From Williamsia soli (GTDB taxonomy: Bacteria; Actinomycetota; Actinomycetes; Mycobacteriales; Mycobacteriaceae), in assembly GCF_017377795.1 (NCBI RefSeq), contig NZ_JAFRDR010000004.1, positions 248,001 through 312,000 on the forward strand: a stretch of 64,000 bases of DNA. Reading direction: 5' to 3'. Numbering within the stretch: the stretch's first letter is position 1; each line of letters begins with the position of its first letter. Below the pieces are notes generated by a model that saw only the letters and a program-made list of their open reading frames with translations, was not told the origin of the DNA and searched no databases. Shown here piece by piece: positions 1-64,000 of this stretch. The translations under genes were made by a program, and so were the position numbers.

Positions 1-1126
1 TGTCGATTTCGTGCAGGGTGCCGTCCTCGGTGAGAATCCCCTGTGCGGTGACCTCGGAGATCGGGGTTTCGGTCAGGTTCACCATGGAGACGTTGGGCCG
101 GTTGAAGGTTTCGTAGAAGCCGGAATCGCACAGCGGCCGACGGGCGTACAGGTCGGTCGGTGTCAGCTTGCGAGCTGTTTCCGGATCCTTGACGATCTCG
201 GAGATCTTCCGGCGGATGAACTTCGCTGCCTCCTCGTTGGCTTCAGCATTGGTGGCGATATCGCCGAAGGTCTTGAACATGAACGCGAAGCCGCCGCCTT
301 CGTCCCACGCCTCCTGGAACACCCGCTCGCGGTCGTCGGCCGAGACGCTGAACACCTCGGCTTCGCTCTCGACAAACCCCATGGCGAGGCTGGAGTTCCA
401 CACCTGGTTCCAGTTCTCTTCGAAATTGTCTTGCTGCGCCTGCAGTTCCTCGGCGGTGAGCTCACGGTTGCCTGCCGGCACGCTGTATTGCGGTGTCCGC
501 TGGAAGGAGGTGAGGTGTCCGGCGATCGGTGCGGTGGCGGTGATGACCTGGTTGCCGGTGGAGCCGTTGCCGATGACGCCGACGCGCTTTCCGGTGACGT
601 CGAGGTCCTCGGGCCACGCGCCGGTGTGGACCAGCTGACCTTCGAACTTCTCCATGCCGGGGAAGTTCGGGATGTTGGTCGCGGACAGAAGGCCCAGTCC
701 GTTCACCAGGAATCGGCTTGTGAAGGTCACGCCGCGGTCGGTGTGCACGGTCCACCGGCCCGACACCTCGTCGAAGGAGGCGTCGGTCATCGCGGTGCCG
801 AGCTGGATGTGGTCGCGCAGCGCGTAGCGGTCGACGACGCCGTTGAGGTAGGCGAGAATCTCCGGCTGACGCACGTACTTCGTTTTCCATGGGTTGTCGG
901 CGTACAGGTCGCGGTCGAAGGAGTATTGGTAGACGAAGCTCTCCGAGTCCGAGAGAGCTCCGGGGTACTTGTTCCAGAACCAGGTACCACCGACGCCGGA
1001 CGCCTTGTCGATCGCCACGGCGTCGAGGCCTTGCTCGTTGCGCAGCTTGTGCATCATGTAGATACCGCCGAAACCGGCACCGACGACCAGTGCATCGATG
1101 TGGCGGATCTGATCGGGTTCGTTCAT
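1..1126 (-). CDS. Baeyer-Villiger monooxygenase (flavin-containing), 3' end outside window
   Basis: NADPH- and FAD-dependent enzyme expected to insert one oxygen next to a ketone to give an ester or lactone. About 375 of the usual ~540 residues lie in the window. Visible are the FAD Rossmann motif GAGFGG (residues 16-21), the Baeyer-Villiger fingerprint FEGQLVHTGAWP (161-172, pattern FxGxxxHxxxW) and the NADPH-binding motif GNGSTG (186-191). The ATG at 1126 follows a GGAGCAAAG ribosome site. It is divergent from the GAF/Fis regulator at 1353, with a palindrome about 93 bases upstream of the start. The reading frame is open to the window edge, so the C-terminus cannot be judged. Family assignment is firm; the ketone substrate is unknown. 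Confidence 0.93.
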   Translation of the reverse strand, partial: MNEPDQIRHIDALVVGAGFGGIYMMHKLRNEQGLDAVAIDKASGVGGTWFWNKYPGALSDSESFVYQYSFDRDLYADNPWKTKYVRQPEILAYLNGVVDRYALRDHIQLGTAMTDASFDEVSGRWTVHTDRGVTFTSRFLVNGLGLLSATNIPNFPGMEKFEGQLVHTGAWPEDLDVTGKRVGVIGNGSTGNQVITATAPIAGHLTSFQRTPQYSVPAGNRELTAEELQAQQDNFEENWNQVWNSSLAMGFVESEAEVFSVSADDRERVFQEAWDEGGGFAFMFKTFGDIATNAEANEEAAKFIRRKISEIVKDPETARKLTPTDLYARRPLCDSGFYETFNRPNVSMVNLTETPISEVTAQGILTEDGTLHEID

Positions 1127-1207
1127 GCCTTTGCTCCTTCGTCGGTACGGCCGGTGTGGCGTACTTCACTTCTTGGAGACCATCGTGTGCTGGACTACTG
1201 AGGTAGT

Positions 1208-1230
1208 GGGTGTACCAATCTGGAACACCC
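1208..1230. promoter_or_regulatory. Palindromic operator, site 1 (BVMO / AcoR-like regulator)
   Basis: A 23-base near-perfect palindrome with arms GGGTGT.CCA and TGG.ACACCC. Its core TGTACCAATCTGGAACA (1211-1227) matches a second site at 4223-4239 in 15 of 17 bases. It lies in the divergent spacer, about 93 bases upstream of the oxygenase start and 134 upstream of the regulator start. These distances suit an enhancer-type site for the adjacent Fis-HTH regulator. Binding is inferred. Confidence 0.65.
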
Positions 1231-1352
1231 ATCAGTCGGCCGCGTGGCCGCGATTAATACCTGAGATGTAATAGTCAGAGCATGACGCGTATTGGATTAG
1301 TACCGGTCGGACAGGCAAACTGGTCTGAGCAGTACGAAGAGGAGGCGGGATC

Positions 1353-3077
1353 GTGGATGATCCGGTGCGCGAGGCGCGGCAGGAACTCCTTCGTGTCGGT
1401 CTGCTTGCCGATGTGTCAACCGACGGTGTCGTGTCCGACCACATTCTGCGCAGCTGGCGTCGATCGATCAGCGGCAGCGTCGACAGTGCCCAGCCGTCGC
1501 AACGGTTCGAGGACGTCGACACCGATTCGATCTTGTGTCGCGCCGCCGATCCGGTTCTTGATCGCTGGCAGAACCAACTCGCTGACACCGGCACCTCGCT
1601 GTTTCTCAGTGATCGCGGCGGGAGCATCGTGGCCCGACGCACCAGCGACAGCAGTGTTCGCCGCAAACTCGATCGCTTACACGCCGCCGAAGGGTTCGAC
1701 TATTCGGAGGACTCGATCGGTACCAATGGTCTCGGTACCTCCATGGTCGAACGGCGTGCTCTCTACATCCGGGGGAGCGAGCACTACAGTGACGCGCTGG
1801 CGACCTTGGCATGCGCGGCGGCCCCGGTGTGTACCCCCACCGGGGTGGTGATCGGATCGATATCGCTGGGCGGTCCCATCGAGATCGCCAATCCGCTGAT
1901 GTTGTCGCTGACCCGTGAGATCGGACAGCAGATCGAAGAGCGACTACGGGCTGCGTCGCGGCCGCAGGACCTCGCTCTCGCGATGTCATTCCTGCGGTTC
2001 ACCAACTCCAAGCGTCCCACTGTCGTGATGGACCACGAATCGATTCTGTCGAACAACCCGGGGCTGCCTTACGTGAACGTCAGCTCCCACGTCGCGCTGT
2101 GGGAGGTGCTGAATGCCCACGATTGGTCCAGCGGGGGATCGGCGCGGATTCGCTTGGACGGATCAGCGGTCGAGGTCATGGCACGGCGGGTCCTCGACGG
2201 ACAGCGGGCACACTACGTCCTGCATTTCGCAGACCTCGACGATGTCGTAGACACGCTCGCGGACGTACCAGATCTGGGACAGCTGGCCACGGCACAAGTC
2301 GCTGCCCACGCCGGCCAACTCATCCGCGTGGACGGGCCGAGCGGATCAGGCCGGGCCACAGCGGCTTTGGACGCACGCCGCAATCGGCCCGGCAGCGTTG
2401 AGCCTGAGCAGTTCATTGCGAGCTCGGTGGACCAGGTGCAGTGGCTGCGGATTGCCGAACTCCTGGAGAGCGGCACAGACGTGCTCCTGCGTCGGGTCGG
2501 CGACGTCATCGACAGCAACGCCGACCACCTCAAGAGGCTCATCGCCGATCATCAACGGTCGCTGGCCGCAGGAGAACGAACCAGCACACTGCTGATCACG
2601 TCCTGTAGCGAAAGTGCAACGGACAGGATCCGAGAGATCCTCGATGAGGTCGAACCGACCGTCCGGACGCATGCTCTCTCGCGCAGTCCCGAGAGAATCC
2701 CCGGGCTGGTCAAGAGCATCCTTCACGACGTTGATCCGGACGGTCGCCATACGATGTCGCCGGCGGCGTTGCAGGCGTTCGTGCAGTGGACATGGCCGGG
2801 TAACATCGGCGAGCTCGCCGGCACGCTGACGACGTTGGTGAGCACTGTGCGGGCTCCGGTGATCGAACGCAAGCACCTACCCCAACACATCCAGCAGGCA
2901 CCGCCGCGCCGTCACCTGAGTCTGATCGAATCGGCCGAACGTGATGCCATCATCAAGGCGCTCGACGCGGCGAAGGGCAACAAGTCCGAGGCAGCCACGC
3001 TGCTGGGTATGGGGCGGACCACTCTGTACCGCCGCCTTCGTCGCTTCGGTTTGGACGACGACGAAGGCACTCTGTAG
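1353..3077 (+). CDS. AcoR/MimR-like transcriptional regulator (GAF, degenerate AAA+, Fis HTH)
   Basis: 574-residue activator related to AcoR/NtrC-type enhancer-binding proteins. The N-terminal sensor region includes the GAF-type stretch SIGTNGLGTS (121-130). The middle region keeps a Walker-A-like GPSGSGR (328-334), but no GAFTGA sigma-54 contact loop is visible. The C-terminus (about 530-570) is a Fis-type helix-turn-helix (KGNKSEAATLLGMGRTTLYR). Actinobacteria lack sigma-54, and such proteins (for example MimR in propane/phenol monooxygenase control) are thought to work with ordinary sigma factors. The GTG start at 1353 has AGGAGG seven bases upstream. The stop directly abuts the stop of the convergent monooxygenase gene at 3078. 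It probably controls the flanking oxygenases through the palindromes at 1208 and 4223. Confidence 0.88.
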   Translation: MDDPVREARQELLRVGLLADVSTDGVVSDHILRSWRRSISGSVDSAQPSQRFEDVDTDSILCRAADPVLDRWQNQLADTGTSLFLSDRGGSIVARRTSDSSVRRKLDRLHAAEGFDYSEDSIGTNGLGTSMVERRALYIRGSEHYSDALATLACAAAPVCTPTGVVIGSISLGGPIEIANPLMLSLTREIGQQIEERLRAASRPQDLALAMSFLRFTNSKRPTVVMDHESILSNNPGLPYVNVSSHVALWEVLNAHDWSSGGSARIRLDGSAVEVMARRVLDGQRAHYVLHFADLDDVVDTLADVPDLGQLATAQVAAHAGQLIRVDGPSGSGRATAALDARRNRPGSVEPEQFIASSVDQVQWLRIAELLESGTDVLLRRVGDVIDSNADHLKRLIADHQRSLAAGERTSTLLITSCSESATDRIREILDEVEPTVRTHALSRSPERIPGLVKSILHDVDPDGRHTMSPAALQAFVQWTWPGNIGELAGTLTTLVSTVRAPVIERKHLPQHIQQAPPRRHLSLIESAERDAIIKALDAAKGNKSEAATLLGMGRTTLYRRLRRFGLDDDEGTL

Positions 3078-4100
3078 CTAGCCGCCTAGCTTCGCGGTCA
3101 CCGCAGGGATGACGTTATTGGCGATGTATTCGATTCGGGCAGAGCCGGATTCGATCGACTCGCCGGGTAGCTGAGCCCAGTAGTGGAAGTCTCGGATCTG
3201 GGGGAACGTCGTGGCCAGAGAGACCAGGTCGTCGACCGCCATGGATGCGTCCATGAGGCGGTAGGCCCCGGCGTCGAGGACGGCCTGGGGGTCGGCGAAC
3301 GGTTCGGGTCGATCGGGTCCCTCGAATGATCCCCACTCGATGTAACTGTTGAGCTGATAGAGAGCGTGCTCGCCCACCTCTGCCCACACCCGCTCGGGAT
3401 CGTCGGCCACGATGGCCCATTGGCTCGCATAGATGCGGGACTCGTCGAGATTGCCGCCATGGCGCTGCACTGCATCGACATACAGCTGACAGTGGTCGTT
3501 CGACAGCGTGATGACACCATCGGCCAGCCGCGCGGCGCGGTCGATACCGACAGGCGATTGCGCCCCGATCAGCAACCTCGGTGGTACGTCCGGAACCGGT
3601 GTGACGGCCATCGGAGGCAGTGAAAAGCGTTTCCCCTCGAAGGGTTCACCGCTCCCGGTCCACGCTTGCCGGATCACTGCAATGGCGTCCTCGAGGAGGC
3701 TCGGGCGTTGCTTGACCCGTCGGCCGAATGCCTCGAACTCACGCTCGTGATAGCCCAGACCCACACCGAGTTCGAATCGGTTGTCGGTCAGAAACGACAG
3801 TGCGGTCGCGTCTTCGGCGATCCGGACCGGTTCGTGGAGTGCGGCAACGATGATGTTCGTTCCGATCCGCATATTTTCGGTCCGTGAACCGATCGCTGCG
3901 GCGATGGTCAGCGGTGACGACGCATAGTCGTCGTCGGCGAAGTGGTGCTCGCTCAACCACACCGAGCCAAATCCGAGCTCCTCAGCCCAAACCACCTGAT
4001 CGATGGACTCGCGATACATCGAGCCCACGTTCTTGCGCCATTGCGCGGGATTGCGAAAGTCGTACCAGAGCCCCAACGTGGGGCTTGACGATGACTGCAT
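3078..4100 (-). CDS. LLM-class flavin-dependent monooxygenase/oxidoreductase
   Basis: 340-residue member of the bacterial luciferase-like superfamily (TIM barrel binding FMN or F420). Family features are the N-terminal EELGFGSVWLSEHHF stretch (the SEHH signature) and RFELGVGLGYHEREFEAFG. Members include type II Baeyer-Villiger enzymes, alkanal monooxygenases and F420-dependent oxidoreductases; the sequence alone does not choose between them. The ATG at 4100 follows GGAGAAA. An operator-like palindrome about 130 bases upstream is almost identical to the one in front of the flavin-containing monooxygenase at 1126. The two oxygenases are therefore probably co-regulated and may act on the same compound or on successive intermediates. 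Confidence 0.88.
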   Translation of the reverse strand: MQSSSSPTLGLWYDFRNPAQWRKNVGSMYRESIDQVVWAEELGFGSVWLSEHHFADDDYASSPLTIAAAIGSRTENMRIGTNIIVAALHEPVRIAEDATALSFLTDNRFELGVGLGYHEREFEAFGRRVKQRPSLLEDAIAVIRQAWTGSGEPFEGKRFSLPPMAVTPVPDVPPRLLIGAQSPVGIDRAARLADGVITLSNDHCQLYVDAVQRHGGNLDESRIYASQWAIVADDPERVWAEVGEHALYQLNSYIEWGSFEGPDRPEPFADPQAVLDAGAYRLMDASMAVDDLVSLATTFPQIRDFHYWAQLPGESIESGSARIEYIANNVIPAVTAKLGG

Positions 4101-4222
4101 GATTTCTCCGTTTCTCCTCGAACATTGACGGAGCCCGTGAGCTGGTGCCGATCACCTTTGGCATCCGGTGTGGGCTACATCACTCCGAGCTCCATCGTTC
4201 GTCAGATCGGCGGAGTAGAAGT

Positions 4223-4239
4223 TGTACCGATATGGAACA
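4223..4239. promoter_or_regulatory. Palindromic operator, site 2 (LLM monooxygenase)
   Basis: TGTACCGATATGGAACA, the second copy of the motif centred at 1219 (consensus TGTACCNATNTGGAACA). It is intergenic, about 131 bases upstream of the LLM monooxygenase start and downstream of the LysR gene end at 4336. No third intergenic copy was found by reading the rest of the window. Confidence 0.65.
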
Positions 4240-4335
4240 CGAGAGGCCACGCGCCGGAGCATCGGTGATGCGCACGAGGTATCAGTGTGTATCCGGAACC
4301 GTCATAAACGGCGGCGTAGGCCTTATTGCGGCGCG

Positions 4336-5235
4336 TCAGCGATCTGCCGGACCATTCAGCGCGAGAACCTCATCCAGCACGGCGCGTAGTGCCGGGCTCG
4401 GATCCGAACGGCGCCAGGCGGCGCGCAGGTCGACGTCGAGACTGCCTTCGTCGAGCGGAACGAACACGATGTGCGGATCGGTGACGTTCTCAGCCACCGA
4501 CGCCAGGGTGAGATGGCAGCCCACTTCGGCACTGACCAGCGCCAGAGCCGTCTGGGTGTCGGGGGCGATCTGCACAACATCCGCGACGAACGCGTTCTCG
4601 CTCGCGAGTCGTCGCAACCGGTCGGGCAGAACTGCGCCTTCATGCGGAGGCAGTGACACAAAACCGTCGCCCGCCAACCGTGCGATCGATAGGTGGCGGG
4701 CGCCGGCAAGGGCGTGAGTGTCGGGCAACGCGACCACCAGGGAGTCGGGCATGACCACTTGCGTATCAACGTCCGATGGAATGACATCCCAGCGGCCGAG
4801 TGCGATATCGGTGTCACCCTGGATCAGCTTCTTCATCGCCGGTTGAGCGAAATTCTGGCTAGATAGTTCGAGTTTGATCCCCGGTCGCTGAGACCGCACC
4901 ACGCGGGCCAGCCGGGCCACCAATCGGTGGGTTGACACTCCGGCAAACGCGATGCGTACCGTCCCGACCTCTCCGTCGTCAGCCGACTGGACTGCTCCCT
5001 CGGCTCGGCGCAGAGCCTCGAGCACCTCCTGCGCCGGCCCGATGAGCGCATGTCCACTCGCTGTCAGTCGGACCGAGCGGGTGTTCCGATCGAACAGGCG
5101 AGTCCCCAGCTCGCGCTCGAGGTTCTTGATGGTTCGGCTCAGTGGCGGTTGGGCCACGTGTAGGCGTTCGGCCGCGCGTCCGAAGTGGAGTTCTTCGGCC
5201 ACGGCGAGAAATGATCGGAGCTGATCGACGTCCAT
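4336..5235 (-). CDS. LysR-family transcriptional regulator
   Basis: 299-residue LTTR. The N-terminal winged helix (MDVDQLRSFLAVAEELHFGR then AAERLHVAQPPLSRTIKNLE) is textbook, followed by a LysR substrate-binding domain. The chosen ATG at 5235 has CGGAGA about ten bases upstream; a longer reading from 5265 adds an unlikely MVIVVERRHS extension. It is divergent from the acyl-CoA dehydrogenase operon, with under 100 bases between starts, the standard arrangement for an LTTR controlling the adjacent operon with a CoA-thioester or acid as inducer. The target is inferred from position only. Confidence 0.92.
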   Translation of the reverse strand: MDVDQLRSFLAVAEELHFGRAAERLHVAQPPLSRTIKNLERELGTRLFDRNTRSVRLTASGHALIGPAQEVLEALRRAEGAVQSADDGEVGTVRIAFAGVSTHRLVARLARVVRSQRPGIKLELSSQNFAQPAMKKLIQGDTDIALGRWDVIPSDVDTQVVMPDSLVVALPDTHALAGARHLSIARLAGDGFVSLPPHEGAVLPDRLRRLASENAFVADVVQIAPDTQTALALVSAEVGCHLTLASVAENVTDPHIVFVPLDEGSLDVDLRAAWRRSDPSPALRAVLDEVLALNGPADR

Positions 5236-5325
5236 GCTGTGTCTCCGTTCAACGACAATTACCAAATCAGTATCACAGAACCTCTCATTAAGTATTGGAC
5301 TGATCGTAATTCAGGGTTGATAGTG

Positions 5326-6510
5326 ATGTGCATGACTACACACGCCCCCGAAGTACCAGACGACGTCTTCGCGGACGTCCTCAAGCAGATCAACCACTTT
5401 GTGCACACCCGCGTTCTGCCCCGCGAGATCGAGATCATGACGACCGACGCGATCCCCGACGATCTGCGCAAGCAGGCGGCCGAGATGGGCCTGTTCGGCT
5501 ACGCGATCCCGCAGGAGTGGGGCGGTCTCGGCCTTGATCTCACTCAAGACGTCGACGTCGCAATGGAACTCGGCTACACCTCGCTGGCCCTGCGGTCGAT
5601 GTTCGGGACCAACAACGGCATCGCCGGGCAGGTGCTGGTCGGATTCGGCACGGATGAGCAGAAGGCGCAGTGGCTACCCGGGATTGCTTCCGGTGACGTC
5701 ATCGCCTCCTTCGCGCTGACCGAACCCGGTGCGGGATCGAACCCGGCCGGTCTGCGCACCACCGCGAAGGCCGACGGCGATGGCTGGATCATTGACGGAA
5801 GCAAACGCTTCATCACCAACGCCACCGAAGCCGGCCTCTTCATAGTCTTCGCTCGCACCGGACCGGCAACGAACTCCGATGCGGGCATCGCCGTATTCCT
5901 GGTTCCCGGTGATGCCGAGGGTCTCGATGTCGGTGTGAAGGACGCAAAGATGGGTCAAGAGGGCTCGCGGACCGCCGACGTGACGTTCACCAATGTGAAA
6001 GTGGGCCCCGAAGCGCTGGTCGGTGGTGACGGCAAGGTCGGCTACCGCGCGGCCATGACCTCGCTCGCACGCGGACGCATCCACATGGCCGGCCTGGCTG
6101 TCGGTGCTGCGCAGCGCGCACTCGACGAATCCGTCACCTACGCCGCGTCGGCGACACAGGGTGGGACCGCCATCGGAGATTTTCAGTTGGTTCAGGCAAT
6201 GATCGCCGATCAGCAAACCGGTGTGCTGGCGGGCCGGGCGTTGGCCCGCGAGGCCGCCCGGCTTTATGTCACCGGGGAAGACCGTCGCATCGCACCGTCG
6301 GCCGCCAAGCTTTATTGCACCGAGATGGCCGGTAAGGCAGCAGATCTGGCTGTCCAGATCCATGGCGGCACCGGCTATATGAAGGAAGTGCCCGTGGAGC
6401 GCCTCTACCGGGACGTCCGTCTCATGCGTCTGTACGAAGGAACCAGCGAGATCCAGCGCCTCATCATCGGTGGCGGTCTCGTGCGCGCGGCGAAGAAGAA
6501 GGCATCATGA
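5326..6510 (+). CDS. Acyl-CoA dehydrogenase
   Basis: FAD flavoprotein that introduces the alpha,beta double bond in an acyl-CoA. About 394 residues, the usual length. It shows FALTEPGAGSNPAG (flavin/substrate loop), a middle beta domain, GGTGYMKEVPVERLYRD, and YEGTSEIQ near residue 370 with the catalytic Glu of the medium/short-chain type. Start: ATG at 5326 or in-frame ATG at 5332; an upstream reading from 5239 would run through the promoter region. TTGGAC (5295-5300) and TGATAG (5318-5323), 17 bases apart, could be a promoter that makes the 5332 start leaderless. First gene of an operon; the stop overlaps the next start as ATGA. Confidence 0.92.
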   Translation: MCMTTHAPEVPDDVFADVLKQINHFVHTRVLPREIEIMTTDAIPDDLRKQAAEMGLFGYAIPQEWGGLGLDLTQDVDVAMELGYTSLALRSMFGTNNGIAGQVLVGFGTDEQKAQWLPGIASGDVIASFALTEPGAGSNPAGLRTTAKADGDGWIIDGSKRFITNATEAGLFIVFARTGPATNSDAGIAVFLVPGDAEGLDVGVKDAKMGQEGSRTADVTFTNVKVGPEALVGGDGKVGYRAAMTSLARGRIHMAGLAVGAAQRALDESVTYAASATQGGTAIGDFQLVQAMIADQQTGVLAGRALAREAARLYVTGEDRRIAPSAAKLYCTEMAGKAADLAVQIHGGTGYMKEVPVERLYRDVRLMRLYEGTSEIQRLIIGGGLVRAAKKKAS

Positions 6511-7721
6511 CCCTGCCACTCGAGGGCATCACGGTTGTTGCCATCGAACAGGCGGTTGCCGCGCCGCTGGCCACTCGGAATCTTGCCGATCTGGGCGCGC
6601 GGGTCATCAAGATCGAACGGGTGAACGGAGGCGACTTCGCACGCGATTACGACCACGCGGTTCATGGCACGGGTGCGCACTTCGTCTGGCTCAATCGGGG
6701 CAAGGAATCGATTGCCGTTGACCTCAAATCCGTTGAGGGGCAGGCGGTCGTTCACAACCTCGTACGCAAAGCGGACGTCTTCATCCAGAACCTTGCGCCC
6801 GGCGCCGCAGAGCGACTTGGGCTCGGTGCCGACGAACTCCGTTCCGACCACCCCGAACTTGTCGTGGTCAACCTGTCCGGGTTCGGTGTCGGTGGCCCGA
6901 TGGAACAGCGCAAGGCGTTCGACATGCTGATCCAGGCCGAAGCCGGCCTCATCTCGATCACCGGAAGCGCTGACCACCCCGCCAAGACCGGTATTCCGAC
7001 GGCCGACATCGCGTCAGGAATGTACTGCTCACAATCGGTCGTGGCGGCCCTGCTGCGGCGTTGGCGAACCGGCGAGGGCGCCACCATCGACGTGTCGATG
7101 CTCGACGCCACCGCAGAGTGGATGGGCTACGCGATGTACACCCAGATGTACACCGGGATGCAACCGGCACGAATGGGGCTGAGCCACAGCTCTATTGCAC
7201 CCTACGATGCCTACCCGACCAGCGACGGTCAGGTACTGATCGGCGTCCAGAACGACAGTGGGTGGCGCACCCTCGTCGCCGAAGTACTCGGTTCACCGGA
7301 GTTGGCGGACGATCCGCGATTCGTCACCAACGTCCAGCGGGTACTACACCGGGGTGACTGTGATTCGGCGGTGGCGGCACGGACAGCACGGTTCACCAGC
7401 GAAGAACTCGACGCGAGGCTCGCCGCGGCCGGTGTACCGGCCGCACAGGTCAAAGAACTCGATCAAGTAGTTGCACATCCACAATTCGCCGAACGAGACC
7501 GCTGGCGGACCATCGGTACCGAGCATGCCTCGGTCGAGGCGCTGTTGCCGCCGGCCACCTTCCGCGACGTGGAAGCACCGATGGGAGATGTGCCGGCCCT
7601 AGGCCAACACACGCTCGCACTACTCGCCGAGTCCGGACTCGGCGACGCCGACATAGACGATCTGGTTCGGCAGGGCACGGCCATGCAGAACAACAACTTC
7701 GCGCCGGCCATCGCCGAATGA
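6507..7721 (+). CDS. CaiB/BaiF family III CoA-transferase
   Basis: 404 residues. Moves CoA from a donor thioester (often succinyl-CoA) to a carboxylic acid. The family core is visible: [33 protein letters not shown] at the N-terminus, the [12 protein letters not shown] loop, and Asp139 in [13 protein letters not shown] as the probable acyl-anhydride nucleophile. The start overlaps the dehydrogenase stop by four bases, so the two are translationally coupled. It probably activates the acid that the operon degrades, which would explain the absence of an acyl-CoA ligase here. The acid is unknown. Confidence 0.93.
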
Positions 7722-7765
7722 CACCGGCCGGCCAGGGCGGCCGACCAGACATCGAAAGGACTCTC

Positions 7766-8494
7766 ATGCTTGCAGGACGGACAGCTGTCATCACCGGAGC
7801 GGCCCAGGGGATCGGACTCGCGATCGCGCGGACGTTTGCCGACAACGGTGCCAGCGTCGTCATCGGCGACCTCGACGAGGCCAAAGCCAAGGAGGCCGCT
7901 GCGTCGCTGGCGACCGAGTCGATCGGCGTCCAGTGCAACGTCATCTCGGCAGAGGACGTCGCCCGGCTCCTCGAGACCGCCACCGCCACCTTCGGGTCGC
8001 TGGACATCATGGTCAACAACGCGGGCATCACCCGCGACGCCACCATGCGCAAGATGACCGAGCAGCAATTCGACGACGTCATCGACGTCCACCTCAAAGG
8101 GTGCTGGATCGGAACGCGCCAAGCCGCAGGCATCATGCGCGAGAGCGGCGGTGGATCGATCATCAACCTGTCCTCGATCTCGGGCAAAGTCGGATTCGTG
8201 GGACAGACCAACTACTCCGCGGCCAAAGCAGGCATCGTCGGGCTTTCCAAGGCTGCCGCCAAAGAAGTTGCACACCTCGGAGTTCGGATCAACGTCATCC
8301 AGCCCGGGCTCATCCGCACGGCGATGACCGAAGCGATGCCACAAAAGGCGTGGGACCAGAAGATGACCGAAATCCCCATGCAGCGCGCCGGCGAACCCGA
8401 CGAGATCGCCTCGGTAGCCCTGTTCTACGCGTCCACTCTGTCCTCGTACATGACCGGGACAGTCGCCGAAGTGACCGGCGGACGACACATCTGA
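7766..8494 (+). CDS. Short-chain dehydrogenase/reductase (3-hydroxyacyl-CoA dehydrogenase type)
   Basis: 242-residue classical SDR, FabG-like. TGAAQGIG near residues 10-17 binds NAD(P), NNAG follows strand four, and the catalytic set is the LSS serine plus YSAAK. The ATG at 7766 has GAAAGGA in front; a longer reading from 7718 lacks support. Between an acyl-CoA dehydrogenase and a thiolase it most plausibly oxidises a 3-hydroxyacyl-CoA to the 3-ketoacyl-CoA. An acetoacetyl-CoA reductase role is possible in principle. Confidence 0.9.
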
Positions 8495-8554
8495 CGGCCA
8501 CCGACGCCCGGACCCCGTTCACCTAGTTCAGCCCGTCGATTCAGGAGATCAACC

Positions 8555-9763
8555 ATGCCCGATGCCGTCATCTGCGAACCACTGCGAACGCCGGTCGGCC
8601 GATTCGGTGGGGTGTTCAAAGACATCGCGCCGCAGACGCTCGCAGCAACTGTGATCACCGAACTCGTCAACCGAACCGGCATCTCCGGCCATCAGATCGA
8701 CGACGTGATCCTCGGTCAGTCGACACCGGGTGGTGAGGCTCCGGCCATCGGCCGGATCGCCGCGCTCGACGCCGGTCTGGGCATCGACGTCCCGGGCCTG
8801 CAGGTCGACCGGCGATGTGGATCCGGGTTGCAGGCGGTGCTCCAAGCGTGCATGCAGGTGGCCACCGGAGCCAGCGACCTCATCGTCGCCGGGGGAGTGG
8901 AATCGATGAGTCAGGCTGAGTTCTACACCGATTCGATCAGGTGGGGTGTCAAGGGACCCGGAGTGGAGTTGGTCGACCGCCTCGCCCGGGGACGGGTGAC
9001 CGCCGGCGGTGCCAACTTTCCGGTCCCTGGAGGGATGATCGAGACCGCCGAGAATCTTCGCGCCGAATTCGGGATCAGCCGGGCCGATCAGGACGCTCTG
9101 GCGGTGGAGTCTCATCGGCGCGCAGTCGCGGCTCAGGCAAATGGGGTCTTTGCAGAAGAGATCGTCAGTGTTGCTGTTCCGCAACGCCGGTCCGACCCCG
9201 TGAACGTCAACACCGATGAGCATCCCCGGGCGGACACCTCAGTGGAGTCATTGGCCACACTGCGGCCGATTCGACTGAACATCGATGCCGAATCCACCGT
9301 GACCGCCGGCAACGCGAGCGGGCAGAACGACGGTGCCGCTGCGTGTCTCGTCACCACCCCGGAGACAGCCGCCCGACTCGGGTTGCGGCCACTGGCCCGC
9401 CTGGCATCGTGGGCGGTCAGCGGTGTCGAGCCGGCGCGGATGGGAATCGGACCGGTATCGGCAGTGGAAAGAGCACTCGGGCTCATCGATCTCACCCTTG
9501 ACGACATCGATGTCATCGAGTTGAACGAGGCGTTCGCCGCGCAGGTGCTAGCTGTCCTGCAATCCCTCACGATCGAACCCGGCGACACGCGGCTCAACCC
9601 GAATGGCTCCGGTATTTCTCTCGGTCATCCGGTGGGCGCCACCGGCGCCCGGATCCTGGCGACCCTCCTGCGCGAACTCGACAGGCGCGACGCGCGGTGG
9701 GGCCTGGAGACCATGTGTATCGGCGGCGGTCAAGGACTCGCTGCGGTATTCGAAACACTCTAG
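8555..9763 (+). CDS. Thiolase (acetyl-CoA C-acyltransferase)
   Basis: 402 residues. Cleaves 3-ketoacyl-CoA with CoA. The nucleophilic Cys is C88 in DRRCGSGLQAV; the C-terminal motifs GHPVGATGAR and CIGGGQG supply the catalytic His and second Cys; the NEAFAAQ motif is also present. Ribosome site AGGAGAT precedes the ATG at 8555. It is the expected last step of the acid-degradation operon that starts at 5326. Confidence 0.94.
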   Translation: MPDAVICEPLRTPVGRFGGVFKDIAPQTLAATVITELVNRTGISGHQIDDVILGQSTPGGEAPAIGRIAALDAGLGIDVPGLQVDRRCGSGLQAVLQACMQVATGASDLIVAGGVESMSQAEFYTDSIRWGVKGPGVELVDRLARGRVTAGGANFPVPGGMIETAENLRAEFGISRADQDALAVESHRRAVAAQANGVFAEEIVSVAVPQRRSDPVNVNTDEHPRADTSVESLATLRPIRLNIDAESTVTAGNASGQNDGAAACLVTTPETAARLGLRPLARLASWAVSGVEPARMGIGPVSAVERALGLIDLTLDDIDVIELNEAFAAQVLAVLQSLTIEPGDTRLNPNGSGISLGHPVGATGARILATLLRELDRRDARWGLETMCIGGGQGLAAVFETL

Positions 9764-9809
9764 ATCGCTGTCAGTCATGCTTACGGGTGAGAACTCCGAA
9801 AGGACAGTC

Positions 9810-10796
9810 ATGCAATCTAACACCATGCGGGCAGTGGTCCTGGATGCCCCCGGTGGCCCCGACGCACTCCAGATCCGAGACCTGCCCATCCCCACACCGG
9901 CAGATGGCTGGGTCCTGATCAAGGTCAGAGCCTTCGGCCTCAACCGCTCCGAACTGCATACCCGTCTCGGGTTGGCCCAAGGTGTCACGCTGCCCCGGGT
10001 TCTGGGTATCGAGGCCGTGGGTGAAGTCGTCAAATGTCCTGACGGCCGATACCGGAAGGGTCAACAGGTCGCCGCGATGATGGGCGGGATGGGCCGGACA
10101 TTCGATGGCGGCTATGCCGAATACACGTGTGTGCCCGTGGCCCAGATCATTGCGTTTCGCAGCGATCTCGAGTGGCGCATCCTCGGCGCTGTTCCAGAAA
10201 TGGTCCAGACCGCGTACGGCTCCCTGACCGTGGGACTCGATGCCCAGCCAGGGCAGACGCTGCTCGTCCGTGGTGGTACGTCGGCAGTCGGGATGGCTGC
10301 CGCGATTCTCGCCAAACGGATTGGGATGACAGTCATCTCCACCACCAGAAATCCGAACCGAGTCGAATCGCTGCTCGAGATCGGCGTGGACCATGTGGTC
10401 CTCGACGACGGTGACGTGGCTTCAGCCGTCCGCGGCATCGTCCCGGAGGGAGTCGACAGCGCGCTCGAACTGGTGGGTACCCCGACGTTGCCCGATACCC
10501 TTCGGGCGGTGCGTGTCAAGGGCATCTGTTGCTTCACCGGGATGTTGTCCAATGTCTGGACGGTGCCGGACTTTTATCCGATCGAGTACCTGCCCAAGGG
10601 CGTTCGCCTCTCGGCCTACAGTGGTGACGCCTCTGATCTGCCGGCCGAGGTGCTACAGGGTTTTCTTGACGACGTGGCCGCCGGTCGGGCCATGGTTCCG
10701 CTGTATCGATCCTTCTCGCTGGATGAGATCCGGGAGGCGCACGCGATCATGGAATCCGGCGACGCAGTCGGAAAGATGGTTGTCACTATTCGTTGA
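9810..10796 (+). CDS. MDR-superfamily zinc-independent alcohol dehydrogenase / quinone oxidoreductase-like protein
   Basis: 328 residues, NADPH:quinone reductase (QOR) branch of the medium-chain dehydrogenases. GroES-like N-terminal half (MRAVVLDAPGGPDALQIRD) and a Rossmann domain with VRGGTSAVGMAAAILAK. The zinc-ligand Cys/His pattern of true alcohol dehydrogenases is absent. The ATG at 9810 follows GAAAGGA; a longer upstream reading overlaps the thiolase and is not needed. It ends the operon and overlaps the 3' end of the convergent beta-glucosidase gene by 11 bases. It may reduce an enoyl or quinone intermediate; the substrate is unknown. Confidence 0.85.
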   Translation: MQSNTMRAVVLDAPGGPDALQIRDLPIPTPADGWVLIKVRAFGLNRSELHTRLGLAQGVTLPRVLGIEAVGEVVKCPDGRYRKGQQVAAMMGGMGRTFDGGYAEYTCVPVAQIIAFRSDLEWRILGAVPEMVQTAYGSLTVGLDAQPGQTLLVRGGTSAVGMAAAILAKRIGMTVISTTRNPNRVESLLEIGVDHVVLDDGDVASAVRGIVPEGVDSALELVGTPTLPDTLRAVRVKGICCFTGMLSNVWTVPDFYPIEYLPKGVRLSAYSGDASDLPAEVLQGFLDDVAAGRAMVPLYRSFSLDEIREAHAIMESGDAVGKMVVTIR

Positions 10797-13023
10797 TTTC
10801 GTCGATGACGCGCTGCATCCGCTCGAGTTCGTCGGCGCTCATGCCGAACGCAGCCATCCGGCCGATGGGTATCGACGCCATCATCTGGGCCATATCGATG
10901 CCCGCAGCCTCGCCGTTGCCATCCGCCTTCATCCCGCCAGGAGCATGAGCGGCCAGATACTCGAGCAGAGATGCGGCATTCGGATCGGCCATGAGCTCAG
11001 CGAAAGTCGTGTCCATCGTGAGCGGGATCTCGACGGGGTCGCCGGCGATGGTGACTCGTGCGGTCGCGCGGATATCGCGACTCGACGCGCCTGCACTGAC
11101 GTCGTATTCTCCGTTTTCGACGAGCCACTGGTGAGTGCGTACATCCCAGTACGCCATCGCATCACGTTCGATCGATACCGTGATCCTCTCACTGGAGCCC
11201 GGCTGTAGATCCACGATCGCAAACTCCGTGAGTTCGCGCACCGGGCGCGCGACGGTCGATTCGCTTTTGGACGTGTAGATCTGAACCACCTCGCGGCCGG
11301 TACGGTCGCCGGTATTGGTGATGGTCAGACGCACACGAACTTGAGAGGCATCGACGTCGACGATGAGGTCCGAGTAGTCGAAGCTCGTGTAGGACAAGCC
11401 GTGACCGAACGGGTATGTCACGTCGATGCCGCGTGCCTCGTACCATCGATAGCCGACGAATTGTCCTTCGCCGTAGAGGATGTGGGAGTTCTCGCCCGGA
11501 AAATTGAGATAGGCCGGTGTGTCCTGTAGTCGAGCCGGCACCGTCTCGGTCAACCTGCCGGAGGGGTTGACCCTGCCGTACAGGACGTCTGCCAAGGCTC
11601 CACCGGCGGCTTGGCCGAGCAGTGCGCCGTCGAGGATCGCGGGTGCCAGCCGCGCGACCGGTTCGAGGCGTACGACACCGCCATGGGCGAGCACGGCGAC
11701 CGTATTGGGCTGGCGTGCGACTACCTCGGCGAGCAGAGCGAGCTGCTCGGTCGGCAGCTCGATGTTCTCGCGGTCGAAACCTTCGGACTCCTGGGTAGCC
11801 GCGAGACCCAGGAAGACCACCGCTACATCTGCCGCGGCAGCTGTCTCGACGGCTGCCGGGCGAAGGAAGTCGTCATCGGAACCGTCGGTGGTGAACCCGC
11901 GCGCAAACGACACTGTGTCAGGGCTTGCCAGAGCCCGGATCTCTTCCAGGGGTGAATCAACCTCGGTTGGGTTGACATGCGAGCTGCCGCCGCCCTGATA
12001 GCGCGGAGTCGCAGCGAAGTCACCGATCACTGCGATGTGGTGTCCCCTGCTGAGCGGAAGCACTGCAGCGTCGTTCTTGAGAAGAACAATGCATCGACCG
12101 GCGACCTCGCGAGCCAGTGCGTGATGGGCGGTTCGGTCGGGGTCTGCGACCGTGACATTTCGGCCCTGGAGCGCCCTTCCCCCGAGTCGGGCCATGGCGG
12201 CAGCTGCTCGATCGACGGGTGCCGAATCGAGCGTGCCGGCTTCCGCTGCGGCCACCACAGCCATATCGGGGACGTCTGTGCCGCCGGGCATCTGGAGGTC
12301 GAGCCCGGCCGCGACCGCGGCGACGCGGTCTCTGACAGCGCCCCAATCGCTCACAACGACTCCGTCGAATCCCCACTCGTCGCGAAGAACGGTCGTCAGC
12401 AACCAATGGTTCTCGGCTGCGTAGACCCCGTTGATGCGGTTGTATGAGCACATCACGGTCCACGGATCCGAGGTTCGGACGATGTGTTCGAAGGCCCGGA
12501 GATAGATTTCGCGCAGGGTCCGCTCGTCGACATCAGAACTCGCCCGCATCCGGTCGTGCTCGGCATTGTTGGCGGCGAAATGCTTCAGCGACGCACCGGT
12601 GCCGGTGCTTTGCAGACCTTCGACCCAGGCACTTCCCAAGACTCCCGTCAGGACGGGGTCCTCCGAGTAGTACTCGAAATTCCTCCCGCAGCGTGGGTCG
12701 CGCTTGATGTTGATCCCCGGGCCGAGAAGCACGTCGACGCCAAGGTTCCGGGCCTCGAGTCCGAGCGCCTCACCAACCTTACGAACAAGCTCGCGATCCC
12801 AGCTTTGTCCCAGCCCCACTGCCGGCGGGAAACATGTGGCTGGCTCGCTGCCGGCCAATCCGAGGTGGTCTGTCGCCCCCGTCTGCCTGCGAACGCCGTG
12901 CGGTCCGTCGGTGAGCACCATCGACGGCACATCACCGATCGCTTTGGTGGTCCAGAAATCGGCGCCGCTCCCGAGCGCAGCCTTCTGCCGTATCGGCAGA
13001 CCAGCGTTCGACGAAGTGCTCAT
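10786..13023 (-). CDS. Glycoside hydrolase family 3 beta-glucosidase
   Basis: 745-residue GH3 enzyme that releases terminal beta-D-glucose. The (beta/alpha)8 domain carries KHFAANN (about 147-153) and the nucleophile Asp226 in VVVSDWGA. The second alpha/beta domain follows, then a fibronectin-III-like domain (about 560-660), then about 80 extra residues of Ala/Met-rich helical sequence. No signal peptide is visible, so it should be cytoplasmic and act on an imported glycoside. The ATG at 13023 has GGGGAG upstream. It is divergent from a TetR gene (13115), the likely regulator. It could deglycosylate an aryl glucoside for the pathway at 14.4-27.2 kb; that link is an inference from proximity. 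Confidence 0.93.
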   Translation of the reverse strand: MSTSSNAGLPIRQKAALGSGADFWTTKAIGDVPSMVLTDGPHGVRRQTGATDHLGLAGSEPATCFPPAVGLGQSWDRELVRKVGEALGLEARNLGVDVLLGPGINIKRDPRCGRNFEYYSEDPVLTGVLGSAWVEGLQSTGTGASLKHFAANNAEHDRMRASSDVDERTLREIYLRAFEHIVRTSDPWTVMCSYNRINGVYAAENHWLLTTVLRDEWGFDGVVVSDWGAVRDRVAAVAAGLDLQMPGGTDVPDMAVVAAAEAGTLDSAPVDRAAAAMARLGGRALQGRNVTVADPDRTAHHALAREVAGRCIVLLKNDAAVLPLSRGHHIAVIGDFAATPRYQGGGSSHVNPTEVDSPLEEIRALASPDTVSFARGFTTDGSDDDFLRPAAVETAAAADVAVVFLGLAATQESEGFDRENIELPTEQLALLAEVVARQPNTVAVLAHGGVVRLEPVARLAPAILDGALLGQAAGGALADVLYGRVNPSGRLTETVPARLQDTPAYLNFPGENSHILYGEGQFVGYRWYEARGIDVTYPFGHGLSYTSFDYSDLIVDVDASQVRVRLTITNTGDRTGREVVQIYTSKSESTVARPVRELTEFAIVDLQPGSSERITVSIERDAMAYWDVRTHQWLVENGEYDVSAGASSRDIRATARVTIAGDPVEIPLTMDTTFAELMADPNAASLLEYLAAHAPGGMKADGNGEAAGIDMAQMMASIPIGRMAAFGMSADELERMQRVIDEINE

Positions 13024-13114
13024 GTGCGCTCCCCGAGGTAGGTGGCAGGTGTGGTCTTCCCCTCAAAACAGTACGCCATTCGGTTTTCGGCGACATCGGC
13101 GTTAGGGTCGACAC

Positions 13115-13729
13115 ATGGCTGAGCGAGGCGCGTACACGAAAGGCGTTGCCAAGCGAGAAGAGATCGTCAATGCGGCACTGGCGGTCGTGGCCCGCGTCGG
13201 TTACAGCCGTACGACGATCCGCGAGGTGGCCAGCGCTGTTGGTCTGAGTCAGGCCGGCCTACTGCATTATTTCGGTAGCAAGGAGCAACTCTTCGTCGAG
13301 ATCCTGAGCCGGCGCGACGAGGTGGATCGCCGTGCGTTCAGCGGCAGGAACGAAGCCGACGATCCGGCGGCTGATGCTGCAGAATCGACCGTCAGGCTGG
13401 TTCGGCACAACGCCGACGTCCCGGGACTCGTGCAGTTGTACTCCCGGTTTTCCTCGGAAGCTGCCGAACCAGACCATGCGGCGCACGACTACTTTCGCGA
13501 CCGTTACCTAGAAACCCGAACACTGCTGGAAGACAGCATCGGCCGCATGCGTGAGGCAGGTCGCCTCCGCAGCGAGCTCAGCACCGAGCAGCTTGCCGTG
13601 ATCATGGTGGCCTTGATCGACGGACTGCAGATGCAGTGGATGTACGACCCTGCTGTGGACATGGCCGACCACGTTGCTCACCTGTGGTCGCTGATCACGT
13701 CACCGGCAGATCCGGACGGCCCGAACTGA
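13115..13729 (+). CDS. TetR-family transcriptional regulator
   Basis: 204 residues. The N-terminal HTH contains TTIREVASAVGLSQAGLLHY then FGSKEQLF; the C-terminal ligand domain is helical and unassigned. The ATG has no clear ribosome site, but TAGGGT (13103-13108) stands seven bases upstream of it, so the transcript may be leaderless. It is divergent from the GH3 beta-glucosidase across 91 bases, and that gene is the most likely target. The isochorismatase-like gene begins 69 bases after it. Confidence 0.9.
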   Translation: MAERGAYTKGVAKREEIVNAALAVVARVGYSRTTIREVASAVGLSQAGLLHYFGSKEQLFVEILSRRDEVDRRAFSGRNEADDPAADAAESTVRLVRHNADVPGLVQLYSRFSSEAAEPDHAAHDYFRDRYLETRTLLEDSIGRMREAGRLRSELSTEQLAVIMVALIDGLQMQWMYDPAVDMADHVAHLWSLITSPADPDGPN

Positions 13730-13798
13730 TCGGCGGCGCCGGCAGGCCCGGACAAATCACCGATCATTTATCGAACTCTTTTCGACACAGGGAGAATT

Positions 13799-14404
13799 AT
13801 GAGCGACCTGAATGTGAACCTCGCCAGCATTGCGTTGGTGCTGGTCGACCTTCAAAATGACAACGTCCACCCCGACGGTGCCTATGCATCCTTCGGCGCC
13901 GCCGACCACGCCAAGGAGCAGAACTTGCTGGAACATGTGGGCGATTTGCTCGCGTGGGCGCGGAGCAAGTCGTTGCCTGTCATTCACAACCACATCGTCT
14001 CACTGCCGGGCAGGACATTTGGTGGTTCGAATGCCCCGATCTTCAGGATGATCGGTCCCGATTCGTTGCGGCAGGGATCGTGGGGCGCTCAGTCGCTTGA
14101 AGGTCTCGAGGCACTCGACGACGAACCCGTGTTACAGCGAAACAGGATGAGTTGCTTCAACGGAACGATGCTTGACGTCCTGCTCCGCAACCTGGGCGTC
14201 ACTGATGTGATCGTTGCTGGTGTGTGGACCAACATGGCCGTCGAACACACCGTTCGAGACGCTGCTGACCACGGGTACCGCGCGATCCTCGCGACGGACG
14301 CCACCTCCAGCCTGAGTGCTGAATGGCAGACCGCGGCTGAGAGTTTCGCGCTGACGAACATCGCCGAGATGGCTACCACGTCGGAGATCATCCACGGCGC
14401 GTAG
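13799..14404 (+). CDS. Isochorismatase-fold hydrolase-like protein lacking the catalytic Cys
   Basis: 201 residues of the isochorismatase/cysteine-hydrolase superfamily. The first Asp of the triad is present in ALVLVDLQND. The region that normally reads Lys-x-Arg-x-Ser-Ala-Phe is LQRNRMSCFNGT, so the Lys is not conserved. The usual Cys in GVxTNxCVExT is Ala here (GVWTNMAVEHT). True isochorismatases such as EntB and PhzD also lack this Cys and hydrolyse a vinyl ether rather than an amide, so the protein may act like them or on another non-amide substrate. AGGGAGA lies in front of the ATG. It may be co-transcribed with the TetR gene. Confidence 0.82.
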   Translation: MSDLNVNLASIALVLVDLQNDNVHPDGAYASFGAADHAKEQNLLEHVGDLLAWARSKSLPVIHNHIVSLPGRTFGGSNAPIFRMIGPDSLRQGSWGAQSLEGLEALDDEPVLQRNRMSCFNGTMLDVLLRNLGVTDVIVAGVWTNMAVEHTVRDAADHGYRAILATDATSSLSAEWQTAAESFALTNIAEMATTSEIIHGA

Positions 14405-14424
14405 CCGCCGGCTGAGGGGGTGCG

Positions 14425-15252
14425 TCAGCGGCTCATGAATTCGCGGATGCTTCTTGCGACACCGGTCGGGTCGAGAACGTGTGCAAAGTGACTCTGTCCG
14501 GGTAACACAACCTCGGCCACATCGGGAAGAGTTGATTTCAAGTACTCTGACGCACCGATTAGATGTGCTGGGCTCACCTCGCCGACCAGGAGGAGGCTGC
14601 GCACCGGCAGTTCGGCGAACTCCGCCAACACCGATGTGGTCGCGTCGATCTCGGCAAGTTCACGCGTCCACGTCGGTGTCAGGTCGAGGAAGCCCGCCCA
14701 GAGCGGTGTTGCTGCAAGGCCGTCGGTCTCCTCTTTGCTGATGCGTAGAAAGTTCTCGGCTGCGATACGCATTGCACCGTCGTAATCGCGGATATCGATT
14801 GCCTCGGCGTAGTCGGCGAGATGATCGCCCGCTACGGGACCGTCGACAGGGAGCGGTGGTTCGTACATCACCAAGGAAGAGATTTCGGCACCCAGACGGA
14901 CTGTCTCAAGGGTGCATATCGCGCCGAAGGAATGGCCGACGAGAACCGGTGGGGCGCCCGTATCCCGCTCTGCGACGGCAAGAACGGCCGTGATGTCCGC
15001 CGCTTCCGTACGCAGTTCGTACCGCTCAGCGTCGCCACTGAGCCCCCGACCTCGTCGATCGACGAGGTACACCGAGTGATCGGCTGCCAGATCGGCACCC
15101 ACCTGGAGCCACTGTTCGCCGGTCGAGATGCTTCCGTGCACGATCACCACCGGCGGTCCGCTGCCCAGTCTGCGATAACCGATCAGCGTTCCGTCGGCGG
15201 ATTGAACTGTGTCGGTTGTGATCTCGGATGTCGTATCCGTTACCTCGGTCAT
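14425..15252 (-). CDS. Alpha/beta hydrolase
   Basis: 275 residues. Oxyanion-hole strand VVIVHGS, nucleophile Ser108 in VGHSFGA, late catalytic His in GQSHFAHVLDP. AAAGGAAC precedes the ATG. It lies 54 bases after the aldehyde dehydrogenase on the same strand and is likely the third gene of the alcohol DH / aldehyde DH operon. An esterase acting on an ester of the aromatic alcohol or acid would fit, but the substrate cannot be read from the sequence. Confidence 0.88.
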   Translation of the reverse strand: MTEVTDTTSEITTDTVQSADGTLIGYRRLGSGPPVVIVHGSISTGEQWLQVGADLAADHSVYLVDRRGRGLSGDAERYELRTEAADITAVLAVAERDTGAPPVLVGHSFGAICTLETVRLGAEISSLVMYEPPLPVDGPVAGDHLADYAEAIDIRDYDGAMRIAAENFLRISKEETDGLAATPLWAGFLDLTPTWTRELAEIDATTSVLAEFAELPVRSLLLVGEVSPAHLIGASEYLKSTLPDVAEVVLPGQSHFAHVLDPTGVARSIREFMSR

Positions 15253-15306
15253 GAAGGGTTCCTTTACAGGATAAGCGGCCGGCCGGATATTGGACTCGAA
15301 CCCTCG

Positions 15307-16752
15307 CTATTTAAGGATCCGGAGGCTGTGCTCCTCGACGTATTCGCTCATGCCCGCGGTTCCGAATTCCCGCCCGATCCCGCTTTGCTTGATACCGCCG
15401 AACGGCATCCGCAGATCGAGGGAATCGAAGGAGTGGGTGTTGACGAACGTCGATCCGGCCTCGATGCGACGAGCGACCTCGAGCCCTCGGTCGGTATCGG
15501 TGGTCCACACCGATGATCCCAAGCCGTACTCGGAGTCGTTGGCCCAATCGATCGCCTGATCGAGATTGTCGTAGGCGATGAGCGGCACTATCGGCCCGAA
15601 CTGCTCACATGTGCTGATGGCTGAGTCGTTGTCGGCATCCCGGATCACATGTGGCATCACGTAATAGCCGTCGGACGCCGAGTCGAGCTTTTTGCCGAGC
15701 TGCACGGTCTTTGCCGAGGTGTTCTTGGTGGCTTCGATAAGTGCTGTGACGCTGTCGTATTGGGTTTTGTTGTTCAGGGGGCCGAAGCTGGCTGCTTCGT
15801 CGAGTCCGTGGCCCACCGCATAGGAGTCGACCCGTTCGCAGAATGCGTCGGCGAATGCGGCGTAGCGGGAGCGTGGGACGTAGATGCGTTTGACGGCAAA
15901 GCAGATTTGACCGGTTCGGGTGTAGACGCCCTTGAGCATGCGGTCGAGGGCGGCATCGATGTCGACGTCGTCGAGTACAACGGCGGGATCGTTGCCGCCC
16001 AACTCCAGAGTGATGTTCTTGATCGTGCCCGCTGCCGACTCCATGACCTTGCGGGCGGTGGCCACGCCCCCGGTGAATCCGACCTTGCGGACCAACGGAT
16101 GCGAGGTCAACGCTGCGCCGACGTCGGTGTGGCCGTGGACGACATTGACGACTCCGGCGGGAAGATGACGGGACATGCGCTCGAGGGCGATGGTCAGGGC
16201 GGCCGGCGCAAACGGAGAGGGTTTGATGACGATGGTGTTGCCGGTGGCCAGTGCCGGAGCGAGCTTCATCATGGTCAGTACGACGGGCATGTTCCACGGC
16301 ACAACCGCGGCCACCACGCCGCGGGGCACTCGCTCGATACTGATGAAGCTTTGCTCGTCGTCGTACTGGACGGGCTCGAAGAAGCCTTCGATGAGGCTCG
16401 CCGTGTGCTGTAGGACGCCGGTGCCGAGCCCGAAGTCCGTCTGTGCTTCCCAGAGCATGCCACCGTGCTCGCGAACCAACTGGGGCGCCAGGTCTTCGGC
16501 GGAGGCTGAGAGGGCATCGGCGGCTTCGAGGAGAAGACGCGCGCGTTCTTCGTGGGGGACGTTTTTCCAAGTCTGGTAAGCCGTGTGTGCTGCTGTGACA
16601 GCGCGGTTCACATCATCGACCGTCCCGACAGCGACCCGGGCGGCCAGTTCTGACAACCGTCCGGGATCTTGGACGTCTGTGTATTGATCCACGGACGTTA
16701 GGGCGCCGTCGATGAGGTGGCCGACTGTGAGGAGTTCACTCGTGGTGGTCAT
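15307..16752 (-). CDS. Aldehyde dehydrogenase (NAD(P)-dependent), likely aryl-aldehyde type
   Basis: 481 residues, standard ALDH fold. VPWNMP cofactor strand, general-base Glu250 in LELGGNDP and nucleophile Cys284 in GQICFAVKR. It follows the XylB-like alcohol dehydrogenase by 41 bases, so the pair should oxidise an alcohol to its carboxylic acid. Ribosome site AGGAACT precedes the ATG. Being divergent from a salicylyl-CoA/gentisate operon under a shared operator, salicylaldehyde or a substituted benzaldehyde is the most attractive substrate. That is an inference. Confidence 0.92.
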   Translation of the reverse strand: MTTTSELLTVGHLIDGALTSVDQYTDVQDPGRLSELAARVAVGTVDDVNRAVTAAHTAYQTWKNVPHEERARLLLEAADALSASAEDLAPQLVREHGGMLWEAQTDFGLGTGVLQHTASLIEGFFEPVQYDDEQSFISIERVPRGVVAAVVPWNMPVVLTMMKLAPALATGNTIVIKPSPFAPAALTIALERMSRHLPAGVVNVVHGHTDVGAALTSHPLVRKVGFTGGVATARKVMESAAGTIKNITLELGGNDPAVVLDDVDIDAALDRMLKGVYTRTGQICFAVKRIYVPRSRYAAFADAFCERVDSYAVGHGLDEAASFGPLNNKTQYDSVTALIEATKNTSAKTVQLGKKLDSASDGYYVMPHVIRDADNDSAISTCEQFGPIVPLIAYDNLDQAIDWANDSEYGLGSSVWTTDTDRGLEVARRIEAGSTFVNTHSFDSLDLRMPFGGIKQSGIGREFGTAGMSEYVEEHSLRILK

Positions 16753-16793
16753 TGGGAGTTCCTAACTCGAGGGTTTTGGTGTTTGGCGGAAGG

Positions 16794-17900
16794 TCAGAAG
16801 ACGACAACGGGCTTGATCGTCGAACCGTTTTCGGAGTCCGCGAACGCGGTGTTGATGTCGTCGAGGGTGTAGTTCTCAATCAGCTTGTCGAACGGGAACC
16901 TGCCTTGGCTCCAGAGGTCGACCAGGCGGGGGATGAACTGTTGCGGCACGGAACTGCCCTGGATGATGGTTTTGAACGTCCAGCCCTTGACCAGAGACGC
17001 CCCGATTTCGAAGGTGACCTCGGTGCCGGGAGCTGCTGCACCGACCAGTGCGACGGTGCCGCCGATTCCGAGAGAATCGGCCGCCTGACGTAGCACTGAG
17101 GGAACGGCCGTGGTGTCGATCGCGTAGTCGAGACCCTTTCCGCCCGTGATCTTGGCTATTTCTTCGACGACGTCCCCGGTGCGGCCGTTCACGGTGTGGG
17201 TTGCCCCGATCGTCGAGGCGAGTTCGAGTCGGGAATCGTGGAGATCGATGGCCACGATCGTCGTGCATCCGGCGATCTGGGCGGCCATGATCGCGGCAGA
17301 ACCGACGGCGCCAGTGCCGAAGACCGCAATCGAGCTGCCGGGAGCCGGGCGTAGATCGTTGAGAACTGCCCCGGCACCGGTCTGAAGACCGCATCCCAAC
17401 GGGGCGAGTGTCGCGAGCGGAGCGCTGCGATCAACCTTGATGACGCTGTTCTCGACCACGTTCGCGTAGGTGGCAAAGGCCGACTGACCGAAGAAGTGCG
17501 ACGAGATCGGCCCGCCGGCATCCGATAGCGCGGTGGTTCCGTCGTGCCGGCGGCCTCCGAAGTCTTCGGCGAAGAGATTCTCGCAATAGGCCATCCGACC
17601 GGCGCGGCATTGCACGCACTTGCCGCAGTAAGCGGCAGACAGGACAACATGATCACCGGCTTCGACCGTGTAGACCTCGGACCCGACGGCTTCGACGATG
17701 CCGGCCCCTTCGTGTCCGAGCACTGCGGGCAAAGGTGTGGGGTAGACGCCGTCGCGGACAATTGCGTCGGTGTGACAGACGCCGGTGGCCACGAGCTTGA
17801 CCCTGACCTCGTTCGGATGCAGATCGTCCAGATCGAGGTTCTCGATGGTCAGTGGCTCTCCCGTCTGGCGGGCGACGGCGGCGGTGATGTTTGTTGTCAC
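16794..17900 (-). CDS. Zinc-dependent aryl-alcohol dehydrogenase (XylB-like)
   Basis: 368 residues, NAD-dependent zinc MDR. Catalytic zinc ligands are C42 (GVCHTD) and H63/E64 (GHEGAG); the structural zinc set is C92, C95, C98 and C106 (YCGKCVQC...C). GQSAFATYA, GCGLQTGAGAVLN and KTIIQGSSVPQQFIP are typical of benzyl-alcohol dehydrogenases. A GTG at 17900 (VTTNITA) is the chosen start, matching the family N-terminus; a longer reading to 17990 gives a low-complexity extension. It is the first gene of the ADH-ALDH-hydrolase operon, whose promoter carries the PaaX-type operator at 18006-18024. Confidence 0.9.
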   Translation of the reverse strand: MTTNITAAVARQTGEPLTIENLDLDDLHPNEVRVKLVATGVCHTDAIVRDGVYPTPLPAVLGHEGAGIVEAVGSEVYTVEAGDHVVLSAAYCGKCVQCRAGRMAYCENLFAEDFGGRRHDGTTALSDAGGPISSHFFGQSAFATYANVVENSVIKVDRSAPLATLAPLGCGLQTGAGAVLNDLRPAPGSSIAVFGTGAVGSAAIMAAQIAGCTTIVAIDLHDSRLELASTIGATHTVNGRTGDVVEEIAKITGGKGLDYAIDTTAVPSVLRQAADSLGIGGTVALVGAAAPGTEVTFEIGASLVKGWTFKTIIQGSSVPQQFIPRLVDLWSQGRFPFDKLIENYTLDDINTAFADSENGSTIKPVVVF

Positions 17901-18005
17901 TGGTTCGCTTTCATGGAGGTGATGGGGTCGTTGGTATCGACAATGCTGGTGGTGTGCGCGGTGGCAGGGAGTGGGACGAGCTACGGACACCCGCTGTGAC
18001 TACAG

Positions 18006-18024
18006 TCACTATGTGACATAGTGA
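18006..18024. promoter_or_regulatory. PaaX-type operator in the adh/paaX spacer
   Basis: A 19-base palindrome, perfect apart from its central base (TCACTATGT-G-ACATAGTGA). It contains the core TATGTGACATA, repeated as TATGTCACATA at 18960-18970. It covers the -10 of the leftward promoter and lies 71-89 bases upstream of the regulator start, so it may also serve autoregulation. Binding by the adjacent regulator is inferred. Confidence 0.75.
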
Positions 18025-18037
18025 GTTCCAAAGTCAA
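18008..18037 (-). promoter_or_regulatory. Promoter of the adh-aldh-hydrolase operon
   Basis: On the minus strand TTGACT (18032-18037) and CATAGT (18008-18013) are separated by 18 bases. The operator core is centred 17 bases from the inner edge of the -35, the same geometry as at the rightward operon promoter at 18943. The leader to the GTG at 17900 would be about 100 bases. Confidence 0.6.
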
Positions 18038-18094
18038 GAAAAGTGACACATTTAGTTCGAGTGTTTGTTGGATCAAGGCAAGGAGAGCCTGTAG

Positions 18095-18934
18095 ATGCGA
18101 CCACGTGCGTTGGTGTTCGACCTGTACGGGGAGTACTTCCGCTACTCCGGGGGAGCGGCGAGACTCGCCGCCCTGACCGAGTTGATGGGAGTGTTCGGAG
18201 TCGAACCCGCGACGATTCGTGTCGTGATGGCGCGTCTTCGCAAGGAGGGGTGGTTCGACTCGGTGAAGAGCGGTAGGGAGGTGACCTACCGGCTTAACGA
18301 GAAGAGTTGGACGCTGCTGGACGACGGGCGGTCCCGGATCTTCGAGCGTCACTTCGATCAGTGGGATCGCAGTTGGACCCAAGCGCTGGTCGATGAAGAG
18401 AACCTCGATCGTGAGCAGCGTGTCCGCATTGAAAAAGCGCTGACCTGGCACGGCTTTGGGCGCTACGCCAGTTGCGCGTGGTTTTCCCCTCATGATCGGG
18501 AAAAAGAACTCCGCGAGATGCTCACCGGCGCCGACGAACTGCGTATCCAGTTTCTCCGCAGCCGCTCCGCGGGTTTGCCCAGTGATCGATTGATCTCCGA
18601 GAGGTGCTGGGACCTCCAGGGACTGGGTGCCGATTATCAAGACTTCATCGAAGAGTTCCAACCGCAGCTCGCACGCTATCGACGGGGTTTGAGCGGCACC
18701 GATGCGCTGGTCGAACGCATGAAACTGATCCAGGAGTACCGCCGCTATCCGTTCCGTGACCCGGACCTGCCGGAGTCGCTCTTACCAACGGGGTGGCGTG
18801 GGCGAACGGCTCATGCAGTGTTCACCGAATGCCACGACCTCCTGCGACCGAGTGCGGAGGCATATGTGTCCGAGGTGGCCGGGCTGGACAGCGGTATAGG
18901 CGACGCGGCGGTGCAAGAAAAAGTAGACATGTAA
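18095..18934 (+). CDS. PaaX-family transcriptional repressor
   Basis: 279 residues. N-terminal winged helix (PRALVFDLYGEYFRYSGG, then VEPATIRVVMARLRKEGWFD) followed by the central and C-terminal domains typical of PaaX. In other bacteria PaaX senses phenylacetyl-CoA and represses phenylacetate genes; no paa gene is present here. Instead the gene lies between an aryl-alcohol oxidation operon and a salicylyl-CoA/gentisate operon, and both promoters carry the same operator core. An aryl-CoA such as salicylyl-CoA or gentisyl-CoA is therefore the likely ligand (inference). AAGGAGA is found upstream of the ATG. Confidence 0.92.
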   Translation: MRPRALVFDLYGEYFRYSGGAARLAALTELMGVFGVEPATIRVVMARLRKEGWFDSVKSGREVTYRLNEKSWTLLDDGRSRIFERHFDQWDRSWTQALVDEENLDREQRVRIEKALTWHGFGRYASCAWFSPHDREKELREMLTGADELRIQFLRSRSAGLPSDRLISERCWDLQGLGADYQDFIEEFQPQLARYRRGLSGTDALVERMKLIQEYRRYPFRDPDLPESLLPTGWRGRTAHAVFTECHDLLRPSAEAYVSEVAGLDSGIGDAAVQEKVDM

Positions 18935-18942
18935 CAGTTTCG

Positions 18943-18972
18943 TTGACATGGACGTTTTATATGTCACATAAT
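18943..18972 (+). promoter_or_regulatory. Promoter and operator of the salicylyl-CoA/gentisate operon
   Basis: TTGACA (18943-18948), 18-base spacer, CATAAT (18967-18972): a near-consensus housekeeping promoter. The palindrome TATGTCACATA (18960-18970) fills the end of the spacer and overlaps the -10, a classic repression position. Predicted RNA start is near 18979, about 46 bases before the ATG at 19025. Confidence 0.75.
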
Positions 18973-19024
18973 GATTTGGCTTGGCCCGAGAGCCGGGGCC
19001 GCACATCTCGAAGGGCCGACACTG

Positions 19025-20728
19025 ATGTCACGTACCGATCTGAACCAGCCATCCGACTCCGCAGCGCTCCGAATTGCTTGCATCGGCGGCGGGCCCGGTG
19101 GGCTGTTCACTGCGATAGCGATGGCGCATTCGGTGCCGGCGGCAACTGTTGACGTCTTCGAAAGAAACAGAGAGAGCGACGTATTCGGCTTCGGTGTCGT
19201 ATTCTCCGATGCCACACTCGACCACATCGACACAGTCGACCCGGTGCTGCGGGACACCCTGGCCGATCACGGCCGACGATGGGACACCATCGAGGTGCGC
19301 GCGAAAGGCGAAACGATGGCCGCGGGCGGCAATGGCATGTCCGCGGTCCATCGACGAGTGCTCCTCGGTGCGCTGCGTGAGCGTGCACTCGAATTGGGTG
19401 CGAGACTGCACCACTCGGCGGACGTCACTGTCGATGAGCTCGACGCTCGGGGCGACTTCGACCTCATCGTCGCCGCTGACGGCACCAACTCTGCTGCCCG
19501 TGAGGCATTCATTGACAAGCTCGACCACTCTGTCGAGACGGCCGCCGTCAAGTTCATCTGGTTCGGCACCACGTATCAGTTCGAACGTTTGACCTTCCTA
19601 CACATGGAATCTGAGCACGGAAACTTCGCTGTGCACGCATACCCCATCGGTTCGGACCTCAGCACGTTCATCGTGGAGACCGACGAGCAGACGTGGCGAC
19701 GTGCCGGGCTCGACGGCTTCGACATGTCGTCGCCGCCCGGTGAATCAGATGAGGTGACCAAGCAGTACCTCGAATCGCTGTTCGCCCAGCAAATAGACGG
19801 ACACAAGTTGGTCACCAACAATTCGCGCTGGTCGAACTTCCGTACCCGACGGACGCGCCACTGGCACACCCGGACGGACCGGGGCACACCGGTGGCGTTT
19901 CTAGGAGACGCCATGCACACCGCCCACTTCTCGGTCGGGTCTGGAACAAAGATGGCCATGGAGGACGCCGCAGCTCTTGCTCAGTCAATCGCTGAGCATC
20001 CCTCTGACCTGGAAACAGCTATGGCAGCATTCCAAGACGCGCGGCGTCCGCAAGTCGCGAAAATCCAGAACTCGTCGATTCCGAGTCTGTCCTGGTGGGA
20101 TCACTTCGGTGAGTACTACCGCGGGCTTGAACCCTGGCAGTTCGGGTTTCACTTCTTCAGCCGCGCGATCTCGGCGGCCAAGATGGGAGTCCGTGATCCG
20201 GCGTTCGTGCGATCTGCCCACGAGGCATGGGAGCAGCGGCACGGTGCGAGTCCGCTGGCAACACACCTCACAATAGGAGCTACTGAGTTCGCGACCCGAC
20301 TTCTGGAAGTGATCGACGAGACCGAGGACACCCTGACGCTGGGATCTGCGGGGCAGTCCCTGACCGCCGGCTCAGACTCGGGTCACGGACCGGTCAGGCT
20401 CTATCTCGCGTCGGACACCGAAGGCACGTCGTTGCCGGCAACCGCCACGACCCGACTGGACGAGCTCTGTGGGAGCAAACCGGACGCCGTGGTGGTTCGC
20501 GGCGGAACGCCCCTGTCACGTGTCCTCAGCGCCGAGCGCGTTCGCCTTCGATACGGCATCCCTGTCGTCGTCGTCGACGGCCCGGACTCCGTCCGCGCAC
20601 GCCGCGCGGTCGACGAAAATGATTGCGCTGCAACATTGATTCTGTCCGGACGTGCAGACGCGGTGGCATTCGAGGTCGATGCGGAGTCGCGTGTTCGGAA
20701 TCGCGTACACGCCGAGGTCGCGAAATGA
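19025..20728 (+). CDS. Salicylyl-CoA 5-hydroxylase-like FAD monooxygenase (SdgC/anthraniloyl-CoA monooxygenase family)
   Basis: 567 residues. Expected to hydroxylate salicylyl-CoA para to its hydroxyl, giving gentisyl-CoA. GGGPGG (21-26) binds FAD; VFGFGVVFSDATLDHI, SAVHRRVL and GDAMHTAHFSVGSGTKMAMEDA are hallmarks of the aryl-CoA hydroxylase branch. Known bifunctional relatives carry a C-terminal Old Yellow Enzyme barrel; here only about 160 residues follow (from roughly 400), ending RYGIPVVVVDG...SGRADAVAFEV, which recalls the last strands of that barrel. The start at 19025 is preferred because an in-frame ATG at 18971 lies inside the promoter -10. Its stop overlaps the next gene (ATGA). 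The downstream gentisate genes support the assignment. Confidence 0.85.
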   Translation: MSRTDLNQPSDSAALRIACIGGGPGGLFTAIAMAHSVPAATVDVFERNRESDVFGFGVVFSDATLDHIDTVDPVLRDTLADHGRRWDTIEVRAKGETMAAGGNGMSAVHRRVLLGALRERALELGARLHHSADVTVDELDARGDFDLIVAADGTNSAAREAFIDKLDHSVETAAVKFIWFGTTYQFERLTFLHMESEHGNFAVHAYPIGSDLSTFIVETDEQTWRRAGLDGFDMSSPPGESDEVTKQYLESLFAQQIDGHKLVTNNSRWSNFRTRRTRHWHTRTDRGTPVAFLGDAMHTAHFSVGSGTKMAMEDAAALAQSIAEHPSDLETAMAAFQDARRPQVAKIQNSSIPSLSWWDHFGEYYRGLEPWQFGFHFFSRAISAAKMGVRDPAFVRSAHEAWEQRHGASPLATHLTIGATEFATRLLEVIDETEDTLTLGSAGQSLTAGSDSGHGPVRLYLASDTEGTSLPATATTRLDELCGSKPDAVVVRGGTPLSRVLSAERVRLRYGIPVVVVDGPDSVRARRAVDENDCAATLILSGRADAVAFEVDAESRVRNRVHAEVAK

Positions 20729-22833
20729 CGGTCACCGTAAGAACCCTGACCGAGGGCGATGTTGTCGACTCGGCGGGCAATCTGGACGCGCTGTTTGCGC
20801 CGACGTCGATCGCTGTTGTCGGGGCATCGTCGTCTGCCGGCAAATTGGGATCGGTCATGCTCGCTGCGATCAACCGAGGCAAATCGGGATCTGTCACCTC
20901 GGTGGGCATCAATCCGAAGGGCGAGGGAGACGGGTTTGAAACCTCCCTCGCGGCGGCAACATCTACCCACGGGCGCGCCATCGATCTGGCCGTGATGTGC
21001 ATACCGGCAGTGGCCACCCCCGACGCCATTCGCGAAGCCGCCGACTGTGGAGTGCGGGCAGCGCTCATCTGCTCCGGAGGATTCGCGGAGGCCGGCCCGG
21101 AAGGAAGCCGGCTGCAGGAAGAACTCCGGACAATCGTGGACTCGACAGGTATCCGTCTGCTCGGCCCGAACACCTCCGGATTCTTTCGGCCGGCGATCCT
21201 GTCGGTCAGTTTTGTGCCGACTGTCGAGTACATCAGGCCCGGTCCCGTTGCGGTCGTGGCCGCCAGCGGGGGAATGAACCATGCCCTGTCGTTCCTGCTC
21301 TCGGAGAGTGGAGTCGGCGTGGGCCTGGGGGTAGGGCTGGGCAACAGCGTCGACGTCACGTCCGTTGACGTCCTTCGATATCTGCACCGGGACGAGACCG
21401 TCAGGGCCATTGCGCTGCATGTCGAATCCATCGACGACGGAGAGGCCTTGCTCGCGGCAGTCCGAGACGTGAGTGCCGACAAACCGATCGTGGCGATCGT
21501 GGTCGGAAAAGCTGATGTCTCGGCGTTTTCGGAATCACACACCGGGGCGTTGGCGACGTCGTGGCGTACCACCCGAGCGCTTCTGGCAGAAGCCGGCGCC
21601 GTCGTTGTCGGCAGTGAGCACGAACTCGTCGACGCGCTGGCCGTGCTGAGCCGTACGCGCCTTCCCGCGTTGCAGGACCCGGGGATCGGCCTGGTGACTG
21701 CTCAGGCCGGGCCCGGCCTGATGATCCTCGATGACCTGCTGGCCGGCGGCGTCCGCGTGCCGCCACTGGCCGAACAGACCACGTCGGCACTGGCCGAACT
21801 GCTGCCGCCGATGACATTTCAATCCAATCCAGTCGATACCGGACGTCCGGGCGCAACGTTCGGTCGAGTCTTGGACGTCGCCTCCGCGGACGGTGGTATC
21901 GATGCGCTCGCGGTGTACGCGCTCGCTGAGCCCGACGTGATCGATCTGGCAGCAGTGGTGGGTGAATCCAGCGCCCTCGCTACGGTCCCTGTGGTGCTGG
22001 GCATTGGTGGGCCGTCCCAGGTGACAGCTGCATCAACTGTGCGCGCTGCCGAGCTGGGTGTGCCGGTCCGTTCGAGCCCGACCTCATTGGCTGCGGGGGT
22101 CCGGGCGCTCGTGCAGGATTCGCGGGTGCGCTTCCTACATGGTGTGGACGCAGAGACAGCAGCACCTGTTTTGAGGATCGCGCTCCCGGCCGATGAGGCC
22201 ACCGCGAAGGACGCACTGGACGAGTTGGGGTTCGCGACACCGAAACGACATGTATGTAGCAGCCGGGATGGGGCCCACGCAGCACTGGCGGCCCTGCAGG
22301 CGCCCGTGGCGGTCAAGATCCTTGACGCGGCGGTCCTGCACAAGACGGATATCGGAGGTGTGCATCTCGGTGTCCGCACTGCCGATGATCTCGATCGTGC
22401 CCTCGACGCACTCGACGGCATCGGCGCGGCCGCCTATCTGCTCGAGGAGATGGCGGATTCCGGAGTCGACCTGTTTCTCGGTGTTCGCCGAGATACGGTC
22501 TTTGGGCCGATTGTTGTTGCCGGCGTTGGCGGTACGGCTGCAGAGGCAATTGGCGACGTGACGATCAAGAGTGGGCGCGTCACGCCTACCGGTGCGGCGG
22601 CGATGCTGGAAGAACTGCAATTCGCGCCGGTCTTAGATGGCTGGCGAGGTGGCCCGACACTCGACAGGAAGCAATTCGCCCGGCACGCAGTCACGCTGGC
22701 CCAGTGCCTGCAATCCCATCCGGAAATCCAGGAGATCGAGATCAACCCCTTTCGCTTGACATCGGCCGGGCTGATAGCCCTCGATGCCGTGATCGTGCCG
22801 GCCGCCGAGAACAGTGCAGGAGATCAGACATGA
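20725..22833 (+). CDS. NDP-forming acyl-CoA synthetase (acetyl-CoA synthetase ADP-forming type)
   Basis: 702 residues with alpha and beta parts fused. N-terminal CoA-binding Rossmann domain (PTSIAVVGASSSAGKLGSVM), succinyl-CoA-ligase-like middle with the probable phospho-His in SHTGALATS, and a C-terminal ATP-grasp domain (VAVKILDAAVLHKTDIGGV, EIEINPF). These enzymes reversibly interconvert acyl-CoA + ADP + Pi with acid + ATP + CoA. It lies between the hydroxylase and an AMP-forming ligase, with four-base overlaps on both sides. One idea is that it runs toward ATP and releases gentisate from gentisyl-CoA; another is that it helps make salicylyl-CoA. Direction and substrate are unproven. Confidence 0.87.
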   Translation: MTVTVRTLTEGDVVDSAGNLDALFAPTSIAVVGASSSAGKLGSVMLAAINRGKSGSVTSVGINPKGEGDGFETSLAAATSTHGRAIDLAVMCIPAVATPDAIREAADCGVRAALICSGGFAEAGPEGSRLQEELRTIVDSTGIRLLGPNTSGFFRPAILSVSFVPTVEYIRPGPVAVVAASGGMNHALSFLLSESGVGVGLGVGLGNSVDVTSVDVLRYLHRDETVRAIALHVESIDDGEALLAAVRDVSADKPIVAIVVGKADVSAFSESHTGALATSWRTTRALLAEAGAVVVGSEHELVDALAVLSRTRLPALQDPGIGLVTAQAGPGLMILDDLLAGGVRVPPLAEQTTSALAELLPPMTFQSNPVDTGRPGATFGRVLDVASADGGIDALAVYALAEPDVIDLAAVVGESSALATVPVVLGIGGPSQVTAASTVRAAELGVPVRSSPTSLAAGVRALVQDSRVRFLHGVDAETAAPVLRIALPADEATAKDALDELGFATPKRHVCSSRDGAHAALAALQAPVAVKILDAAVLHKTDIGGVHLGVRTADDLDRALDALDGIGAAAYLLEEMADSGVDLFLGVRRDTVFGPIVVAGVGGTAAEAIGDVTIKSGRVTPTGAAAMLEELQFAPVLDGWRGGPTLDRKQFARHAVTLAQCLQSHPEIQEIEINPFRLTSAGLIALDAVIVPAAENSAGDQT

Positions 22834-24548
22834 GTACTCGAACCCCGATGTCGATTGAGGGCGTTGTGCCGTGGCCCGACGAGTACGCGTCGAGATATCG
22901 AAGCGCGGGCTATTGGCAGGGAAAGGCTTTGGGCGCCTACATCTTCGAGAAGGTTGACCAACACCCTGACACCGAGGCTCTCGTCGACGGCTCCGTCAGA
23001 CTCACGTACCGACAGCTGTGGGACAGAGCCGCATCGTGCGGCCAGGGTTTGTTGGATCTCGGCATACGGCCCGGTGAGAGGATTGTGCTCCAACTACCCA
23101 ACTGCTGGGAGTTCGTTGCCTTGACGCTCGGATGCTTCAGGGTCGGCGTCATACCCGTGATGGCCCTGCCTGCGCATCGCAGGCATGAACTGACCCATCT
23201 CTCGGCATTGTCCGAGGCGGTCGCGATCGTCGTCGCAGACGTCGACCGGGATACAGATCTTCGAATAGTCGCACAGCAAGTCGCGGTCGAAGTGCCGACC
23301 GTTCACTCGGTCATGGTGCACGGTGAACTGTCGGTGGAACAGCCTGACGGTGGCGGGGTGCCGGAGCACAGTCTTGCGGCCGTCACTGACACTCAGCGCC
23401 ACTTCGTCGACGACGAGTACGAACCGCGGGGATCGGACGTGGCGTGTCTGCTGCTTTCCGGGGGTACCACCGGCTTGCCGAAGCTCATCGTCCGGACCCA
23501 CGACGACTATGCCTACAACGTCATCCGATGTAACGCTGTGAGCGGCATCGACTCCGACACTGTCTATCTGGGAACGCTCCCTAGCAGTCACAACTTTCCC
23601 CTGGCCTGTCCGGGAATCCTCGGAGCCCTATTCGCGGGTGGTCGCGCCGTCATGCTGCCGTCGCCCGCCGCCGACCGAGCACTGCGAACGATCGAAGACG
23701 AGTCGGTCACCATTGCCGCAGTGGTGCCCGCTGTGGCTCAGTCGTGGATCGAACACCAGCGTGAGCACCACACCCTGTGCGGACGGAGTCTGCGTGTTCT
23801 TCAGGTGGGCGGGTCGCGGATGCCCGATGAACTCGCCGCTCGGGTGGAACCGGTTCTCGGAGCACGTCTTCAACAGGTCTTCGGCATGGCCGAGGGGCTG
23901 ATCAACATGACCCACCTCGACGATGACCTCGAAGTCATCACCAATACGCAGGGGCGTCCGGTCAGCGAAGCGGACGAGATCATGGTCGTCGATGATCAGG
24001 GCGCTCCGGTGCCTGACGGTGTGCCCGGAGCGCTGCTGACCCGTGGCCCGTACACGCCTCGCGGATACTTCCGGGCACCCGAACACAACGCTCGATCGTT
24101 CACGCCCGACGGGTGGTATGGGAGCGGCGACATCGTGGTGCAACGACCCGACGGGAACATGGTCGTCGCCGGGCGTGACAAAGACATGATCAACCGTGGC
24201 GGCGAAAAGATCTCCGCAGAGGAAGTCGAGAACTTCGCGTATCAGGTCGAGGGTGTCGAGATGGCGGCTGCCGTAGCGATGCCCGATCCAAAATTGGGTG
24301 AGCGGCTGTGCCTCTATGTGTCGGTCGCAGAGGACCGAGAGGTGGCCCTCGTCGACGTCGTCAACGTGATGAACGCTGCGGGGGTCGCGAGGTTCAAGAT
24401 CCCCGAGCGTCTGGTGATCGTGGACCGGATGCCGACGACCAAGGTCGGCAAGATCGACAAGAAGGCAATTCGAGAGGACATCCGCGAACGGCTCGAGTCA
24501 GCCGTGACGCGGTCGAGTTCAGCTTCTGTGGAGGAGGATTCACAATGA
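22830..24548 (+). CDS. Salicylate/2,3-dihydroxybenzoate-type AMP ligase
   Basis: 572-residue adenylating enzyme of the EntE/DhbE/MbtA group. A3 loop LLLSGGTTGLPK (about 207-218); HNFPLACPG with H254-N255, the pair that in DhbE/EntE recognises the aryl acid and its 2-hydroxyl; WYGSGDIV; and VAGRDKDMINRGGEKIS with the A10 Lys in VGKIDKK. Within a gentisate operon it should form salicyl-AMP and probably salicylyl-CoA, like SdgA of Streptomyces sp. WA46. No aryl-carrier protein or siderophore gene is nearby, which argues against a siderophore role. Start overlaps the previous stop (ATGA), with AGGAGAT upstream. Confidence 0.88.
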   Translation: MSTRTPMSIEGVVPWPDEYASRYRSAGYWQGKALGAYIFEKVDQHPDTEALVDGSVRLTYRQLWDRAASCGQGLLDLGIRPGERIVLQLPNCWEFVALTLGCFRVGVIPVMALPAHRRHELTHLSALSEAVAIVVADVDRDTDLRIVAQQVAVEVPTVHSVMVHGELSVEQPDGGGVPEHSLAAVTDTQRHFVDDEYEPRGSDVACLLLSGGTTGLPKLIVRTHDDYAYNVIRCNAVSGIDSDTVYLGTLPSSHNFPLACPGILGALFAGGRAVMLPSPAADRALRTIEDESVTIAAVVPAVAQSWIEHQREHHTLCGRSLRVLQVGGSRMPDELAARVEPVLGARLQQVFGMAEGLINMTHLDDDLEVITNTQGRPVSEADEIMVVDDQGAPVPDGVPGALLTRGPYTPRGYFRAPEHNARSFTPDGWYGSGDIVVQRPDGNMVVAGRDKDMINRGGEKISAEEVENFAYQVEGVEMAAAVAMPDPKLGERLCLYVSVAEDREVALVDVVNVMNAAGVARFKIPERLVIVDRMPTTKVGKIDKKAIREDIRERLESAVTRSSSASVEEDSQ

Positions 24549-25621
24549 CCGACATCGAAACCGGTATCGAAGACGAGCAACTGGACAAGCTGTATCGGGA
24601 CTTCGAGACCGAGAACTTGATGCCCTTGTGGACACAACTGGGTGACCTGATGCCCATGGTGCCCACGTCCAAAGCTGTCCCCTTCATCTGGAAGTGGTCG
24701 ACTCTGTATCCATTGGCGAAACGGGCAGGCGATCTGGTTCCGGTCGGTAGGGGAGGCGAGCGGCGCGCGATCGCGCTCGCCAACCCCGGGCTCGGTGGAG
24801 TGCCCTACGTGTCACCCACGCTGTGGGCGGCGATCCAGTATCTCGGACCGAAGGAAGTCGCTCCCGAACACCGGCACGCACAGAATGCTTTTCGGTTCGT
24901 TGTCGAGGGCGAGGGTGTGTGGACAGTCGTGAACGGCGATCCGGTGGCGATGCGGCGCGGCGACTTCCTGCTGACCCCGGGATGGCATTTTCACGGCCAC
25001 CACAACGAAACAGACCAACCGATGGCATGGATCGACGGATTGGACATTCCCTTCGTCCACTACACCGACACGGGTTTTTTCGAATTCGGATCAGAGAACG
25101 TCACCGACGAGTCGACCCCGGACATCTCACGATCGGAAAGGCTTTGGGCCCATCCCGGACTGCGCCCCTTGGTCGGGCTCGATGCGAAGACGAGTTCTCC
25201 CATCGCCGCCTATCGGTGGGTGCATACCGACGCTGCGCTGACCGAACAACTCGAACTCGAGGATGAAGGCTACGCGGCCACCACCGAACCGGGGCACGCC
25301 GCGGTTCGGTACACGAACCCGACCACCGGCGGAGACGTGATGCCGACTATGCGGGCAGAGTTTCACCGGCTTCGCGACGGTGCCCGCACTCGTCCGAGGA
25401 GGGACGTCGGATCCACCGTCTACCAGGTGTTCGAAGGGCGTGGCCGGTTTGTGCTCGACGGTCGCAGTACATCAGTGGAGACCGGTGACATGGTCGTCGT
25501 GCCGTCGTGGACGGAGTGGTCAATCGAAGCAGAGAGCCAATTCGACCTTTTTGCATTCTCTGACGCCCCGATCGTCGAGAAGTTGCATTTCGCAAGAACA
25601 TTGATAACCGAAGGAGCCTGA
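24545..25621 (+). CDS. Gentisate 1,2-dioxygenase
   Basis: 358-residue bicupin, the usual size for the family. Opens gentisate between the carboxylated and the adjacent hydroxylated carbon, giving maleylpyruvate. The N-terminal cupin carries the Fe(II) ligands: H109 and H111 in PEHRHAQNAFRF and a His in PGWHFHGHHN (148-153). The second cupin (about 270-350) has VYQVFEGRGRFVLDG but no metal set. GAGGAGG precedes the ATG, which overlaps the ligase stop. It anchors the assignment of the whole operon. Confidence 0.93.
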   Translation: MTDIETGIEDEQLDKLYRDFETENLMPLWTQLGDLMPMVPTSKAVPFIWKWSTLYPLAKRAGDLVPVGRGGERRAIALANPGLGGVPYVSPTLWAAIQYLGPKEVAPEHRHAQNAFRFVVEGEGVWTVVNGDPVAMRRGDFLLTPGWHFHGHHNETDQPMAWIDGLDIPFVHYTDTGFFEFGSENVTDESTPDISRSERLWAHPGLRPLVGLDAKTSSPIAAYRWVHTDAALTEQLELEDEGYAATTEPGHAAVRYTNPTTGGDVMPTMRAEFHRLRDGARTRPRRDVGSTVYQVFEGRGRFVLDGRSTSVETGDMVVVPSWTEWSIEAESQFDLFAFSDAPIVEKLHFARTLITEGA

Positions 25622-25626
25622 CACTC

Positions 25627-26451
25627 ATGAAGCTCGCAACCCTGCGCCGCGGTGACACGACGGTGGCCGTCCGCGTGAACGACAATGCGGCGACCGTCAT
25701 CGATGGCTACATCGATCTTTCCGAACTCCTGGCCAATCCGGATTGGCGTGCCGTCGCTGACAGCGCCAACGGTGAGGCGATCGACCTGAACGGCGCGGAC
25801 TATGCTCCCGTTGTTCCGCGGCCCGGCAAGATCATCTGCGTCGGCCTGAACTACGCCAACCACATCAAAGAGATGGGTCGGGAACTACCCGAGTTCCCGA
25901 CGTTGTTCGCGAAGTTCCGCGAGGCCCTCACCGGCCCCTACGACGACGTGGTCGTTCCCGCATACGCCGCGGCTGCACTCGATTGGGAAGGTGAGCTGGC
26001 TTTCGTGATCGGCAAGACCGCCTACCAGGTCTCGGAGTCCGACGCGGAGGACTACATCGCCGGCTACTCGGTGATGAACGACTACACGATGCGCGACTAC
26101 CAGTATCGGACGCTGCAGTGGGACCAGGGCAAGACCTTCGAGGCCAGCAGCGGTTTCGGTCCGGTACTCACCACCACGGATGCATACACGTTCGGCGGCA
26201 AGCTCGAGACCAGGCTCGACGGCGAGCTCATGCAGACAACCACGACTGATGACCTCGTCTTCACGCCGGCCAAACTCGTCGAGTACATCTCGCACATCGT
26301 CACGCTGCAAGTGGGAGACGTCGTCATCACCGGGACGCCCGGAGGCGTGGGCCACGCGCGCAAGCCGGAGGTGTACATCCAGGACGGGCAGACCGTCGAG
26401 GTCACAATCGAGGGCCTCGGTTCGGTGCGCAACAAGACGATCGTGAAATAG
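25627..26451 (+). CDS. Fumarylacetoacetate hydrolase-family protein, probable fumarylpyruvate hydrolase
   Basis: 274 residues. Metal-dependent C-C bond hydrolase expected to split fumarylpyruvate into fumarate and pyruvate. Family motifs are VGLNYANHIKEMG, WEGELAFVIGK (metal-binding Glu residues), MNDYTMRDYQ and GDVVITGTPGGVG. The substrate is assigned from the neighbouring gentisate dioxygenase and maleylpyruvate isomerase. GAAGGAG lies before the ATG and the gap to the previous gene is five bases. Confidence 0.92.
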   Translation: MKLATLRRGDTTVAVRVNDNAATVIDGYIDLSELLANPDWRAVADSANGEAIDLNGADYAPVVPRPGKIICVGLNYANHIKEMGRELPEFPTLFAKFREALTGPYDDVVVPAYAAAALDWEGELAFVIGKTAYQVSESDAEDYIAGYSVMNDYTMRDYQYRTLQWDQGKTFEASSGFGPVLTTTDAYTFGGKLETRLDGELMQTTTTDDLVFTPAKLVEYISHIVTLQVGDVVITGTPGGVGHARKPEVYIQDGQTVEVTIEGLGSVRNKTIVK

Positions 26452-26455
26452 AGAG

Positions 26456-27184
26456 TTGTCAGACAACAGCTTTCACACTCTCTCGCTGGACGAGCGGCTG
26501 CTCATGGCCCGGCGTGGAACAGCATACTTCGCACAGAAGCTCGCCGAGCTGACCGATGCGGAACTGAGTGGACCGACGTTGCTGGCCGGATGGTCTCGTC
26601 GTCATCTTGTCGCGCACGTCGGCTACAACGCTGCAGCGCTGTGTCGCCTCATGGATTGGGCGGCCACGGGCCAGGAGACCCCGATGTACGAGTCGACCGA
26701 GCAGCGCGGTCGAGAGATCGAAGAGGGCGCCACACTCAGTGCCGCCGCACTACGGAACCTGTTCGACCACACCGTGGCCAGGCTCGACCAGAAGTGGCGC
26801 CACCTCCCGGAGGCGGCCTGGTCGGCTGAGGTCAGAACCGCTCAGGGCCGGGTGGTGCCGGCATCGGAGACCTGCTGGCTCCGGACCCGGGAAGTCTGGA
26901 TCCATGCAGTCGATCTCGACAACGGCGCTCGCTTTGGAGATCTCCCGGATCCTGTTCTCGAGTCTCTTCTCGACGACATCGTCGGGATGTGGCGGAAGAA
27001 AGAGCTGGCGCTCGGGCTGGTCCTGCAGGTCGTCGGGCGCCCAATGGTTGCAGTACACGATGATTCGTCACCGCAGACGACTGTCACCGGTGATCTTGCC
27101 GGCGTTGTCAGGTGGGCCGCGGGTCGCGGCGACATCGGGATCGACGTCGTGGGAGCGGTCACCGAACCGCCACGGTGGCTGTAG
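26456..27184 (+). CDS. Mycothiol-dependent maleylpyruvate isomerase family protein
   Basis: 242 residues with a DinB-like metal-binding helical bundle. LLAGWSRRHLVAHVGYNAAAL supplies the first metal His; REVWIHAVDLDNG supplies the Glu-x3-His pair. In actinobacteria this family isomerises maleylpyruvate to fumarylpyruvate with mycothiol as cofactor, linking the dioxygenase and the hydrolase upstream. A TTG at 26456, four bases after the preceding stop, gives the family-length N-terminus. It ends the operon, convergent with the MarR gene. Confidence 0.9.
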   Translation: MSDNSFHTLSLDERLLMARRGTAYFAQKLAELTDAELSGPTLLAGWSRRHLVAHVGYNAAALCRLMDWAATGQETPMYESTEQRGREIEEGATLSAAALRNLFDHTVARLDQKWRHLPEAAWSAEVRTAQGRVVPASETCWLRTREVWIHAVDLDNGARFGDLPDPVLESLLDDIVGMWRKKELALGLVLQVVGRPMVAVHDDSSPQTTVTGDLAGVVRWAAGRGDIGIDVVGAVTEPPRWL

Positions 27185-27201
27185 CGCGGCCGGAGCTTGT
27201 T

Positions 27202-27717
27202 CTAGAGCTGCGAGGCGGCGCCCTTGACCCTGTTCGGTACTTCCCACGTCGCGGCCATGGCGCCGTCCGGATCGAGTTTCGTGAGGATCGAGCCCGCGAT
27301 CTTGGACAGCTGACTGATCTGCGAGGGTGTGAGGGCGTCGAGGACACGCTCGCGTACGACTGCCACGTGTCCGGGAGCGGACGCTTTGATCTTCGTCATC
27401 CCGGTCTCGGTCAATCTGATGTTTGTCGCACGGGCGTCGTCGGGACATGGGAAGCGCACGATCAATCCCCGGCCCTCGAGGCGGCGAGCAACGTGCGAGA
27501 GCCGCGGCACCGTTGCGTTTGTCTGCTGTGCCAATGCCGTCGTTCGTAACGTCTGATCGGGAGACTCTGAGAGTTGCGATAGCGCGAAGTATTCGAAGTG
27601 TGTCAACTCCGCGTCACGGGTCAGTTGACTGTCGAGGACGCCAGGTAGTAGCTCGACCACGGCGATCAGTCGCACCCAGGCCGTGAGTTCTTCGTCTGAT
27701 AGCCACTGTGTCTGCAT
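27202..27717 (-). CDS. MarR-family repressor (MhqR-like by context)
   Basis: 171 residues, winged helix: LTHFEYFALSQLSESPDQTL, TTALAQQTNATVPRLSHVAR (recognition helix), RRLEGRGLIVRFPCPDDARATNIRLTE written across the wing region. Start taken at the ATG 27717 (MQTQWLSDEELTAW); a longer reading to 27750 is possible. It is divergent from a reductase / VOC / esterase operon with a perfect palindrome at 27765-27790. The set resembles Bacillus MhqR and its targets, which respond to quinones. One Cys (in RFPCPDD) could be redox-sensitive, as in some quinone-sensing MarR proteins; that is an inference. Confidence 0.88.
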   Translation of the reverse strand: MQTQWLSDEELTAWVRLIAVVELLPGVLDSQLTRDAELTHFEYFALSQLSESPDQTLRTTALAQQTNATVPRLSHVARRLEGRGLIVRFPCPDDARATNIRLTETGMTKIKASAPGHVAVVRERVLDALTPSQISQLSKIAGSILTKLDPDGAMAATWEVPNRVKGAASQL

Positions 27718-27738
27718 CGTCACATCGTAGCCGATTAC

Positions 27739-27790
27739 TTGACGCAACAACCTTTACGGGTTAGCTTTTAGTTGTAGCAACAACTAAAAG
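27739..27790 (+). promoter_or_regulatory. Promoter with perfect MarR-type palindrome
   Basis: TTGACG (27739-27744), 17-base spacer, TAGCTT (27762-27767). A perfect inverted repeat, CTTTTAGTTGT - AGCA - ACAACTAAAAG (27765-27790), starts inside the -10, covers the expected RNA start and ends in the AAAAGGAG ribosome site of the gene at 27800. Occupancy by the divergent MarR protein would block transcription directly. Confidence 0.82.
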
Positions 27791-27799
27791 GAGAGCGCA

Positions 27800-28375
27800 A
27801 TGACACACGTGAGCATCATCGGTACAGGAAATATGGCTCAGGCGATCGCCGGTATCGCAACCAAGGGGGGCAACACCGTCGAGCAGTTCGGCCATGCCGA
27901 CACAGACAAGCGCATCACCGGTGACATCGTTGTTCTGGCCGTGCCGTATTCGGCTGTGGACACCGTCCTTTCGGAGCGTGCAGACCAGTTCGAAGGCAAG
28001 GTTGTCGTAGACATCACCAACCCGCTGAACTTCGAGACTTTTGATTCTCTGGTCGTGCCTGCGGACGGTTCTGCCGCTGCTCAGATCGCTGCCAAGATTC
28101 CCGGAGCTCATGTTCTGAAGGCCTTCAACACAAACTTTGGTGGGACGCTGACGGCCGGCGCTGTAGGCACCAACCCGACCACTGTCCTGATCGCAGGAGA
28201 CGACACCGACGCCAAAGCCTTGTTGGCGGGAATCGTGTCCGCTGGTGGTCTCCAGGCCGTCGACGCAGGCAGTCTGGCGCGAGCTCGTGAACTCGAGGCG
28301 CTGGGCTTCCTTCAGCTCACGCTGGCCGCGAGCGAGAAGATTTCGTGGACCGGTGGTTTCGCGGTCATTTCCTGA
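27800..28375 (+). CDS. NADPH-dependent F420 reductase-like oxidoreductase (FNO family)
   Basis: 191 residues, a single Rossmann domain starting MTHVSIIGTGNMAQAIAG, followed by VVLAVPYSA, VVDITNPLNF and HVLKAFNTNFGG, the pattern of NADP-dependent F420H2:NADP oxidoreductases and related small reductases. AAGGAG precedes the ATG and overlaps the palindromic operator. As the first gene under the MarR operator it may provide reducing power to reduce quinones or other electrophiles. F420 or NADP use cannot be decided here. Confidence 0.86.
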   Translation: MTHVSIIGTGNMAQAIAGIATKGGNTVEQFGHADTDKRITGDIVVLAVPYSAVDTVLSERADQFEGKVVVDITNPLNFETFDSLVVPADGSAAAQIAAKIPGAHVLKAFNTNFGGTLTAGAVGTNPTTVLIAGDDTDAKALLAGIVSAGGLQAVDAGSLARARELEALGFLQLTLAASEKISWTGGFAVIS

Positions 28376-28407
28376 CCCGCGCATTCTCGTACTGAAAGAG
28401 GAAGATC

Positions 28408-28920
28408 ATGACTATCGACGCCGTCCGCCTCAACCACGCGGTGCTCTACGTCTCCGACCTGGAGAACAGCATCGCGTTCTACCGCAATGCCTTCGGAATG
28501 GAGGTGATGGCGCGGGAACGCCGTGCCAACGCCGCATTTCTGAGGCTGCCGAGATCGGGAAATCACCATGATCTGGGTCTGTTCGGCGTAGGTGCCCGAC
28601 CGCGGCCGGCGCGTGGGGCACTGGGTCTCTACCACCTTGCTTGGCAAGTTGACACGATCGAGGACCTCGACAGTGCCCGAACGACTCTGGAATCCGTCGG
28701 AGCCCTCACCGGTACGTCGAGTCACGGCGCCACCAAGAGCGCGTACGGGCGCGATCCCGATGGCAACGAGTTCGAAGTGATGTGGATGCTTCCCAAGTCC
28801 GACTGGGGTGCTTTCGCGAACGCGGCACCCGTCGATCATCTGAACATCGTTGCCGAAGTGGAACGCTGGACTGGCGTAGCCACCGCCGGCGAACTCGTAC
28901 CTGTGGAGAATCACTCGTGA
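28408..28920 (+). CDS. VOC-superfamily protein (glyoxalase / extradiol dioxygenase fold)
   Basis: 170 residues. Paired beta-alpha-beta-beta-beta modules with the likely metal ligands His in LNHAVLYV, His in YHLAWQV and Glu in NEFEVMW, the His-His-Glu set of extradiol ring-cleavage dioxygenases. Length fits a single-domain enzyme such as Bacillus MhqE/MhqO. AAAGAGGAAG lies upstream. Its stop overlaps the GTG start of the next gene. It may cleave or scavenge hydroquinone-type compounds, but no substrate is proven. Confidence 0.85.
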   Translation: MTIDAVRLNHAVLYVSDLENSIAFYRNAFGMEVMARERRANAAFLRLPRSGNHHDLGLFGVGARPRPARGALGLYHLAWQVDTIEDLDSARTTLESVGALTGTSSHGATKSAYGRDPDGNEFEVMWMLPKSDWGAFANAAPVDHLNIVAEVERWTGVATAGELVPVENHS

Positions 28921-30077
28921 CTGTCGGGACGTACGCAGAGCCTGTTGTCGCGACCCGCGGGTCCACTGATCCGGGCGCACCGCTGGTCGTGCTTCTGCAC
29001 GGCCGAGGTTCCAACGAACGCGACATCATCGCCCTCGCCGCTCACCTACCGCGAGGTGTCGCCTACGCCGCGGTACGGGCGCCGATCGCGGAGGGTGGTG
29101 GCTATGCCTGGTTCGCGAACCGCGGCATCGGACGCCCAATTGCATCATCTCTGGAGTCGACGACGGGCTGGTTCGAGGACTGGCTCGATACTGCGGCTCC
29201 GATCGGGCGGCCGGTGATTCTGGCCGGTTTCAGCGGAGGTGCGGCATTCGCCGGTGGACTGATCCTCCGCGCCCCGTCGCGATTCCATGGGGCCGCGATC
29301 CTTTACGGCACCCTGCCCTTTGACGCGGGCGTCCCCGTTGACCCAGGTCGCCTTGCTCACCTGCCTGTCTTCGTCGCGCAGGGTGATCAAGATCAGGTCA
29401 TTCCAGCGGAATTGCTCTCACGCACTTGGGACTACCTGCTGTCCGAATCGGGCGCTCCCACCGTCGCACAACGCGATCCCGGCGGGCACGGAGTGAGTGG
29501 TGAGATGGTGTCGGCACTGGGTGAATGGATCTTGCATCGACTCGATTTCATGTCTCGCAGTGGCGTGCCCGTGGCGGGGCCGCGCACCAACGTCACCTGG
29601 CCCACCCTCGCCAACGGTCAGCTCCCGCTGCGACGCGGCGATCGTCCCGTCGTGTCGTGGACCATTCCGCAGCAACAACTTTCCGACCATTCGCCCGTCG
29701 AGCTGCAGGAACGGCTCGTGAAGACGATCGAAGCGCTACCCGGGGTGTCGGTCGAGCCGTCTCACATCTCCGTCCCCGGGGCGCGCGCATTCGTTCTCGA
29801 CGATCACAACGCAGGGACCGAGACATTTCTGGTTCCGTCGGCGGGCGAGTTTGCTCATCTGCATCCACCCTACGATGGTTCGCTGCATCTCGTATTGCCG
29901 GCCGAGCTGGCTGCGGACCTTGTCACCAGGGGGTGGGGGCGAATGCACCCCTGGGCCGGTAGTCGCCTCGCTGTCGGGTTCGTCATGGTATTTGGACCGC
30001 GTGACGAGAACGAGCTGACCACGGTCGAAGGCATTGTCGCGGCCAGTCATGCGCTTGCTGCCGGAACTGAGGCGTGA
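28917..30077 (+). CDS. Phospholipase/carboxylesterase fused to a DUF5519 (luciferase-like) domain
   Basis: 386 residues, two domains. Residues about 1-210 are an alpha/beta hydrolase: LLHGRGSNERD, nucleophile Ser106 in GFSGGAAF, QGDQDQVIP and a catalytic His in DPGGHGVSG. This half resembles MhqD-type carboxylesterases. Residues about 225-386 carry the DUF5519 signature HLHPPYDGSLHLVLP with a preceding QQLSDHSPVELQERL helix. A GTG at 28917 overlaps the previous stop by four bases. The junction (around residues 205-235) shows no stop or frame change, so this is a true single reading frame. The role of the second domain is unknown. Confidence 0.84.
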   Translation: MTVGTYAEPVVATRGSTDPGAPLVVLLHGRGSNERDIIALAAHLPRGVAYAAVRAPIAEGGGYAWFANRGIGRPIASSLESTTGWFEDWLDTAAPIGRPVILAGFSGGAAFAGGLILRAPSRFHGAAILYGTLPFDAGVPVDPGRLAHLPVFVAQGDQDQVIPAELLSRTWDYLLSESGAPTVAQRDPGGHGVSGEMVSALGEWILHRLDFMSRSGVPVAGPRTNVTWPTLANGQLPLRRGDRPVVSWTIPQQQLSDHSPVELQERLVKTIEALPGVSVEPSHISVPGARAFVLDDHNAGTETFLVPSAGEFAHLHPPYDGSLHLVLPAELAADLVTRGWGRMHPWAGSRLAVGFVMVFGPRDENELTTVEGIVAASHALAAGTEA

Positions 30078-30849
30078 GCGTCGACCCGGCATTCGCAGAG
30101 CACGCGCTGAGGACGGCTCGAGAACACCGCGTCACCAGAGATCCGTTCAGCGACAGTGATCCATCCCTGAAGGAGGACTGGGGATATGCGGTTCAATCGC
30201 TCGACCGGCAATACCGGGAATCGCGCGGCGAGAGGGTAATCGGAGCGAAACTCGGTTGACCAGCGCTGCAAAGCAACGCCGGATGGGTGTAGCGACACCA
30301 GTCGTCGGGTTTCTCACCGACACGATGATGGTCGACCCCGAGAGTGCGCAGAATGAACTTCGGCAGTGGACGCAGCCAAAGATCGAGCCCGAGATCGCTT
30401 TCACGACCGCACATCCGATCGACGAACCGATATCGCTGGATGACGTCACCCGCTTCGTCGAGACGGTGTGCGTTGCGGCCGAAATCGTCGACTCGCGCTA
30501 TACCGGGTACCGCTCTGGGCTCGCCGACGTGATCGGCGACAATACCAGTGCCGCCGGCGTCGTACTCGGTACGCCGTATCGGCTTGGCGACGTCGGAGAT
30601 CTGGCGACTCTGCGGTGTTCGGTCAAGGTGAACGGTGCCGTGGTCCACCAAGCGCATGGCTCCGCGATCTTCGGAAACCCGCTTCGATCACTGGTCCTGC
30701 TCAGCGAACACCTGGCGCGGTGCGGTGACGTGCTGCCCGCCGGTTCGGTGGTACTGGCAGGAGCCGTCACGGACGCGGTCCCACTCGAGCCGACATGCCA
30801 ATACCGGCTTAGCATCGACGGCTTGGGCGAGGTATCGGTCGACCATTGA
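30074..30849 (+). pseudogene. 2-keto-4-pentenoate hydratase family gene with a one-base frameshift
   Basis: The first part (30074-30259) reads to VIGAKLG and then TGA. The second part continues the same protein from LTSAAKQRRMGVATP in the next frame to 30849. Restoring one T in the GGTTGACC run at 30255-30261 gives GAKLGLTSAAKQ and one protein of about 258 residues, the normal family size. The family hydrates 2-hydroxypenta-2,4-dienoate in meta-cleavage pathways, or decarboxylates/hydrolyses related keto acids. The GTG start overlaps the preceding stop. The lesion could be real or a sequencing error; TTGA at 30256-30259 could in principle allow re-initiation. Confidence 0.85.
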
Positions 30850-31209
30850 CATTTGCGACGCCGCGCCCGCGCCGATTCAAGTGGCATGCTGCAACATCCT
30901 TGGCACTAAGTGTGAGAACTGCCGTCCCAGGCCCTTGATGAAAGCGGGGAGTCGCACGGCTGCGAATGCGATGCCCAACCACAGCGCGATGGCGTCAGTT
31001 AGTGCAGTGCAAGCACCTGGACGGGTCGAGCCGATAATCGGTAACTATGTCGGCTCAGCGCGAAGGGCTGGGTCGTCGACCATTATCGACACCACATGCC
31101 GGGGTATGCCCGCAGGCGAGACGTCGGATCTGTTCAAGCGCCTCTGCGAACGCGCGTTGGCTCGTAGTCGCTCGTTCTGAGCGCGTCGCCCGCGATCGAC
31201 AACCTCGCG
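30850..31209. other. Intergenic stretch without a convincing gene
   Basis: About 360 bases between the frameshifted hydratase and the end of the TetR gene. No start-containing reading frame with a recognisable product was found. On the minus strand 30877-31044 stays open and reads plausibly (ALTDAIALWLGIAFAAV, then RLPAFIKGLGRQFSHLVPR) but has no ATG, GTG or TTG start that fits, so it may be the remnant of a lost gene. Confidence 0.5.
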
Positions 31210-31893
31210 CTACTGCTGTGACCACCACAGCATGGCTCGGTCGGCGCTTGATTCGGCCTTGGCGCGTTCGTCGCCCATGCCGACGAAGTGATTGACTGCC
31301 ATAGGCCGCAACACCATGGAGACAGGGTCGGCGAAGTGGTCGAAGTGGCCGGCCATCTCGAGGGTGACGAAACCGTGTACGACGCTCCACAGCTCGGCCG
31401 CGATCTGGTCGCTGTCGATGACCGAAACCCGCCCGGATTGCAGCAATCTCCCGCAGGCATCGGCGAGTGCGGCGTATGCGATTGCGAATCCGCGTGCGGT
31501 GTTCTGGACGGGCGATTCGACGTATCGATAGGTACCTCGCGTCGACAGTCCAAACATCATGTCGTACAGGTGGGCGTTGCTCTGGGCCACGCTGCGCGTG
31601 GACAGGGCCATGGCGAACAACTGCACCCCAGGATCCGGATCGGCCTGGGCTGCGGCCGTCATGGCGGCCGCCAGCTCGGAGTATCCGTGGGCCACTACGT
31701 CTTGCAGCAGCTCTTTCAGTCCACCGAAGTGGTGGTAGACGGCGATGGTGGAGACTCCGGCGGCGTCGGTGATGGTGCGGACCTTGAGTTGCTCGGGGCC
31801 GGACTCGGCCAGCAGGGTGACTGTCGAGCGGATGAGGCGTTCGCGCACCGATTCGCCCCGTTCGGGTTCGTGTTGTTCCTGTGCGCTGCCCAC
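31210..31893 (-). CDS. TetR-family repressor of the adjacent MFS pump
   Basis: 227 residues. HTH region RSTVTLLAESGPEQLKVRTI then TDAAGVSTIAVYHHFGGLKE; the C-terminal part is the TetR ligand domain (WSVVHGFVTLEMAG region). GTG start at 31893. It is divergent from a 14-helix efflux transporter across 99 bases, the standard layout for a TetR repressor sensing the transporter's substrate. No clean operator palindrome was seen apart from the short CTTTAAAG at 31958-31965. Confidence 0.9.
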   Translation of the reverse strand: MGSAQEQHEPERGESVRERLIRSTVTLLAESGPEQLKVRTITDAAGVSTIAVYHHFGGLKELLQDVVAHGYSELAAAMTAAAQADPDPGVQLFAMALSTRSVAQSNAHLYDMMFGLSTRGTYRYVESPVQNTARGFAIAYAALADACGRLLQSGRVSVIDSDQIAAELWSVVHGFVTLEMAGHFDHFADPVSMVLRPMAVNHFVGMGDERAKAESSADRAMLWWSQQ

Positions 31894-31980
31894 CCGCCCA
31901 TGCTTTCACATGGGTCGTGATGGCCTCATCAGCGAGCGCGACCAGCTGCCGGCGTCTCTTTAAAGCTGCTGTCTACGTGG

Positions 31981-31993
31981 TATAACTTCATTA
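31981..31993 (+). promoter_or_regulatory. Likely leaderless promoter of the MFS gene
   Basis: TATAAC (31981-31986) stands seven bases before the A of the ATG at 31993 and there is no Shine-Dalgarno sequence, so RNA probably starts at the start codon. The -35 region is weak. Confidence 0.5.
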
Positions 31994-33609
31994 TGCTGAC
32001 GATTCGCCAGTCCATGACCGGGTCCGTGAACAAGACTGCCGTGCTCATCACGCTCTGCATGGCGGTGTTCGTCGTCAACGTCTCGACGACGATCATCAAC
32101 ATCGCGCTGCCGACGCTGGCCACCGAGATCGGTGCGTCGACTCGGGATCTGCTGTGGATCGTCGATGCGTTCAACTTGGCGTTCGCCGCGTTGGTGCTGG
32201 CAGGTGGTTCGCTGAGCGACCGCTTCGGTCGCCGGCCGATGCTGCTGATCGGGCTCGGGGTGTTCCTGATCGCCTCGGTGGGTGGGGCGCTGAGCAGTGG
32301 CTCCACAACGCTCATCGCCTGGCGTGCGGTGGCCGGTGTCGCAGCAGCGATGGTGTACCCGGTGACCCTGTCGATCCTGGCCAACGTATTCACCGAGCGC
32401 TCAGAGCGGGTGAAAGCGCTGGGTTTGTGGGGCGCAGCCACGGGCCTGTCCGTCGCGGTTGGACCAGTAGTCGGGGGCGCGCTGCTCGAATCGTTCTGGT
32501 GGGGTTCGATTCTCGTGTTCAACGGCGCGGCCGCAGCCGTTACGCTGCTGTTCGCCCTGCGGTTCGTGCCTGATTCCCGCGACCCGGCGACCCCTCCGCT
32601 GGACTATGTGGGGCTGGTGCTGTCGACTGTTGCGCTCGGGACCCTGGTCTACTCGATCATCGAGGCACCTGATCGTGGGTGGGCGTCGGTTCCGACCCTC
32701 GTCGGATTCGCGGTTGCTGCGGTCATGTTGACCATCTTCGTGTTGCACGAGATTCGCGTGGAGCATCCGATGCTCGATGTGCGACTCTTCACCAACCTGC
32801 GATTCACCGCTGCGAGCGGCGCGGTCACGAGCGCGTTCTTCGCGCTCTTCGGCTTCATCTTCCTGGTGACGCAGTACTTTCAATCCGTCCGGGACTACGG
32901 CGCGCTCGAGACGGGTGTGCGGATGTTGCCCGTCGCCGGATCCATCGCGGTTGCGTCGGTGCTCGGTCCGCGCCTCGCGGTGCTCATCGGCTCGAAAGTG
33001 GTTGTCGCGCTGGGTCTGGTGTCACTCAGTGCTGCCTTCGGATGGGCATCGACACTGTCCGTCGACACCGGATATTGGAGCATCGTCGGGCAGATGGTCT
33101 TGCTCGGTGCGGGCATTGGATTGACGAGTACGCCTGCAACGGAAGCGATCATGGGTGTGGTGTCGCCGGAGAAGGCGGGCATGGGTTCGGCGGTGAACGA
33201 TGCCACCCGCGAACTGGGCGGGACTCTGGGTGTAGCGGTGATCGGGTCAGTGGCGCTGTCGGTGTATCGCGATCACCTGCATGCCGAGTCGCTTCCCGAG
33301 CAGTTGCAGGAACCGGCGCGCGAGTCGGTGGGAGCGGCTCTCGCGGCGTCGGAGCGGGCCGCTGCGATGTTCGGCCAACTCGGTGCCGACGTGGGAGCCC
33401 GCCTTGCCGACACTGCACGCCTGAGTTTTGTCGATGGCTTCACCACCGGGTGCGTGGTCGCGGGCGTGGTGACAGCCGTCGCGGCGGTGCTCACCCTGAT
33501 CTACCTGCCTGCCCATCCCACCGCACCGAGCGGCCCTGAACTCGACGATACGAGCCTGGCTCCGACAACTGAGAAGCCATCGGCGGAGGCTTCAGACGTC
33601 ACCGACTGA
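31993..33609 (+). CDS. MFS efflux transporter, DHA2 (EmrB/QacA-like) family
   Basis: 538 residues with about 14 predicted membrane helices. The N-terminal half carries LCMAVFVVNVSTTIINIALP, LLWIVDAFNLAFAALVLAGG and GSLSDRFGRRPMLLIG (the loop 2-3 motif), and AWRAVAGVAAAMVYPVTL. It is a proton-driven drug or metabolite exporter in the cytoplasmic membrane. The C-terminal tail (about 510-538) is hydrophilic. Control by the divergent TetR gene is likely. It may protect against aromatic or quinone intermediates of the neighbouring pathways, but no evidence fixes its substrate. Confidence 0.93.
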   Translation: MLTIRQSMTGSVNKTAVLITLCMAVFVVNVSTTIINIALPTLATEIGASTRDLLWIVDAFNLAFAALVLAGGSLSDRFGRRPMLLIGLGVFLIASVGGALSSGSTTLIAWRAVAGVAAAMVYPVTLSILANVFTERSERVKALGLWGAATGLSVAVGPVVGGALLESFWWGSILVFNGAAAAVTLLFALRFVPDSRDPATPPLDYVGLVLSTVALGTLVYSIIEAPDRGWASVPTLVGFAVAAVMLTIFVLHEIRVEHPMLDVRLFTNLRFTAASGAVTSAFFALFGFIFLVTQYFQSVRDYGALETGVRMLPVAGSIAVASVLGPRLAVLIGSKVVVALGLVSLSAAFGWASTLSVDTGYWSIVGQMVLLGAGIGLTSTPATEAIMGVVSPEKAGMGSAVNDATRELGGTLGVAVIGSVALSVYRDHLHAESLPEQLQEPARESVGAALAASERAAAMFGQLGADVGARLADTARLSFVDGFTTGCVVAGVVTAVAAVLTLIYLPAHPTAPSGPELDDTSLAPTTEKPSAEASDVTD

Positions 33610-33701
33610 ACTTCTGTGACCCCAGGCGCTGGCCGGCGTGCACAGTATCGTTGACACCTGAAGCATCGGGCCGACGGACCCGCGTAGAAAACGGCGTTCT
33701 A

Positions 33702-34424
33702 TCAGACCGCTGCGTGAACAGCCGCGCGGTAGCGATCGCACACGACGTCGACCAGCTGCGGGTGTGCGCCGAGAGGTCCGGCGATCTGTGCCCCTGGGGC
33801 CAGCGCGTCGACGGCAGCGTCCACGCGCTCCGTCAGCAACCCGGCCGACAGGAAGTAGGGGCTCACGACGATGCGCCGTGCACCGCCGAGACGCAAGCGG
33901 CGCACGGCGGCGCGCACATTGCTGTTGCCGGTACCCAGACGAGTGGCGAATACCGTCTGGACGAGGGGATTGTCGAGTTCGGCCGCAAGCTCGGATGCGC
34001 GTCGGTGAACAGCGCCGTCGGCGGCGTCATCGCTCGAGCCCACCGCCGTGAACAGCACACCGTCTGTGTGCCGCAACCCGACCTCGTCGAGGCGGTCGGC
34101 GAGCGCAGTGATCAGACGGGGGTCGCTGCCCAACGTCGGCAACTGCCGAACATTGATCGCCGGATTCGTCGCGCAGGCGTCGTCGATGATCGCAGGCAGG
34201 TCGACCTTGCTGTGAAACGCGGCCGAGAGCAGTAGGGGAGCGACCACGACGTCGCCTTCGCAATCGGCGAGCACCTGCTGGACCGTCGGGGTGTTGAGGT
34301 CCAGATAGGCGAGGCACACGTCGACGCCGGCGAGTTGCTCACCGACCGCCTTCGCGATGCGCTCGACGGTCACCGCGAACCGCGGATCACGGCTCCCGTG
34401 AGCGGCGAGAACAAGTGTTGTCAC
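33702..34424 (-). CDS. Sirohydrochlorin chelatase (CbiX/SirB family)
   Basis: 240 residues with two CbiX-like halves. The N-terminal metal site is LAAHGSRDPRF. It inserts Fe2+ (or Co2+) into sirohydrochlorin; as the last gene of the sulfite reductase operon, iron insertion for siroheme is the natural role. The GTG start overlaps the cysN stop by four bases (GTGA), so the two are coupled. Confidence 0.9.
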   Translation of the reverse strand: MTTLVLAAHGSRDPRFAVTVERIAKAVGEQLAGVDVCLAYLDLNTPTVQQVLADCEGDVVVAPLLLSAAFHSKVDLPAIIDDACATNPAINVRQLPTLGSDPRLITALADRLDEVGLRHTDGVLFTAVGSSDDAADGAVHRRASELAAELDNPLVQTVFATRLGTGNSNVRAAVRRLRLGGARRIVVSPYFLSAGLLTERVDAAVDALAPGAQIAGPLGAHPQLVDVVCDRYRAAVHAAV

Positions 34425-35731
34425 ACAAGTTCTTTCAGGTGCAGCGACGACAGTGCATCTCCCACGAGTCCGGCCCCGAGGGTGTTTCCGCCCTGCGGAT
34501 CGATCAGCAAGAAGCTACCGGTCTCACGATTGGTGTTGTAGTCGTCAGCGCTGACCGGCTGAGCGGTCTGGACCGAGATGCGGCCGATCTGATTGAGCTC
34601 CAACGCGTCCGGGGCGTCACGCAGGACGAGTTCCTGCTCGTCGAACAAGACCTCGAGTCCTCCGACGATGGCCTGCGTGGTACGGGCGCCGTGCTTGAGC
34701 AGCAGCCGGGCACCGGGGCGCAACGGCTTGTCGCCTAACCAGCAGACAGTGGCGCTGAACTGCGAGATCGGTTCGGGCGCATCGGCAACCGCTGCGATCA
34801 CATCGCCGCGGGAGACGTCGACGTCATCGGCGAGGACCACGGTGATGCTCCGGCCGGTGTGTGCCGACTGCAGAGATCCGTCGGCGGTGTCGATGCGCTC
34901 GACCGTGGTGTGCGTGCCCGAGGGCAACACCACGACTTCGTCGCCGACAGTGACCCGGCCGGCAGCGACCTGGCCGGCGTAACCGCGGTAGTCCGGGTAC
35001 TCAGCGGTGCGGGGACGGATCACGTACTGGACAGGGAAGCGGAAGCCGACCGGCTTGCGATCTTCGCTGGCCGGAACGGATTCGAGGTGTTCGATGAGGG
35101 TGGGACCGTCGTAGAACGGGGTGTTCTCGGAGCGGATCGCTACGTTGTCGCCATGCAGAGCGGACACCGGGATGGACACGACCCGGTCGGCACTCCACCC
35201 GAGCGAGGTGGTCATGTCGGTGAACTCGGTGCGGATCTCGCCGAACACCTTCTCGGGGTCATCGACGAGGTCGATTTTGTTGACCGCGAGCACGAGACGC
35301 GGGACCCCGAGCAGCGCCATCACCGCGGCGTGGCGACGGGTCTGCGAGATGACACCCTTACGCGCGTCGACGAGCAGGATCACCAACCCGGCGGTCGATG
35401 CCCCGGAGACCGTGTTCCGGGTGTACTGGACGTGCCCGGGAGTGTCGGCGAGTACAAAAGACCTTGTCGGCGTGGCGAAGTACCGGTAGGCGACGTCGAT
35501 GGTGATGCCCTGTTCACGCTCGGCGCGCAGGCCGTCGACCAGAAGAGACAGGTCCGGCTGATCGAGACCTCGGTCGACCGAAGCTCGGGTGACCGCGTCG
35601 ATCTGATCGGCCAGAACCGATTTGGTGTCGTAGAGCAGCCGACCCACGAGGGTGGACTTGCCGTCGTCGACGCTGCCCGCAGTGGCCAGACGCAGTAGGT
35701 CCGGAGCATGCAATTCAGAGGCGTTTGTCAT
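34421..35731 (-). CDS. cysN: Sulfate adenylyltransferase subunit 1 (GTPase)
   Basis: 436 residues. With CysD it makes adenosine 5'-phosphosulfate from ATP and sulfate, driven by GTP. P-loop AGSVDDGKSTL, DTPGHVQYTRN (G3) and NKIDLVDD (G4), then EF-Tu-like beta domains. It ends without the APS kinase domain fused in mycobacterial CysNC, which agrees with an APS-type reductase (CysH) in the same operon. Its ATG overlaps the cysD stop by one base (TGATG). Confidence 0.95.
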   Translation of the reverse strand: MTNASELHAPDLLRLATAGSVDDGKSTLVGRLLYDTKSVLADQIDAVTRASVDRGLDQPDLSLLVDGLRAEREQGITIDVAYRYFATPTRSFVLADTPGHVQYTRNTVSGASTAGLVILLVDARKGVISQTRRHAAVMALLGVPRLVLAVNKIDLVDDPEKVFGEIRTEFTDMTTSLGWSADRVVSIPVSALHGDNVAIRSENTPFYDGPTLIEHLESVPASEDRKPVGFRFPVQYVIRPRTAEYPDYRGYAGQVAAGRVTVGDEVVVLPSGTHTTVERIDTADGSLQSAHTGRSITVVLADDVDVSRGDVIAAVADAPEPISQFSATVCWLGDKPLRPGARLLLKHGARTTQAIVGGLEVLFDEQELVLRDAPDALELNQIGRISVQTAQPVSADDYNTNRETGSFLLIDPQGGNTLGAGLVGDALSSLHLKELV

Positions 35732-36669
35732 CAGAAATAGCCTTCGCGTTTACGGTCTTCCATGGCAGCCTCGGACACCCGGTCGTCACCACGGGTGGCG
35801 CCGCGTTCGGTCAGGCGAGATGCGGCGACCTCGGCCAGGACGGCTTCGTTGTCGGCCGCGTCGGACAGGACGGCGCCGGTGGTAGAACCGTCGCCGACCG
35901 TGCGGTAACGGACCGAGAGGGTCTTCAGCTCTTCACCTTCGGCAGGACCGCCCCAGGGGCCAGGGGTCATCCACATGCCGTCGCGCGAGTAGACGGGCCG
36001 CTCGTGCGCGTAGTAGATCGAGGGCAGGAGTACCTGTTCGCGAGCGATGTACCGCCACACGTCGAGCTCGGTCCAGTTCGACAGCGGGAAGACACGGACA
36101 TGCTCGCCCGGCGCATGCTTGCCGTTGTACAGGTTCCACAGCTCGGGTCGCTGACGTTTGGGGTCCCACTGGCCGAACGCGTTGCGTAGCGAGAAGATCC
36201 GCTCCTTGGCGCGAGAGCGTTCCTCATCGCGGCGCGCTCCGCCGAAGACCGCATCGAACCGGTTCTCGGTGATCCCGTCGAGCAGGGGCACGGTCTGCAG
36301 CGGGTTCCGGATCCCGTCCGGGCGCTCGGAGAGGCGTCCGTCGGCGAGGTAGTCCTCGACCTTGGCCACATGCAGGCGGAGGTTGTGGCGCTCGACGACA
36401 GCGTCGCGGAACTCCAGGACCTCAGGCAGGTTGTGTCCGGTGTCGACGTGCAGCAGCGAAAACGGCAGCGGCGCAGGCCAGAACGCCTTCAATGCCACGT
36501 GCAGCAGCACCGTGGAGTCCTTGCCACCCGAGAAGAGGATCACGGGGCGCTCGAACTCGCCCGCGACCTCGCGGAAGATGTGGATGGCCTCGGACTCGAG
36601 TGCGTCCAGGGTGGTGAACTCGTCGTCTGTGTCCACCGGCAGCAGATCGGTGCTCTGTTCAACGGTCAT
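35731..36669 (-). CDS. cysD: Sulfate adenylyltransferase subunit 2
   Basis: 312 residues. Catalytic ATP sulfurylase subunit of the PP-loop family: ILFSGGKDSTVLLH, HVDTGHNLPEVLEFRD, GARRDEERSRAKERIFS and FPLSNWTELDVWRYI. Start at ATG 36669, overlapping the cysH stop as ATGA; a longer reading to 36711 would extend into cysH and is not needed. Confidence 0.95.
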   Translation of the reverse strand: MTVEQSTDLLPVDTDDEFTTLDALESEAIHIFREVAGEFERPVILFSGGKDSTVLLHVALKAFWPAPLPFSLLHVDTGHNLPEVLEFRDAVVERHNLRLHVAKVEDYLADGRLSERPDGIRNPLQTVPLLDGITENRFDAVFGGARRDEERSRAKERIFSLRNAFGQWDPKRQRPELWNLYNGKHAPGEHVRVFPLSNWTELDVWRYIAREQVLLPSIYYAHERPVYSRDGMWMTPGPWGGPAEGEELKTLSVRYRTVGDGSTTGAVLSDAADNEAVLAEVAASRLTERGATRGDDRVSEAAMEDRKREGYF

Positions 36670-37397
36670 GAGGCGTGCAACCCGCATTCTGTTTTGGCAA
36701 GACCGGCCCAACGGCCGCTTCGAGGATCAGCGCCATCCACCGGCTTACTGGTGCACGGGGCGCAGCCGATGGAGGGGTACCCCTCGTCGACAAGGGGATT
36801 GACCAGGACACCGTTGGCGTCGATGTACTCCTGGAACTGCTCGTCTGACCACGCCGCGAGCGGATTGATCTTCACCAGTCCGAAGGCGTCGTCGAAGGAG
36901 ATCAGCGGTGCGTTGGCGCGGGTGGGCGACTCCACCCGGCGGATACCGCTGACCCAGGCCTGGTAGCCGGACAACTCACGCTTGAGCGGCACCACCTTTC
37001 GCAGGCGGCAGCATTCTCCGGGGTTGGTGGCGAACAGATTGCGACCGACGGTGGCATCCTGTTGCGCGACAGATTGTTCGGCTTTCGCGTTGACGATCTC
37101 GACGCCGTAGACATGTTCGACGGCGTCGCGCGTGCCGAGGGTTTCGGCGAAGTGATATCCAGTGTCGAGGAACAGCACCTTGAGCTTGTCCCCTCCGAGT
37201 TGCTCGGAGTCGATCGCCGCGGCCGCGACATCGATGAGCACGGCATCCTGCATGTTCGACGCGACGATGAAGTCGCTGCCGAAGGTGTCGGCCGTCCAAC
37301 GCAACAGATCCTGTGCCGACGCGTCCGGCCCGAGTTGAGCGGCACCCTGTTCGGCAAGGTCACGCAACTTCGCCTCGTCGCGAATAGCGGTACTCAT
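36666..37397 (-). CDS. cysH: Adenylylsulfate (APS) reductase, iron-sulfur type
   Basis: 243 residues. Reduces APS to sulfite. C129-C130 (GECCRLRKVVPL) and C212/C215 (GCAPC) are the four ligands of the [4Fe-4S] cluster that distinguishes APS reductases from PAPS reductases. C238 in KTECGLH is the redox-active Cys near the C-terminus. VLFLDTGYHFAETL is the PP-loop-fold substrate strand. ATG overlaps the stop of sir by four bases. Confidence 0.95.
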   Translation of the reverse strand: MSTAIRDEAKLRDLAEQGAAQLGPDASAQDLLRWTADTFGSDFIVASNMQDAVLIDVAAAAIDSEQLGGDKLKVLFLDTGYHFAETLGTRDAVEHVYGVEIVNAKAEQSVAQQDATVGRNLFATNPGECCRLRKVVPLKRELSGYQAWVSGIRRVESPTRANAPLISFDDAFGLVKINPLAAWSDEQFQEYIDANGVLVNPLVDEGYPSIGCAPCTSKPVDGADPRSGRWAGLAKTECGLHAS

Positions 37398-39094
37398 CGC
37401 AATTCCTCCTCATCGGCGCGAACCGCCCACTCCGCAAACCGTTCGCCCTCGTTCCGTTCCTTGATGAAGTTCCGGACCACCCGGTCCATGTAGTCGCCGA
37501 TCTCTCCCGAGAGCACCTTGTGCTGGCGCAACTTTCGGCCGAAAGCCGAATCTTGTCCGAGGCTGCCGCCGAGATGGACCTGGAACCCGTCAACGGTGTT
37601 GCCGTCGCCATCCTCGACCAACATGCCCTTGAAGCCGATGTCGGCGATCTGAGCGCGGGCGCACGAATTGGGGCAACCGTTGATGTTGACGGTGATCGGC
37701 ACGTCGAGCTGCTCATTGACATCTGCGAGTCGCTTCTCGAGCTCGGGCACCAGCACCTGCGACCGCTTGCGGGTCTCGGTGAACGAGAGCTTGCAGAACT
37801 CGATACCCGAGCAGGCCATCAGGTTCCGTCGCCACGGCGAGGGCCGGGCCTCGAGTCCGTGGGGGGCGATCTCCTCGATGAGCTGCTCGACCTTGTCGTC
37901 GGGAACGTCGAGAACGACCAACTTCTGGTACGGCGTGAAGCGGATCCGATTCGACCCTGCGCGCTCGGCGGCGTCGGCCACGGCGGTCAGCTTCGTCCCG
38001 GACACACGGCCTGCGATGGCGGCGAATCCGACGGAATTCAGCCCGCTCTTGAGTTTCTGGACACCGATGTGGTCACGCGGCGCGGTCAGCGGGATCGGGG
38101 CGGGACCGTCGACCAGTTTGCGGCCGAGGTACTCGTCCTCGAGCACCTGGCGGAACTTCTCGATGCCCCAGTCCTTGATCAGGAACTTCAGGCGAGCCTT
38201 GGTGCGCAGCCGGCGGTAACCGTAGTCGCGGAAGACCGAGACGACGGCCTCCCACACGTCGGGGACCTCGTCGAGTGGGATCCAGGCGCCGACGCGTTGG
38301 GCGAGCATCGGGTTGGTGGACAGGCCGCCACCGACCCAGAGATCCAGTCCCGGACCGTGTTCGGGGTGGTTGACGCCGATGAAGGCGACGTCGTTGATCT
38401 CGTGGGCGACGTCCTGCAGACCGGAGATGGCCGTTTTGAACTTGCGGGGGAGGTTGGAGTATTTCGGGTCGCCGATGTACCGGCGGACGATCTCGTCGAT
38501 CGCCGGGGTCGGGTCGAGGACCTCGTCGGTGGCTTCTCCGGCCAGCGGTGAACCGAGGATGATGCGCGGGCAGTCGCCGCAGGCCTCGGTGGTCTTGAGA
38601 CCGACCGATTCGAGCCGCTCGAAGATCTCGGGGACGTTCTCGATGTTGATCCAGTGGTACTGGACGTTCTCGCGGTCGGAGAGATCGGCGGTGTCGCGGG
38701 CGAACTCGGTGGACAACTGCCCGACCGTGCGGAGCTGCTCGGTGCTCAGCGCCCCGCCGTCGCAGCGGACCCGCATCATGAAATGCCGGGCCTCGAGGAG
38801 GTCGAGGTTGTCATCGCCGGTCCACGTACCGTCGTAGCCTTCGGCGCGCTGGGTGTAGAGCCCCCACCAGCGCATCCGACCACGCAGATCGCCCTTGTCG
38901 ATGGAGTCGAAACCCTGCTTGGAGTAGATGTTCTCGATCCGGGCCCGGACGTTGAGCGGATTGTCGTCCTTCTTGGCCTGCTCGTTGGCGTTGAGCGGCT
39001 CGCGATATCCGAGAGCCCACTGCCCTTCTGCGCGCCGTTTCGCGGGGCGTGCCCGCTTGGCCGGTTTCCCGGGGGCGTCGGCAGTCGACGTCAT
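37394..39094 (-). CDS. sir: Ferredoxin-dependent sulfite reductase (nitrite/sulfite reductase family)
   Basis: 566 residues. Six-electron reduction of sulfite to sulfide at a siroheme-[4Fe-4S] centre; cluster ligands are in ACSGIEFCKLSFTET and NGCPNSCAR. It has duplicated nitrite/sulfite reductase halves as in mycobacterial SirA. Operon context (APS reductase, ATP sulfurylase, siroheme chelatase) makes sulfite, rather than nitrite, the substrate. ACAGGAG precedes the ATG at 39094. A 17-codon Cys-containing leader peptide ORF lies about 150 bases upstream. Confidence 0.94.
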   Translation of the reverse strand: MTSTADAPGKPAKRARPAKRRAEGQWALGYREPLNANEQAKKDDNPLNVRARIENIYSKQGFDSIDKGDLRGRMRWWGLYTQRAEGYDGTWTGDDNLDLLEARHFMMRVRCDGGALSTEQLRTVGQLSTEFARDTADLSDRENVQYHWINIENVPEIFERLESVGLKTTEACGDCPRIILGSPLAGEATDEVLDPTPAIDEIVRRYIGDPKYSNLPRKFKTAISGLQDVAHEINDVAFIGVNHPEHGPGLDLWVGGGLSTNPMLAQRVGAWIPLDEVPDVWEAVVSVFRDYGYRRLRTKARLKFLIKDWGIEKFRQVLEDEYLGRKLVDGPAPIPLTAPRDHIGVQKLKSGLNSVGFAAIAGRVSGTKLTAVADAAERAGSNRIRFTPYQKLVVLDVPDDKVEQLIEEIAPHGLEARPSPWRRNLMACSGIEFCKLSFTETRKRSQVLVPELEKRLADVNEQLDVPITVNINGCPNSCARAQIADIGFKGMLVEDGDGNTVDGFQVHLGGSLGQDSAFGRKLRQHKVLSGEIGDYMDRVVRNFIKERNEGERFAEWAVRADEEELR

Positions 39095-39241
39095 GGATGC
39101 TCCTGTCTGGCGGACCCGGGGCAGCCGCGAACATGTGCCGATGGCACCCGGAGTCCTGCAAATGGATTAAGGGGAGGGCGGTAGTCGCACGTGTTCAGAC
39201 CTGCGCGAACCCGGGCTGCGGGTCGCTACGGAACGTGCGGA

Positions 39242-39295
39242 CTAGTTACGACACAGCGCGCTGCATGCACGCTTGAGGTCAATGTGCCGCCGCAT
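39242..39295 (-). CDS. Cys-containing leader peptide of the sulfate assimilation operon
   Basis: A 17-codon ORF, MRRHIDLKRACSALCRN then TAG, in the 5' leader of sir. The pattern Arg-His-[Ile/Val]-Asp-Leu-x-Arg...Cys/Ser-x-Leu-Cys matches the small putative leader peptides often seen before actinobacterial sulfur genes, where ribosome progress through Cys codons is proposed to adjust downstream expression to cysteine supply. AAGGGG lies about 11 bases before the ATG. Short hairpins follow, for example ACCCG-CAGCC-CGGGT near 39208-39222. Confidence 0.75.
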   Translation of the reverse strand: MRRHIDLKRACSALCRN

Positions 39296-39329
39296 CGCGA
39301 GCCACACCCCTTGAGAAGTCACGTCGCCC

Positions 39330-39391
39330 ATAGTGCCACGGCCTCCCTTGGTGCGTCTACTTGGGCTTAGTTCGACTCATGGCGAGTCGAA
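39330..39391 (-). promoter_or_regulatory. Promoter region of the sulfur operon with an upstream dyad
   Basis: On the minus strand TAGACG (39354-39359), 18-base spacer, CACTAT (39330-39335); RNA would start near 39323, about 28 bases before the leader ATG. Just upstream is a perfect inverted repeat TTCGACTC-N5-GAGTCGAA (39371-39391), possibly a regulator site. It could instead help end transcription of the channel gene that finishes at 39440. Confidence 0.5.
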
Positions 39392-39439
39392 GTGCATTGC
39401 CAGCCGGTCTTTGAGTTTCCAACAACAACGATGTGGGGC

Positions 39440-39997
39440 TCATTCCCCGGGCGGCGGAGTTTGTGACTTCTTGAGGTCGCGTCCCCACTTCACTGCGGCC
39501 AGGATGATCTTGATCCCCACGCCCACCACGATCAGGTTGAGCACCATCTGCACGGTCACCACTGCACGCGATACGTCGACAGAGGCGGTGATGTCCCCGA
39601 AACCGACGGTCGCGAACACCGAGATCGTGAAGTACAGCGAGCTCATCCGCGACAGCGGCTCATTGAACTGAGCCGGGTCGTTGACCGAGAGCATGTAATA
39701 CCCGAGGGAGAACGCGAGTAAGTAGATCGGCGCGATGATCGCCAATGCCTCGATGGCTTTGACCGCGGGCGTGGCCGACCGCATGATCTGTCCGATCTGC
39801 CATACCGCGGTCAGCAGGGCGACCCCGAGAAACGCCACCACGATGGCCAGTCCCGCCCAGTCGTCGAAGGACTTCCACGGCAGAGCGAAATACGCCACGA
39901 GATAGGCGACGACCGTGGCGAGCGAGCGCAGCGACGTCAGTACGAGGAGTCGCTTCGGCCACACGATCTTTGTGTTTGTCCCGCTGGACGGTGTCAT
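39440..39997 (-). CDS. Two-helix potassium channel-like protein (Ion_trans_2)
   Basis: 185 residues. The selectivity filter TVGFGDI sits between two C-terminal helices (pore module), with about two further hydrophobic helices before it (VVAYLVAYFALP; AIVVAFLGVALLTAV). FAT-VGFGD is the canonical K+ filter. Chosen start ATG 39997 with GGGGG upstream; a longer reading to 40102 adds a hydrophilic stretch overlapping the divergent hemW promoter. No cytoplasmic RCK domain, so gating is unknown. Confidence 0.88.
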   Translation of the reverse strand: MTPSSGTNTKIVWPKRLLVLTSLRSLATVVAYLVAYFALPWKSFDDWAGLAIVVAFLGVALLTAVWQIGQIMRSATPAVKAIEALAIIAPIYLLAFSLGYYMLSVNDPAQFNEPLSRMSSLYFTISVFATVGFGDITASVDVSRAVVTVQMVLNLIVVGVGIKIILAAVKWGRDLKKSQTPPPGE

Positions 39998-40070
39998 CAG
40001 TGAACCCCCGGTCGATCGCGGCCGGTGCATTTGGCGTTGCGAGCGGCCCTGCTGGGATGATCGAACCACG

Positions 40071-41243
40071 ATGTCGAACATTCTGATCCCGCGATCGCAC
40101 ACCGAGACACCTCTCGGGCTCTATATCCATGTCCCGTTCTGCGCGACGCGCTGTGGATACTGCGACTTCAACACCTATACGGCCGGCGAACTCGGGACGG
40201 CGGCGTCGACCGATCAGTGGCTGACCGCCCTCGACGGCGAGCTGGCGATGGCGGCGCGACAACTGGCGCCCGTGCGGCCGGTGTCCACGATCTTCGTCGG
40301 CGGTGGCACCCCATCGCTGCTGGGGGCCGAGGGGCTCGGCGAGGTCCTGACCTCGGTGCGGCGGTACTTCGACATCGCGCCGGGCGCGGAGATCACCACC
40401 GAGTCAAATCCGGAGTCGACGTCACCGGGGTTTTTCGAGGGGATCGCCGGGAGCGGTTTCACCCGCGTCTCGCTCGGCATGCAGTCGGCCGCAAGTCACG
40501 TGCTCAAAGTTCTCGACCGCACGCACACGCCGGGCCGGGCGGTGGCCGCGGCCCTCGAGGCACGTGCTGCAGGCATCGAGCACGTGAACCTCGATCTCAT
40601 CTACGGAACGCCGGGGGAGCGAGACGAAGACCTGCGCGCATCACTCGATGCCGTCCTGGCAGCCGGGGTAGACCACGTCTCCGCCTACGCGCTGATCGTC
40701 GAAGACGGCACGGCGCTGGCGCGCAAGGTCCGTCGCGGCGAGCTACCGGCTCCGGACGACGACGTACTGGCCTCGCGCTACGAGATGATCGATTCAACTC
40801 TGACCGCGGCAGGCATGCAGTGGTACGAGGTGTCGAACTGGGCGAGTACCGGGGTTCCCGACGCGCTGTGCCGCCACAATCTCGGCTACTGGAACAGCGC
40901 GGACTGGTGGGGCGCGGGCCCTGGAGCGCACTCACACGTTGCCGGTGTTCGCTGGTGGAATCACAAGCACCCGGCAAGATACGCCGCGGCGGTGGGCGCG
41001 GGCGAACTCCCGGTAGCCGGGACGGAAGAGTTGACGACAGATGATCAGCACACCGAACGCGTGATGCTCACCCTTCGCCGTTCGACGGGGCTGCCGTGGG
41101 ACGAACTGGACGCCACCGAGCAGCGGCGTGCGCGCCAGACCATCGCCGATGGGCTCACCGAACTCGTCGGACAGTCCCTGGTTCTGTCCAACCGTGGTCG
41201 TCTGCTTGCCGATGGGGTGGTTCGAAACCTGTTGGCGGGGTAG
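40071..41243 (+). CDS. hemW: Radical SAM heme chaperone HemW
   Basis: 390 residues. The radical SAM cluster motif is CATRCGYC (C24, C28, C31), followed by DFNTYTAGELG, GGGTPSLL, ESNPEST and SLGMQS, typical of HemW rather than the true oxygen-independent coproporphyrinogen oxidase. HemW transfers heme to target enzymes at the membrane. Start ATG at 40071; an upstream in-frame start at 39915 lies inside the divergent channel gene. Its last 89 bases overlap the convergent gene at 41155. Confidence 0.93.
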   Translation: MSNILIPRSHTETPLGLYIHVPFCATRCGYCDFNTYTAGELGTAASTDQWLTALDGELAMAARQLAPVRPVSTIFVGGGTPSLLGAEGLGEVLTSVRRYFDIAPGAEITTESNPESTSPGFFEGIAGSGFTRVSLGMQSAASHVLKVLDRTHTPGRAVAAALEARAAGIEHVNLDLIYGTPGERDEDLRASLDAVLAAGVDHVSAYALIVEDGTALARKVRRGELPAPDDDVLASRYEMIDSTLTAAGMQWYEVSNWASTGVPDALCRHNLGYWNSADWWGAGPGAHSHVAGVRWWNHKHPARYAAAVGAGELPVAGTEELTTDDQHTERVMLTLRRSTGLPWDELDATEQRRARQTIADGLTELVGQSLVLSNRGRLLADGVVRNLLAG

Positions 41244-41637
41244 CGAAGTCGTCCGCCGGTGGCGCCGGTGACGCGCTCTGCTGCGTGAGGGCGGACATGT
41301 TGTCGAGGTCGAGCAATCGCGCGTGGATCACATGACGGTTACGCAGCGCAGAACGGACGGCTCGGTGGAGACCGTCTTCGAGGTACATGTCGCCGTTCCA
41401 GCGCACCGCGTGCGCGAACAGGTCGCCGTAGAACGTCGAGTCCTCCGAGAGAAGTTTGTCCAGAGCCAGCACCGTGGTGACGGTGATCAGTTGGTCGAGC
41501 CGCAGCTGGCGCGGCGGGATCTTGGCCCAGTCGCGGATCGACAGCTGATGGTCCGGGTACGGCTTGCCATCGCGGACGCCTTTGAAGATCACCGGTTCAC
41601 CGTATCCGTTCCGGGTCGCCGTAGACTGGATCAACAC
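41155..41637 (-). CDS. Conserved hypothetical protein, antisense overlap with hemW
   Basis: 160 residues, GTG start at 41637, 23 bases from the divergent hrcA start. The core [20 protein letters not shown] then [20 protein letters not shown] looks conserved; the [14 protein letters not shown] stretch recalls the ParB/sulfiredoxin-like fold, but this is a weak resemblance. The same position relative to hrcA is held by Rv2375 in Mycobacterium tuberculosis, so it is probably the orthologue. The C-terminal ~30 residues are low-complexity and read antisense to the 3' end of hemW; the true end may still be this stop. Function unknown. Confidence 0.7.
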
Positions 41638-41660
41638 TGAGGGTTGGAGGTGAACTGCTC

Positions 41661-42695
41661 ATGTCGAGCACCGATGAACGTCGCTTCGAGGTTTTGCGCG
41701 CAATCGTCACCGATTACGTGGCAACCCAGGAACCGATCGGATCGAAAGCGCTTGTCGAACGCCACCATCTCGGCGTGTCCAGTGCCACAGTCCGCAACGA
41801 CATGGCGGTACTCGAAGCCGAGGGATACATCACACAGCCACATACGAGCTCGGGTCGGGTGCCCACCGACAAGGGGTACCGGCTGTTCGTCGACCGGATC
41901 AGCGAGGTCAAGCCGATCTCGCAGGTCGAACGTCGAGCGATCCTCAGCTTCCTCGATTCCGGCGTCGATCTGGACGACGTCCTGCGCCGCTCGGTACAAC
42001 TCCTTGCACAGCTGACCCGGCAGGTCGCGGTCATCCAGTACCCGGTGCTCTCGTCGTCGGCGGTGCGGCACCTCGAAGTCGTCGCGCTGACCCCGTCCCG
42101 ATTGCTCCTGGTGGTCATCACCGACACCGGGCGCGTCGAGCAACGCATGGTCGAATTGGGCGCTGACCTCGGAGACAACGACATCGCGCGGTTGCGCGAC
42201 ATGTTCTCGGCGGCGTTGAACGGGCAACGCCTCGAGGTCGCCTCACACGCGGTGGCGGAGCTGGCGAACCAGGCCCCCGAAGACCTCCGGCAGCCGTTCA
42301 TCCGGGTCGCTACCGTCCTGGTCGAGACGCTCGTCGAGCGGTCCGCAGACCGCCTCGTGCTCGGCGGTACCTCGAATCTGACCAGGGCCGCCGCTGACTT
42401 CGCGCCGATGGCCGGTGCGATGGGCTCGGTCCTCGAAGCGCTCGAAGAGCAGGTGGTGGTGCTCAAACTGTTGGCAGCCACCCAGAACTCCGGGACCGTC
42501 ACGGTTCAGATCGGCGAGGAGACCCGCGAAGAGAACCTGCGGGGAACCGCGGTGGTTTCCACCGGGTACGGTGCCTCGGGAACAGTGTTCGGTGGTCTCG
42601 GGGTACTCGGCCCGACCCGAATGGACTATCCGGGAACGATTGCCTCGGTCGCCGCCGTTGCCAGATATGTCGGCGAGGTCCTGGCCGACCGGTGA
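41661..42695 (+). CDS. hrcA: Heat-inducible transcription repressor HrcA
   Basis: 344 residues. N-terminal winged helix ([20 protein letters not shown], then [20 protein letters not shown] and [17 protein letters not shown]), followed by the dimerisation and GAF-like domains. Represses chaperone genes through CIRCE elements. No CIRCE (TTAGCACTC-N9-GAGTGCTAA) was found in this window, so its targets (groE loci) lie elsewhere. TTGGAGGTG precedes the ATG. dnaJ2 follows 69 bases downstream. Confidence 0.96.
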
Positions 42696-42764
42696 CGTGC
42701 AGAGCCGCACGGACGCCGCAGACAGACAACACGCTTACGAAGAGAGAACGGACAACACACCGCC

Positions 42765-43919
42765 GTGGCACGTGATTACTACGGGATTCTTGGGGTGGAC
42801 AGGGGCGCGAGCGATCAGGAGATCAAACGCGCCTACCGCAAGCTCGCCCGCGAACTGCATCCCGACGTCAACCCTGACGAGTCTGCCCAGACCAGATTTC
42901 AGGATGTGTCGGCCGCATACGAGGTACTGACAGACCCGGACAAGCGCCGCATCGTCGACGCCGGCGGAGATCCGCTGGAATCGGCCGGCGCCGGCGGGTT
43001 CGGTGGGTTCGGCAACGGCGGCCGCACCGGTGGCCTCGGAGACGTCTTCGAGGCATTCTTCGGTGGCGCCGGCGGAGGCAGTAGAGGGCCCCGGGGTCGG
43101 GTACAACCCGGTTCAGATGCGCTGCTGCGTATGAAGCTCGATCTTGACGAATGCGCCGCGGGCGTCAGCAAAGAGGTCCGCGTGGACACCGCGGTCCTGT
43201 GTGACGTGTGCACGGGTAAGGGAACCAACGGCAACAGCAAGCCGGTGACCTGCAGCACATGTAAGGGCGCAGGCGAGATCCAATCGGTCCAGCGGTCGTT
43301 TCTCGGCCAGGTCATGACGTCGCGCCCCTGCCCGACCTGTAACGGTGCGGGCGAGACAATTCCGGATCCTTGCCACAAATGCGGCGGCGACGGGCGGGTG
43401 CGGTCCGAGAGGACACTGACGGTGAAGATCCCCGCCGGTGTCGGCGAAGGCATGCGGGTGCGCCTGGTCGGTCAGGGCGAGGTCGGCCCCGGCGGCGGTG
43501 CCGCCGGCGACCTCTACGTCGAGGTGGCGGAGAAGCAGCACTCGGTGTTCGTCAGAGATGGCGACGACCTGCATTGCACCATCCGGGTTCCGATGGTCGA
43601 CGCCGCGCTCGGCGGATCCATCGACATCGACACCATTCTCGGCGGGTCCACCAACGTCACGATCGACCCGGGTACGCAGCCTGGTCAGATCGCCAAGGTG
43701 CGTGGGCAGGGCATGCCGCATCTGCACACCGGTGTTCGAGGGGCGCTTCACGTGCATCTCGACGTTGTCGTGCCCACCCGCCTCGATGCCCAGCAGGTCG
43801 CGAAACTCAAGGAATATCAGAAGCTGGCGGTCGGGGAGCAGATCGAGCTGGTAACCGCAGGATCCTCCAACACCGGTGGACTGTTCTCGCGGCTGCGTAA
43901 CGCCTTTGCCGGGCGCTGA
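42765..43919 (+). CDS. dnaJ2: Co-chaperone DnaJ (second actinobacterial DnaJ)
   Basis: 384 residues. J domain with LHPDVN (HPD motif), Gly/Phe-rich linker ([16 protein letters not shown]), four CxxCxGxG zinc repeats ([32 protein letters not shown]) and the C-terminal substrate domains. Stimulates DnaK ATPase. GTG start (VARDYYG). The hrcA-dnaJ2 pairing is standard in Mycobacteriales. Confidence 0.96.
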
Positions 43920-43928
43920 CCACTGTCG

Positions 43929-44702
43929 ATGAGCCCACCGGTGTTCTGGGTCGATGTGGTTCCCGGTGCGGAGTCCCTGGTGCGACTGGACGGCGACGAA
44001 GGTCGTCACGCGGTGACCGTGACCAGACTGATCGCGGGAGAACGGATCATCGTTTCCGACGGTGCCGGCACTGCCGGGCTCTGTGAAGTGGTCCACACCG
44101 TCGGGAAGAGTTCGCTCGAGGCCAGGGTTCTCGAGGTCGCCGTGACGCCGGCGCCGACGCCGACCGTGACGATCGTGCAGGCACTGCCCAAGTCGGAGCG
44201 TTCGGAGCTGGCCGTCGACCTCGCCACCGAGGCGGGCGTGGATGCGATCGTGCCGTGGCAGAGTGCACGCTGTGTGTCGAAGTGGGTTGGTCCCAAAGCG
44301 GAAAAAGGGGTTGCCAAGTGGCAGTTTGCCGCCAGGGCGGCAGCCAAACAGAGCCGACGCGCCTACATCCCCGAAATCTCACCCCTTGCCACCACCAAGG
44401 ACGTTGCCGCGAGAGCCCAGTCCGTGATCGATGGCGGCGGTGTGGTCGCGGTGCTCCACGAGGGAGCGGCGACGAGTCTTTCCGCGCTTCCGCTGGCGAC
44501 GGCGACGCAGATCATGCTCGTGGTCGGACCTGAAGGTGGACTGGACGTTTCCGAGATCGCAGCGCTGACCGCGGTCGGCGCGACCTCGGTCCTGCTCGGT
44601 CCCGAGGTGCTGCGCACCTCCAGTGCGGGGGCCGTAGCCCTGGGAGCGATCGGTGCGTTGACGTCCAGGTGGAATGTCGGGCCGGGCTGGCGTGCACCAT
44701 GA
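43929..44702 (+). CDS. rsmE: 16S rRNA (uracil(1498)-N3)-methyltransferase RsmE
   Basis: 257 residues. SPOUT methyltransferase: N-terminal PUA-like domain (DEGRHAVTVTRLIAGERIIV) and the C-terminal knot with LVVGPEGGLDVSEIAAL and LGPEVLRTSSAGAVAL. Methylates U1498 of 16S rRNA with SAM. Starts nine bases after the dnaJ2 stop and overlaps the next gene by ATGA. Confidence 0.95.
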   Translation: MSPPVFWVDVVPGAESLVRLDGDEGRHAVTVTRLIAGERIIVSDGAGTAGLCEVVHTVGKSSLEARVLEVAVTPAPTPTVTIVQALPKSERSELAVDLATEAGVDAIVPWQSARCVSKWVGPKAEKGVAKWQFAARAAAKQSRRAYIPEISPLATTKDVAARAQSVIDGGGVVAVLHEGAATSLSALPLATATQIMLVVGPEGGLDVSEIAALTAVGATSVLLGPEVLRTSSAGAVALGAIGALTSRWNVGPGWRAP

Positions 44703-45481
44703 AACGCGTCAAACTCGCTTACGGCGAACGTAACTCGCAGTTCGGGCACCTCTACCTTCCGCCCGCCCCCGGTGACGGACCGGTTCCGCTCGTCGTGCTG
44801 GTGCACGGCGGATACTGGAGTACCGAGTTCGCTCTCACGATCGAGTCCGCCATCGCCAGAGACCTCGCCGACCGCGGGGCGATCGTGTGGAACATCGAGT
44901 ACCGCAGGGTAGGGGAAGACGGCGGCGGATGGCCGCGGACCGGCAACGACGTGATCGCAGCGCTCTCGGCCCTCGACGCCCCGGTTCGATATGCCCTGCC
45001 GGAGGACATCGCCGGCCGGGTTGCCTGGTCGGACGTCAGCGTGATCGGTCATTCCGCAGGAGGACAGCTCGCCGTCTGGGCGGTGTCCCGGTTGGGGGCG
45101 AAGACGAAGCGGGCCGCAGTCACCACCGTCATCGCTCAAGCCGCGGCGCTGGACCTGTGCTTCCGTGATCGTCCGGCCCGACCATCGCTCCGGGCACTCA
45201 TGGGGGCATCGATCGCGCAGGCGCCCCAGCTCTACGCCGACGCCTCACCCGTGGATCAACCACCGTTTCCCGCCCATGTGGTGGCCATCCACGGCGACCT
45301 CGACACCTCCTTGCCCGCCGAGATCAGCCGGGACTATGTTCGCCGGGCATCGGCCGCCGGTCAGTCCGCGGAATTGATCATCGTCGCTGGTGAGGGCCAC
45401 GACGTGTTCGTCGATCCACGCAGTCGCGGCCACCTCGAGACCGTCCGTGTCCTCGGATTGCCGCGTCGGACGAAATATTGA
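44699..45481 (+). CDS. Alpha/beta hydrolase (esterase/lipase-like)
   Basis: 260 residues. LVVLVHGGYWS oxyanion region, nucleophile Ser in VIGHSAGGQLAVW, late Asp/His in HGDLDTSLP and GEGHDVFVDP. HGGYW is typical of the kynurenine formamidase/esterase-like group. Start ATG 44699 overlaps the rsmE stop. It is embedded in a housekeeping operon but has no known partner role. Confidence 0.88.
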   Translation: MKRVKLAYGERNSQFGHLYLPPAPGDGPVPLVVLVHGGYWSTEFALTIESAIARDLADRGAIVWNIEYRRVGEDGGGWPRTGNDVIAALSALDAPVRYALPEDIAGRVAWSDVSVIGHSAGGQLAVWAVSRLGAKTKRAAVTTVIAQAAALDLCFRDRPARPSLRALMGASIAQAPQLYADASPVDQPPFPAHVVAIHGDLDTSLPAEISRDYVRRASAAGQSAELIIVAGEGHDVFVDPRSRGHLETVRVLGLPRRTKY

Positions 45482-45506
45482 GGCGAAACAGGGCGTTCGG
45501 TGGACG

Positions 45507-45512
45507 TAGAAT
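45507..45512 (+). promoter_or_regulatory. Possible -10 element for phoH
   Basis: TAGAAT lies about 43 bases before the phoH start in the 73-base gap after the hydrolase gene; the -35 is not recognisable. A separate GCAGGAG ribosome site sits closer to the GTG. Confidence 0.35.
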
Positions 45513-45554
45513 CGTGGCACAAGCATCACTGGCAGAGCAGGAGAAGCAACTTTC

Positions 45555-46622
45555 GTGAGAGATGACAACAGCGCAACCCGGGCTGATCACAGCGCGGCCG
45601 GGAGTCAGGTGCGCGGCGCGGTGACCACAACGCTCGAAGTGTCGCCCGATGTCATTTTCGGACTGCTCGGTGCCGGCGACAAGAACCTCCGTGAACTCGA
45701 ATCGCATCTCGCGGCCGACATCCACGTGCGCGGCAACGCGGTGAAGTTCACCGGCGAACCGGCGGACGTGGCGATCGCTGAGCGAGTCGTGTCCGAACTG
45801 GTGTCCGTGGTCCGTCGCGGTACGGAGCTGAACCCCGATCTCGTGCGGCACAGCGTCCGTATGCTCACCGACGGCTCCGGGGAATCCCCGGCCGAGGTGC
45901 TGAGCCTGGACATCCTCTCCCGGCGCGGCAAGACCATTCGGCCCAAGACGCTCAATCAGAAGCACTACGTGGACGCCATCGACAAGAACACGATCGTGTT
46001 CGGGATGGGACCGGCGGGTACGGGTAAGACCTATCTCGCGATGGCCAAGGCGGTCCAGTCGTTGCAGAGGAAAGAGGTCAGCCGGATCATCCTGACCAGG
46101 CCCGCCGTGGAGGCGGGCGAGCGACTCGGATTCCTGCCCGGCACGCTGCACGACAAGATCGACCCGTATCTACGCCCGCTCCACGACGCCCTGCACGACA
46201 TGATGGACCCGGAGGCGATCCCGAAGCTGATGGAGGCCGGTGTCATCGAGGTCGCGCCACTGGCCTACATGCGTGGCCGCACCCTGAACGACGCGTTCAT
46301 CATCCTCGACGAGGCGCAGAACACGACCGCCGAGCAGATGAAGATGTTCCTCACCAGGCTCGGATTCGGCTCGAAGATCGTCGTCACCGGCGACGTCACC
46401 CAAGTCGACCTCCCATCGGGTGGCTCGGAGAGTGGTTTACGGGCCGCGGCGCGCATCCTCGAGGGCATCGAGGACATCCAGTTCTCGCAACTGACGAGTG
46501 CCGACGTGGTGCGGCACCGCCTGGTCGCCGACATCGTCGACGCGTACGGCAGGGAAGAGGCCACCAACGAGCTGCACGGCAATCGCGCCCAGCGGCGCGC
46601 CGGCGGTGGACGCAGCCGATGA
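45555..46622 (+). CDS. phoH: PhoH-family ATPase
   Basis: 355 residues. N-terminal KH-like segment (about 15-90), then a helicase-superfamily P-loop domain: [14 protein letters not shown] (Walker A), [11 protein letters not shown] (Walker B) and [11 protein letters not shown]. It neighbours ybeY and era, a cluster linked to ribosome and RNA maturation. GTG start with AGGAGAAG upstream. Confidence 0.93.
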
Positions 46623-46650
46623 GGATCCCTGCCGATGCCTGGAGGCAGTC

Positions 46651-47205
46651 GTGAGTATTGAGGTATCGAACGAGTCCGGTGTCGAGGTGCCGGAGGAGAT
46701 GCTGATCGACGTCGCGACCTTCGCTCTCGGTCGTATGGACGTGCATCCGGCCGCGGAACTGTCGATGGTGCTCGTGGACAACGAGACGATGGCCGAACTC
46801 CACATGCGGTGGATGGACCTGCCCGGGCCGACCGACGTCATGAGTTTCCCGATGGACGAGCTCAGTCCCGGAGGCCGCCCCGACACCGCCGGTCCCGGAC
46901 CGTCGATGCTCGGCGACATCGTGTTGTGTCCCGAGTTCGCGGCGGAGCAGGCCGCGACGGCGCGGCACTCGACCGATCACGAGCTGTCGGTGCTGACTGT
47001 GCACGGCGTACTGCATCTCCTGGGGTTCGATCACGCCGAACCCGAGGAAGAAAAGGCGATGTTCGGCCTGCAGGGGCAGATCATCGAGGATTGGTACGAC
47101 GACCGCCGCGCTCGTGCCCGCGCCGCCCGGATGGCCGAAAAAGACGCAAAACTGCTGCACAGTACTGGTTTCGGAGAAAACACCCCGGACTCCGGGGAGA
47201 GCTGA
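46651..47205 (+). CDS. ybeY: Endoribonuclease YbeY
   Basis: 184 residues. The zinc motif [17 protein letters not shown] (pattern HGxLHLxGxDH) is intact, as is [11 protein letters not shown]. Needed for 16S rRNA 3' processing and ribosome quality control. The GTG at 46651 ([10 protein letters not shown]) has GGAGG five bases before it; a longer reading overlapping phoH is not credible. Confidence 0.95.
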
Positions 47206-47211
47206 TCAACC

Positions 47212-48696
47212 GTGTTGTCTGACGTGTTACCACTGCTTGCCGCAGTGGCGCTCGTGCCTATCGGCGGGTTGTTCGCCGCCATCGACAATGCCTTGATGAC
47301 AGTGTCGCCCGCCCGCGTCGACGATCTCATCAAGGACGGCAGGCCGGGTGCGCGCAGACTGCGCGAGGTGCTCTCCGACCGGCCGAAGTACGTGGCGTTG
47401 ACGGTCCTCTTGCGCATCGGATGTGAAACGGCCGCAACGGTATTCGCGGCGGTGTACGCGATCGGTGTGCTCGGGTCTCCCGGGGGGATCGTGGTGGCGA
47501 TAGCCGCGATGGCTGTGGTCAGTTACGTGATCATCGGCGTGGGTCCGCGCACTCTCGGTAGCCAGCACGCGTATTCGATCGCGGTGAACTCCGCTGCCGT
47601 GCTGCAGGCGATCGGCGTGCTGCTGACGCCGTTGACCCGGTTGCTCATCATGATCGGTAACGCGGTGACACCGGGTAAGGGATTCCGCAACGGACCGTTC
47701 GCCACCGAAGTCGAGCTTCGGGAAGTGGTCGACATGGCCGAGCTCACCGGCGTGGTCGCAGCAGGTGAGCGACGGATGATCCAGTCCGTATTCGACCTCG
47801 GCGACACGAGCGCTCGCGAGGTGATGGTTCCCCGCGGTGAGATGGTCTGGATCGAGGCGGACAAGACGGCCGCCCAGGCCACCTCCCTCGCGGTGCGCTC
47901 GGGCCACTCGCGGTTGCCGGTGATCGGTGAGAACCCGGACGACGTCCTGGGTGTCGTCTACCTCAAAGACCTCGTCCAACGTGGGTTGCCGCCGGCACAA
48001 CCGACCGCTGTCGAGGTACGCGAATTGATGCGCGAGCCCGAGTTCATCCCGGACTCCAAACCGCTCGACAAGGTGCTCGCCGACATGCAGCGTAGCCGGA
48101 ACCACATGGCGTTGCTGGTGGACGAATACGGTGGCATCGCCGGACTGGTCACCATCGAGGATGTACTGGAAGAGATCGTCGGTGAGATCAACGACGAGTA
48201 CGACACCGACGAGGTGCCGCCCATCGAGGCCCTCGACGACGAGTCCGGCGGTTATCGGGTGTCGTCGCGCCTGCCGATCGATGACCTGGCCGAGTTGTTC
48301 GACGTCGAGATCGAGGAAGACGAGGTCGAGACGGTCGGGGGCCTGTTCGGTCTGGTGCTGGGCCGGGTGCCCCTCCCCGGTGCGACTGTGACCCTGCACG
48401 GCCTGCAACTGTTGGCCGAAGGCGGCCCCAATCGTCAAGGGCGGGTGCGTATCACGTCGGTGATCGTGCACAAGGTGGTCGAGAAGGAACTAGAGAAGAA
48501 GAAGAAACGCAAGAAGAAGCGCGAAGAGCGCGCCGACGACGCCGCTGCCGCGCAGGCCGACGCCGATGCGGCGGACAACGCGGAGTCGGGCAGCCCGGAG
48601 AGGGATGACGATGCTGCGGCGCATGCGAGTTCCGATCAGCCGGACACCACCGGGACAGCCGAACGAACCACGCACTTACACGAGGAAGCGTCATGA
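47212..48696 (+). CDS. CNNM/CorC-family membrane protein with CBS pair (hemolysin family)
   Basis: 494 residues. N-terminal DUF21 membrane domain (about 1-150, three to four helices: [36 protein letters not shown]), two CBS domains ([33 protein letters not shown]), and the transporter-associated CorC_HlyC domain (about 340-420). Family members are linked to Mg2+/Co2+ efflux. The last ~75 residues are unusual: a Lys-rich run ([15 protein letters not shown]) followed by an acidic/Ala-rich tail. Overlaps the next gene by ATGA. Confidence 0.9.
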
Positions 48697-49022
48697 GCAC
48701 AGAGACGGCCGCACCAGAGCTCGATGACGAGGACCAGAAGTTGTTGACACTTGCCCGGGGCGCAATGGGTCGCGCCGAGGCGAAGACCGGCGCCGCGGTG
48801 CGCGACACCGATGGCCGGACCTATGCGGCAGCCCCGGTGACGCTGGCGGCGCTCGATCTGTCCGCTCTACAGGTGGCCGTGGCGATGGCCGTCTCTTCGG
48901 GAGCCCCGGGATTCGAGGCCGCGGTGTTGGTGGGAACAGCCGAAGGCGCCGGCGATCCGGGTCTGGCCGCGCTCGCCGAGGTCAGCGCCGATGCCTACGC
49001 GGTCATGGTCGCCGCCGTATGA
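48693..49022 (+). CDS. Cytidine deaminase-like protein without catalytic residues
   Basis: 109 residues, corresponding by position (between the CNNM gene and era) to Rv2365c of M. tuberculosis. It keeps a CDA-like layout ([33 protein letters not shown]) but contains no Cys or His at all, so it cannot bind the catalytic zinc. Overlaps both neighbours by four bases, indicating tight translational coupling to era. Function unknown; a structural or regulatory role is a guess. Confidence 0.8.
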
Positions 49023-49933
49023 GCGACAACGAGTTCCGTTCAGGCTTCGTATGTTTTGTCGGCAGACCCAACACGGGCAAGTCGACGCTGACCAACGCAC
49101 TGGTGGGCGAGAAGATCGCGATCACCTCGAGTCGTCCGCAGACGACGAGGCACACGATCCGCGGCATCGTCAATCGGGATGACACCCAATTGATCCTTGT
49201 CGACACCCCGGGTCTGCACCGCCCCCGGACTCTGCTGGGCAAGCGGCTCAACGACCTGGTGCGGGACACGTATTCGGAGGTCGACGCGATCGGACTCTGC
49301 ATCCCGGCCGACGAGAAGATCGGCCCCGGGGACCGCTGGATCGCCGAGCAGCTCAAGGAGATGGCGCCCAAGACCCCGATTGTCGGGCTGGTCACGAAGA
49401 TCGACAAGGTGAAGCCGGAGCGCATCGCGCAGCAGCTGATGGCGATCTCTGCTCTGCTCGGGCCGGATGCGGAGGTGGTGCCGGTCTCGGCAGTCAAAGG
49501 CAAGCAACTCGACGTCGTCGTGGACGTCTTCCGCGGCTTGATGGAACCGGGCCCGGCGTTCTACCCGGACGGCGAACTCACCGACGAGCCCGAAGAGACG
49601 TTGATGGCGGAGTTCATCCGGGAAGCAGCACTCGAGGGCATCCACGACGAGCTGCCGCACTCGCTGGCCGTGGTCATCGAGGAGGTCATCGAGCGCGAGC
49701 GCGACGACAACCAGACCCCGATGATCGATGTCCACGCGATTCTGTATGTCGAGCGCAGCAGCCAGAAGGGCATCATCATCGGCAAGCACGGCGCCAGACT
49801 CAAAGAGGTCGGGACCGTTGCCCGCAAGCAGATCGAGAAAGTGCTCGGCGCCAAGGTCTATCTCGATCTCCACGTGAAGATCGCCAAGGACTGGCAACGC
49901 GATCCGAAGCAGATGGGCAAGCTCGGTTTCTAG
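49019..49933 (+). CDS. era: GTPase Era
   Basis: 304 residues. GTPase motifs GRPNTGKST (G1), DTPGLH (G3) and TKID (G4); C-terminal KH domain with IIIGKHGARLKEVG. Binds the 3' end of 16S rRNA in 30S assembly. Clusters with ybeY and phoH. Confidence 0.97.
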   Translation: MSDNEFRSGFVCFVGRPNTGKSTLTNALVGEKIAITSSRPQTTRHTIRGIVNRDDTQLILVDTPGLHRPRTLLGKRLNDLVRDTYSEVDAIGLCIPADEKIGPGDRWIAEQLKEMAPKTPIVGLVTKIDKVKPERIAQQLMAISALLGPDAEVVPVSAVKGKQLDVVVDVFRGLMEPGPAFYPDGELTDEPEETLMAEFIREAALEGIHDELPHSLAVVIEEVIERERDDNQTPMIDVHAILYVERSSQKGIIIGKHGARLKEVGTVARKQIEKVLGAKVYLDLHVKIAKDWQRDPKQMGKLGF

Positions 49934-49984
49934 ATCTGTCAGGCCGTAGGACAGGACCGAGAACGGCAGGGTTCAATATCCCGT

Positions 49985-51364
49985 ATGGGAGATCCTGAGC
50001 GGGGCGAGTCCGAGCTTAACCACGAACGCCCGCCAGGCGCGCTGGATCTCGGTGTCCAGCAGGCGCTGCGGTCGTGGAAGCTGTGGATTCTGCCGCTGGC
50101 GGTCGTCGTCGGTGTGATGGGACTGCTCGGCGCGATGTACATGGCGCCCGTCGTCAATCCACAGGAGCACCTGACCGATTACCCGATCGTGATCGTCAAC
50201 GACGACGTCGGTGCGCCGGAACCCGGTGGCGGTGCGGAGCAGAACCTCGGCGCACAGCTGGTCGACGGTTTCAGGAGCAGCGTCGAGAAGCAGTATCCCG
50301 GAAAGTTCGACCTCGAAGTGGTCGACCGGAACACCGCACTGACCCGCCTGGACAACGCGCAGGCTTACGGCGCCATGATGATTCCGAGCGACTTCAGCGC
50401 GTCGAGCTTCGCCTTCCTCGGCTCGGCCATCGGCAACGACAAGGTCGATCAACCTGTGATCGAGGTGCTGACCAATCCCGGGGTCGGTGCCATCGCGAAC
50501 GAGATCACCGCGACCTTCTTCACCCAGGCGATGCCGCAGTTGAACGAACAGTTCGGTCAGCAACTGACCGCGGCGCTCACCGCGCAAACCGACGCTGCGG
50601 GCGTGAGGATCACCGGTGCCGGCCTGACCGGCATAGCGAACCCCATCGACGTGCAGGTCAGTGCGGCGAACCCACTGCCTGACAACGCCGGTAGTGGCCT
50701 GACCGCGTTCTATTACGCACTGCTGCTGATCCTGGCGGGTTTCACCGGCACCATGATCATCCAGACCATCATCGACGGTCGGCTCGGATTCGGCCCCATC
50801 GAGTTGGGGCCCGTCTACGAGCTCAGAAAGCGCATACCCATCTCCAGGCTGGGGACGCTGGTGGTCAAGTGGTGGACCGTCTTCCTGGTCGCGTTGATCA
50901 TGTCGGCGCTCTTCGTGGGGATCTGTACCTGGGTGGGCATGTACACCCCGAACAAGATGGCGCTCTGGATGTTCGGAGTGCTGGTCATCACCGCGGTCGG
51001 TGTGATGGCGACGTCGATCATCGCGATCTTCGGCAGTGCCGGGCTGATCATCAATCTCGTGTTCTTCGTGATCCTGGGACTGCCGACCTCCGGCGGCACC
51101 GTGCCGTTGGAAGCCGAGGCCGGATTCTTCCGCGGACTGGCGGTGATCGAGCCGCTGCATCAGGCGTTCATGGGTGCCCGGTCGATTCTCTTCTTCGACG
51201 CCAACGCCGCCGCCGGTCTGGGCAACGCCCTGATCATGTTCTCGATCTTCCTGGTGGTCGGGCTGGTGATCGGTCCGATCGCCTGCATCTTCTATGACCG
51301 TAAGGGGCTGATCCGGCGGCCACCGGAGCCGATCGCAGCGCCTGCCCATGCCGCCGACGCCTGA
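49985..51364 (+). CDS. YhgE/Pip-like (DUF3533) membrane protein
   Basis: 459 residues. One N-terminal helix (LWILPLAVVVGVMGLLGAMY), a large extracytoplasmic domain (about 55-230) beginning LTDYPIVIVNDDVGAP, then about five to six C-terminal helices, the layout of ABC-2-type YhgE/Pip proteins. No ATPase partner is adjacent. It is an extra gene in the otherwise conserved era-recO interval. Weak ribosome site before the ATG. Export role is inferred from the family. Confidence 0.85.
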   Translation: MGDPERGESELNHERPPGALDLGVQQALRSWKLWILPLAVVVGVMGLLGAMYMAPVVNPQEHLTDYPIVIVNDDVGAPEPGGGAEQNLGAQLVDGFRSSVEKQYPGKFDLEVVDRNTALTRLDNAQAYGAMMIPSDFSASSFAFLGSAIGNDKVDQPVIEVLTNPGVGAIANEITATFFTQAMPQLNEQFGQQLTAALTAQTDAAGVRITGAGLTGIANPIDVQVSAANPLPDNAGSGLTAFYYALLLILAGFTGTMIIQTIIDGRLGFGPIELGPVYELRKRIPISRLGTLVVKWWTVFLVALIMSALFVGICTWVGMYTPNKMALWMFGVLVITAVGVMATSIIAIFGSAGLIINLVFFVILGLPTSGGTVPLEAEAGFFRGLAVIEPLHQAFMGARSILFFDANAAAGLGNALIMFSIFLVVGLVIGPIACIFYDRKGLIRRPPEPIAAPAHAADA

Positions 51365-51414
51365 GGACGCATGTCGCGGACCACTTCGTCGGTGGTCGGT
51401 GGAAGAATGACCCG

Positions 51415-52242
51415 GTGAGGTTGTATCGAGATGAGGCAGTCGTGCTTCGCCAGCACAAGCTGGGGGAGGCCGACCGCATCATCACGCTGCTCACCAAGGA
51501 GCACGGTCTCGTTCGCGCGGTCGCCAAGGGTGTGCGGCGTACCCGCTCGAAGTTCGGAGCGCGCCTCGAACCGTTCGCCCACGTCGACGTCCTGCTGCAT
51601 CCGGGCCGCAACCTCGACATCGTCACTCAGGTGTACAGCCTCGACACCTTCGCCTCGGCCATCGTGTCCGACTACGGCCGATACACCACGGCCTGCGCGA
51701 TCCTGGAAACCGCGGAGCGGCTCGCCGGAGAAGAGCGGGCCCCGGCCGCTCGGCTCCAGCGGTTGACGGTCGGCGCGCTACGGGCGGTCGCAGGCGGCGA
51801 GCGTCCCAAAGAACTCGTCCTCGACGCCTTCTTGCTCAGGGCCATGGATTTCGCCGGTTGGATGCCTGCCTTGGAGAACTGCGCACGCTGTGGCGATTCC
51901 GGGCCTCACCGCGCTTTTCACGTCGCCGTCGGTGGAGCGGTCTGTGTGCACTGTCGACCTCCTGGCGCGGCCACTCCGTCACCCGGGGTCCTGGATCTGA
52001 TGGATGCGCTCTACCGTGGCCAGTGGGAACACACCACCGAGGTGACCGAGTCGGCTCGTCGGCAGGCCAGTGGCCTCACCGCGGCGCATCTGCAGTGGCA
52101 TCTGGAGCGCCAACTGCGCACGCTGCCGTTGATCGAGCGCGAGGCGCCGCACCGCGGTCTCACCTTCTCCGGTGTGAACGCCGACACCGGAAGAAAGGAC
52201 GCACGTGATCCAGCGACGGCGCAACACGGCGCAGCAAGCTGA
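51415..52242 (+). CDS. recO: DNA repair protein RecO
   Basis: 275 residues. N-terminal OB fold ([21 protein letters not shown]), helical middle and a Cys motif (NCARCGDSG...CVHC) for zinc. Loads RecA with RecR at ssDNA gaps. GTG start with no Shine-Dalgarno; AAGAAT stands seven bases upstream, compatible with a leaderless message. Its end overlaps uppS by 38 bases. Confidence 0.94.
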
Positions 52243-53029
52243 ACCGGTAGTACGTCAGATCCGGCCGCCCGATCCACACCCATCCGGCGCGCGTCCGCCT
52301 GCCATCCCGGCCGAGTTCGTGCCCAAGCACGTCGCACTGGTGATGGACGGCAACGGTCGGTGGGCGACCGACCGGGGTCTACCCCGCACCGAGGGGCACA
52401 AACGCGGCGAGGCGGTCCTGATGGACGCCGTCTGCGGTTGTATCGAACTCGGGGTCGGATGGCTGTCGGCCTATGCGTTCTCCACCGAGAACTGGAGTCG
52501 AAGCCCGGATGAGGTGAAGTTCCTGATGGGCTTCAACCGCGATGTGATCCGCCGTAGGCGCGACGAGATGAACGAGATGGGTGTCCGGGTCCGCTGGGCG
52601 GGCCGTCGGCCAAGGCTGTGGCGCAGTGTCATTCGCGAACTCGAGATTGCTGAAGAACTCACCAAGGACAACACCGTGATGACTCTGACGATGTGCGTCA
52701 ACTACGGCGGCAGAGCGGAGATCGCCGACGCCGCCAAGGAGATCGCCCGCAGGGCTGCTGCAGGCACCCTCGACCCCGAGCGGATCACCGAGGCGTCCTT
52801 CGCGCGTTACCTCGACGAACCCGACATGCCCGACGTCGACCTGTTCCTGCGCCCGTCGGGAGAGCAGCGCATCTCCAACTTCCTGCTGTGGCAGTCCGCA
52901 TACGCCGAAATGGTGTACCAGCACAAGCTGTTTCCCGACTTCGATCGTCGAGACCTGTGGGAGGCCTGCATCGAGTACGCCAGCCGCGACCGTCGCTTCG
53001 GCGGGGTACCGGGGTCGTCCGGTGGCTGA
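52205..53029 (+). CDS. uppS: Isoprenyl (decaprenyl) diphosphate synthase, cis-type
   Basis: 274 residues. Catalytic Asp in [14 protein letters not shown], then [24 protein letters not shown] and [19 protein letters not shown]. Makes the C50-C55 lipid carrier for cell wall polymers. Corresponds to Rv2361c by position. GTG start at 52205 with AAAGGA before it. Confidence 0.95.
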
Positions 53030-53427
53030 TGTCGACGACGGACCAAGCCTGATCGCCCGCACCGCGGCAGTGTTGTCCACGCAGATGTCGGTACAGCCCG
53101 GCGAGGACGACTCGCTGACGGTATATCACCAGGGCACCGTCGTCTCGATACGAGCGCTGGCGCTCGCACCCGGCCTCGAGGTGCTGTCGCTGACCCAGGT
53201 ACTGGCCTGGGATCTACCGGTCACCGAGCAGTTGCGAAACGACGTCGAGGCGGCCTCGAGTGCGTCGAACTTCGGGACGATCAAGCTCGCAGTCAACGAG
53301 GTGACAGCGGATGTGCTGCTGCACTACACCCTTTCCTGCCAGCACACTCAGCGATGAGGCCCTGGCCACGATGCTGATGATGGTGCTCGGTGCAGGTGCC
53401 GATGTGGGTGTGAGCATCCGCGGCTAG
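53022..53427 (+). pseudogene. YbjN-like protein gene with a one-base frameshift
   Basis: Homologue by position of Rv2360c. The first frame runs from GTG 53022 to about 53330 (...ADVLLHYT) and then hits TGA at 53357. Removing one C from the CCC run at 53329-53331 lets it continue FPASTLSDEALATMLMMVLG to TAG at 53427, giving about 134 residues, a sensible family length. The shift sits in the CCCTTTCC run, so a sequencing or assembly error is as likely as a real mutation. Function of the family is unclear. Confidence 0.78.
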
Positions 53428-53456
53428 CCCGTCATCGGAAGGGGCTTGGTCAACGC

Positions 53457-53870
53457 CTAGGCGCAGGAGTTGCAGCGCCCGAAAACCTCGACGGTGTGAC
53501 TGATTTCGGTGAACCCGTGTTCGGCGGCGACGTCGATCGCCCATTTCTCCACGACATCGGCCTGGACTTCGACGGTGTTCCCGCAGAGTCGGCAGACCAG
53601 GTGGTGGTGATGATGTCCGGTGGAACAGTGCCGGTACAGGCATTCGCCGGAGTCGGTGCGCAGAACGTCGACCTGGCCGGCATCGGCGAGAGCCTGCAGA
53701 TTGCGATAGACGGTGGTGAGCCCGATGGACTGTCCGGCGGCCTTGAGGTTGTCGTGCAGATCCTGTGCCGAGCGGAACTCGTCACTGCCGGCGAGTAATT
53801 CGGCGATCGCACTGCGCTGCTTGGTGGAACGCACCCCGGTCACCGGCCGCTGCTGCGTCTCCGAACTCAT
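53457..53870 (-). CDS. zur: Zinc uptake regulator (Fur family)
   Basis: 137 residues. Winged helix (STKQRSAIAELLAGSDEFRS, GLTTVYRNLQALADAGQVD), the His cluster STGHHHHHLVC, and two CxxC pairs (CRLCG; CNSC) for structural zinc. Represses zinc uptake and paralogous ribosomal protein genes when zinc is sufficient. Its ATG overlaps the smtB stop, matching the smtB-zur operon (Rv2358-Rv2359) of mycobacteria. Confidence 0.95.
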   Translation of the reverse strand: MSSETQQRPVTGVRSTKQRSAIAELLAGSDEFRSAQDLHDNLKAAGQSIGLTTVYRNLQALADAGQVDVLRTDSGECLYRHCSTGHHHHHLVCRLCGNTVEVQADVVEKWAIDVAAEHGFTEISHTVEVFGRCNSCA

Positions 53871-54223
53871 GACTTCAGCTCTTCATTGGCGTGAGCTATG
53901 GCGTCGGTGACGATGTGGGCGAGGTGGTCGTCGACCAGCGTGTAGAGCACCTCACGACCCGAGCGCTGGCCTTCGACGACGCCGGCTGACTTGAGGACTC
54001 GCAAGTGCTGGCTGATCAGGGGTTGCGGTACCGATAGGGCCCCCACCAACTCGTGGACGCACCGGCCACCGGTCAGCAGCTCCAGCACGATTGCGATCCG
54101 GACCGGGGCGGACAACGCCCGGAGGAGATCGCCTGCTGCGTCGAGGGCTTTCTTGTCGACGGCGGCCGATCCCGAGACATTGGTCGCCGGTTCGCTGCGG
54201 ACTGGCTGTGGGGTCACGAGCAC
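53867..54223 (-). CDS. smtB: Zinc-sensing ArsR/SmtB-family repressor
   Basis: 118 residues. Winged helix (ELVGALSVPQPLISQHLRVL, SAGVVEGQRSGREVLYTLVD) and a C-terminal helix with DDHLAHIVTDAIAHANEE, whose spacing (D-x-H-x10-H-x2-E) exactly matches the alpha-5 zinc site of SmtB. Zinc should release it from DNA and de-repress its operon, including zur. The start is a GTG at 54223. Confidence 0.93.
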   Translation of the reverse strand: MLVTPQPVRSEPATNVSGSAAVDKKALDAAGDLLRALSAPVRIAIVLELLTGGRCVHELVGALSVPQPLISQHLRVLKSAGVVEGQRSGREVLYTLVDDHLAHIVTDAIAHANEELKS

Positions 54224-54257
54224 TCCAAAATAGGCACTGTTTGATCGAGCAAGCTGT

Positions 54258-54272
54258 TGGCAACCATTTTCA
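54258..54272. promoter_or_regulatory. Possible Zur box in the smtB/glyS spacer
   Basis: TGGCAACCATTTTCA resembles the mycobacterial Zur palindrome TGAAAATNATTTTCA; the right half is exact, the left half degenerate. It lies 35-49 bases upstream of smtB, where Zur or SmtB control would be expected. Confidence 0.4.
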
Positions 54273-54351
54273 TATGCGCTCGACGCTATGTCAACCGCGC
54301 CCTGCTCGCGGCAAGTGTCCGGCGGGCGAAAGGCGCGCCCGTGGCGACCGA

Positions 54352-54357
54352 TAGGCT
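54352..54357 (+). promoter_or_regulatory. -10 element giving a probable leaderless glyS message
   Basis: TAGGCT ends seven bases before the GTG at 54364, and no Shine-Dalgarno lies in between. RNA would start at or next to the start codon. Confidence 0.5.
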
Positions 54358-54363
54358 GGGTAC

Positions 54364-55752
54364 GTGGCAGGCAAAACCAATCTTGTGGATTCCGTGGTCA
54401 ACCTCTCGAAGCGCCGGGGGTTGGTGTACCAGTGCGGCGAGATCTATGGCGGTACGAAATCGGCGTGGGACTACGGCCCCCTGGGTGTCGAGCTCAAGGA
54501 CAACATCAAAAAGCAGTGGTGGCGCAACATGGTCACCTCGCGCGACGACGTCGTCGGTCTCGACTCGTCGGTGATCCTGCCCCGCCAGGTGTGGGAGGCC
54601 TCCGGTCACGTCGAGACCTTCAGCGACCCCTTGGTGGAATCGCTGCACACTCACAAGCGCTATCGCGCCGATCACCTGATCGAGGCGTACGAGAACAAGC
54701 ACGGCCACCTGCCGCCCAACGGCCTGGCCGACATCAACGACCCCGACACCGGCCAGCCCGGCTCGTGGACCGAACCGCGTGCGTTCTCGGGTCTGCTGAA
54801 GACTTTTCTGGGCCCCGTCGACGATGAAGCGGGACTTCATTACCTGCGTCCGGAGACCGCGCAGGGCATCTTCATCAACTTCAAGAACGTGATGACGACG
54901 GCGCGCAAGAAGCCGCCGTTCGGCATCGGCCAGATCGGCAAGAGCTTCCGGAATGAGATCACCCCGGGCAACTTCATCTTCCGGACTCGCGAGTTCGAGC
55001 AGATGGAGATGGAATTCTTCGTCAAGCCCGGCGACGACGAGAACTGGCACCAGTACTGGATCGACTACCGCCACCAGTGGTACGTCGACCTGGGAATCGA
55101 CCCTGACAACCTGCGTCTCTTCGATCACCCCAAAGAGAAGCTCTCGCATTACTCCAAGCGCACGGTGGACGTGGAGTACCGGTTCGGGTTCGCCGGTGGC
55201 GAGTGGGGCGAGCTCGAGGGTGTGGCCAATCGCACCGACTTCGACCTCAGTACCCATATGAAGCATTCCGGCGAGGATTTGTCGTTCTTCGATCAGGCGT
55301 CCGGCGAGAAGTACGTGCCGTACGTCATCGAACCGGCTGCGGGACTGACTCGATCGCTCATGGCATTCCTGTGCGATGCGTACACCGAGGAGCAGGTTCC
55401 GAATGCCAAGGGCGGCACCGATTCCCGCACGGTGCTGAAGCTGGATCGACGGCTGTCGCCGGTCAAGGTCGCGGTGCTTCCGCTCTCTCGCAACGAGCAG
55501 CTCTCGCCGAAGGCGAAAGACCTGGCAGCGGAATTACGGAACTACTGGAACGTCGACTTCGACGACGCGCAGGGCATCGGCAAGCGGTATCGCCGCCAGG
55601 ACGAAGTCGGTACCCCGTTTTGCGTCACCGTCGACTTCGACACCCTCGACGATCAGGCCGTCACGGTGCGCGAACGCGACACCATGACGCAGGAACGAGT
55701 GGCGCTCGACAAGGTTGTCGAGTACCTCGCCCCGCGACTGATCGGCTGCTGA
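54364..55752 (+). CDS. glyS: Glycyl-tRNA synthetase (dimeric class II)
   Basis: 462 residues. Class II motifs: [13 protein letters not shown], the [10 protein letters not shown] active-site stretch, [20 protein letters not shown] (motif 2 region) and the C-terminal anticodon-binding domain with VKVAVLPLS. This is the eukaryote/actinobacterial alpha2 type, not the alpha2beta2 type. GTG start. Confidence 0.97.
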
Positions 55753-55755
55753 CAC

Positions 55756-55796
55756 AGGGCACCGCTGCCTATGATCGCTGTAGGCAACGGTGCCTT
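55756..55796 (+). terminator. Strong stem-loop after glyS
   Basis: 14-base arms (55758-55771 and 55781-55794) with one mismatch around a 9-base loop, closed by further A-T and G-T pairs. There is no clear U-run behind it. Probably ends or attenuates glyS transcription before the gene at 55815. Confidence 0.65.
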
Positions 55797-55814
55797 GTCG
55801 AGTTGGGAGCGCTC

Positions 55815-56315
55815 GTGAATGCAGTTCTGAAGTCCCTGTCCGAAGATGAGTACGTGCTGATTCGGAAGACCAAGAAGAAGCAGCTGGCCGATCTCGACGA
55901 AGAGCGGTTGATCAAGCTCCACACGAGGATTCGGCGTGCTCGCAACAAACATGTGACCAATTACCGGCAGGCTGGCGCCGCCAAGGTCGCGAAAAAAGGT
56001 GGCAGGGGCGCTGCTCGACCGGCCAACAAGCACAACGCCGCGAAAGCGGAGGCCTTCGAGGCGGCCCTGGGTCGGGTCAGCAAACGGCTGAGCGCTGTTG
56101 CCAAACGCAGTGCCGCCGAACTCAAGGACGCGCGGCTGAAGGCGGCGAGTGGGAAGTCGACGAAGCCGAGCTCCGGCGCCAAGGGGCAGGGCAAGGTCAT
56201 CTCCGCAGGTAAAGACCGGGTCGATGCCACCCGAACGTCCCCGGGACGCAAAAAGCACGAGGCGTCGTCGAAGGCGGCAGGCAAGCGCCGGCAGGCCAAG
56301 AAAGACAACCGGTAA
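55815..56315 (+). CDS. Lys/Ala-rich basic protein of unknown function
   Basis: 166 residues, GTG start with GGGAGC upstream. The N-terminal ~65 residues look like a defined domain (LSEDEYVLIRKTKKKQLADL, EERLIKLHTRIRRARNKHVT). The rest is a low-complexity tail rich in Lys, Ala, Ser and Gly (KRLSAVAKRSAAELKDARLK). The charge suggests nucleic acid or polyanion binding, as in histone-like tails. No family is recognised with confidence. Confidence 0.7.
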   Translation: MNAVLKSLSEDEYVLIRKTKKKQLADLDEERLIKLHTRIRRARNKHVTNYRQAGAAKVAKKGGRGAARPANKHNAAKAEAFEAALGRVSKRLSAVAKRSAAELKDARLKAASGKSTKPSSGAKGQGKVISAGKDRVDATRTSPGRKKHEASSKAAGKRRQAKKDNR

Positions 56316-56459
56316 CCGACCTGTCAGCGGGTCTGGACCGGCCCGCTGACCGTTGAACTGTCTCAATTCGGCCAAGTCTGGGATACTCGGCATTCGTAGT
56401 GAGTCGTCGGGTCGCGCATGGGGTGCGGCCGGCAGTGGCGGCGAGAGAGTGGGTAAATC

Positions 56460-56942
56460 GTGTCCGTGAGTGGAAAAATCGTTCATTTCGATGCCAACAA
56501 GGGCTTCGGATTCTTGGCACCCGACGCCGGTGGCTCGGATGTCTTCTTGCACATCAATGACATCGACATCGACGAGCATTCGCTCAAGCCCGGTGCCGCA
56601 GTCGAATTCGACATCGAAGAGACGGACCGCGGTTCCAAGGCGGTCAATCTCGTCGTGACCGGTGGGGCACCGGCCGGCGCACCGGATCGCCCTCGGCGTA
56701 CCGAAGGCGCTCGCGACGGCGGACGCCCGGATCGTCGGCATGATGATCGCGGTAGCGCCCGTGACGATCGACGCAAGCCTGCCCGCAGCGGCGATGCAGC
56801 AACACTCGACTCCGGCACGTTCTCCGAGGAGATCACCGAACTGCTGCTCGACGCCTCGGGCACTCTGACCGCGGCGCAGATCCTTGCGATCCGGCAGCGC
56901 GTCACCGACTTCGCCATCGCCCGGGGTTGGGTGTTTGACTGA
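56460..56942 (+). CDS. Cold-shock-domain protein with C-terminal extension
   Basis: 160 residues. N-terminal cold-shock fold with the RNA-binding pair KGFGFLAPD and DVFLHIND (about 5-65). An Arg/Asp/Gly-rich linker (about 70-110) follows, then a compact C-terminal segment ([20 protein letters not shown]). Longer than CspA-type proteins (~67 residues), as in the mycobacterial CspB-type. GTG start. Its stop overlaps a possible TTG start of dgt. Confidence 0.88.
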
Positions 56943-56949
56943 CCGTTCG

Positions 56950-58254
56950 GTGACCGACTTGTCCGCGGGGTTGCCGCCGCAGGTCCTTCGCGCCGAGTAT
57001 GATGAGTCCGACGTCGAGCGGCTCGTACCCGAAGGGGCGAAGGTCGCGGGGCTGGCTGGTACCCGAAATGACTACCGCAGTGCCTTTGCGCGCGACCGCG
57101 CGCGGGTGCTGCATTGTGCGGCGCTGCGTCGTCTCGCGGACAAGACCCAGGTGGTCGGCCCGCACGAAGGTGACACACCGCGCACCCGGCTGACCCATTC
57201 GCTCGAGGTCGGGCAGATCGGTCGCGGCATCGCAATCGGCGTCGGCTGCGACCCCGACCTGGTTGATCTGGCCGGCCTCGCACACGACATCGGCCATCCG
57301 CCGTACGGACACAACGGCGAACGTGCACTCGACGAAGTCAGTACCGACTTCGGCGGATTCGAAGGTAATGCGCAGAATCTGCGCATCCTCACCCGTCTGG
57401 AGCCGAAACTCCTTGATGCGCAAGGTCGCAGCGTGGGACTGAACCTGACCCGTGCGTCGCTCGACGCCACGCTGAAGTACCCGTGGACCCGCCCGAAACC
57501 AGGTGCCAAGTTCGGCGCCTACGGTGATGATTCGGAAGTACTGGCCTGGATTCGGGGCGGCCGTAAAGACACCAGGCAGTCGCTCGAATGCCAAGTGATG
57601 GACTGGTCTGACGACGTCGCGTACTCGGTCCACGACGTCGAAGACGGCGTGATGGCCGGGCGTATCGATCTGCGGAGTCTCGGTGATCGAACCGAGCAGC
57701 GTGATCTCGCCGCGGTCGGGGTGAAGGAGTTCCCCGGGCTCGAGGAGAACGTCCTCATCGAGGCTGCCTCGCGCCTCTGGGAAATGGAGATCGTGCATGA
57801 CGTCGGCGACTACGACGGCACCCTGACCCGATTGGTTGCGCTCAAACGCCTGACCAGTGAGTTGGTCGGCCGCTTCGCCTCGGCGGCGATCACGATGACC
57901 CGGCGTGAGGCGGGGGAGTGTGGGATCAGCCGTTATCAGGCGGACCTGGTCATCCCGCCGATGGTCGCGGCCGAGGTCGCAGTCCTCAAGACGCTGGCCC
58001 TGCGGTTCATCTTCTCCGACGCCCGGCATCGCGCCCATCAGGCCCGCCAGCGGGACCGGATCCACCGCGTCGCCAACTGGCTGCTCCATGCCGCCCCGGG
58101 CGGGCTGGATCCGCTTCTGGTGCCCGACTGGCATGCCGCCGGCGACGACGCTGCCCGGATGAGGGTCATCATCGATCAGATCGCTTCGATGACCGAAGGC
58201 CGCCTCGAACGGATAGATCGTCAGAGCATGGGTGCCTCCGCACACCTGGGCTAG
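56950..58254 (+). CDS. dgt: Deoxyguanosinetriphosphate triphosphohydrolase-like protein
   Basis: About 434 residues from GTG 56950 (a TTG at 56935 would add five). HD domain: [25 protein letters not shown] and [15 protein letters not shown] carry the metal His/Asp residues. Hydrolyses dNTPs to nucleoside plus triphosphate, affecting dNTP pools. The short start matches the length of the mycobacterial protein. It directly precedes dnaG as in M. tuberculosis. Confidence 0.92.
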
Positions 58255-58349
58255 CCCGGAAACGGGGCCTTCTGGCGAACAAACGCCCAGGTCAGCTCCG
58301 CCAAAACAGCACATCATCGGGGGTGGGGCGAGCACCTTCCAGTTCGGCC

Positions 58350-58355
58350 TAGACT
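58350..58355 (+). promoter_or_regulatory. -10 element giving a probable leaderless dnaG message
   Basis: TAGACT ends seven bases before the GTG at 58363 with no ribosome site between. The -35 is weak. Confidence 0.5.
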
Positions 58356-58362
58356 TGTCCTC

Positions 58363-60309
58363 GTGGCTGGCCGAATTCCCGATCGTGACATCACGGCTAT
58401 TCGTGAACGCGCACACATCGAGGAGATCGTCGGCGAGTACGTGGCGCTCCGCAAAGCGGGCGCCGATTCCCTCAAGGGCCTGTGTCCGTTCCACGACGAG
58501 AAGTCGCCGTCCTTCCACGTGCGACCCAACCACGGGCACTTCCACTGTTTCGGATGCGGCGAAGGCGGCGACGTCTACACGTTCCTGCAGAAGGTCGAGC
58601 ACGTCAGTTTTGTCGAGGCTGTCGAACAGCTGGCCGATCGGGTGGGTTACTCGATCAGCTTCGAAGGTGGTGGCACCAGCGTTGCCCGTGACCGGGGGAC
58701 CCGCGCCCGCCTGGTCGCCGCGAATGCCGCCGCGCAGAAGTATTACGCGGAGCAGCTCTCCACACCCGACGCGCAGACCGCCCGCGACTACCTGACCGAG
58801 CGTTCCTTCGACGGCGCGGTGGCGCTGAAGTTCGGCCTTGGCTACGCGCCTGCCGGCTGGGACAAGATGACCAAAGCGCTCCTGGCCCAAGGGTTCGAGT
58901 TCGCCGAGCTCGAAGCGGCGGGCCTCTCCAAGCAGGGACAGCGCGGCCCGATCGACCGGTTCCACCGTCGGCTGCTGTGGCCCATCAAGAACCTGGGCGG
59001 CGACATCATCGGGTTCGGCGCCCGCAAACTCTTCGACGACGACAACATGGGCAAGTACATGAACACCCCGGAGACGATGTTGTACAAGAAGTCTCAGGTG
59101 TTGTTCGGGCTCGACCATGCGAAGAAGCACATCGCCAAGGGGCACCAGGCGGTGGTGGTCGAGGGATACACCGATGTGATGGCCATGCATCTGGCAGGGG
59201 TCAACACCGCAATCGCGTCGTGCGGTACCGCGTTCGGTGAAGACCACCTTGCGCTGCTTCGGCGGCTGATGATGGACGACAGCTATTTCCGCGGTGAGGT
59301 CATCTACACGTTCGACGGCGACGATGCCGGAAAAGCCGCAGCGCTCAAAGCCTTTGAAGGTGAACAGAGCATCGCCGGACAGACGTTCGTCGCGGTCGCG
59401 CCCGACGGGATGGACCCGTGCGAGCTTCGGCAGAACCACGGCGACGCCGCGGTTCGCGATCTGATCGCCCGCCGCATCCCGATGTTCGAGTTCGCGGTGA
59501 AGGCGCTGCTCGGCACTTACGATCTCGACACCGCTGAGGGGCGGGTTCACGCGCTGCGTGAAGCGGTACCCGTGGTGGCCCGCATCCGCGACGTCGCGTT
59601 GCGGGACGAATACGCGCGGCAACTGGCCGGCTGGGTGGGCTGGGACGAAGTGGCGCAGGTCCTCAAACGGGTCCGCGAAGAGGCAGGCAAGCAGGCTAGG
59701 AACGCCCGCTCCGGCGGGCCCGACACCTCGAAGTCACGGGACCGCCGGGTGCAGTCTGTGGAGCCGGCCGCCCCCGTCGTGGATCCCGATTCCAAGATCC
59801 CGACGGTGCTGCGACCCCGCCCCTCGGATCCACGGTTATGGCCGCAGCGTGAAGCGCTCAAAGCCGCGCTGCAATATCCGGCCATCGCCGGCACCGTGTT
59901 CGATTCACTGCCCCCTGAGTGCTTCACCGAGCCCGCTTACCAGGTGATTCGCGAGGCGATTGCGACGGCCGGCGGAACCGGTGCTTCACACGGGGGAGCG
60001 CAGTGGGTCGACAGCGTCGGCCAGCTGGTGGAAGGCGCTGTGCTGGAGTCGTTGATGACCGAGTTGGCTGTCGAGCCGATGTCGGTGTCGGAGTACATGA
60101 TTCCGAGGTACATCGGGAGCGTCCTGGCACGGCTGCAGGAGGTCTGGGTGGGCTCGCAGATCGCGGACCTCAAATCAAAGCTGCGGCGAATGTCTCCTGG
60201 CGACGACCCCGATGCCTATAACGCGCTGTTCGGCGATCTGGTGGCACTTGAGGCCTACCGCCGTAGCCTTCTCGAACTGGCCGTGGGCCCGGATGAGAAC
60301 ACCGGCTAG
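58363..60309 (+). CDS. dnaG: DNA primase
   Basis: 648 residues. CHC2 zinc finger (CPFHDEKSPSFH...FHCFGCGEGG, about 41-65), the catalytic core, and a TOPRIM domain with VVVEGYTDVMAMH and a later FDGDDAGKAA (acidic metal ligands). The C-terminal helicase-binding domain runs from about residue 480. Synthesises RNA primers at the replication fork. GTG start. Confidence 0.97.
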   Translation: MAGRIPDRDITAIRERAHIEEIVGEYVALRKAGADSLKGLCPFHDEKSPSFHVRPNHGHFHCFGCGEGGDVYTFLQKVEHVSFVEAVEQLADRVGYSISFEGGGTSVARDRGTRARLVAANAAAQKYYAEQLSTPDAQTARDYLTERSFDGAVALKFGLGYAPAGWDKMTKALLAQGFEFAELEAAGLSKQGQRGPIDRFHRRLLWPIKNLGGDIIGFGARKLFDDDNMGKYMNTPETMLYKKSQVLFGLDHAKKHIAKGHQAVVVEGYTDVMAMHLAGVNTAIASCGTAFGEDHLALLRRLMMDDSYFRGEVIYTFDGDDAGKAAALKAFEGEQSIAGQTFVAVAPDGMDPCELRQNHGDAAVRDLIARRIPMFEFAVKALLGTYDLDTAEGRVHALREAVPVVARIRDVALRDEYARQLAGWVGWDEVAQVLKRVREEAGKQARNARSGGPDTSKSRDRRVQSVEPAAPVVDPDSKIPTVLRPRPSDPRLWPQREALKAALQYPAIAGTVFDSLPPECFTEPAYQVIREAIATAGGTGASHGGAQWVDSVGQLVEGAVLESLMTELAVEPMSVSEYMIPRYIGSVLARLQEVWVGSQIADLKSKLRRMSPGDDPDAYNALFGDLVALEAYRRSLLELAVGPDENTG

Positions 60310-60314
60310 TTCGA

Positions 60315-60560
60315 TCAGTTGTTGCGGCTCTCCTCGGGGCCGAGCACCGTCGTGGCGTCATCGATCTCCCGCAGCTCCGTCAACTTGGGCTGGGTGCTGA
60401 GCTTCTCGGACAGCTTCTGCCTGCCGACATCCACGGCCTTCTTGGTGGCGGGTGACTCTGCGACGGACCGGTAGGCGCGATTGATCTGCTCGTAGCGCTT
60501 GCGCCCTGCTTTTGCCCCGAGGACATAGCCGACGCCGAGGGCGGCGAGGAATCGAACCAT
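60315..60560 (-). CDS. Small YtxH-like membrane-associated protein
   Basis: 81 residues. One N-terminal hydrophobic segment (FLAALGVGYVLGAKAGRKRY), then a helical amphipathic stretch (AYRSVAESPATKKAVDVGRQ) and an acidic end. The GxxxGxKAGRxRYEQI pattern is common in small actinobacterial membrane proteins placed next to dnaG. Convergent with dnaG, five bases between stops. Weak ribosome site. Confidence 0.75.
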   Translation of the reverse strand: MVRFLAALGVGYVLGAKAGRKRYEQINRAYRSVAESPATKKAVDVGRQKLSEKLSTQPKLTELREIDDATTVLGPEESRNN

Positions 60561-60750
60561 AGGGACTCAGGCCTCCAGATGCTGTGCGACGCGGACACCG
60601 ACGTAGCGTCCGCAAATGTGGTTTCCCCATCCTGCCTGATCGAAACCGGAAGTGCGGAATCTCGCCTGCCCGCGGCCCCGCCACCAGCGCGATTTGGCAT
60701 GAGACCGCCCCTATGCGCTAAAGTCATTCACCGGCCCCAGGGTCAGATAT

Positions 60751-60823
60751 TCCCCCATAGCTCAATTGGCAGAGCTTCCGACTGTTAATCGGACGGTTAC
60801 TGGTTCGAGTCCAGTTGGGGGAG
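60751..60823 (+). tRNA. tRNA-Asn (anticodon GTT)
   Basis: 73-base cloverleaf: acceptor TCCCCCA/TGGGGGA, D-arm AGCTC...GAGC, anticodon GTT at 60784-60786, T-arm with GGTTCGAGTCC, discriminator G. The 3' CCA is not encoded. Confidence 0.96.
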
Positions 60824-60839
60824 CAAGTATTACCAGCGT

Positions 60840-60874
60840 AACGGCACTTTCCGGAAGATCGGAAGGTGCCGTTT
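60840..60874 (+). terminator. Rho-independent terminator after tRNA-Asn
   Basis: Stem AACGGCAC-T-TTCCG / CGGAA-G-GTGCCGTT around a short loop, followed by TTTC; 17 bases after the tRNA. Confidence 0.75.
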
Positions 60875-61054
60875 CTGCATCTACCCGTCGCTTGCCGATC
60901 GGGTGTCAGGCTGCGGGTAAGCACCGGCGAAGGTCGGGTGGCGAGCCCGGAACTCGCTTATGGTTCTCCTGAGGTCAGAACTCATCCGCGGTGGGTGAGC
61001 CACCCGACCGCGGGCTCTTCCAGGTTCAACACGTAGCTTCCGGAGGGTAATCAG

Positions 61055-62203
61055 TTGAGGTCAGAGACAGTGTCGCCGCCATCGATTCCGCAGTGGAGTA
61101 TGCCGCGCGGGGTCATCGTTCTGTTGGCCATCGCCGCGTTGGTTGTGACGATTGCCGGGATCAAGAGCTTTTCCGGGGTGGTCGGCCCGACATTTCTTGC
61201 GTTGATGCTCACCGTGGCGGTTCACCCGCTCCCGGGCTGGTTGCGCCGCAAAGGGTTTCCTGGGTGGCTCGCGCTGCTGACGACACTGCTCGCCGTGTGG
61301 GGAATCCTCGTGGCGCTGGTGGTCTCGCTGGTGTATTCGGTCGCAAAGTTGTCGACAATCCTCCCGCAGTACAGCGACAAGTTCGATGACATCGTCAACG
61401 ACTTACAGCAGACCCTGAGAGACCACGGCATCGGATCCGACCAGGTCCACAAACTGCTGTCGAATGTCGATTCGTCGAAGGTGATCTCCATCGTCAGCGA
61501 CATCGTCGGCAGTGCGCTCGGGGTGTTCTCGAACCTGGTGTTCGTCCTGGTGCTTCTGCTGTTCATGACGGTGGACGCGATCACCTACGACAAACGTATG
61601 ACCATCCTCGGCAACATGCGCCCAGATGTCGTCAGCGCGTTCCAGGGCTTTGCGTCCGGCACCCGTACCTACCTGATCGTGTCGACGGTCTTCGGCCTCA
61701 TCGTCGCGGTCCTGGACGTCGGGGTCCTGTGGGCGATGGGGATACCGCTGCCGTTCCTCTGGGGGCTGCTGGCGTTCATCACCAACTACATCCCCAACAT
61801 CGGATTCGTCATCGGCCTGGTGCCGCCTGCGCTGCTCGCGTTGCTCGACGGCGGCTGGGTGCTGATGCTGTGGGTGATCATCATCTACTCAGCCATCAAT
61901 GTGATCATTCAATCCATCATCCAGCCCAAGTTCGTCGGCGATGCCGTCGGACTGTCGGTGACCCTGACGTTCTTGTCGCTGGTGTTCTGGGCCTGGGTGC
62001 TCGGCCCACTCGGAGCCATCCTGGCCATCCCGCTGTCGCTCATGTGCAAGGCGCTGCTGATCGATATGGATCCCGCAACCCGGTGGGCGGATGTCTTGCT
62101 CAGTGATGCACCGCCTGAGGACGACCCATCGCCGCCCGACGACGGTGCCGGCAAGGCCGACGGCACTGCGCCGCCAGGCGATGCTCTCGCCGAACCGTTG
62201 TAG
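61055..62203 (+). CDS. AI-2E family transporter-like membrane protein
   Basis: 382 residues with about seven to eight membrane helices: an N-terminal pair (VIVLLAIAALVVTIAGIKSF; WLALLTTLLAVWGILVALVV), a long soluble loop (about 100-160), then paired helices ending with GAILAIPLSLMCKALL. This is the PerM/YdiK-type topology. TTG start with GGAGGG seven bases upstream. The C-terminal tail is Pro/Asp/Gly-rich. Family members include Na+/H+ antiporters and the AI-2 exporter TqsA; substrate unknown. Confidence 0.88.
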   Translation: MRSETVSPPSIPQWSMPRGVIVLLAIAALVVTIAGIKSFSGVVGPTFLALMLTVAVHPLPGWLRRKGFPGWLALLTTLLAVWGILVALVVSLVYSVAKLSTILPQYSDKFDDIVNDLQQTLRDHGIGSDQVHKLLSNVDSSKVISIVSDIVGSALGVFSNLVFVLVLLLFMTVDAITYDKRMTILGNMRPDVVSAFQGFASGTRTYLIVSTVFGLIVAVLDVGVLWAMGIPLPFLWGLLAFITNYIPNIGFVIGLVPPALLALLDGGWVLMLWVIIIYSAINVIIQSIIQPKFVGDAVGLSVTLTFLSLVFWAWVLGPLGAILAIPLSLMCKALLIDMDPATRWADVLLSDAPPEDDPSPPDDGAGKADGTAPPGDALAEPL

Positions 62204-62273
62204 GGCCGGTTTCACGGCGGTCGGCTCCGCTCGGTAGCATCAGCGAGGTTTGTGGCGGGCATCCGCCATGACT

Positions 62274-62347
62274 GGGGCGGTAGCTCAGTTGGTTAGAGCC
62301 GTGGACTCATAATCCATTGGTCGCGGGTTCGAGCCCCGCCCGCCCCA
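62274..62347 (+). tRNA. tRNA-Met (anticodon CAT)
   Basis: 74-base cloverleaf: acceptor GGGGCGG/CCGCCCC, D-arm AGCTCAGTTGGTTAGAGC, anticodon CAT at 62308-62310, T-arm GCGGGTTCGAGCCCCGC, discriminator A. Elongator Met is most likely; a lysidine-modified Ile(CAT) tRNA cannot be fully excluded. No encoded CCA. Confidence 0.93.
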
Positions 62348-62425
62348 CTCGTGTCGGCCGTGTTTGCCGACGACCGTGCTCGTGGCCGGCGCCACTGCTC
62401 TGTGTAGGCGACACTTCCTCCGACT

Positions 62426-63565
62426 TCAGTGGGCCCAGGCGCCGCGGTCCATCTGAAACCGGGGGGTGGGTTGCGCGGCACCGGTCACCAAGTCCGCGAT
62501 CATGCTGCCGATGAGCGGCGCGAACTTGGCGCCGTGACCCGAACACGTCGCTGCGACGATGAGCGGTCCGCTCCGGTCGAGGATGAAATCACCGTCGGGG
62601 GTCATCGTGATCAGGCCGCTGGATTCGGCGAGAGGCGTCGGTTCCAGGGCAGGCATCCATTCGGATACGAAGTCGACGACAGACTGCCTCTGTTCGTCGG
62701 TGATGCGTTGGTCGCGGACCTCGGTGGTGGTGACGTCGCCGTCGTGAAAGCATCCGACCTTCATGGCGGGTATTGGTACGTCGGCTCCCGATGACATGCC
62801 GTACATCTGCTTGCCGTTCTTGTGGACAAAGGTGGGAAGCGGCTGCTCGCCCGGTCGCAGCGCGAAATGGAAGGTCTGCTGCTGTCGAATCGTCAAGGGC
62901 GGCAGCACCGGCTCGGAGTTACCTGCGAACTCGGCAACTGCGGACGAGAAATCCGGGAGCCATGCGCCTGTCGTCAGGACCGCGACGTCGGCGATGATCT
63001 GATCGCCGCCCGCGCTGTGCAAGGCAACCTCCCCGGACGGCACCACATTGGCATCGACGACCCGCGTCATCGGCAAGATCTGCGCTCCTGCTGCCACGGC
63101 CAACGACGTCGCCGCGACGATGGTGCTCTCGGGATCGAACACACCGGCACACGCATGAAATATCGCGTCGGTCGTGAACCGCATTCCCGGCCAGCGTATC
63201 TCGGCCTGGCGGGCGGAGAGCAGTTCATTGGGGACGCCGTGCGCGGTCATCAGGGAGGACAACGTCTCTGCGTCGTAGTCCGGACCGTGGTCGATGCCGC
63301 CGGTTCCGGTCAACAGCTGCGTGCCGGACTCCTCCTGCAGCCGTTGCCACTGCTCGAGGGCCAGTCCGGTCATCGCCGCGTACAACGGATCGGCATAGGC
63401 GCGCCGAAAGCTGCGCGAACGACCGTGGGAGCTGCCGTGATCATGTCCGACCTCGTAGGCCTCGAGAATGGCAACGGACAACCCTCGGGAGGCCAATTGC
63501 CAAGCGGCGCATGACCCCATCAGTCCCGCGCCGACGATCGCGACGTCAACCCGGTGAATGCTCAT
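62426..63565 (-). CDS. MTOX/sarcosine oxidase-like FAD oxidoreductase
   Basis: 379 residues from ATG 63565 (MSIHRVDVAIVGAGLMGSCA, a GxGxxG FAD motif); a longer reading to 63646 adds a hydrophilic stretch. HGSSHGRSRSFRRAY is the MTOX/monomeric sarcosine oxidase signature loop, and CSGHGAKFAPLIG the second flavin contact. In the covalently flavinylated enzymes a Cys precedes YT-x-T-x-D; here the aligned stretch reads SGLITMTPDGDF with Gly at that place, so FAD is probably not covalently bound. It should oxidise a secondary amine or N-methyl amino acid. Directly follows tRNA-Met on the opposite strand. Confidence 0.87.
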   Translation of the reverse strand: MSIHRVDVAIVGAGLMGSCAAWQLASRGLSVAILEAYEVGHDHGSSHGRSRSFRRAYADPLYAAMTGLALEQWQRLQEESGTQLLTGTGGIDHGPDYDAETLSSLMTAHGVPNELLSARQAEIRWPGMRFTTDAIFHACAGVFDPESTIVAATSLAVAAGAQILPMTRVVDANVVPSGEVALHSAGGDQIIADVAVLTTGAWLPDFSSAVAEFAGNSEPVLPPLTIRQQQTFHFALRPGEQPLPTFVHKNGKQMYGMSSGADVPIPAMKVGCFHDGDVTTTEVRDQRITDEQRQSVVDFVSEWMPALEPTPLAESSGLITMTPDGDFILDRSGPLIVAATCSGHGAKFAPLIGSMIADLVTGAAQPTPRFQMDRGAWAH

Positions 63566-63703
63566 CGAGACAGATCCCACTCTGTCTGTGATGTGCCCAT
63601 CGAAATCCCCACCCTTGTTGTCCTTCGAGGACCACTGTTGGGTCACTGCCTAAACAGGATGGAACGCCGGACGGTGGTTGTCCACTCGAACGAGGGCGCC
63701 TGT

Positions 63704-64000
63704 TCACCGAACGTCGGTGGGGCCCGCCCATTCGACGACGAGTTCGCGGACCTCGTCGCGGGACAACGCGCGGCCCTGGCTGCCTTCTTCGGCGAGCACC
63801 GTTGGGTCGATCTCGCGGCGCATGGTGGCTCCGAATCCCGCGAGTTCGACCACGTCCATCTTTTCGGGGGAGTACCCGGTCAGGTCGGTCATGCCGTCGA
63901 CCACGCCGATCAGCCTGGCTGCGGGCCTGTGCTCGCCGCGGCGGAAGAGGACGTACGACAGGGTGAACAGGGCGACCATCCAGGAGGTCAGATCGTAGGC
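63704..64000 (-). CDS. Membrane-associated hypothetical protein, 5' end outside window
   Basis: Open from the right edge to a stop at 63704, 98 codons visible. It starts inside a likely membrane helix (SWMVALFTLSYVLFRRGEHR) followed by a soluble end (AARLIGVVDGMTDLTGYSPE and onward). No family recognised. The N-terminus and true start lie beyond the window; an internal ATG at 63979 is probably not the start, because the frame continues upstream without a stop. Confidence 0.6.
   Translation of the reverse strand, partial: AYDLTSWMVALFTLSYVLFRRGEHRPAARLIGVVDGMTDLTGYSPEKMDVVELAGFGATMRREIDPTVLAEEGSQGRALSRDEVRELVVEWAGPTDVR

Follow-up and report, generated by a model that had tools for sequence, protein, structure and literature searches.

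The locus examined here, a window of 64,000 nucleotides from the 6.07 Mb genome of Williamsia soli, raises the question of whether its genes form a single route from an aryl glucoside through salicylyl-CoA and gentisate to central metabolism, as the first-pass annotation had proposed. The eight enzyme genes named in that proposal are all present as open reading frames at the stated coordinates, between positions 10786 and 27184, and a PaaX-type regulator lies between the two gene sets. The proposal had omitted an ADP-forming acyl-CoA ligase, as well as a TetR gene, an isochorismatase-like protein and an alpha/beta hydrolase, all three located between the GH3 glycosidase and the aldehyde dehydrogenase (ALDH). 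The best explanation is probably a two-operon regulon for the consumption of salicyl alcohol, salicylaldehyde and salicylate, likely of plant origin, with the GH3 glycosidase as a separate gene. Gene content, the shared promoter with its exclusiveness, and the recurring pairing of the dehydrogenases with sdg genes are seen directly in the sequence; the enzyme activities are predicted ones throughout.

A 39-bp pattern, TGTNNCA-N6-TTGACW-N13-TGNNACA, precedes both the operon of the alcohol dehydrogenase (ADH), ALDH and hydrolase (18012–18050, minus strand) and the sdg operon (18930–18968, plus strand), so the claim of a common operator for these two units is borne out in the sequence. The 11-base box TATGTSACATA occurs exactly as TATGTGACATA at 18010–18020 and as TATGTCACATA at 18960–18970, and was absent from 100 shuffles; with two mismatches allowed, the four sites found were not above the 3.4 expected by chance. 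Genome-wide, the 39-bp pattern is restricted to these two sites, and no match was detected in a draw of 344 further genomes of the class. In 11 chosen genomes, the 11 exact matches were all at sdgC or at an ADH/transporter operon (control, 0). A relaxed pattern gave 36 sites in 21 of 80 sdgC loci; of these, 20 precede sdgC and 16 precede the divergent operon, and the reversed control gave none. Arthrobacter loci carry the same ADH and the same promoter pair, and in the sister genome G008 the ADH and ALDH genes lie at the opposite end of the cluster, still with the promoter, approximately 12 kb from that of sdgC. The signature is not universal, as 59 of the 80 loci lack any promoter site although a PaaX homolog is found in 66, no site was found in two of the 13 loci with the ADH (L067 and L075), and genomes G379, G388 and G358 possess SdgC and no exact 39-bp match. 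Taken by itself, the 11-base box is not invariant among relatives, since no match of at least 9/11 precedes SdgC in L047 and L050 or PaaX in L056.

The PaaX-type regulator (18095–18934, plus strand) is the proposed repressor of both promoters. Its three PaaX Pfam domains (PF07848, PF20803 and PF08223; 55.8, 44 and 76.9 bits) are all above the gathering score, and a PaaX homolog is present in each of the 21 loci carrying the promoter. The position and exclusiveness of the sites suggest that PaaX binds both promoters, where it would occupy a pair of TGTNACA-like boxes, the first lying upstream of the -35 element and the second over the -10 region, and would leave them once a CoA thioester, most likely salicylyl-CoA, builds up. 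The PaaX of phenylacetate catabolism responds to a CoA-thioester inducer. The window protein resembles it in possessing all three domains, from which a thioester inducer is presumed by analogy; it differs in scoring 171.9 bits against the phenylacetate equivalog TIGR02277, under the curated cutoff of 264.55, and in its own box, described here.

In the minus-strand operon, the ADH (16794–17900; Pfam ADH_N and ADH_zinc_N), an XylB/AreB-like aryl-alcohol dehydrogenase whose frame is open to 17990 with a likelier GTG start at 17900, would oxidize salicyl alcohol to salicylaldehyde, and the ALDH (15307–16752; Pfam Aldedh, 454 bits) would convert the latter to salicylate. The best solved relatives of the ADH are 5tnx (425 bits) and benzyl alcohol dehydrogenase 1f8f (380 bits), the latter matched over its full length with the metal-ligand segments kept in the alignment, and the substrate of the ADH is a prediction. 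The window ALDH is a distant family member and not a close relative of NahF, sharing approximately 34% identity with the NahF-type protein from Arthrobacter locus L117, and NahF itself (4jz6) was absent among its best 60 solved relatives. By contrast, the L117 ALDH matched 4jz6 with 681 bits, its next match (512 bits) being also a salicylaldehyde dehydrogenase. Salicyl alcohol and salicylaldehyde are therefore the suggested substrates, because this close NahF relative stands beside the same ADH. Copies of the window-type ALDH (79–81% identical) adjoin that ADH in L045, L046, L047 and L056. An ADH more than 50% identical was found in 13 of the 80 sdgC loci, every one with an ALDH in the stretch (nine NahF-type, four window-type); the other 67 have no such ADH within the fetched stretch, which in 31 of the 80 is shorter than 21 kb. 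Among family genomes, the ADH accompanies full-length SdgC in 5/8 and occurs in 5/393 of the remainder, a comparison of non-independent genomes that takes the ADH and SdgC searches as the same genome draw. The window operon lacks a transporter gene, unlike the relatives that were read.

The two dehydrogenases could belong to the regulon and yet serve other compounds, such as benzyl or 3-hydroxybenzyl alcohols, alcohols freed from salicylate esters by the hydrolase, or toxic aldehydes that are merely removed. The benzyl alcohol dehydrogenase likeness of the ADH and the non-NahF type of the window ALDH would fit this possibility, as would a 76% identical ADH ortholog in G152, which has FAH and GDO-like pieces at a distance of approximately 6 kb and no accompanying sdgC. 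The hydrolase is also the next gene in the same direction; however, it is found in only three of the 13 ADH-bearing sdgC loci, whereas the partner of the ADH is NahF-type in nine of them, and we regard other substrates as unlikely. The alcohol-to-gentisate regulon is preferred because of the shared promoter, the occurrence of ADH and ALDH near sdgC, and the NahF-type partner.

The alpha/beta hydrolase (14425–15252, minus strand; Pfam Abhydrolase_6) is the last gene after ADH and ALDH, and might tentatively be proposed as a salicylate-ester hydrolase. Copies with 59–67% identity lie near PaaX in 8/80 loci, and the Ser of the GHS motif and a His are conserved across five sequences. The isochorismatase-like protein (13799–14404, plus strand) recurs near sdg clusters, with orthologs more than 50% identical in 6/80 loci; it lacks the usual cysteine in an alignment of three sequences, and a scan upstream of the gene found no promoter box.

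The GH3 glycosidase (10786–13023, minus strand), with both N- and C-domains, had been placed under the same operator, but its 500 bp upstream contains no dual box and the best single-box match is 7/11 bases. It could nevertheless split salicin or another aryl glucoside within the cell and feed salicyl alcohol to the same pathway. In agreement with this, no signal peptide is apparent in its N-terminus, and both genus genomes with full-length SdgC (two of nine, the window and G008) have GH3 next to the cluster, in differing arrangements, 0.5 kb from the ADH in G008. In addition, GH3 is present in 6/8 family genomes with full-length SdgC and in 139/393 others (p ~0.03, genomes non-independent). 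Against this, GH3 is widespread, found in 145 of 401 family genomes compared with 16 for SdgC and 10 for ADH under different E cutoffs; it occurs in G003 without sdg or ADH; it is on a different contig from sdg in four of the six genomes with both (G242, G341, G379 and G388); and homologs (36–44%) appear in only 2/80 sdgC loci. None of the eight NCBIfam models matched reaches its cutoff, the best being an exo-alpha-1,6-L-arabinopyranosidase (830 of 1300 bits), and no glucoside transporter was found among the surrounding ORFs scanned. The divergent TetR-family regulator (13115–13729, plus strand) is perhaps GH3's own, as a homolog (36–61%) adjoins GH3 in 5/17 further GH3 loci, with none near GH3 in L138 and L139. 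A contribution of GH3 to the pathway thus seems improbable, and the gene is judged to be a neighbour forming a separate unit outside the regulon. The aryl-glucoside step is unsupported because GH3 lacks the promoter, is common without sdg or ADH and, in genomes with both, is mostly on other contigs; what stands of the proposed route, as one regulon, runs from the alcohol through the aldehyde, salicylate, salicylyl-CoA and gentisate to ring cleavage.

The plus-strand operon would activate salicylate to salicylyl-CoA, hydroxylate it at C5, release gentisate and cleave this to pyruvate and fumarate. The SdgC-like flavoprotein (19025–20728; ORF opening at 18971) matches the bifunctional salicylyl-CoA 5-hydroxylase/oxidoreductase model NF006101 with 380.6 bits, below the curated cutoff of 1078, covering no more than profile positions 1–392 of 768, and its action on salicylyl-CoA is predicted from family resemblance. 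It overlaps by ATGA the gene of the SdgB-like ADP-forming acyl-CoA ligase (20725–22833; ATP-grasp type, Succ_CoA_lig and ATP-grasp_5), whose translation contains SHTG, which we take to be the phospho-His motif. The EntE-like aryl-AMP ligase, SdgA-like (22830–24548; AMP-binding, 258 bits), follows with another ATGA overlap and scores 560.1 bits against TIGR02275, below the cutoff of 723.55. Next are gentisate 1,2-dioxygenase (24545–25621; TIGR02272, 284.2 bits, under the curated cutoff of 442.1), a fumarylpyruvate hydrolase of the FAH family (25627–26451; FAA_hydrolase, 210.6 bits) and a mycothiol-type maleylpyruvate isomerase (26456–27184; MDMPI_N; TIGR03083, 122.9 bits, cutoff 50). AMP ligase, CoA ligase, hydroxylase and gentisate dioxygenase thus share one block, the content of an sdg-type cluster. 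Plasmid pDF01 of Rhodococcus sp. p52 carries an operon of similar make-up, plus one additional hypothetical gene, next to ring-dioxygenase, VOC and hydrolase genes; dibenzofuran degradation in this strain proceeds through salicylate. The window genome also holds another EntE-like/SdgC-like pair, next to carboxylase/caprolactamase-like genes. It is very improbable that another aryl-CoA is the substrate of the hydroxylase and that all these genes are devoted to a different acid, for although hydroxylase and ligase score under the cutoffs of the named models and that second pair exists, the three gentisate-processing genes lie within the operon, the hydroxylase-ligase-ligase block is also found in Streptomyces and on the plasmid with ring-dioxygenase genes, and relatives possess the NahF-type ALDH.

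Streptomyces sp. WA46 has an sdg pathway for salicylate, reportedly described by Ishiyama et al. 2004. As far as the available text describes it, the WA46 pathway leads from salicylate through salicylyl-AMP/CoA and gentisyl-CoA to gentisate (PMC4600096), the same route as proposed for the window; no alcohol or aldehyde arm appears in that text, whereas the window arm shares its promoter with the sdg operon. WA46 itself was not compared, but Streptomyces loci found here carry a similar hydroxylase-ligase-ligase block (49–53% hydroxylase identity), in line with the sdg logic recognized earlier for the lower part. The joining of upper and lower parts, considered new in the first-pass annotation, is not unique to the window, as the ADH-ALDH-sdg set recurs in Rhodococcus and Arthrobacter loci. 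Moreover, a Pseudomonas salicyl-alcohol operon is a published precedent, and the gene set described here is a variant of it from actinobacteria whose lower half is of the CoA/gentisate kind. According to the available parts of two reports (PMC9959693, PMC11708038), PMI19_01133-01136 of Pseudomonas GM16, an aryl-alcohol dehydrogenase and a second oxidoreductase (annotated as acyl-CoA reductase) beside salicylate-consuming genes, are upregulated on salicyl alcohol, the salicin being split by another bacterium, Rahnella. The likeness lies in the pairing of an ADH and a second oxidoreductase with salicylate-consuming genes, the shared promoter in the window being seen in sequence alone. GM16 proceeds through salicylate hydroxylase to catechol, whereas the cluster genes here include no salicylate hydroxylase or catechol dioxygenase and point instead to a CoA thioester and gentisate under a PaaX-type regulator, in actinobacteria. 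The salicylate-induced nag genes of Rhodococcus sp. TFB also have a mycothiol isomerase, and the window shares four of the nine dioxygenase peptides and only one of the seven NagK (fumarylpyruvate hydrolase) peptides listed in the available text; they differ in an IclR-like putative regulator and in separately controlled salicylaldehyde dehydrogenase activity, and that text reports that a CoA-dependent route was not detected (PMC3937715).

The chances seem about even that these clusters represent a dedicated actinobacterial salicyl-alcohol/salicylaldehyde regulon, in which two lineages placed different ALDHs, NahF-type or distant, beside the same ADH and joined them to the gentisate route that depends on CoA. 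In this view a single two-box promoter of 39 bp, read by a PaaX-type repressor, would control the whole, and ester hydrolases would be extra modules that can replace one another. The promoter would provide a very specific signature for finding such clusters, and the correction of the glucoside claim keeps experiments from being aimed at the wrong enzyme. Salicylate is a plant defence hormone, and salicyl alcohol is a plant compound chemically related to aspirin. If the proposed regulon is real, it would give leaf and root actinobacteria a route under one switch by which salicyl alcohol, salicylaldehyde and salicylate from plants reach central metabolism.

Every gene named in the first-pass annotation is present in the window and was borne out by family scans. 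A PaaX-type regulator (18095-18934, plus strand) is followed on the same strand by genes for an SdgC-like hydroxylase, an ADP-forming acyl-CoA ligase, an EntE-like AMP ligase, a gentisate dioxygenase, an FAH-type hydrolase and a mycothiol-type isomerase, the series ending at 27184; the hydroxylase and ligase genes are called here by sdg names. The CoA ligase, AMP ligase and dioxygenase genes each probably begin in an ATGA overlap with the stop of the gene before, an arrangement that would suit a translationally coupled operon. The ADP-forming ligase, missing from the earlier gene list, fits the CoA-synthetase step of the salicylate pathway as given in PMC4600096. On the minus strand, directed away from PaaX, lie the aryl-alcohol dehydrogenase (ADH), aldehyde dehydrogenase (ALDH) and alpha/beta hydrolase genes, and past them an isochorismatase-like gene, a TetR gene and GH3. 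The host genome G000, in which the window spans C20:248001-312000, measures 6.07 Mb, and its closest named relatives for this region come from Rhodococcus, Nocardia and Gordonia. A beta-oxidation-like set (5239-10796; acyl-CoA dehydrogenase, CoA transferase, SDR, thiolase and MDR dehydrogenase) also adjoins, and in the sister genome G008 the related genes flank the sdg cluster as well (89-96% identity for the first four, 56% for the MDR).

The window contains two exact matches to TATGTSACATA, one before ADH/PaaX and the other before SdgC, compared with none in 100 shuffles. Allowing two mismatches made the search uninformative (4 matches vs 3.4 expected), so exact and composite forms were used in its place. 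The promoters of related loci display a wider pattern, composed of a TGTNNCA box, 6 bases, TTGAC(A/T), 13 bases and a second TGNNACA box; this dual box was derived from the promoters first inspected, which makes them its training set, and the counts over whole genomes are a test of exclusiveness and not of discovery. Among 11 hand-chosen genomes it matched 11 times in six, always at the sdgC promoter or the divergent ADH/transporter promoter, while its backward-read control gave no match in the same genomes; three genomes (G379, G388 and G358) carry SdgC with no exact dual-box match. Of 345 genomes sampled from the class, the window's own was the sole one with matches, two sites both located in this cluster. 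A relaxed form, written after inspection of loci L117, L173, L058, L062, L065 and L076, identified 36 sites in 21 of the 80 sdgC loci (1.49 Mb), 20 of them preceding sdgC and 16 the divergent operon (among the latter a site in L070 that precedes a transporter gene), and the reversed control gave none. In G008, ADH-ALDH sits at the opposite cluster end with its own promoter copy, about 12 kb from the sdgC promoter. These observations provide strong sequence evidence that ADH-ALDH and the sdg operon would be co-regulated. At sequence level, the single PaaX-type operator proposed earlier for the whole route is borne out for ADH-ALDH and the sdg operon, with their exact and dual boxes, and was not found in the 500 bp upstream of GH3. 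PaaX is the putative protein binding the dual boxes; a homolog accompanies the dual-box sites in all 21 loci that have them, yet it also occurs in 45 of the 59 loci lacking them.

An ADH more than 50% identical was found in 13 of the 80 sdgC loci, always together with an ALDH on the same stretch (nine NahF-type and four window-type, the latter 79-81% identical), and both promoters are present in 11 of these 13, the exceptions being L067 and L075. Among solved structures, the ALDH of the Arthrobacter locus L117 scored 681 bits against the salicylaldehyde dehydrogenase NahF (4jz6), followed by another salicylaldehyde dehydrogenase and a vanillin dehydrogenase (512 and 511 bits). Plasmid pASPHE301 of Pseudarthrobacter phenanthrenivorans Sphe3 carries the same set plus an aromatic-acid transporter and a short ADH. 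The closest solved relatives of the window ADH are 5tnx and the benzyl alcohol dehydrogenase 1f8f, and, according to PMC9959693, salicyl alcohol and salicylaldehyde are also substrates of the P. putida CSV86 dehydrogenases for benzyl alcohol and benzaldehyde. Because of the NahF-type partner ALDH, these ADH relatives and the CSV86 enzyme range, salicyl alcohol and salicylaldehyde are the probable substrates of the upper part. The weakest link, judged by identity, is the window's own ALDH, only about 34% identical to the NahF-type. In the ADH tree, which stands outside the main argument, the window ADH clusters with those of Rhodococcus L046 and L047 (97/99); the program dropped 4 of 27 rows because they were too short, and some forks are open. 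A Rhodococcus relative (L045:2851-3891) encodes, between transporter and ADH, an alpha/beta hydrolase with FVLVHGACHAGWSW, which presumably resembles plant methyl salicylate esterases; relatives of this hydrolase (44-59%) also lie close to sdg clusters in Streptomyces and elsewhere.

Regarding the lower half, among the 80 sdgC stretches fetched, 31 of them shorter than 21 kb, the hydroxylase is accompanied by a CoA ligase in 69, by an AMP ligase in 71 and by a gentisate dioxygenase in 43. These associations span Rhodococcus, Arthrobacter and Streptomyces. Plasmid pDF01 of Rhodococcus sp. p52, a strain that we take to degrade dibenzofuran via salicylate, has such an operon, enlarged by one hypothetical gene, adjoining ring-hydroxylating dioxygenase, VOC and alpha/beta hydrolase genes. 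Of the peptides listed for the Rhodococcus TFB enzymes (PMC3937715), 4 of 9 of the salicylate-induced gentisate dioxygenase are present in the window dioxygenase and 1 of 7 of NagK in the window hydrolase. Several window proteins score below the cutoffs of named equivalog models, so these assignments rest on context. The predicted SdgC model had a mean pLDDT of 71.9, with VIA-align and Foldseek coverage mainly over aa 12-392; the C-terminal domain was folded separately. A second EntE-like ligase and SdgC-like hydroxylase occur elsewhere in the window's genome (L044:3287-11020, on G000:C25), directly following two large subunits resembling acetophenone carboxylase/caprolactamase, and this gene set is possibly another aryl-CoA hydroxylation route.

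The proposed aryl-glucoside entry, with GH3 as the first step, was not borne out and was set aside for reasons of promoter, distribution and linkage. The 500 bp upstream of GH3 in the window, G008 and G003 contain neither a dual box nor a good single box. Searched at differing cutoffs, the 401 family genomes included 145 with GH3 (E up to 1e-150), 16 with SdgC (E up to 1e-90) and 10 with ADH (E up to 1e-110). GH3 is present in six of the eight family genomes with a full-length SdgC more than 60% identical, beside the cluster in two (own genus) and, in the four draft genomes G242, G341, G379 and G388, on a contig other than that of the cluster. That GH3 nevertheless belongs to the pathway seems improbable given its missing shared promoter, its spread in the family and this separation in four of six genomes, although two points have not been explained away: its proximity to the cluster, differently arranged each time, in the two genus members that have a full-length SdgC, and a co-occurrence slightly above expectation (6/8 vs 139/393, p ~0.03, the genomes not being independent). 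GH3 is therefore judged a neighbour of the cluster. A TetR homolog adjoins GH3 in 5 of 17 further GH3 loci (L144-L160), stretches of about 5 kb from which a more distant TetR would escape. In the published Populus case, salicin is split by a different bacterium (PMC9959693). The isochorismatase-like protein (13799-14404) is 76-77% identical in two aligned relatives and lies near sdg clusters in varying position; cysteine is the family's usual catalytic residue, and with methionine or alanine at the expected site an amidase role was set aside. A methyl salicylate esterase role for the window alpha/beta hydrolase was likewise set aside as only a guess, since even its best solved match (3r0v, 93 bits) is not a close one.

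Pseudomonas is already known to carry a salicyl-alcohol operon next to salicylate genes (PMC9959693 and PMC11708038), and Streptomyces is known for the CoA-dependent route from salicylate. In the open-access literature, with subscription papers mostly outside the search, no salicyl-alcohol arm joined to the CoA route under one PaaX-type two-promoter switch was found, nor any open-access paper that treats salicyl alcohol and salicylaldehyde together with gentisate and a dehydrogenase; the one paper listed for salicyl alcohol catabolism in Rhodococcus concerns lemon rootstocks. In their accessible parts, PMC6193132 describes an Arthrobacter that converts naphthalene to gentisate and in which no gene for salicylaldehyde dehydrogenase was identified, PMC10815724 names the pASPHE301 gene for gentisate dioxygenase and not the alcohol arm, and PMC11603403, PMC4988695 and PMC13215587 contain nothing on this arm. 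The combination recurs in several genera and is therefore not peculiar to the window's genome, being a variant of known routes.
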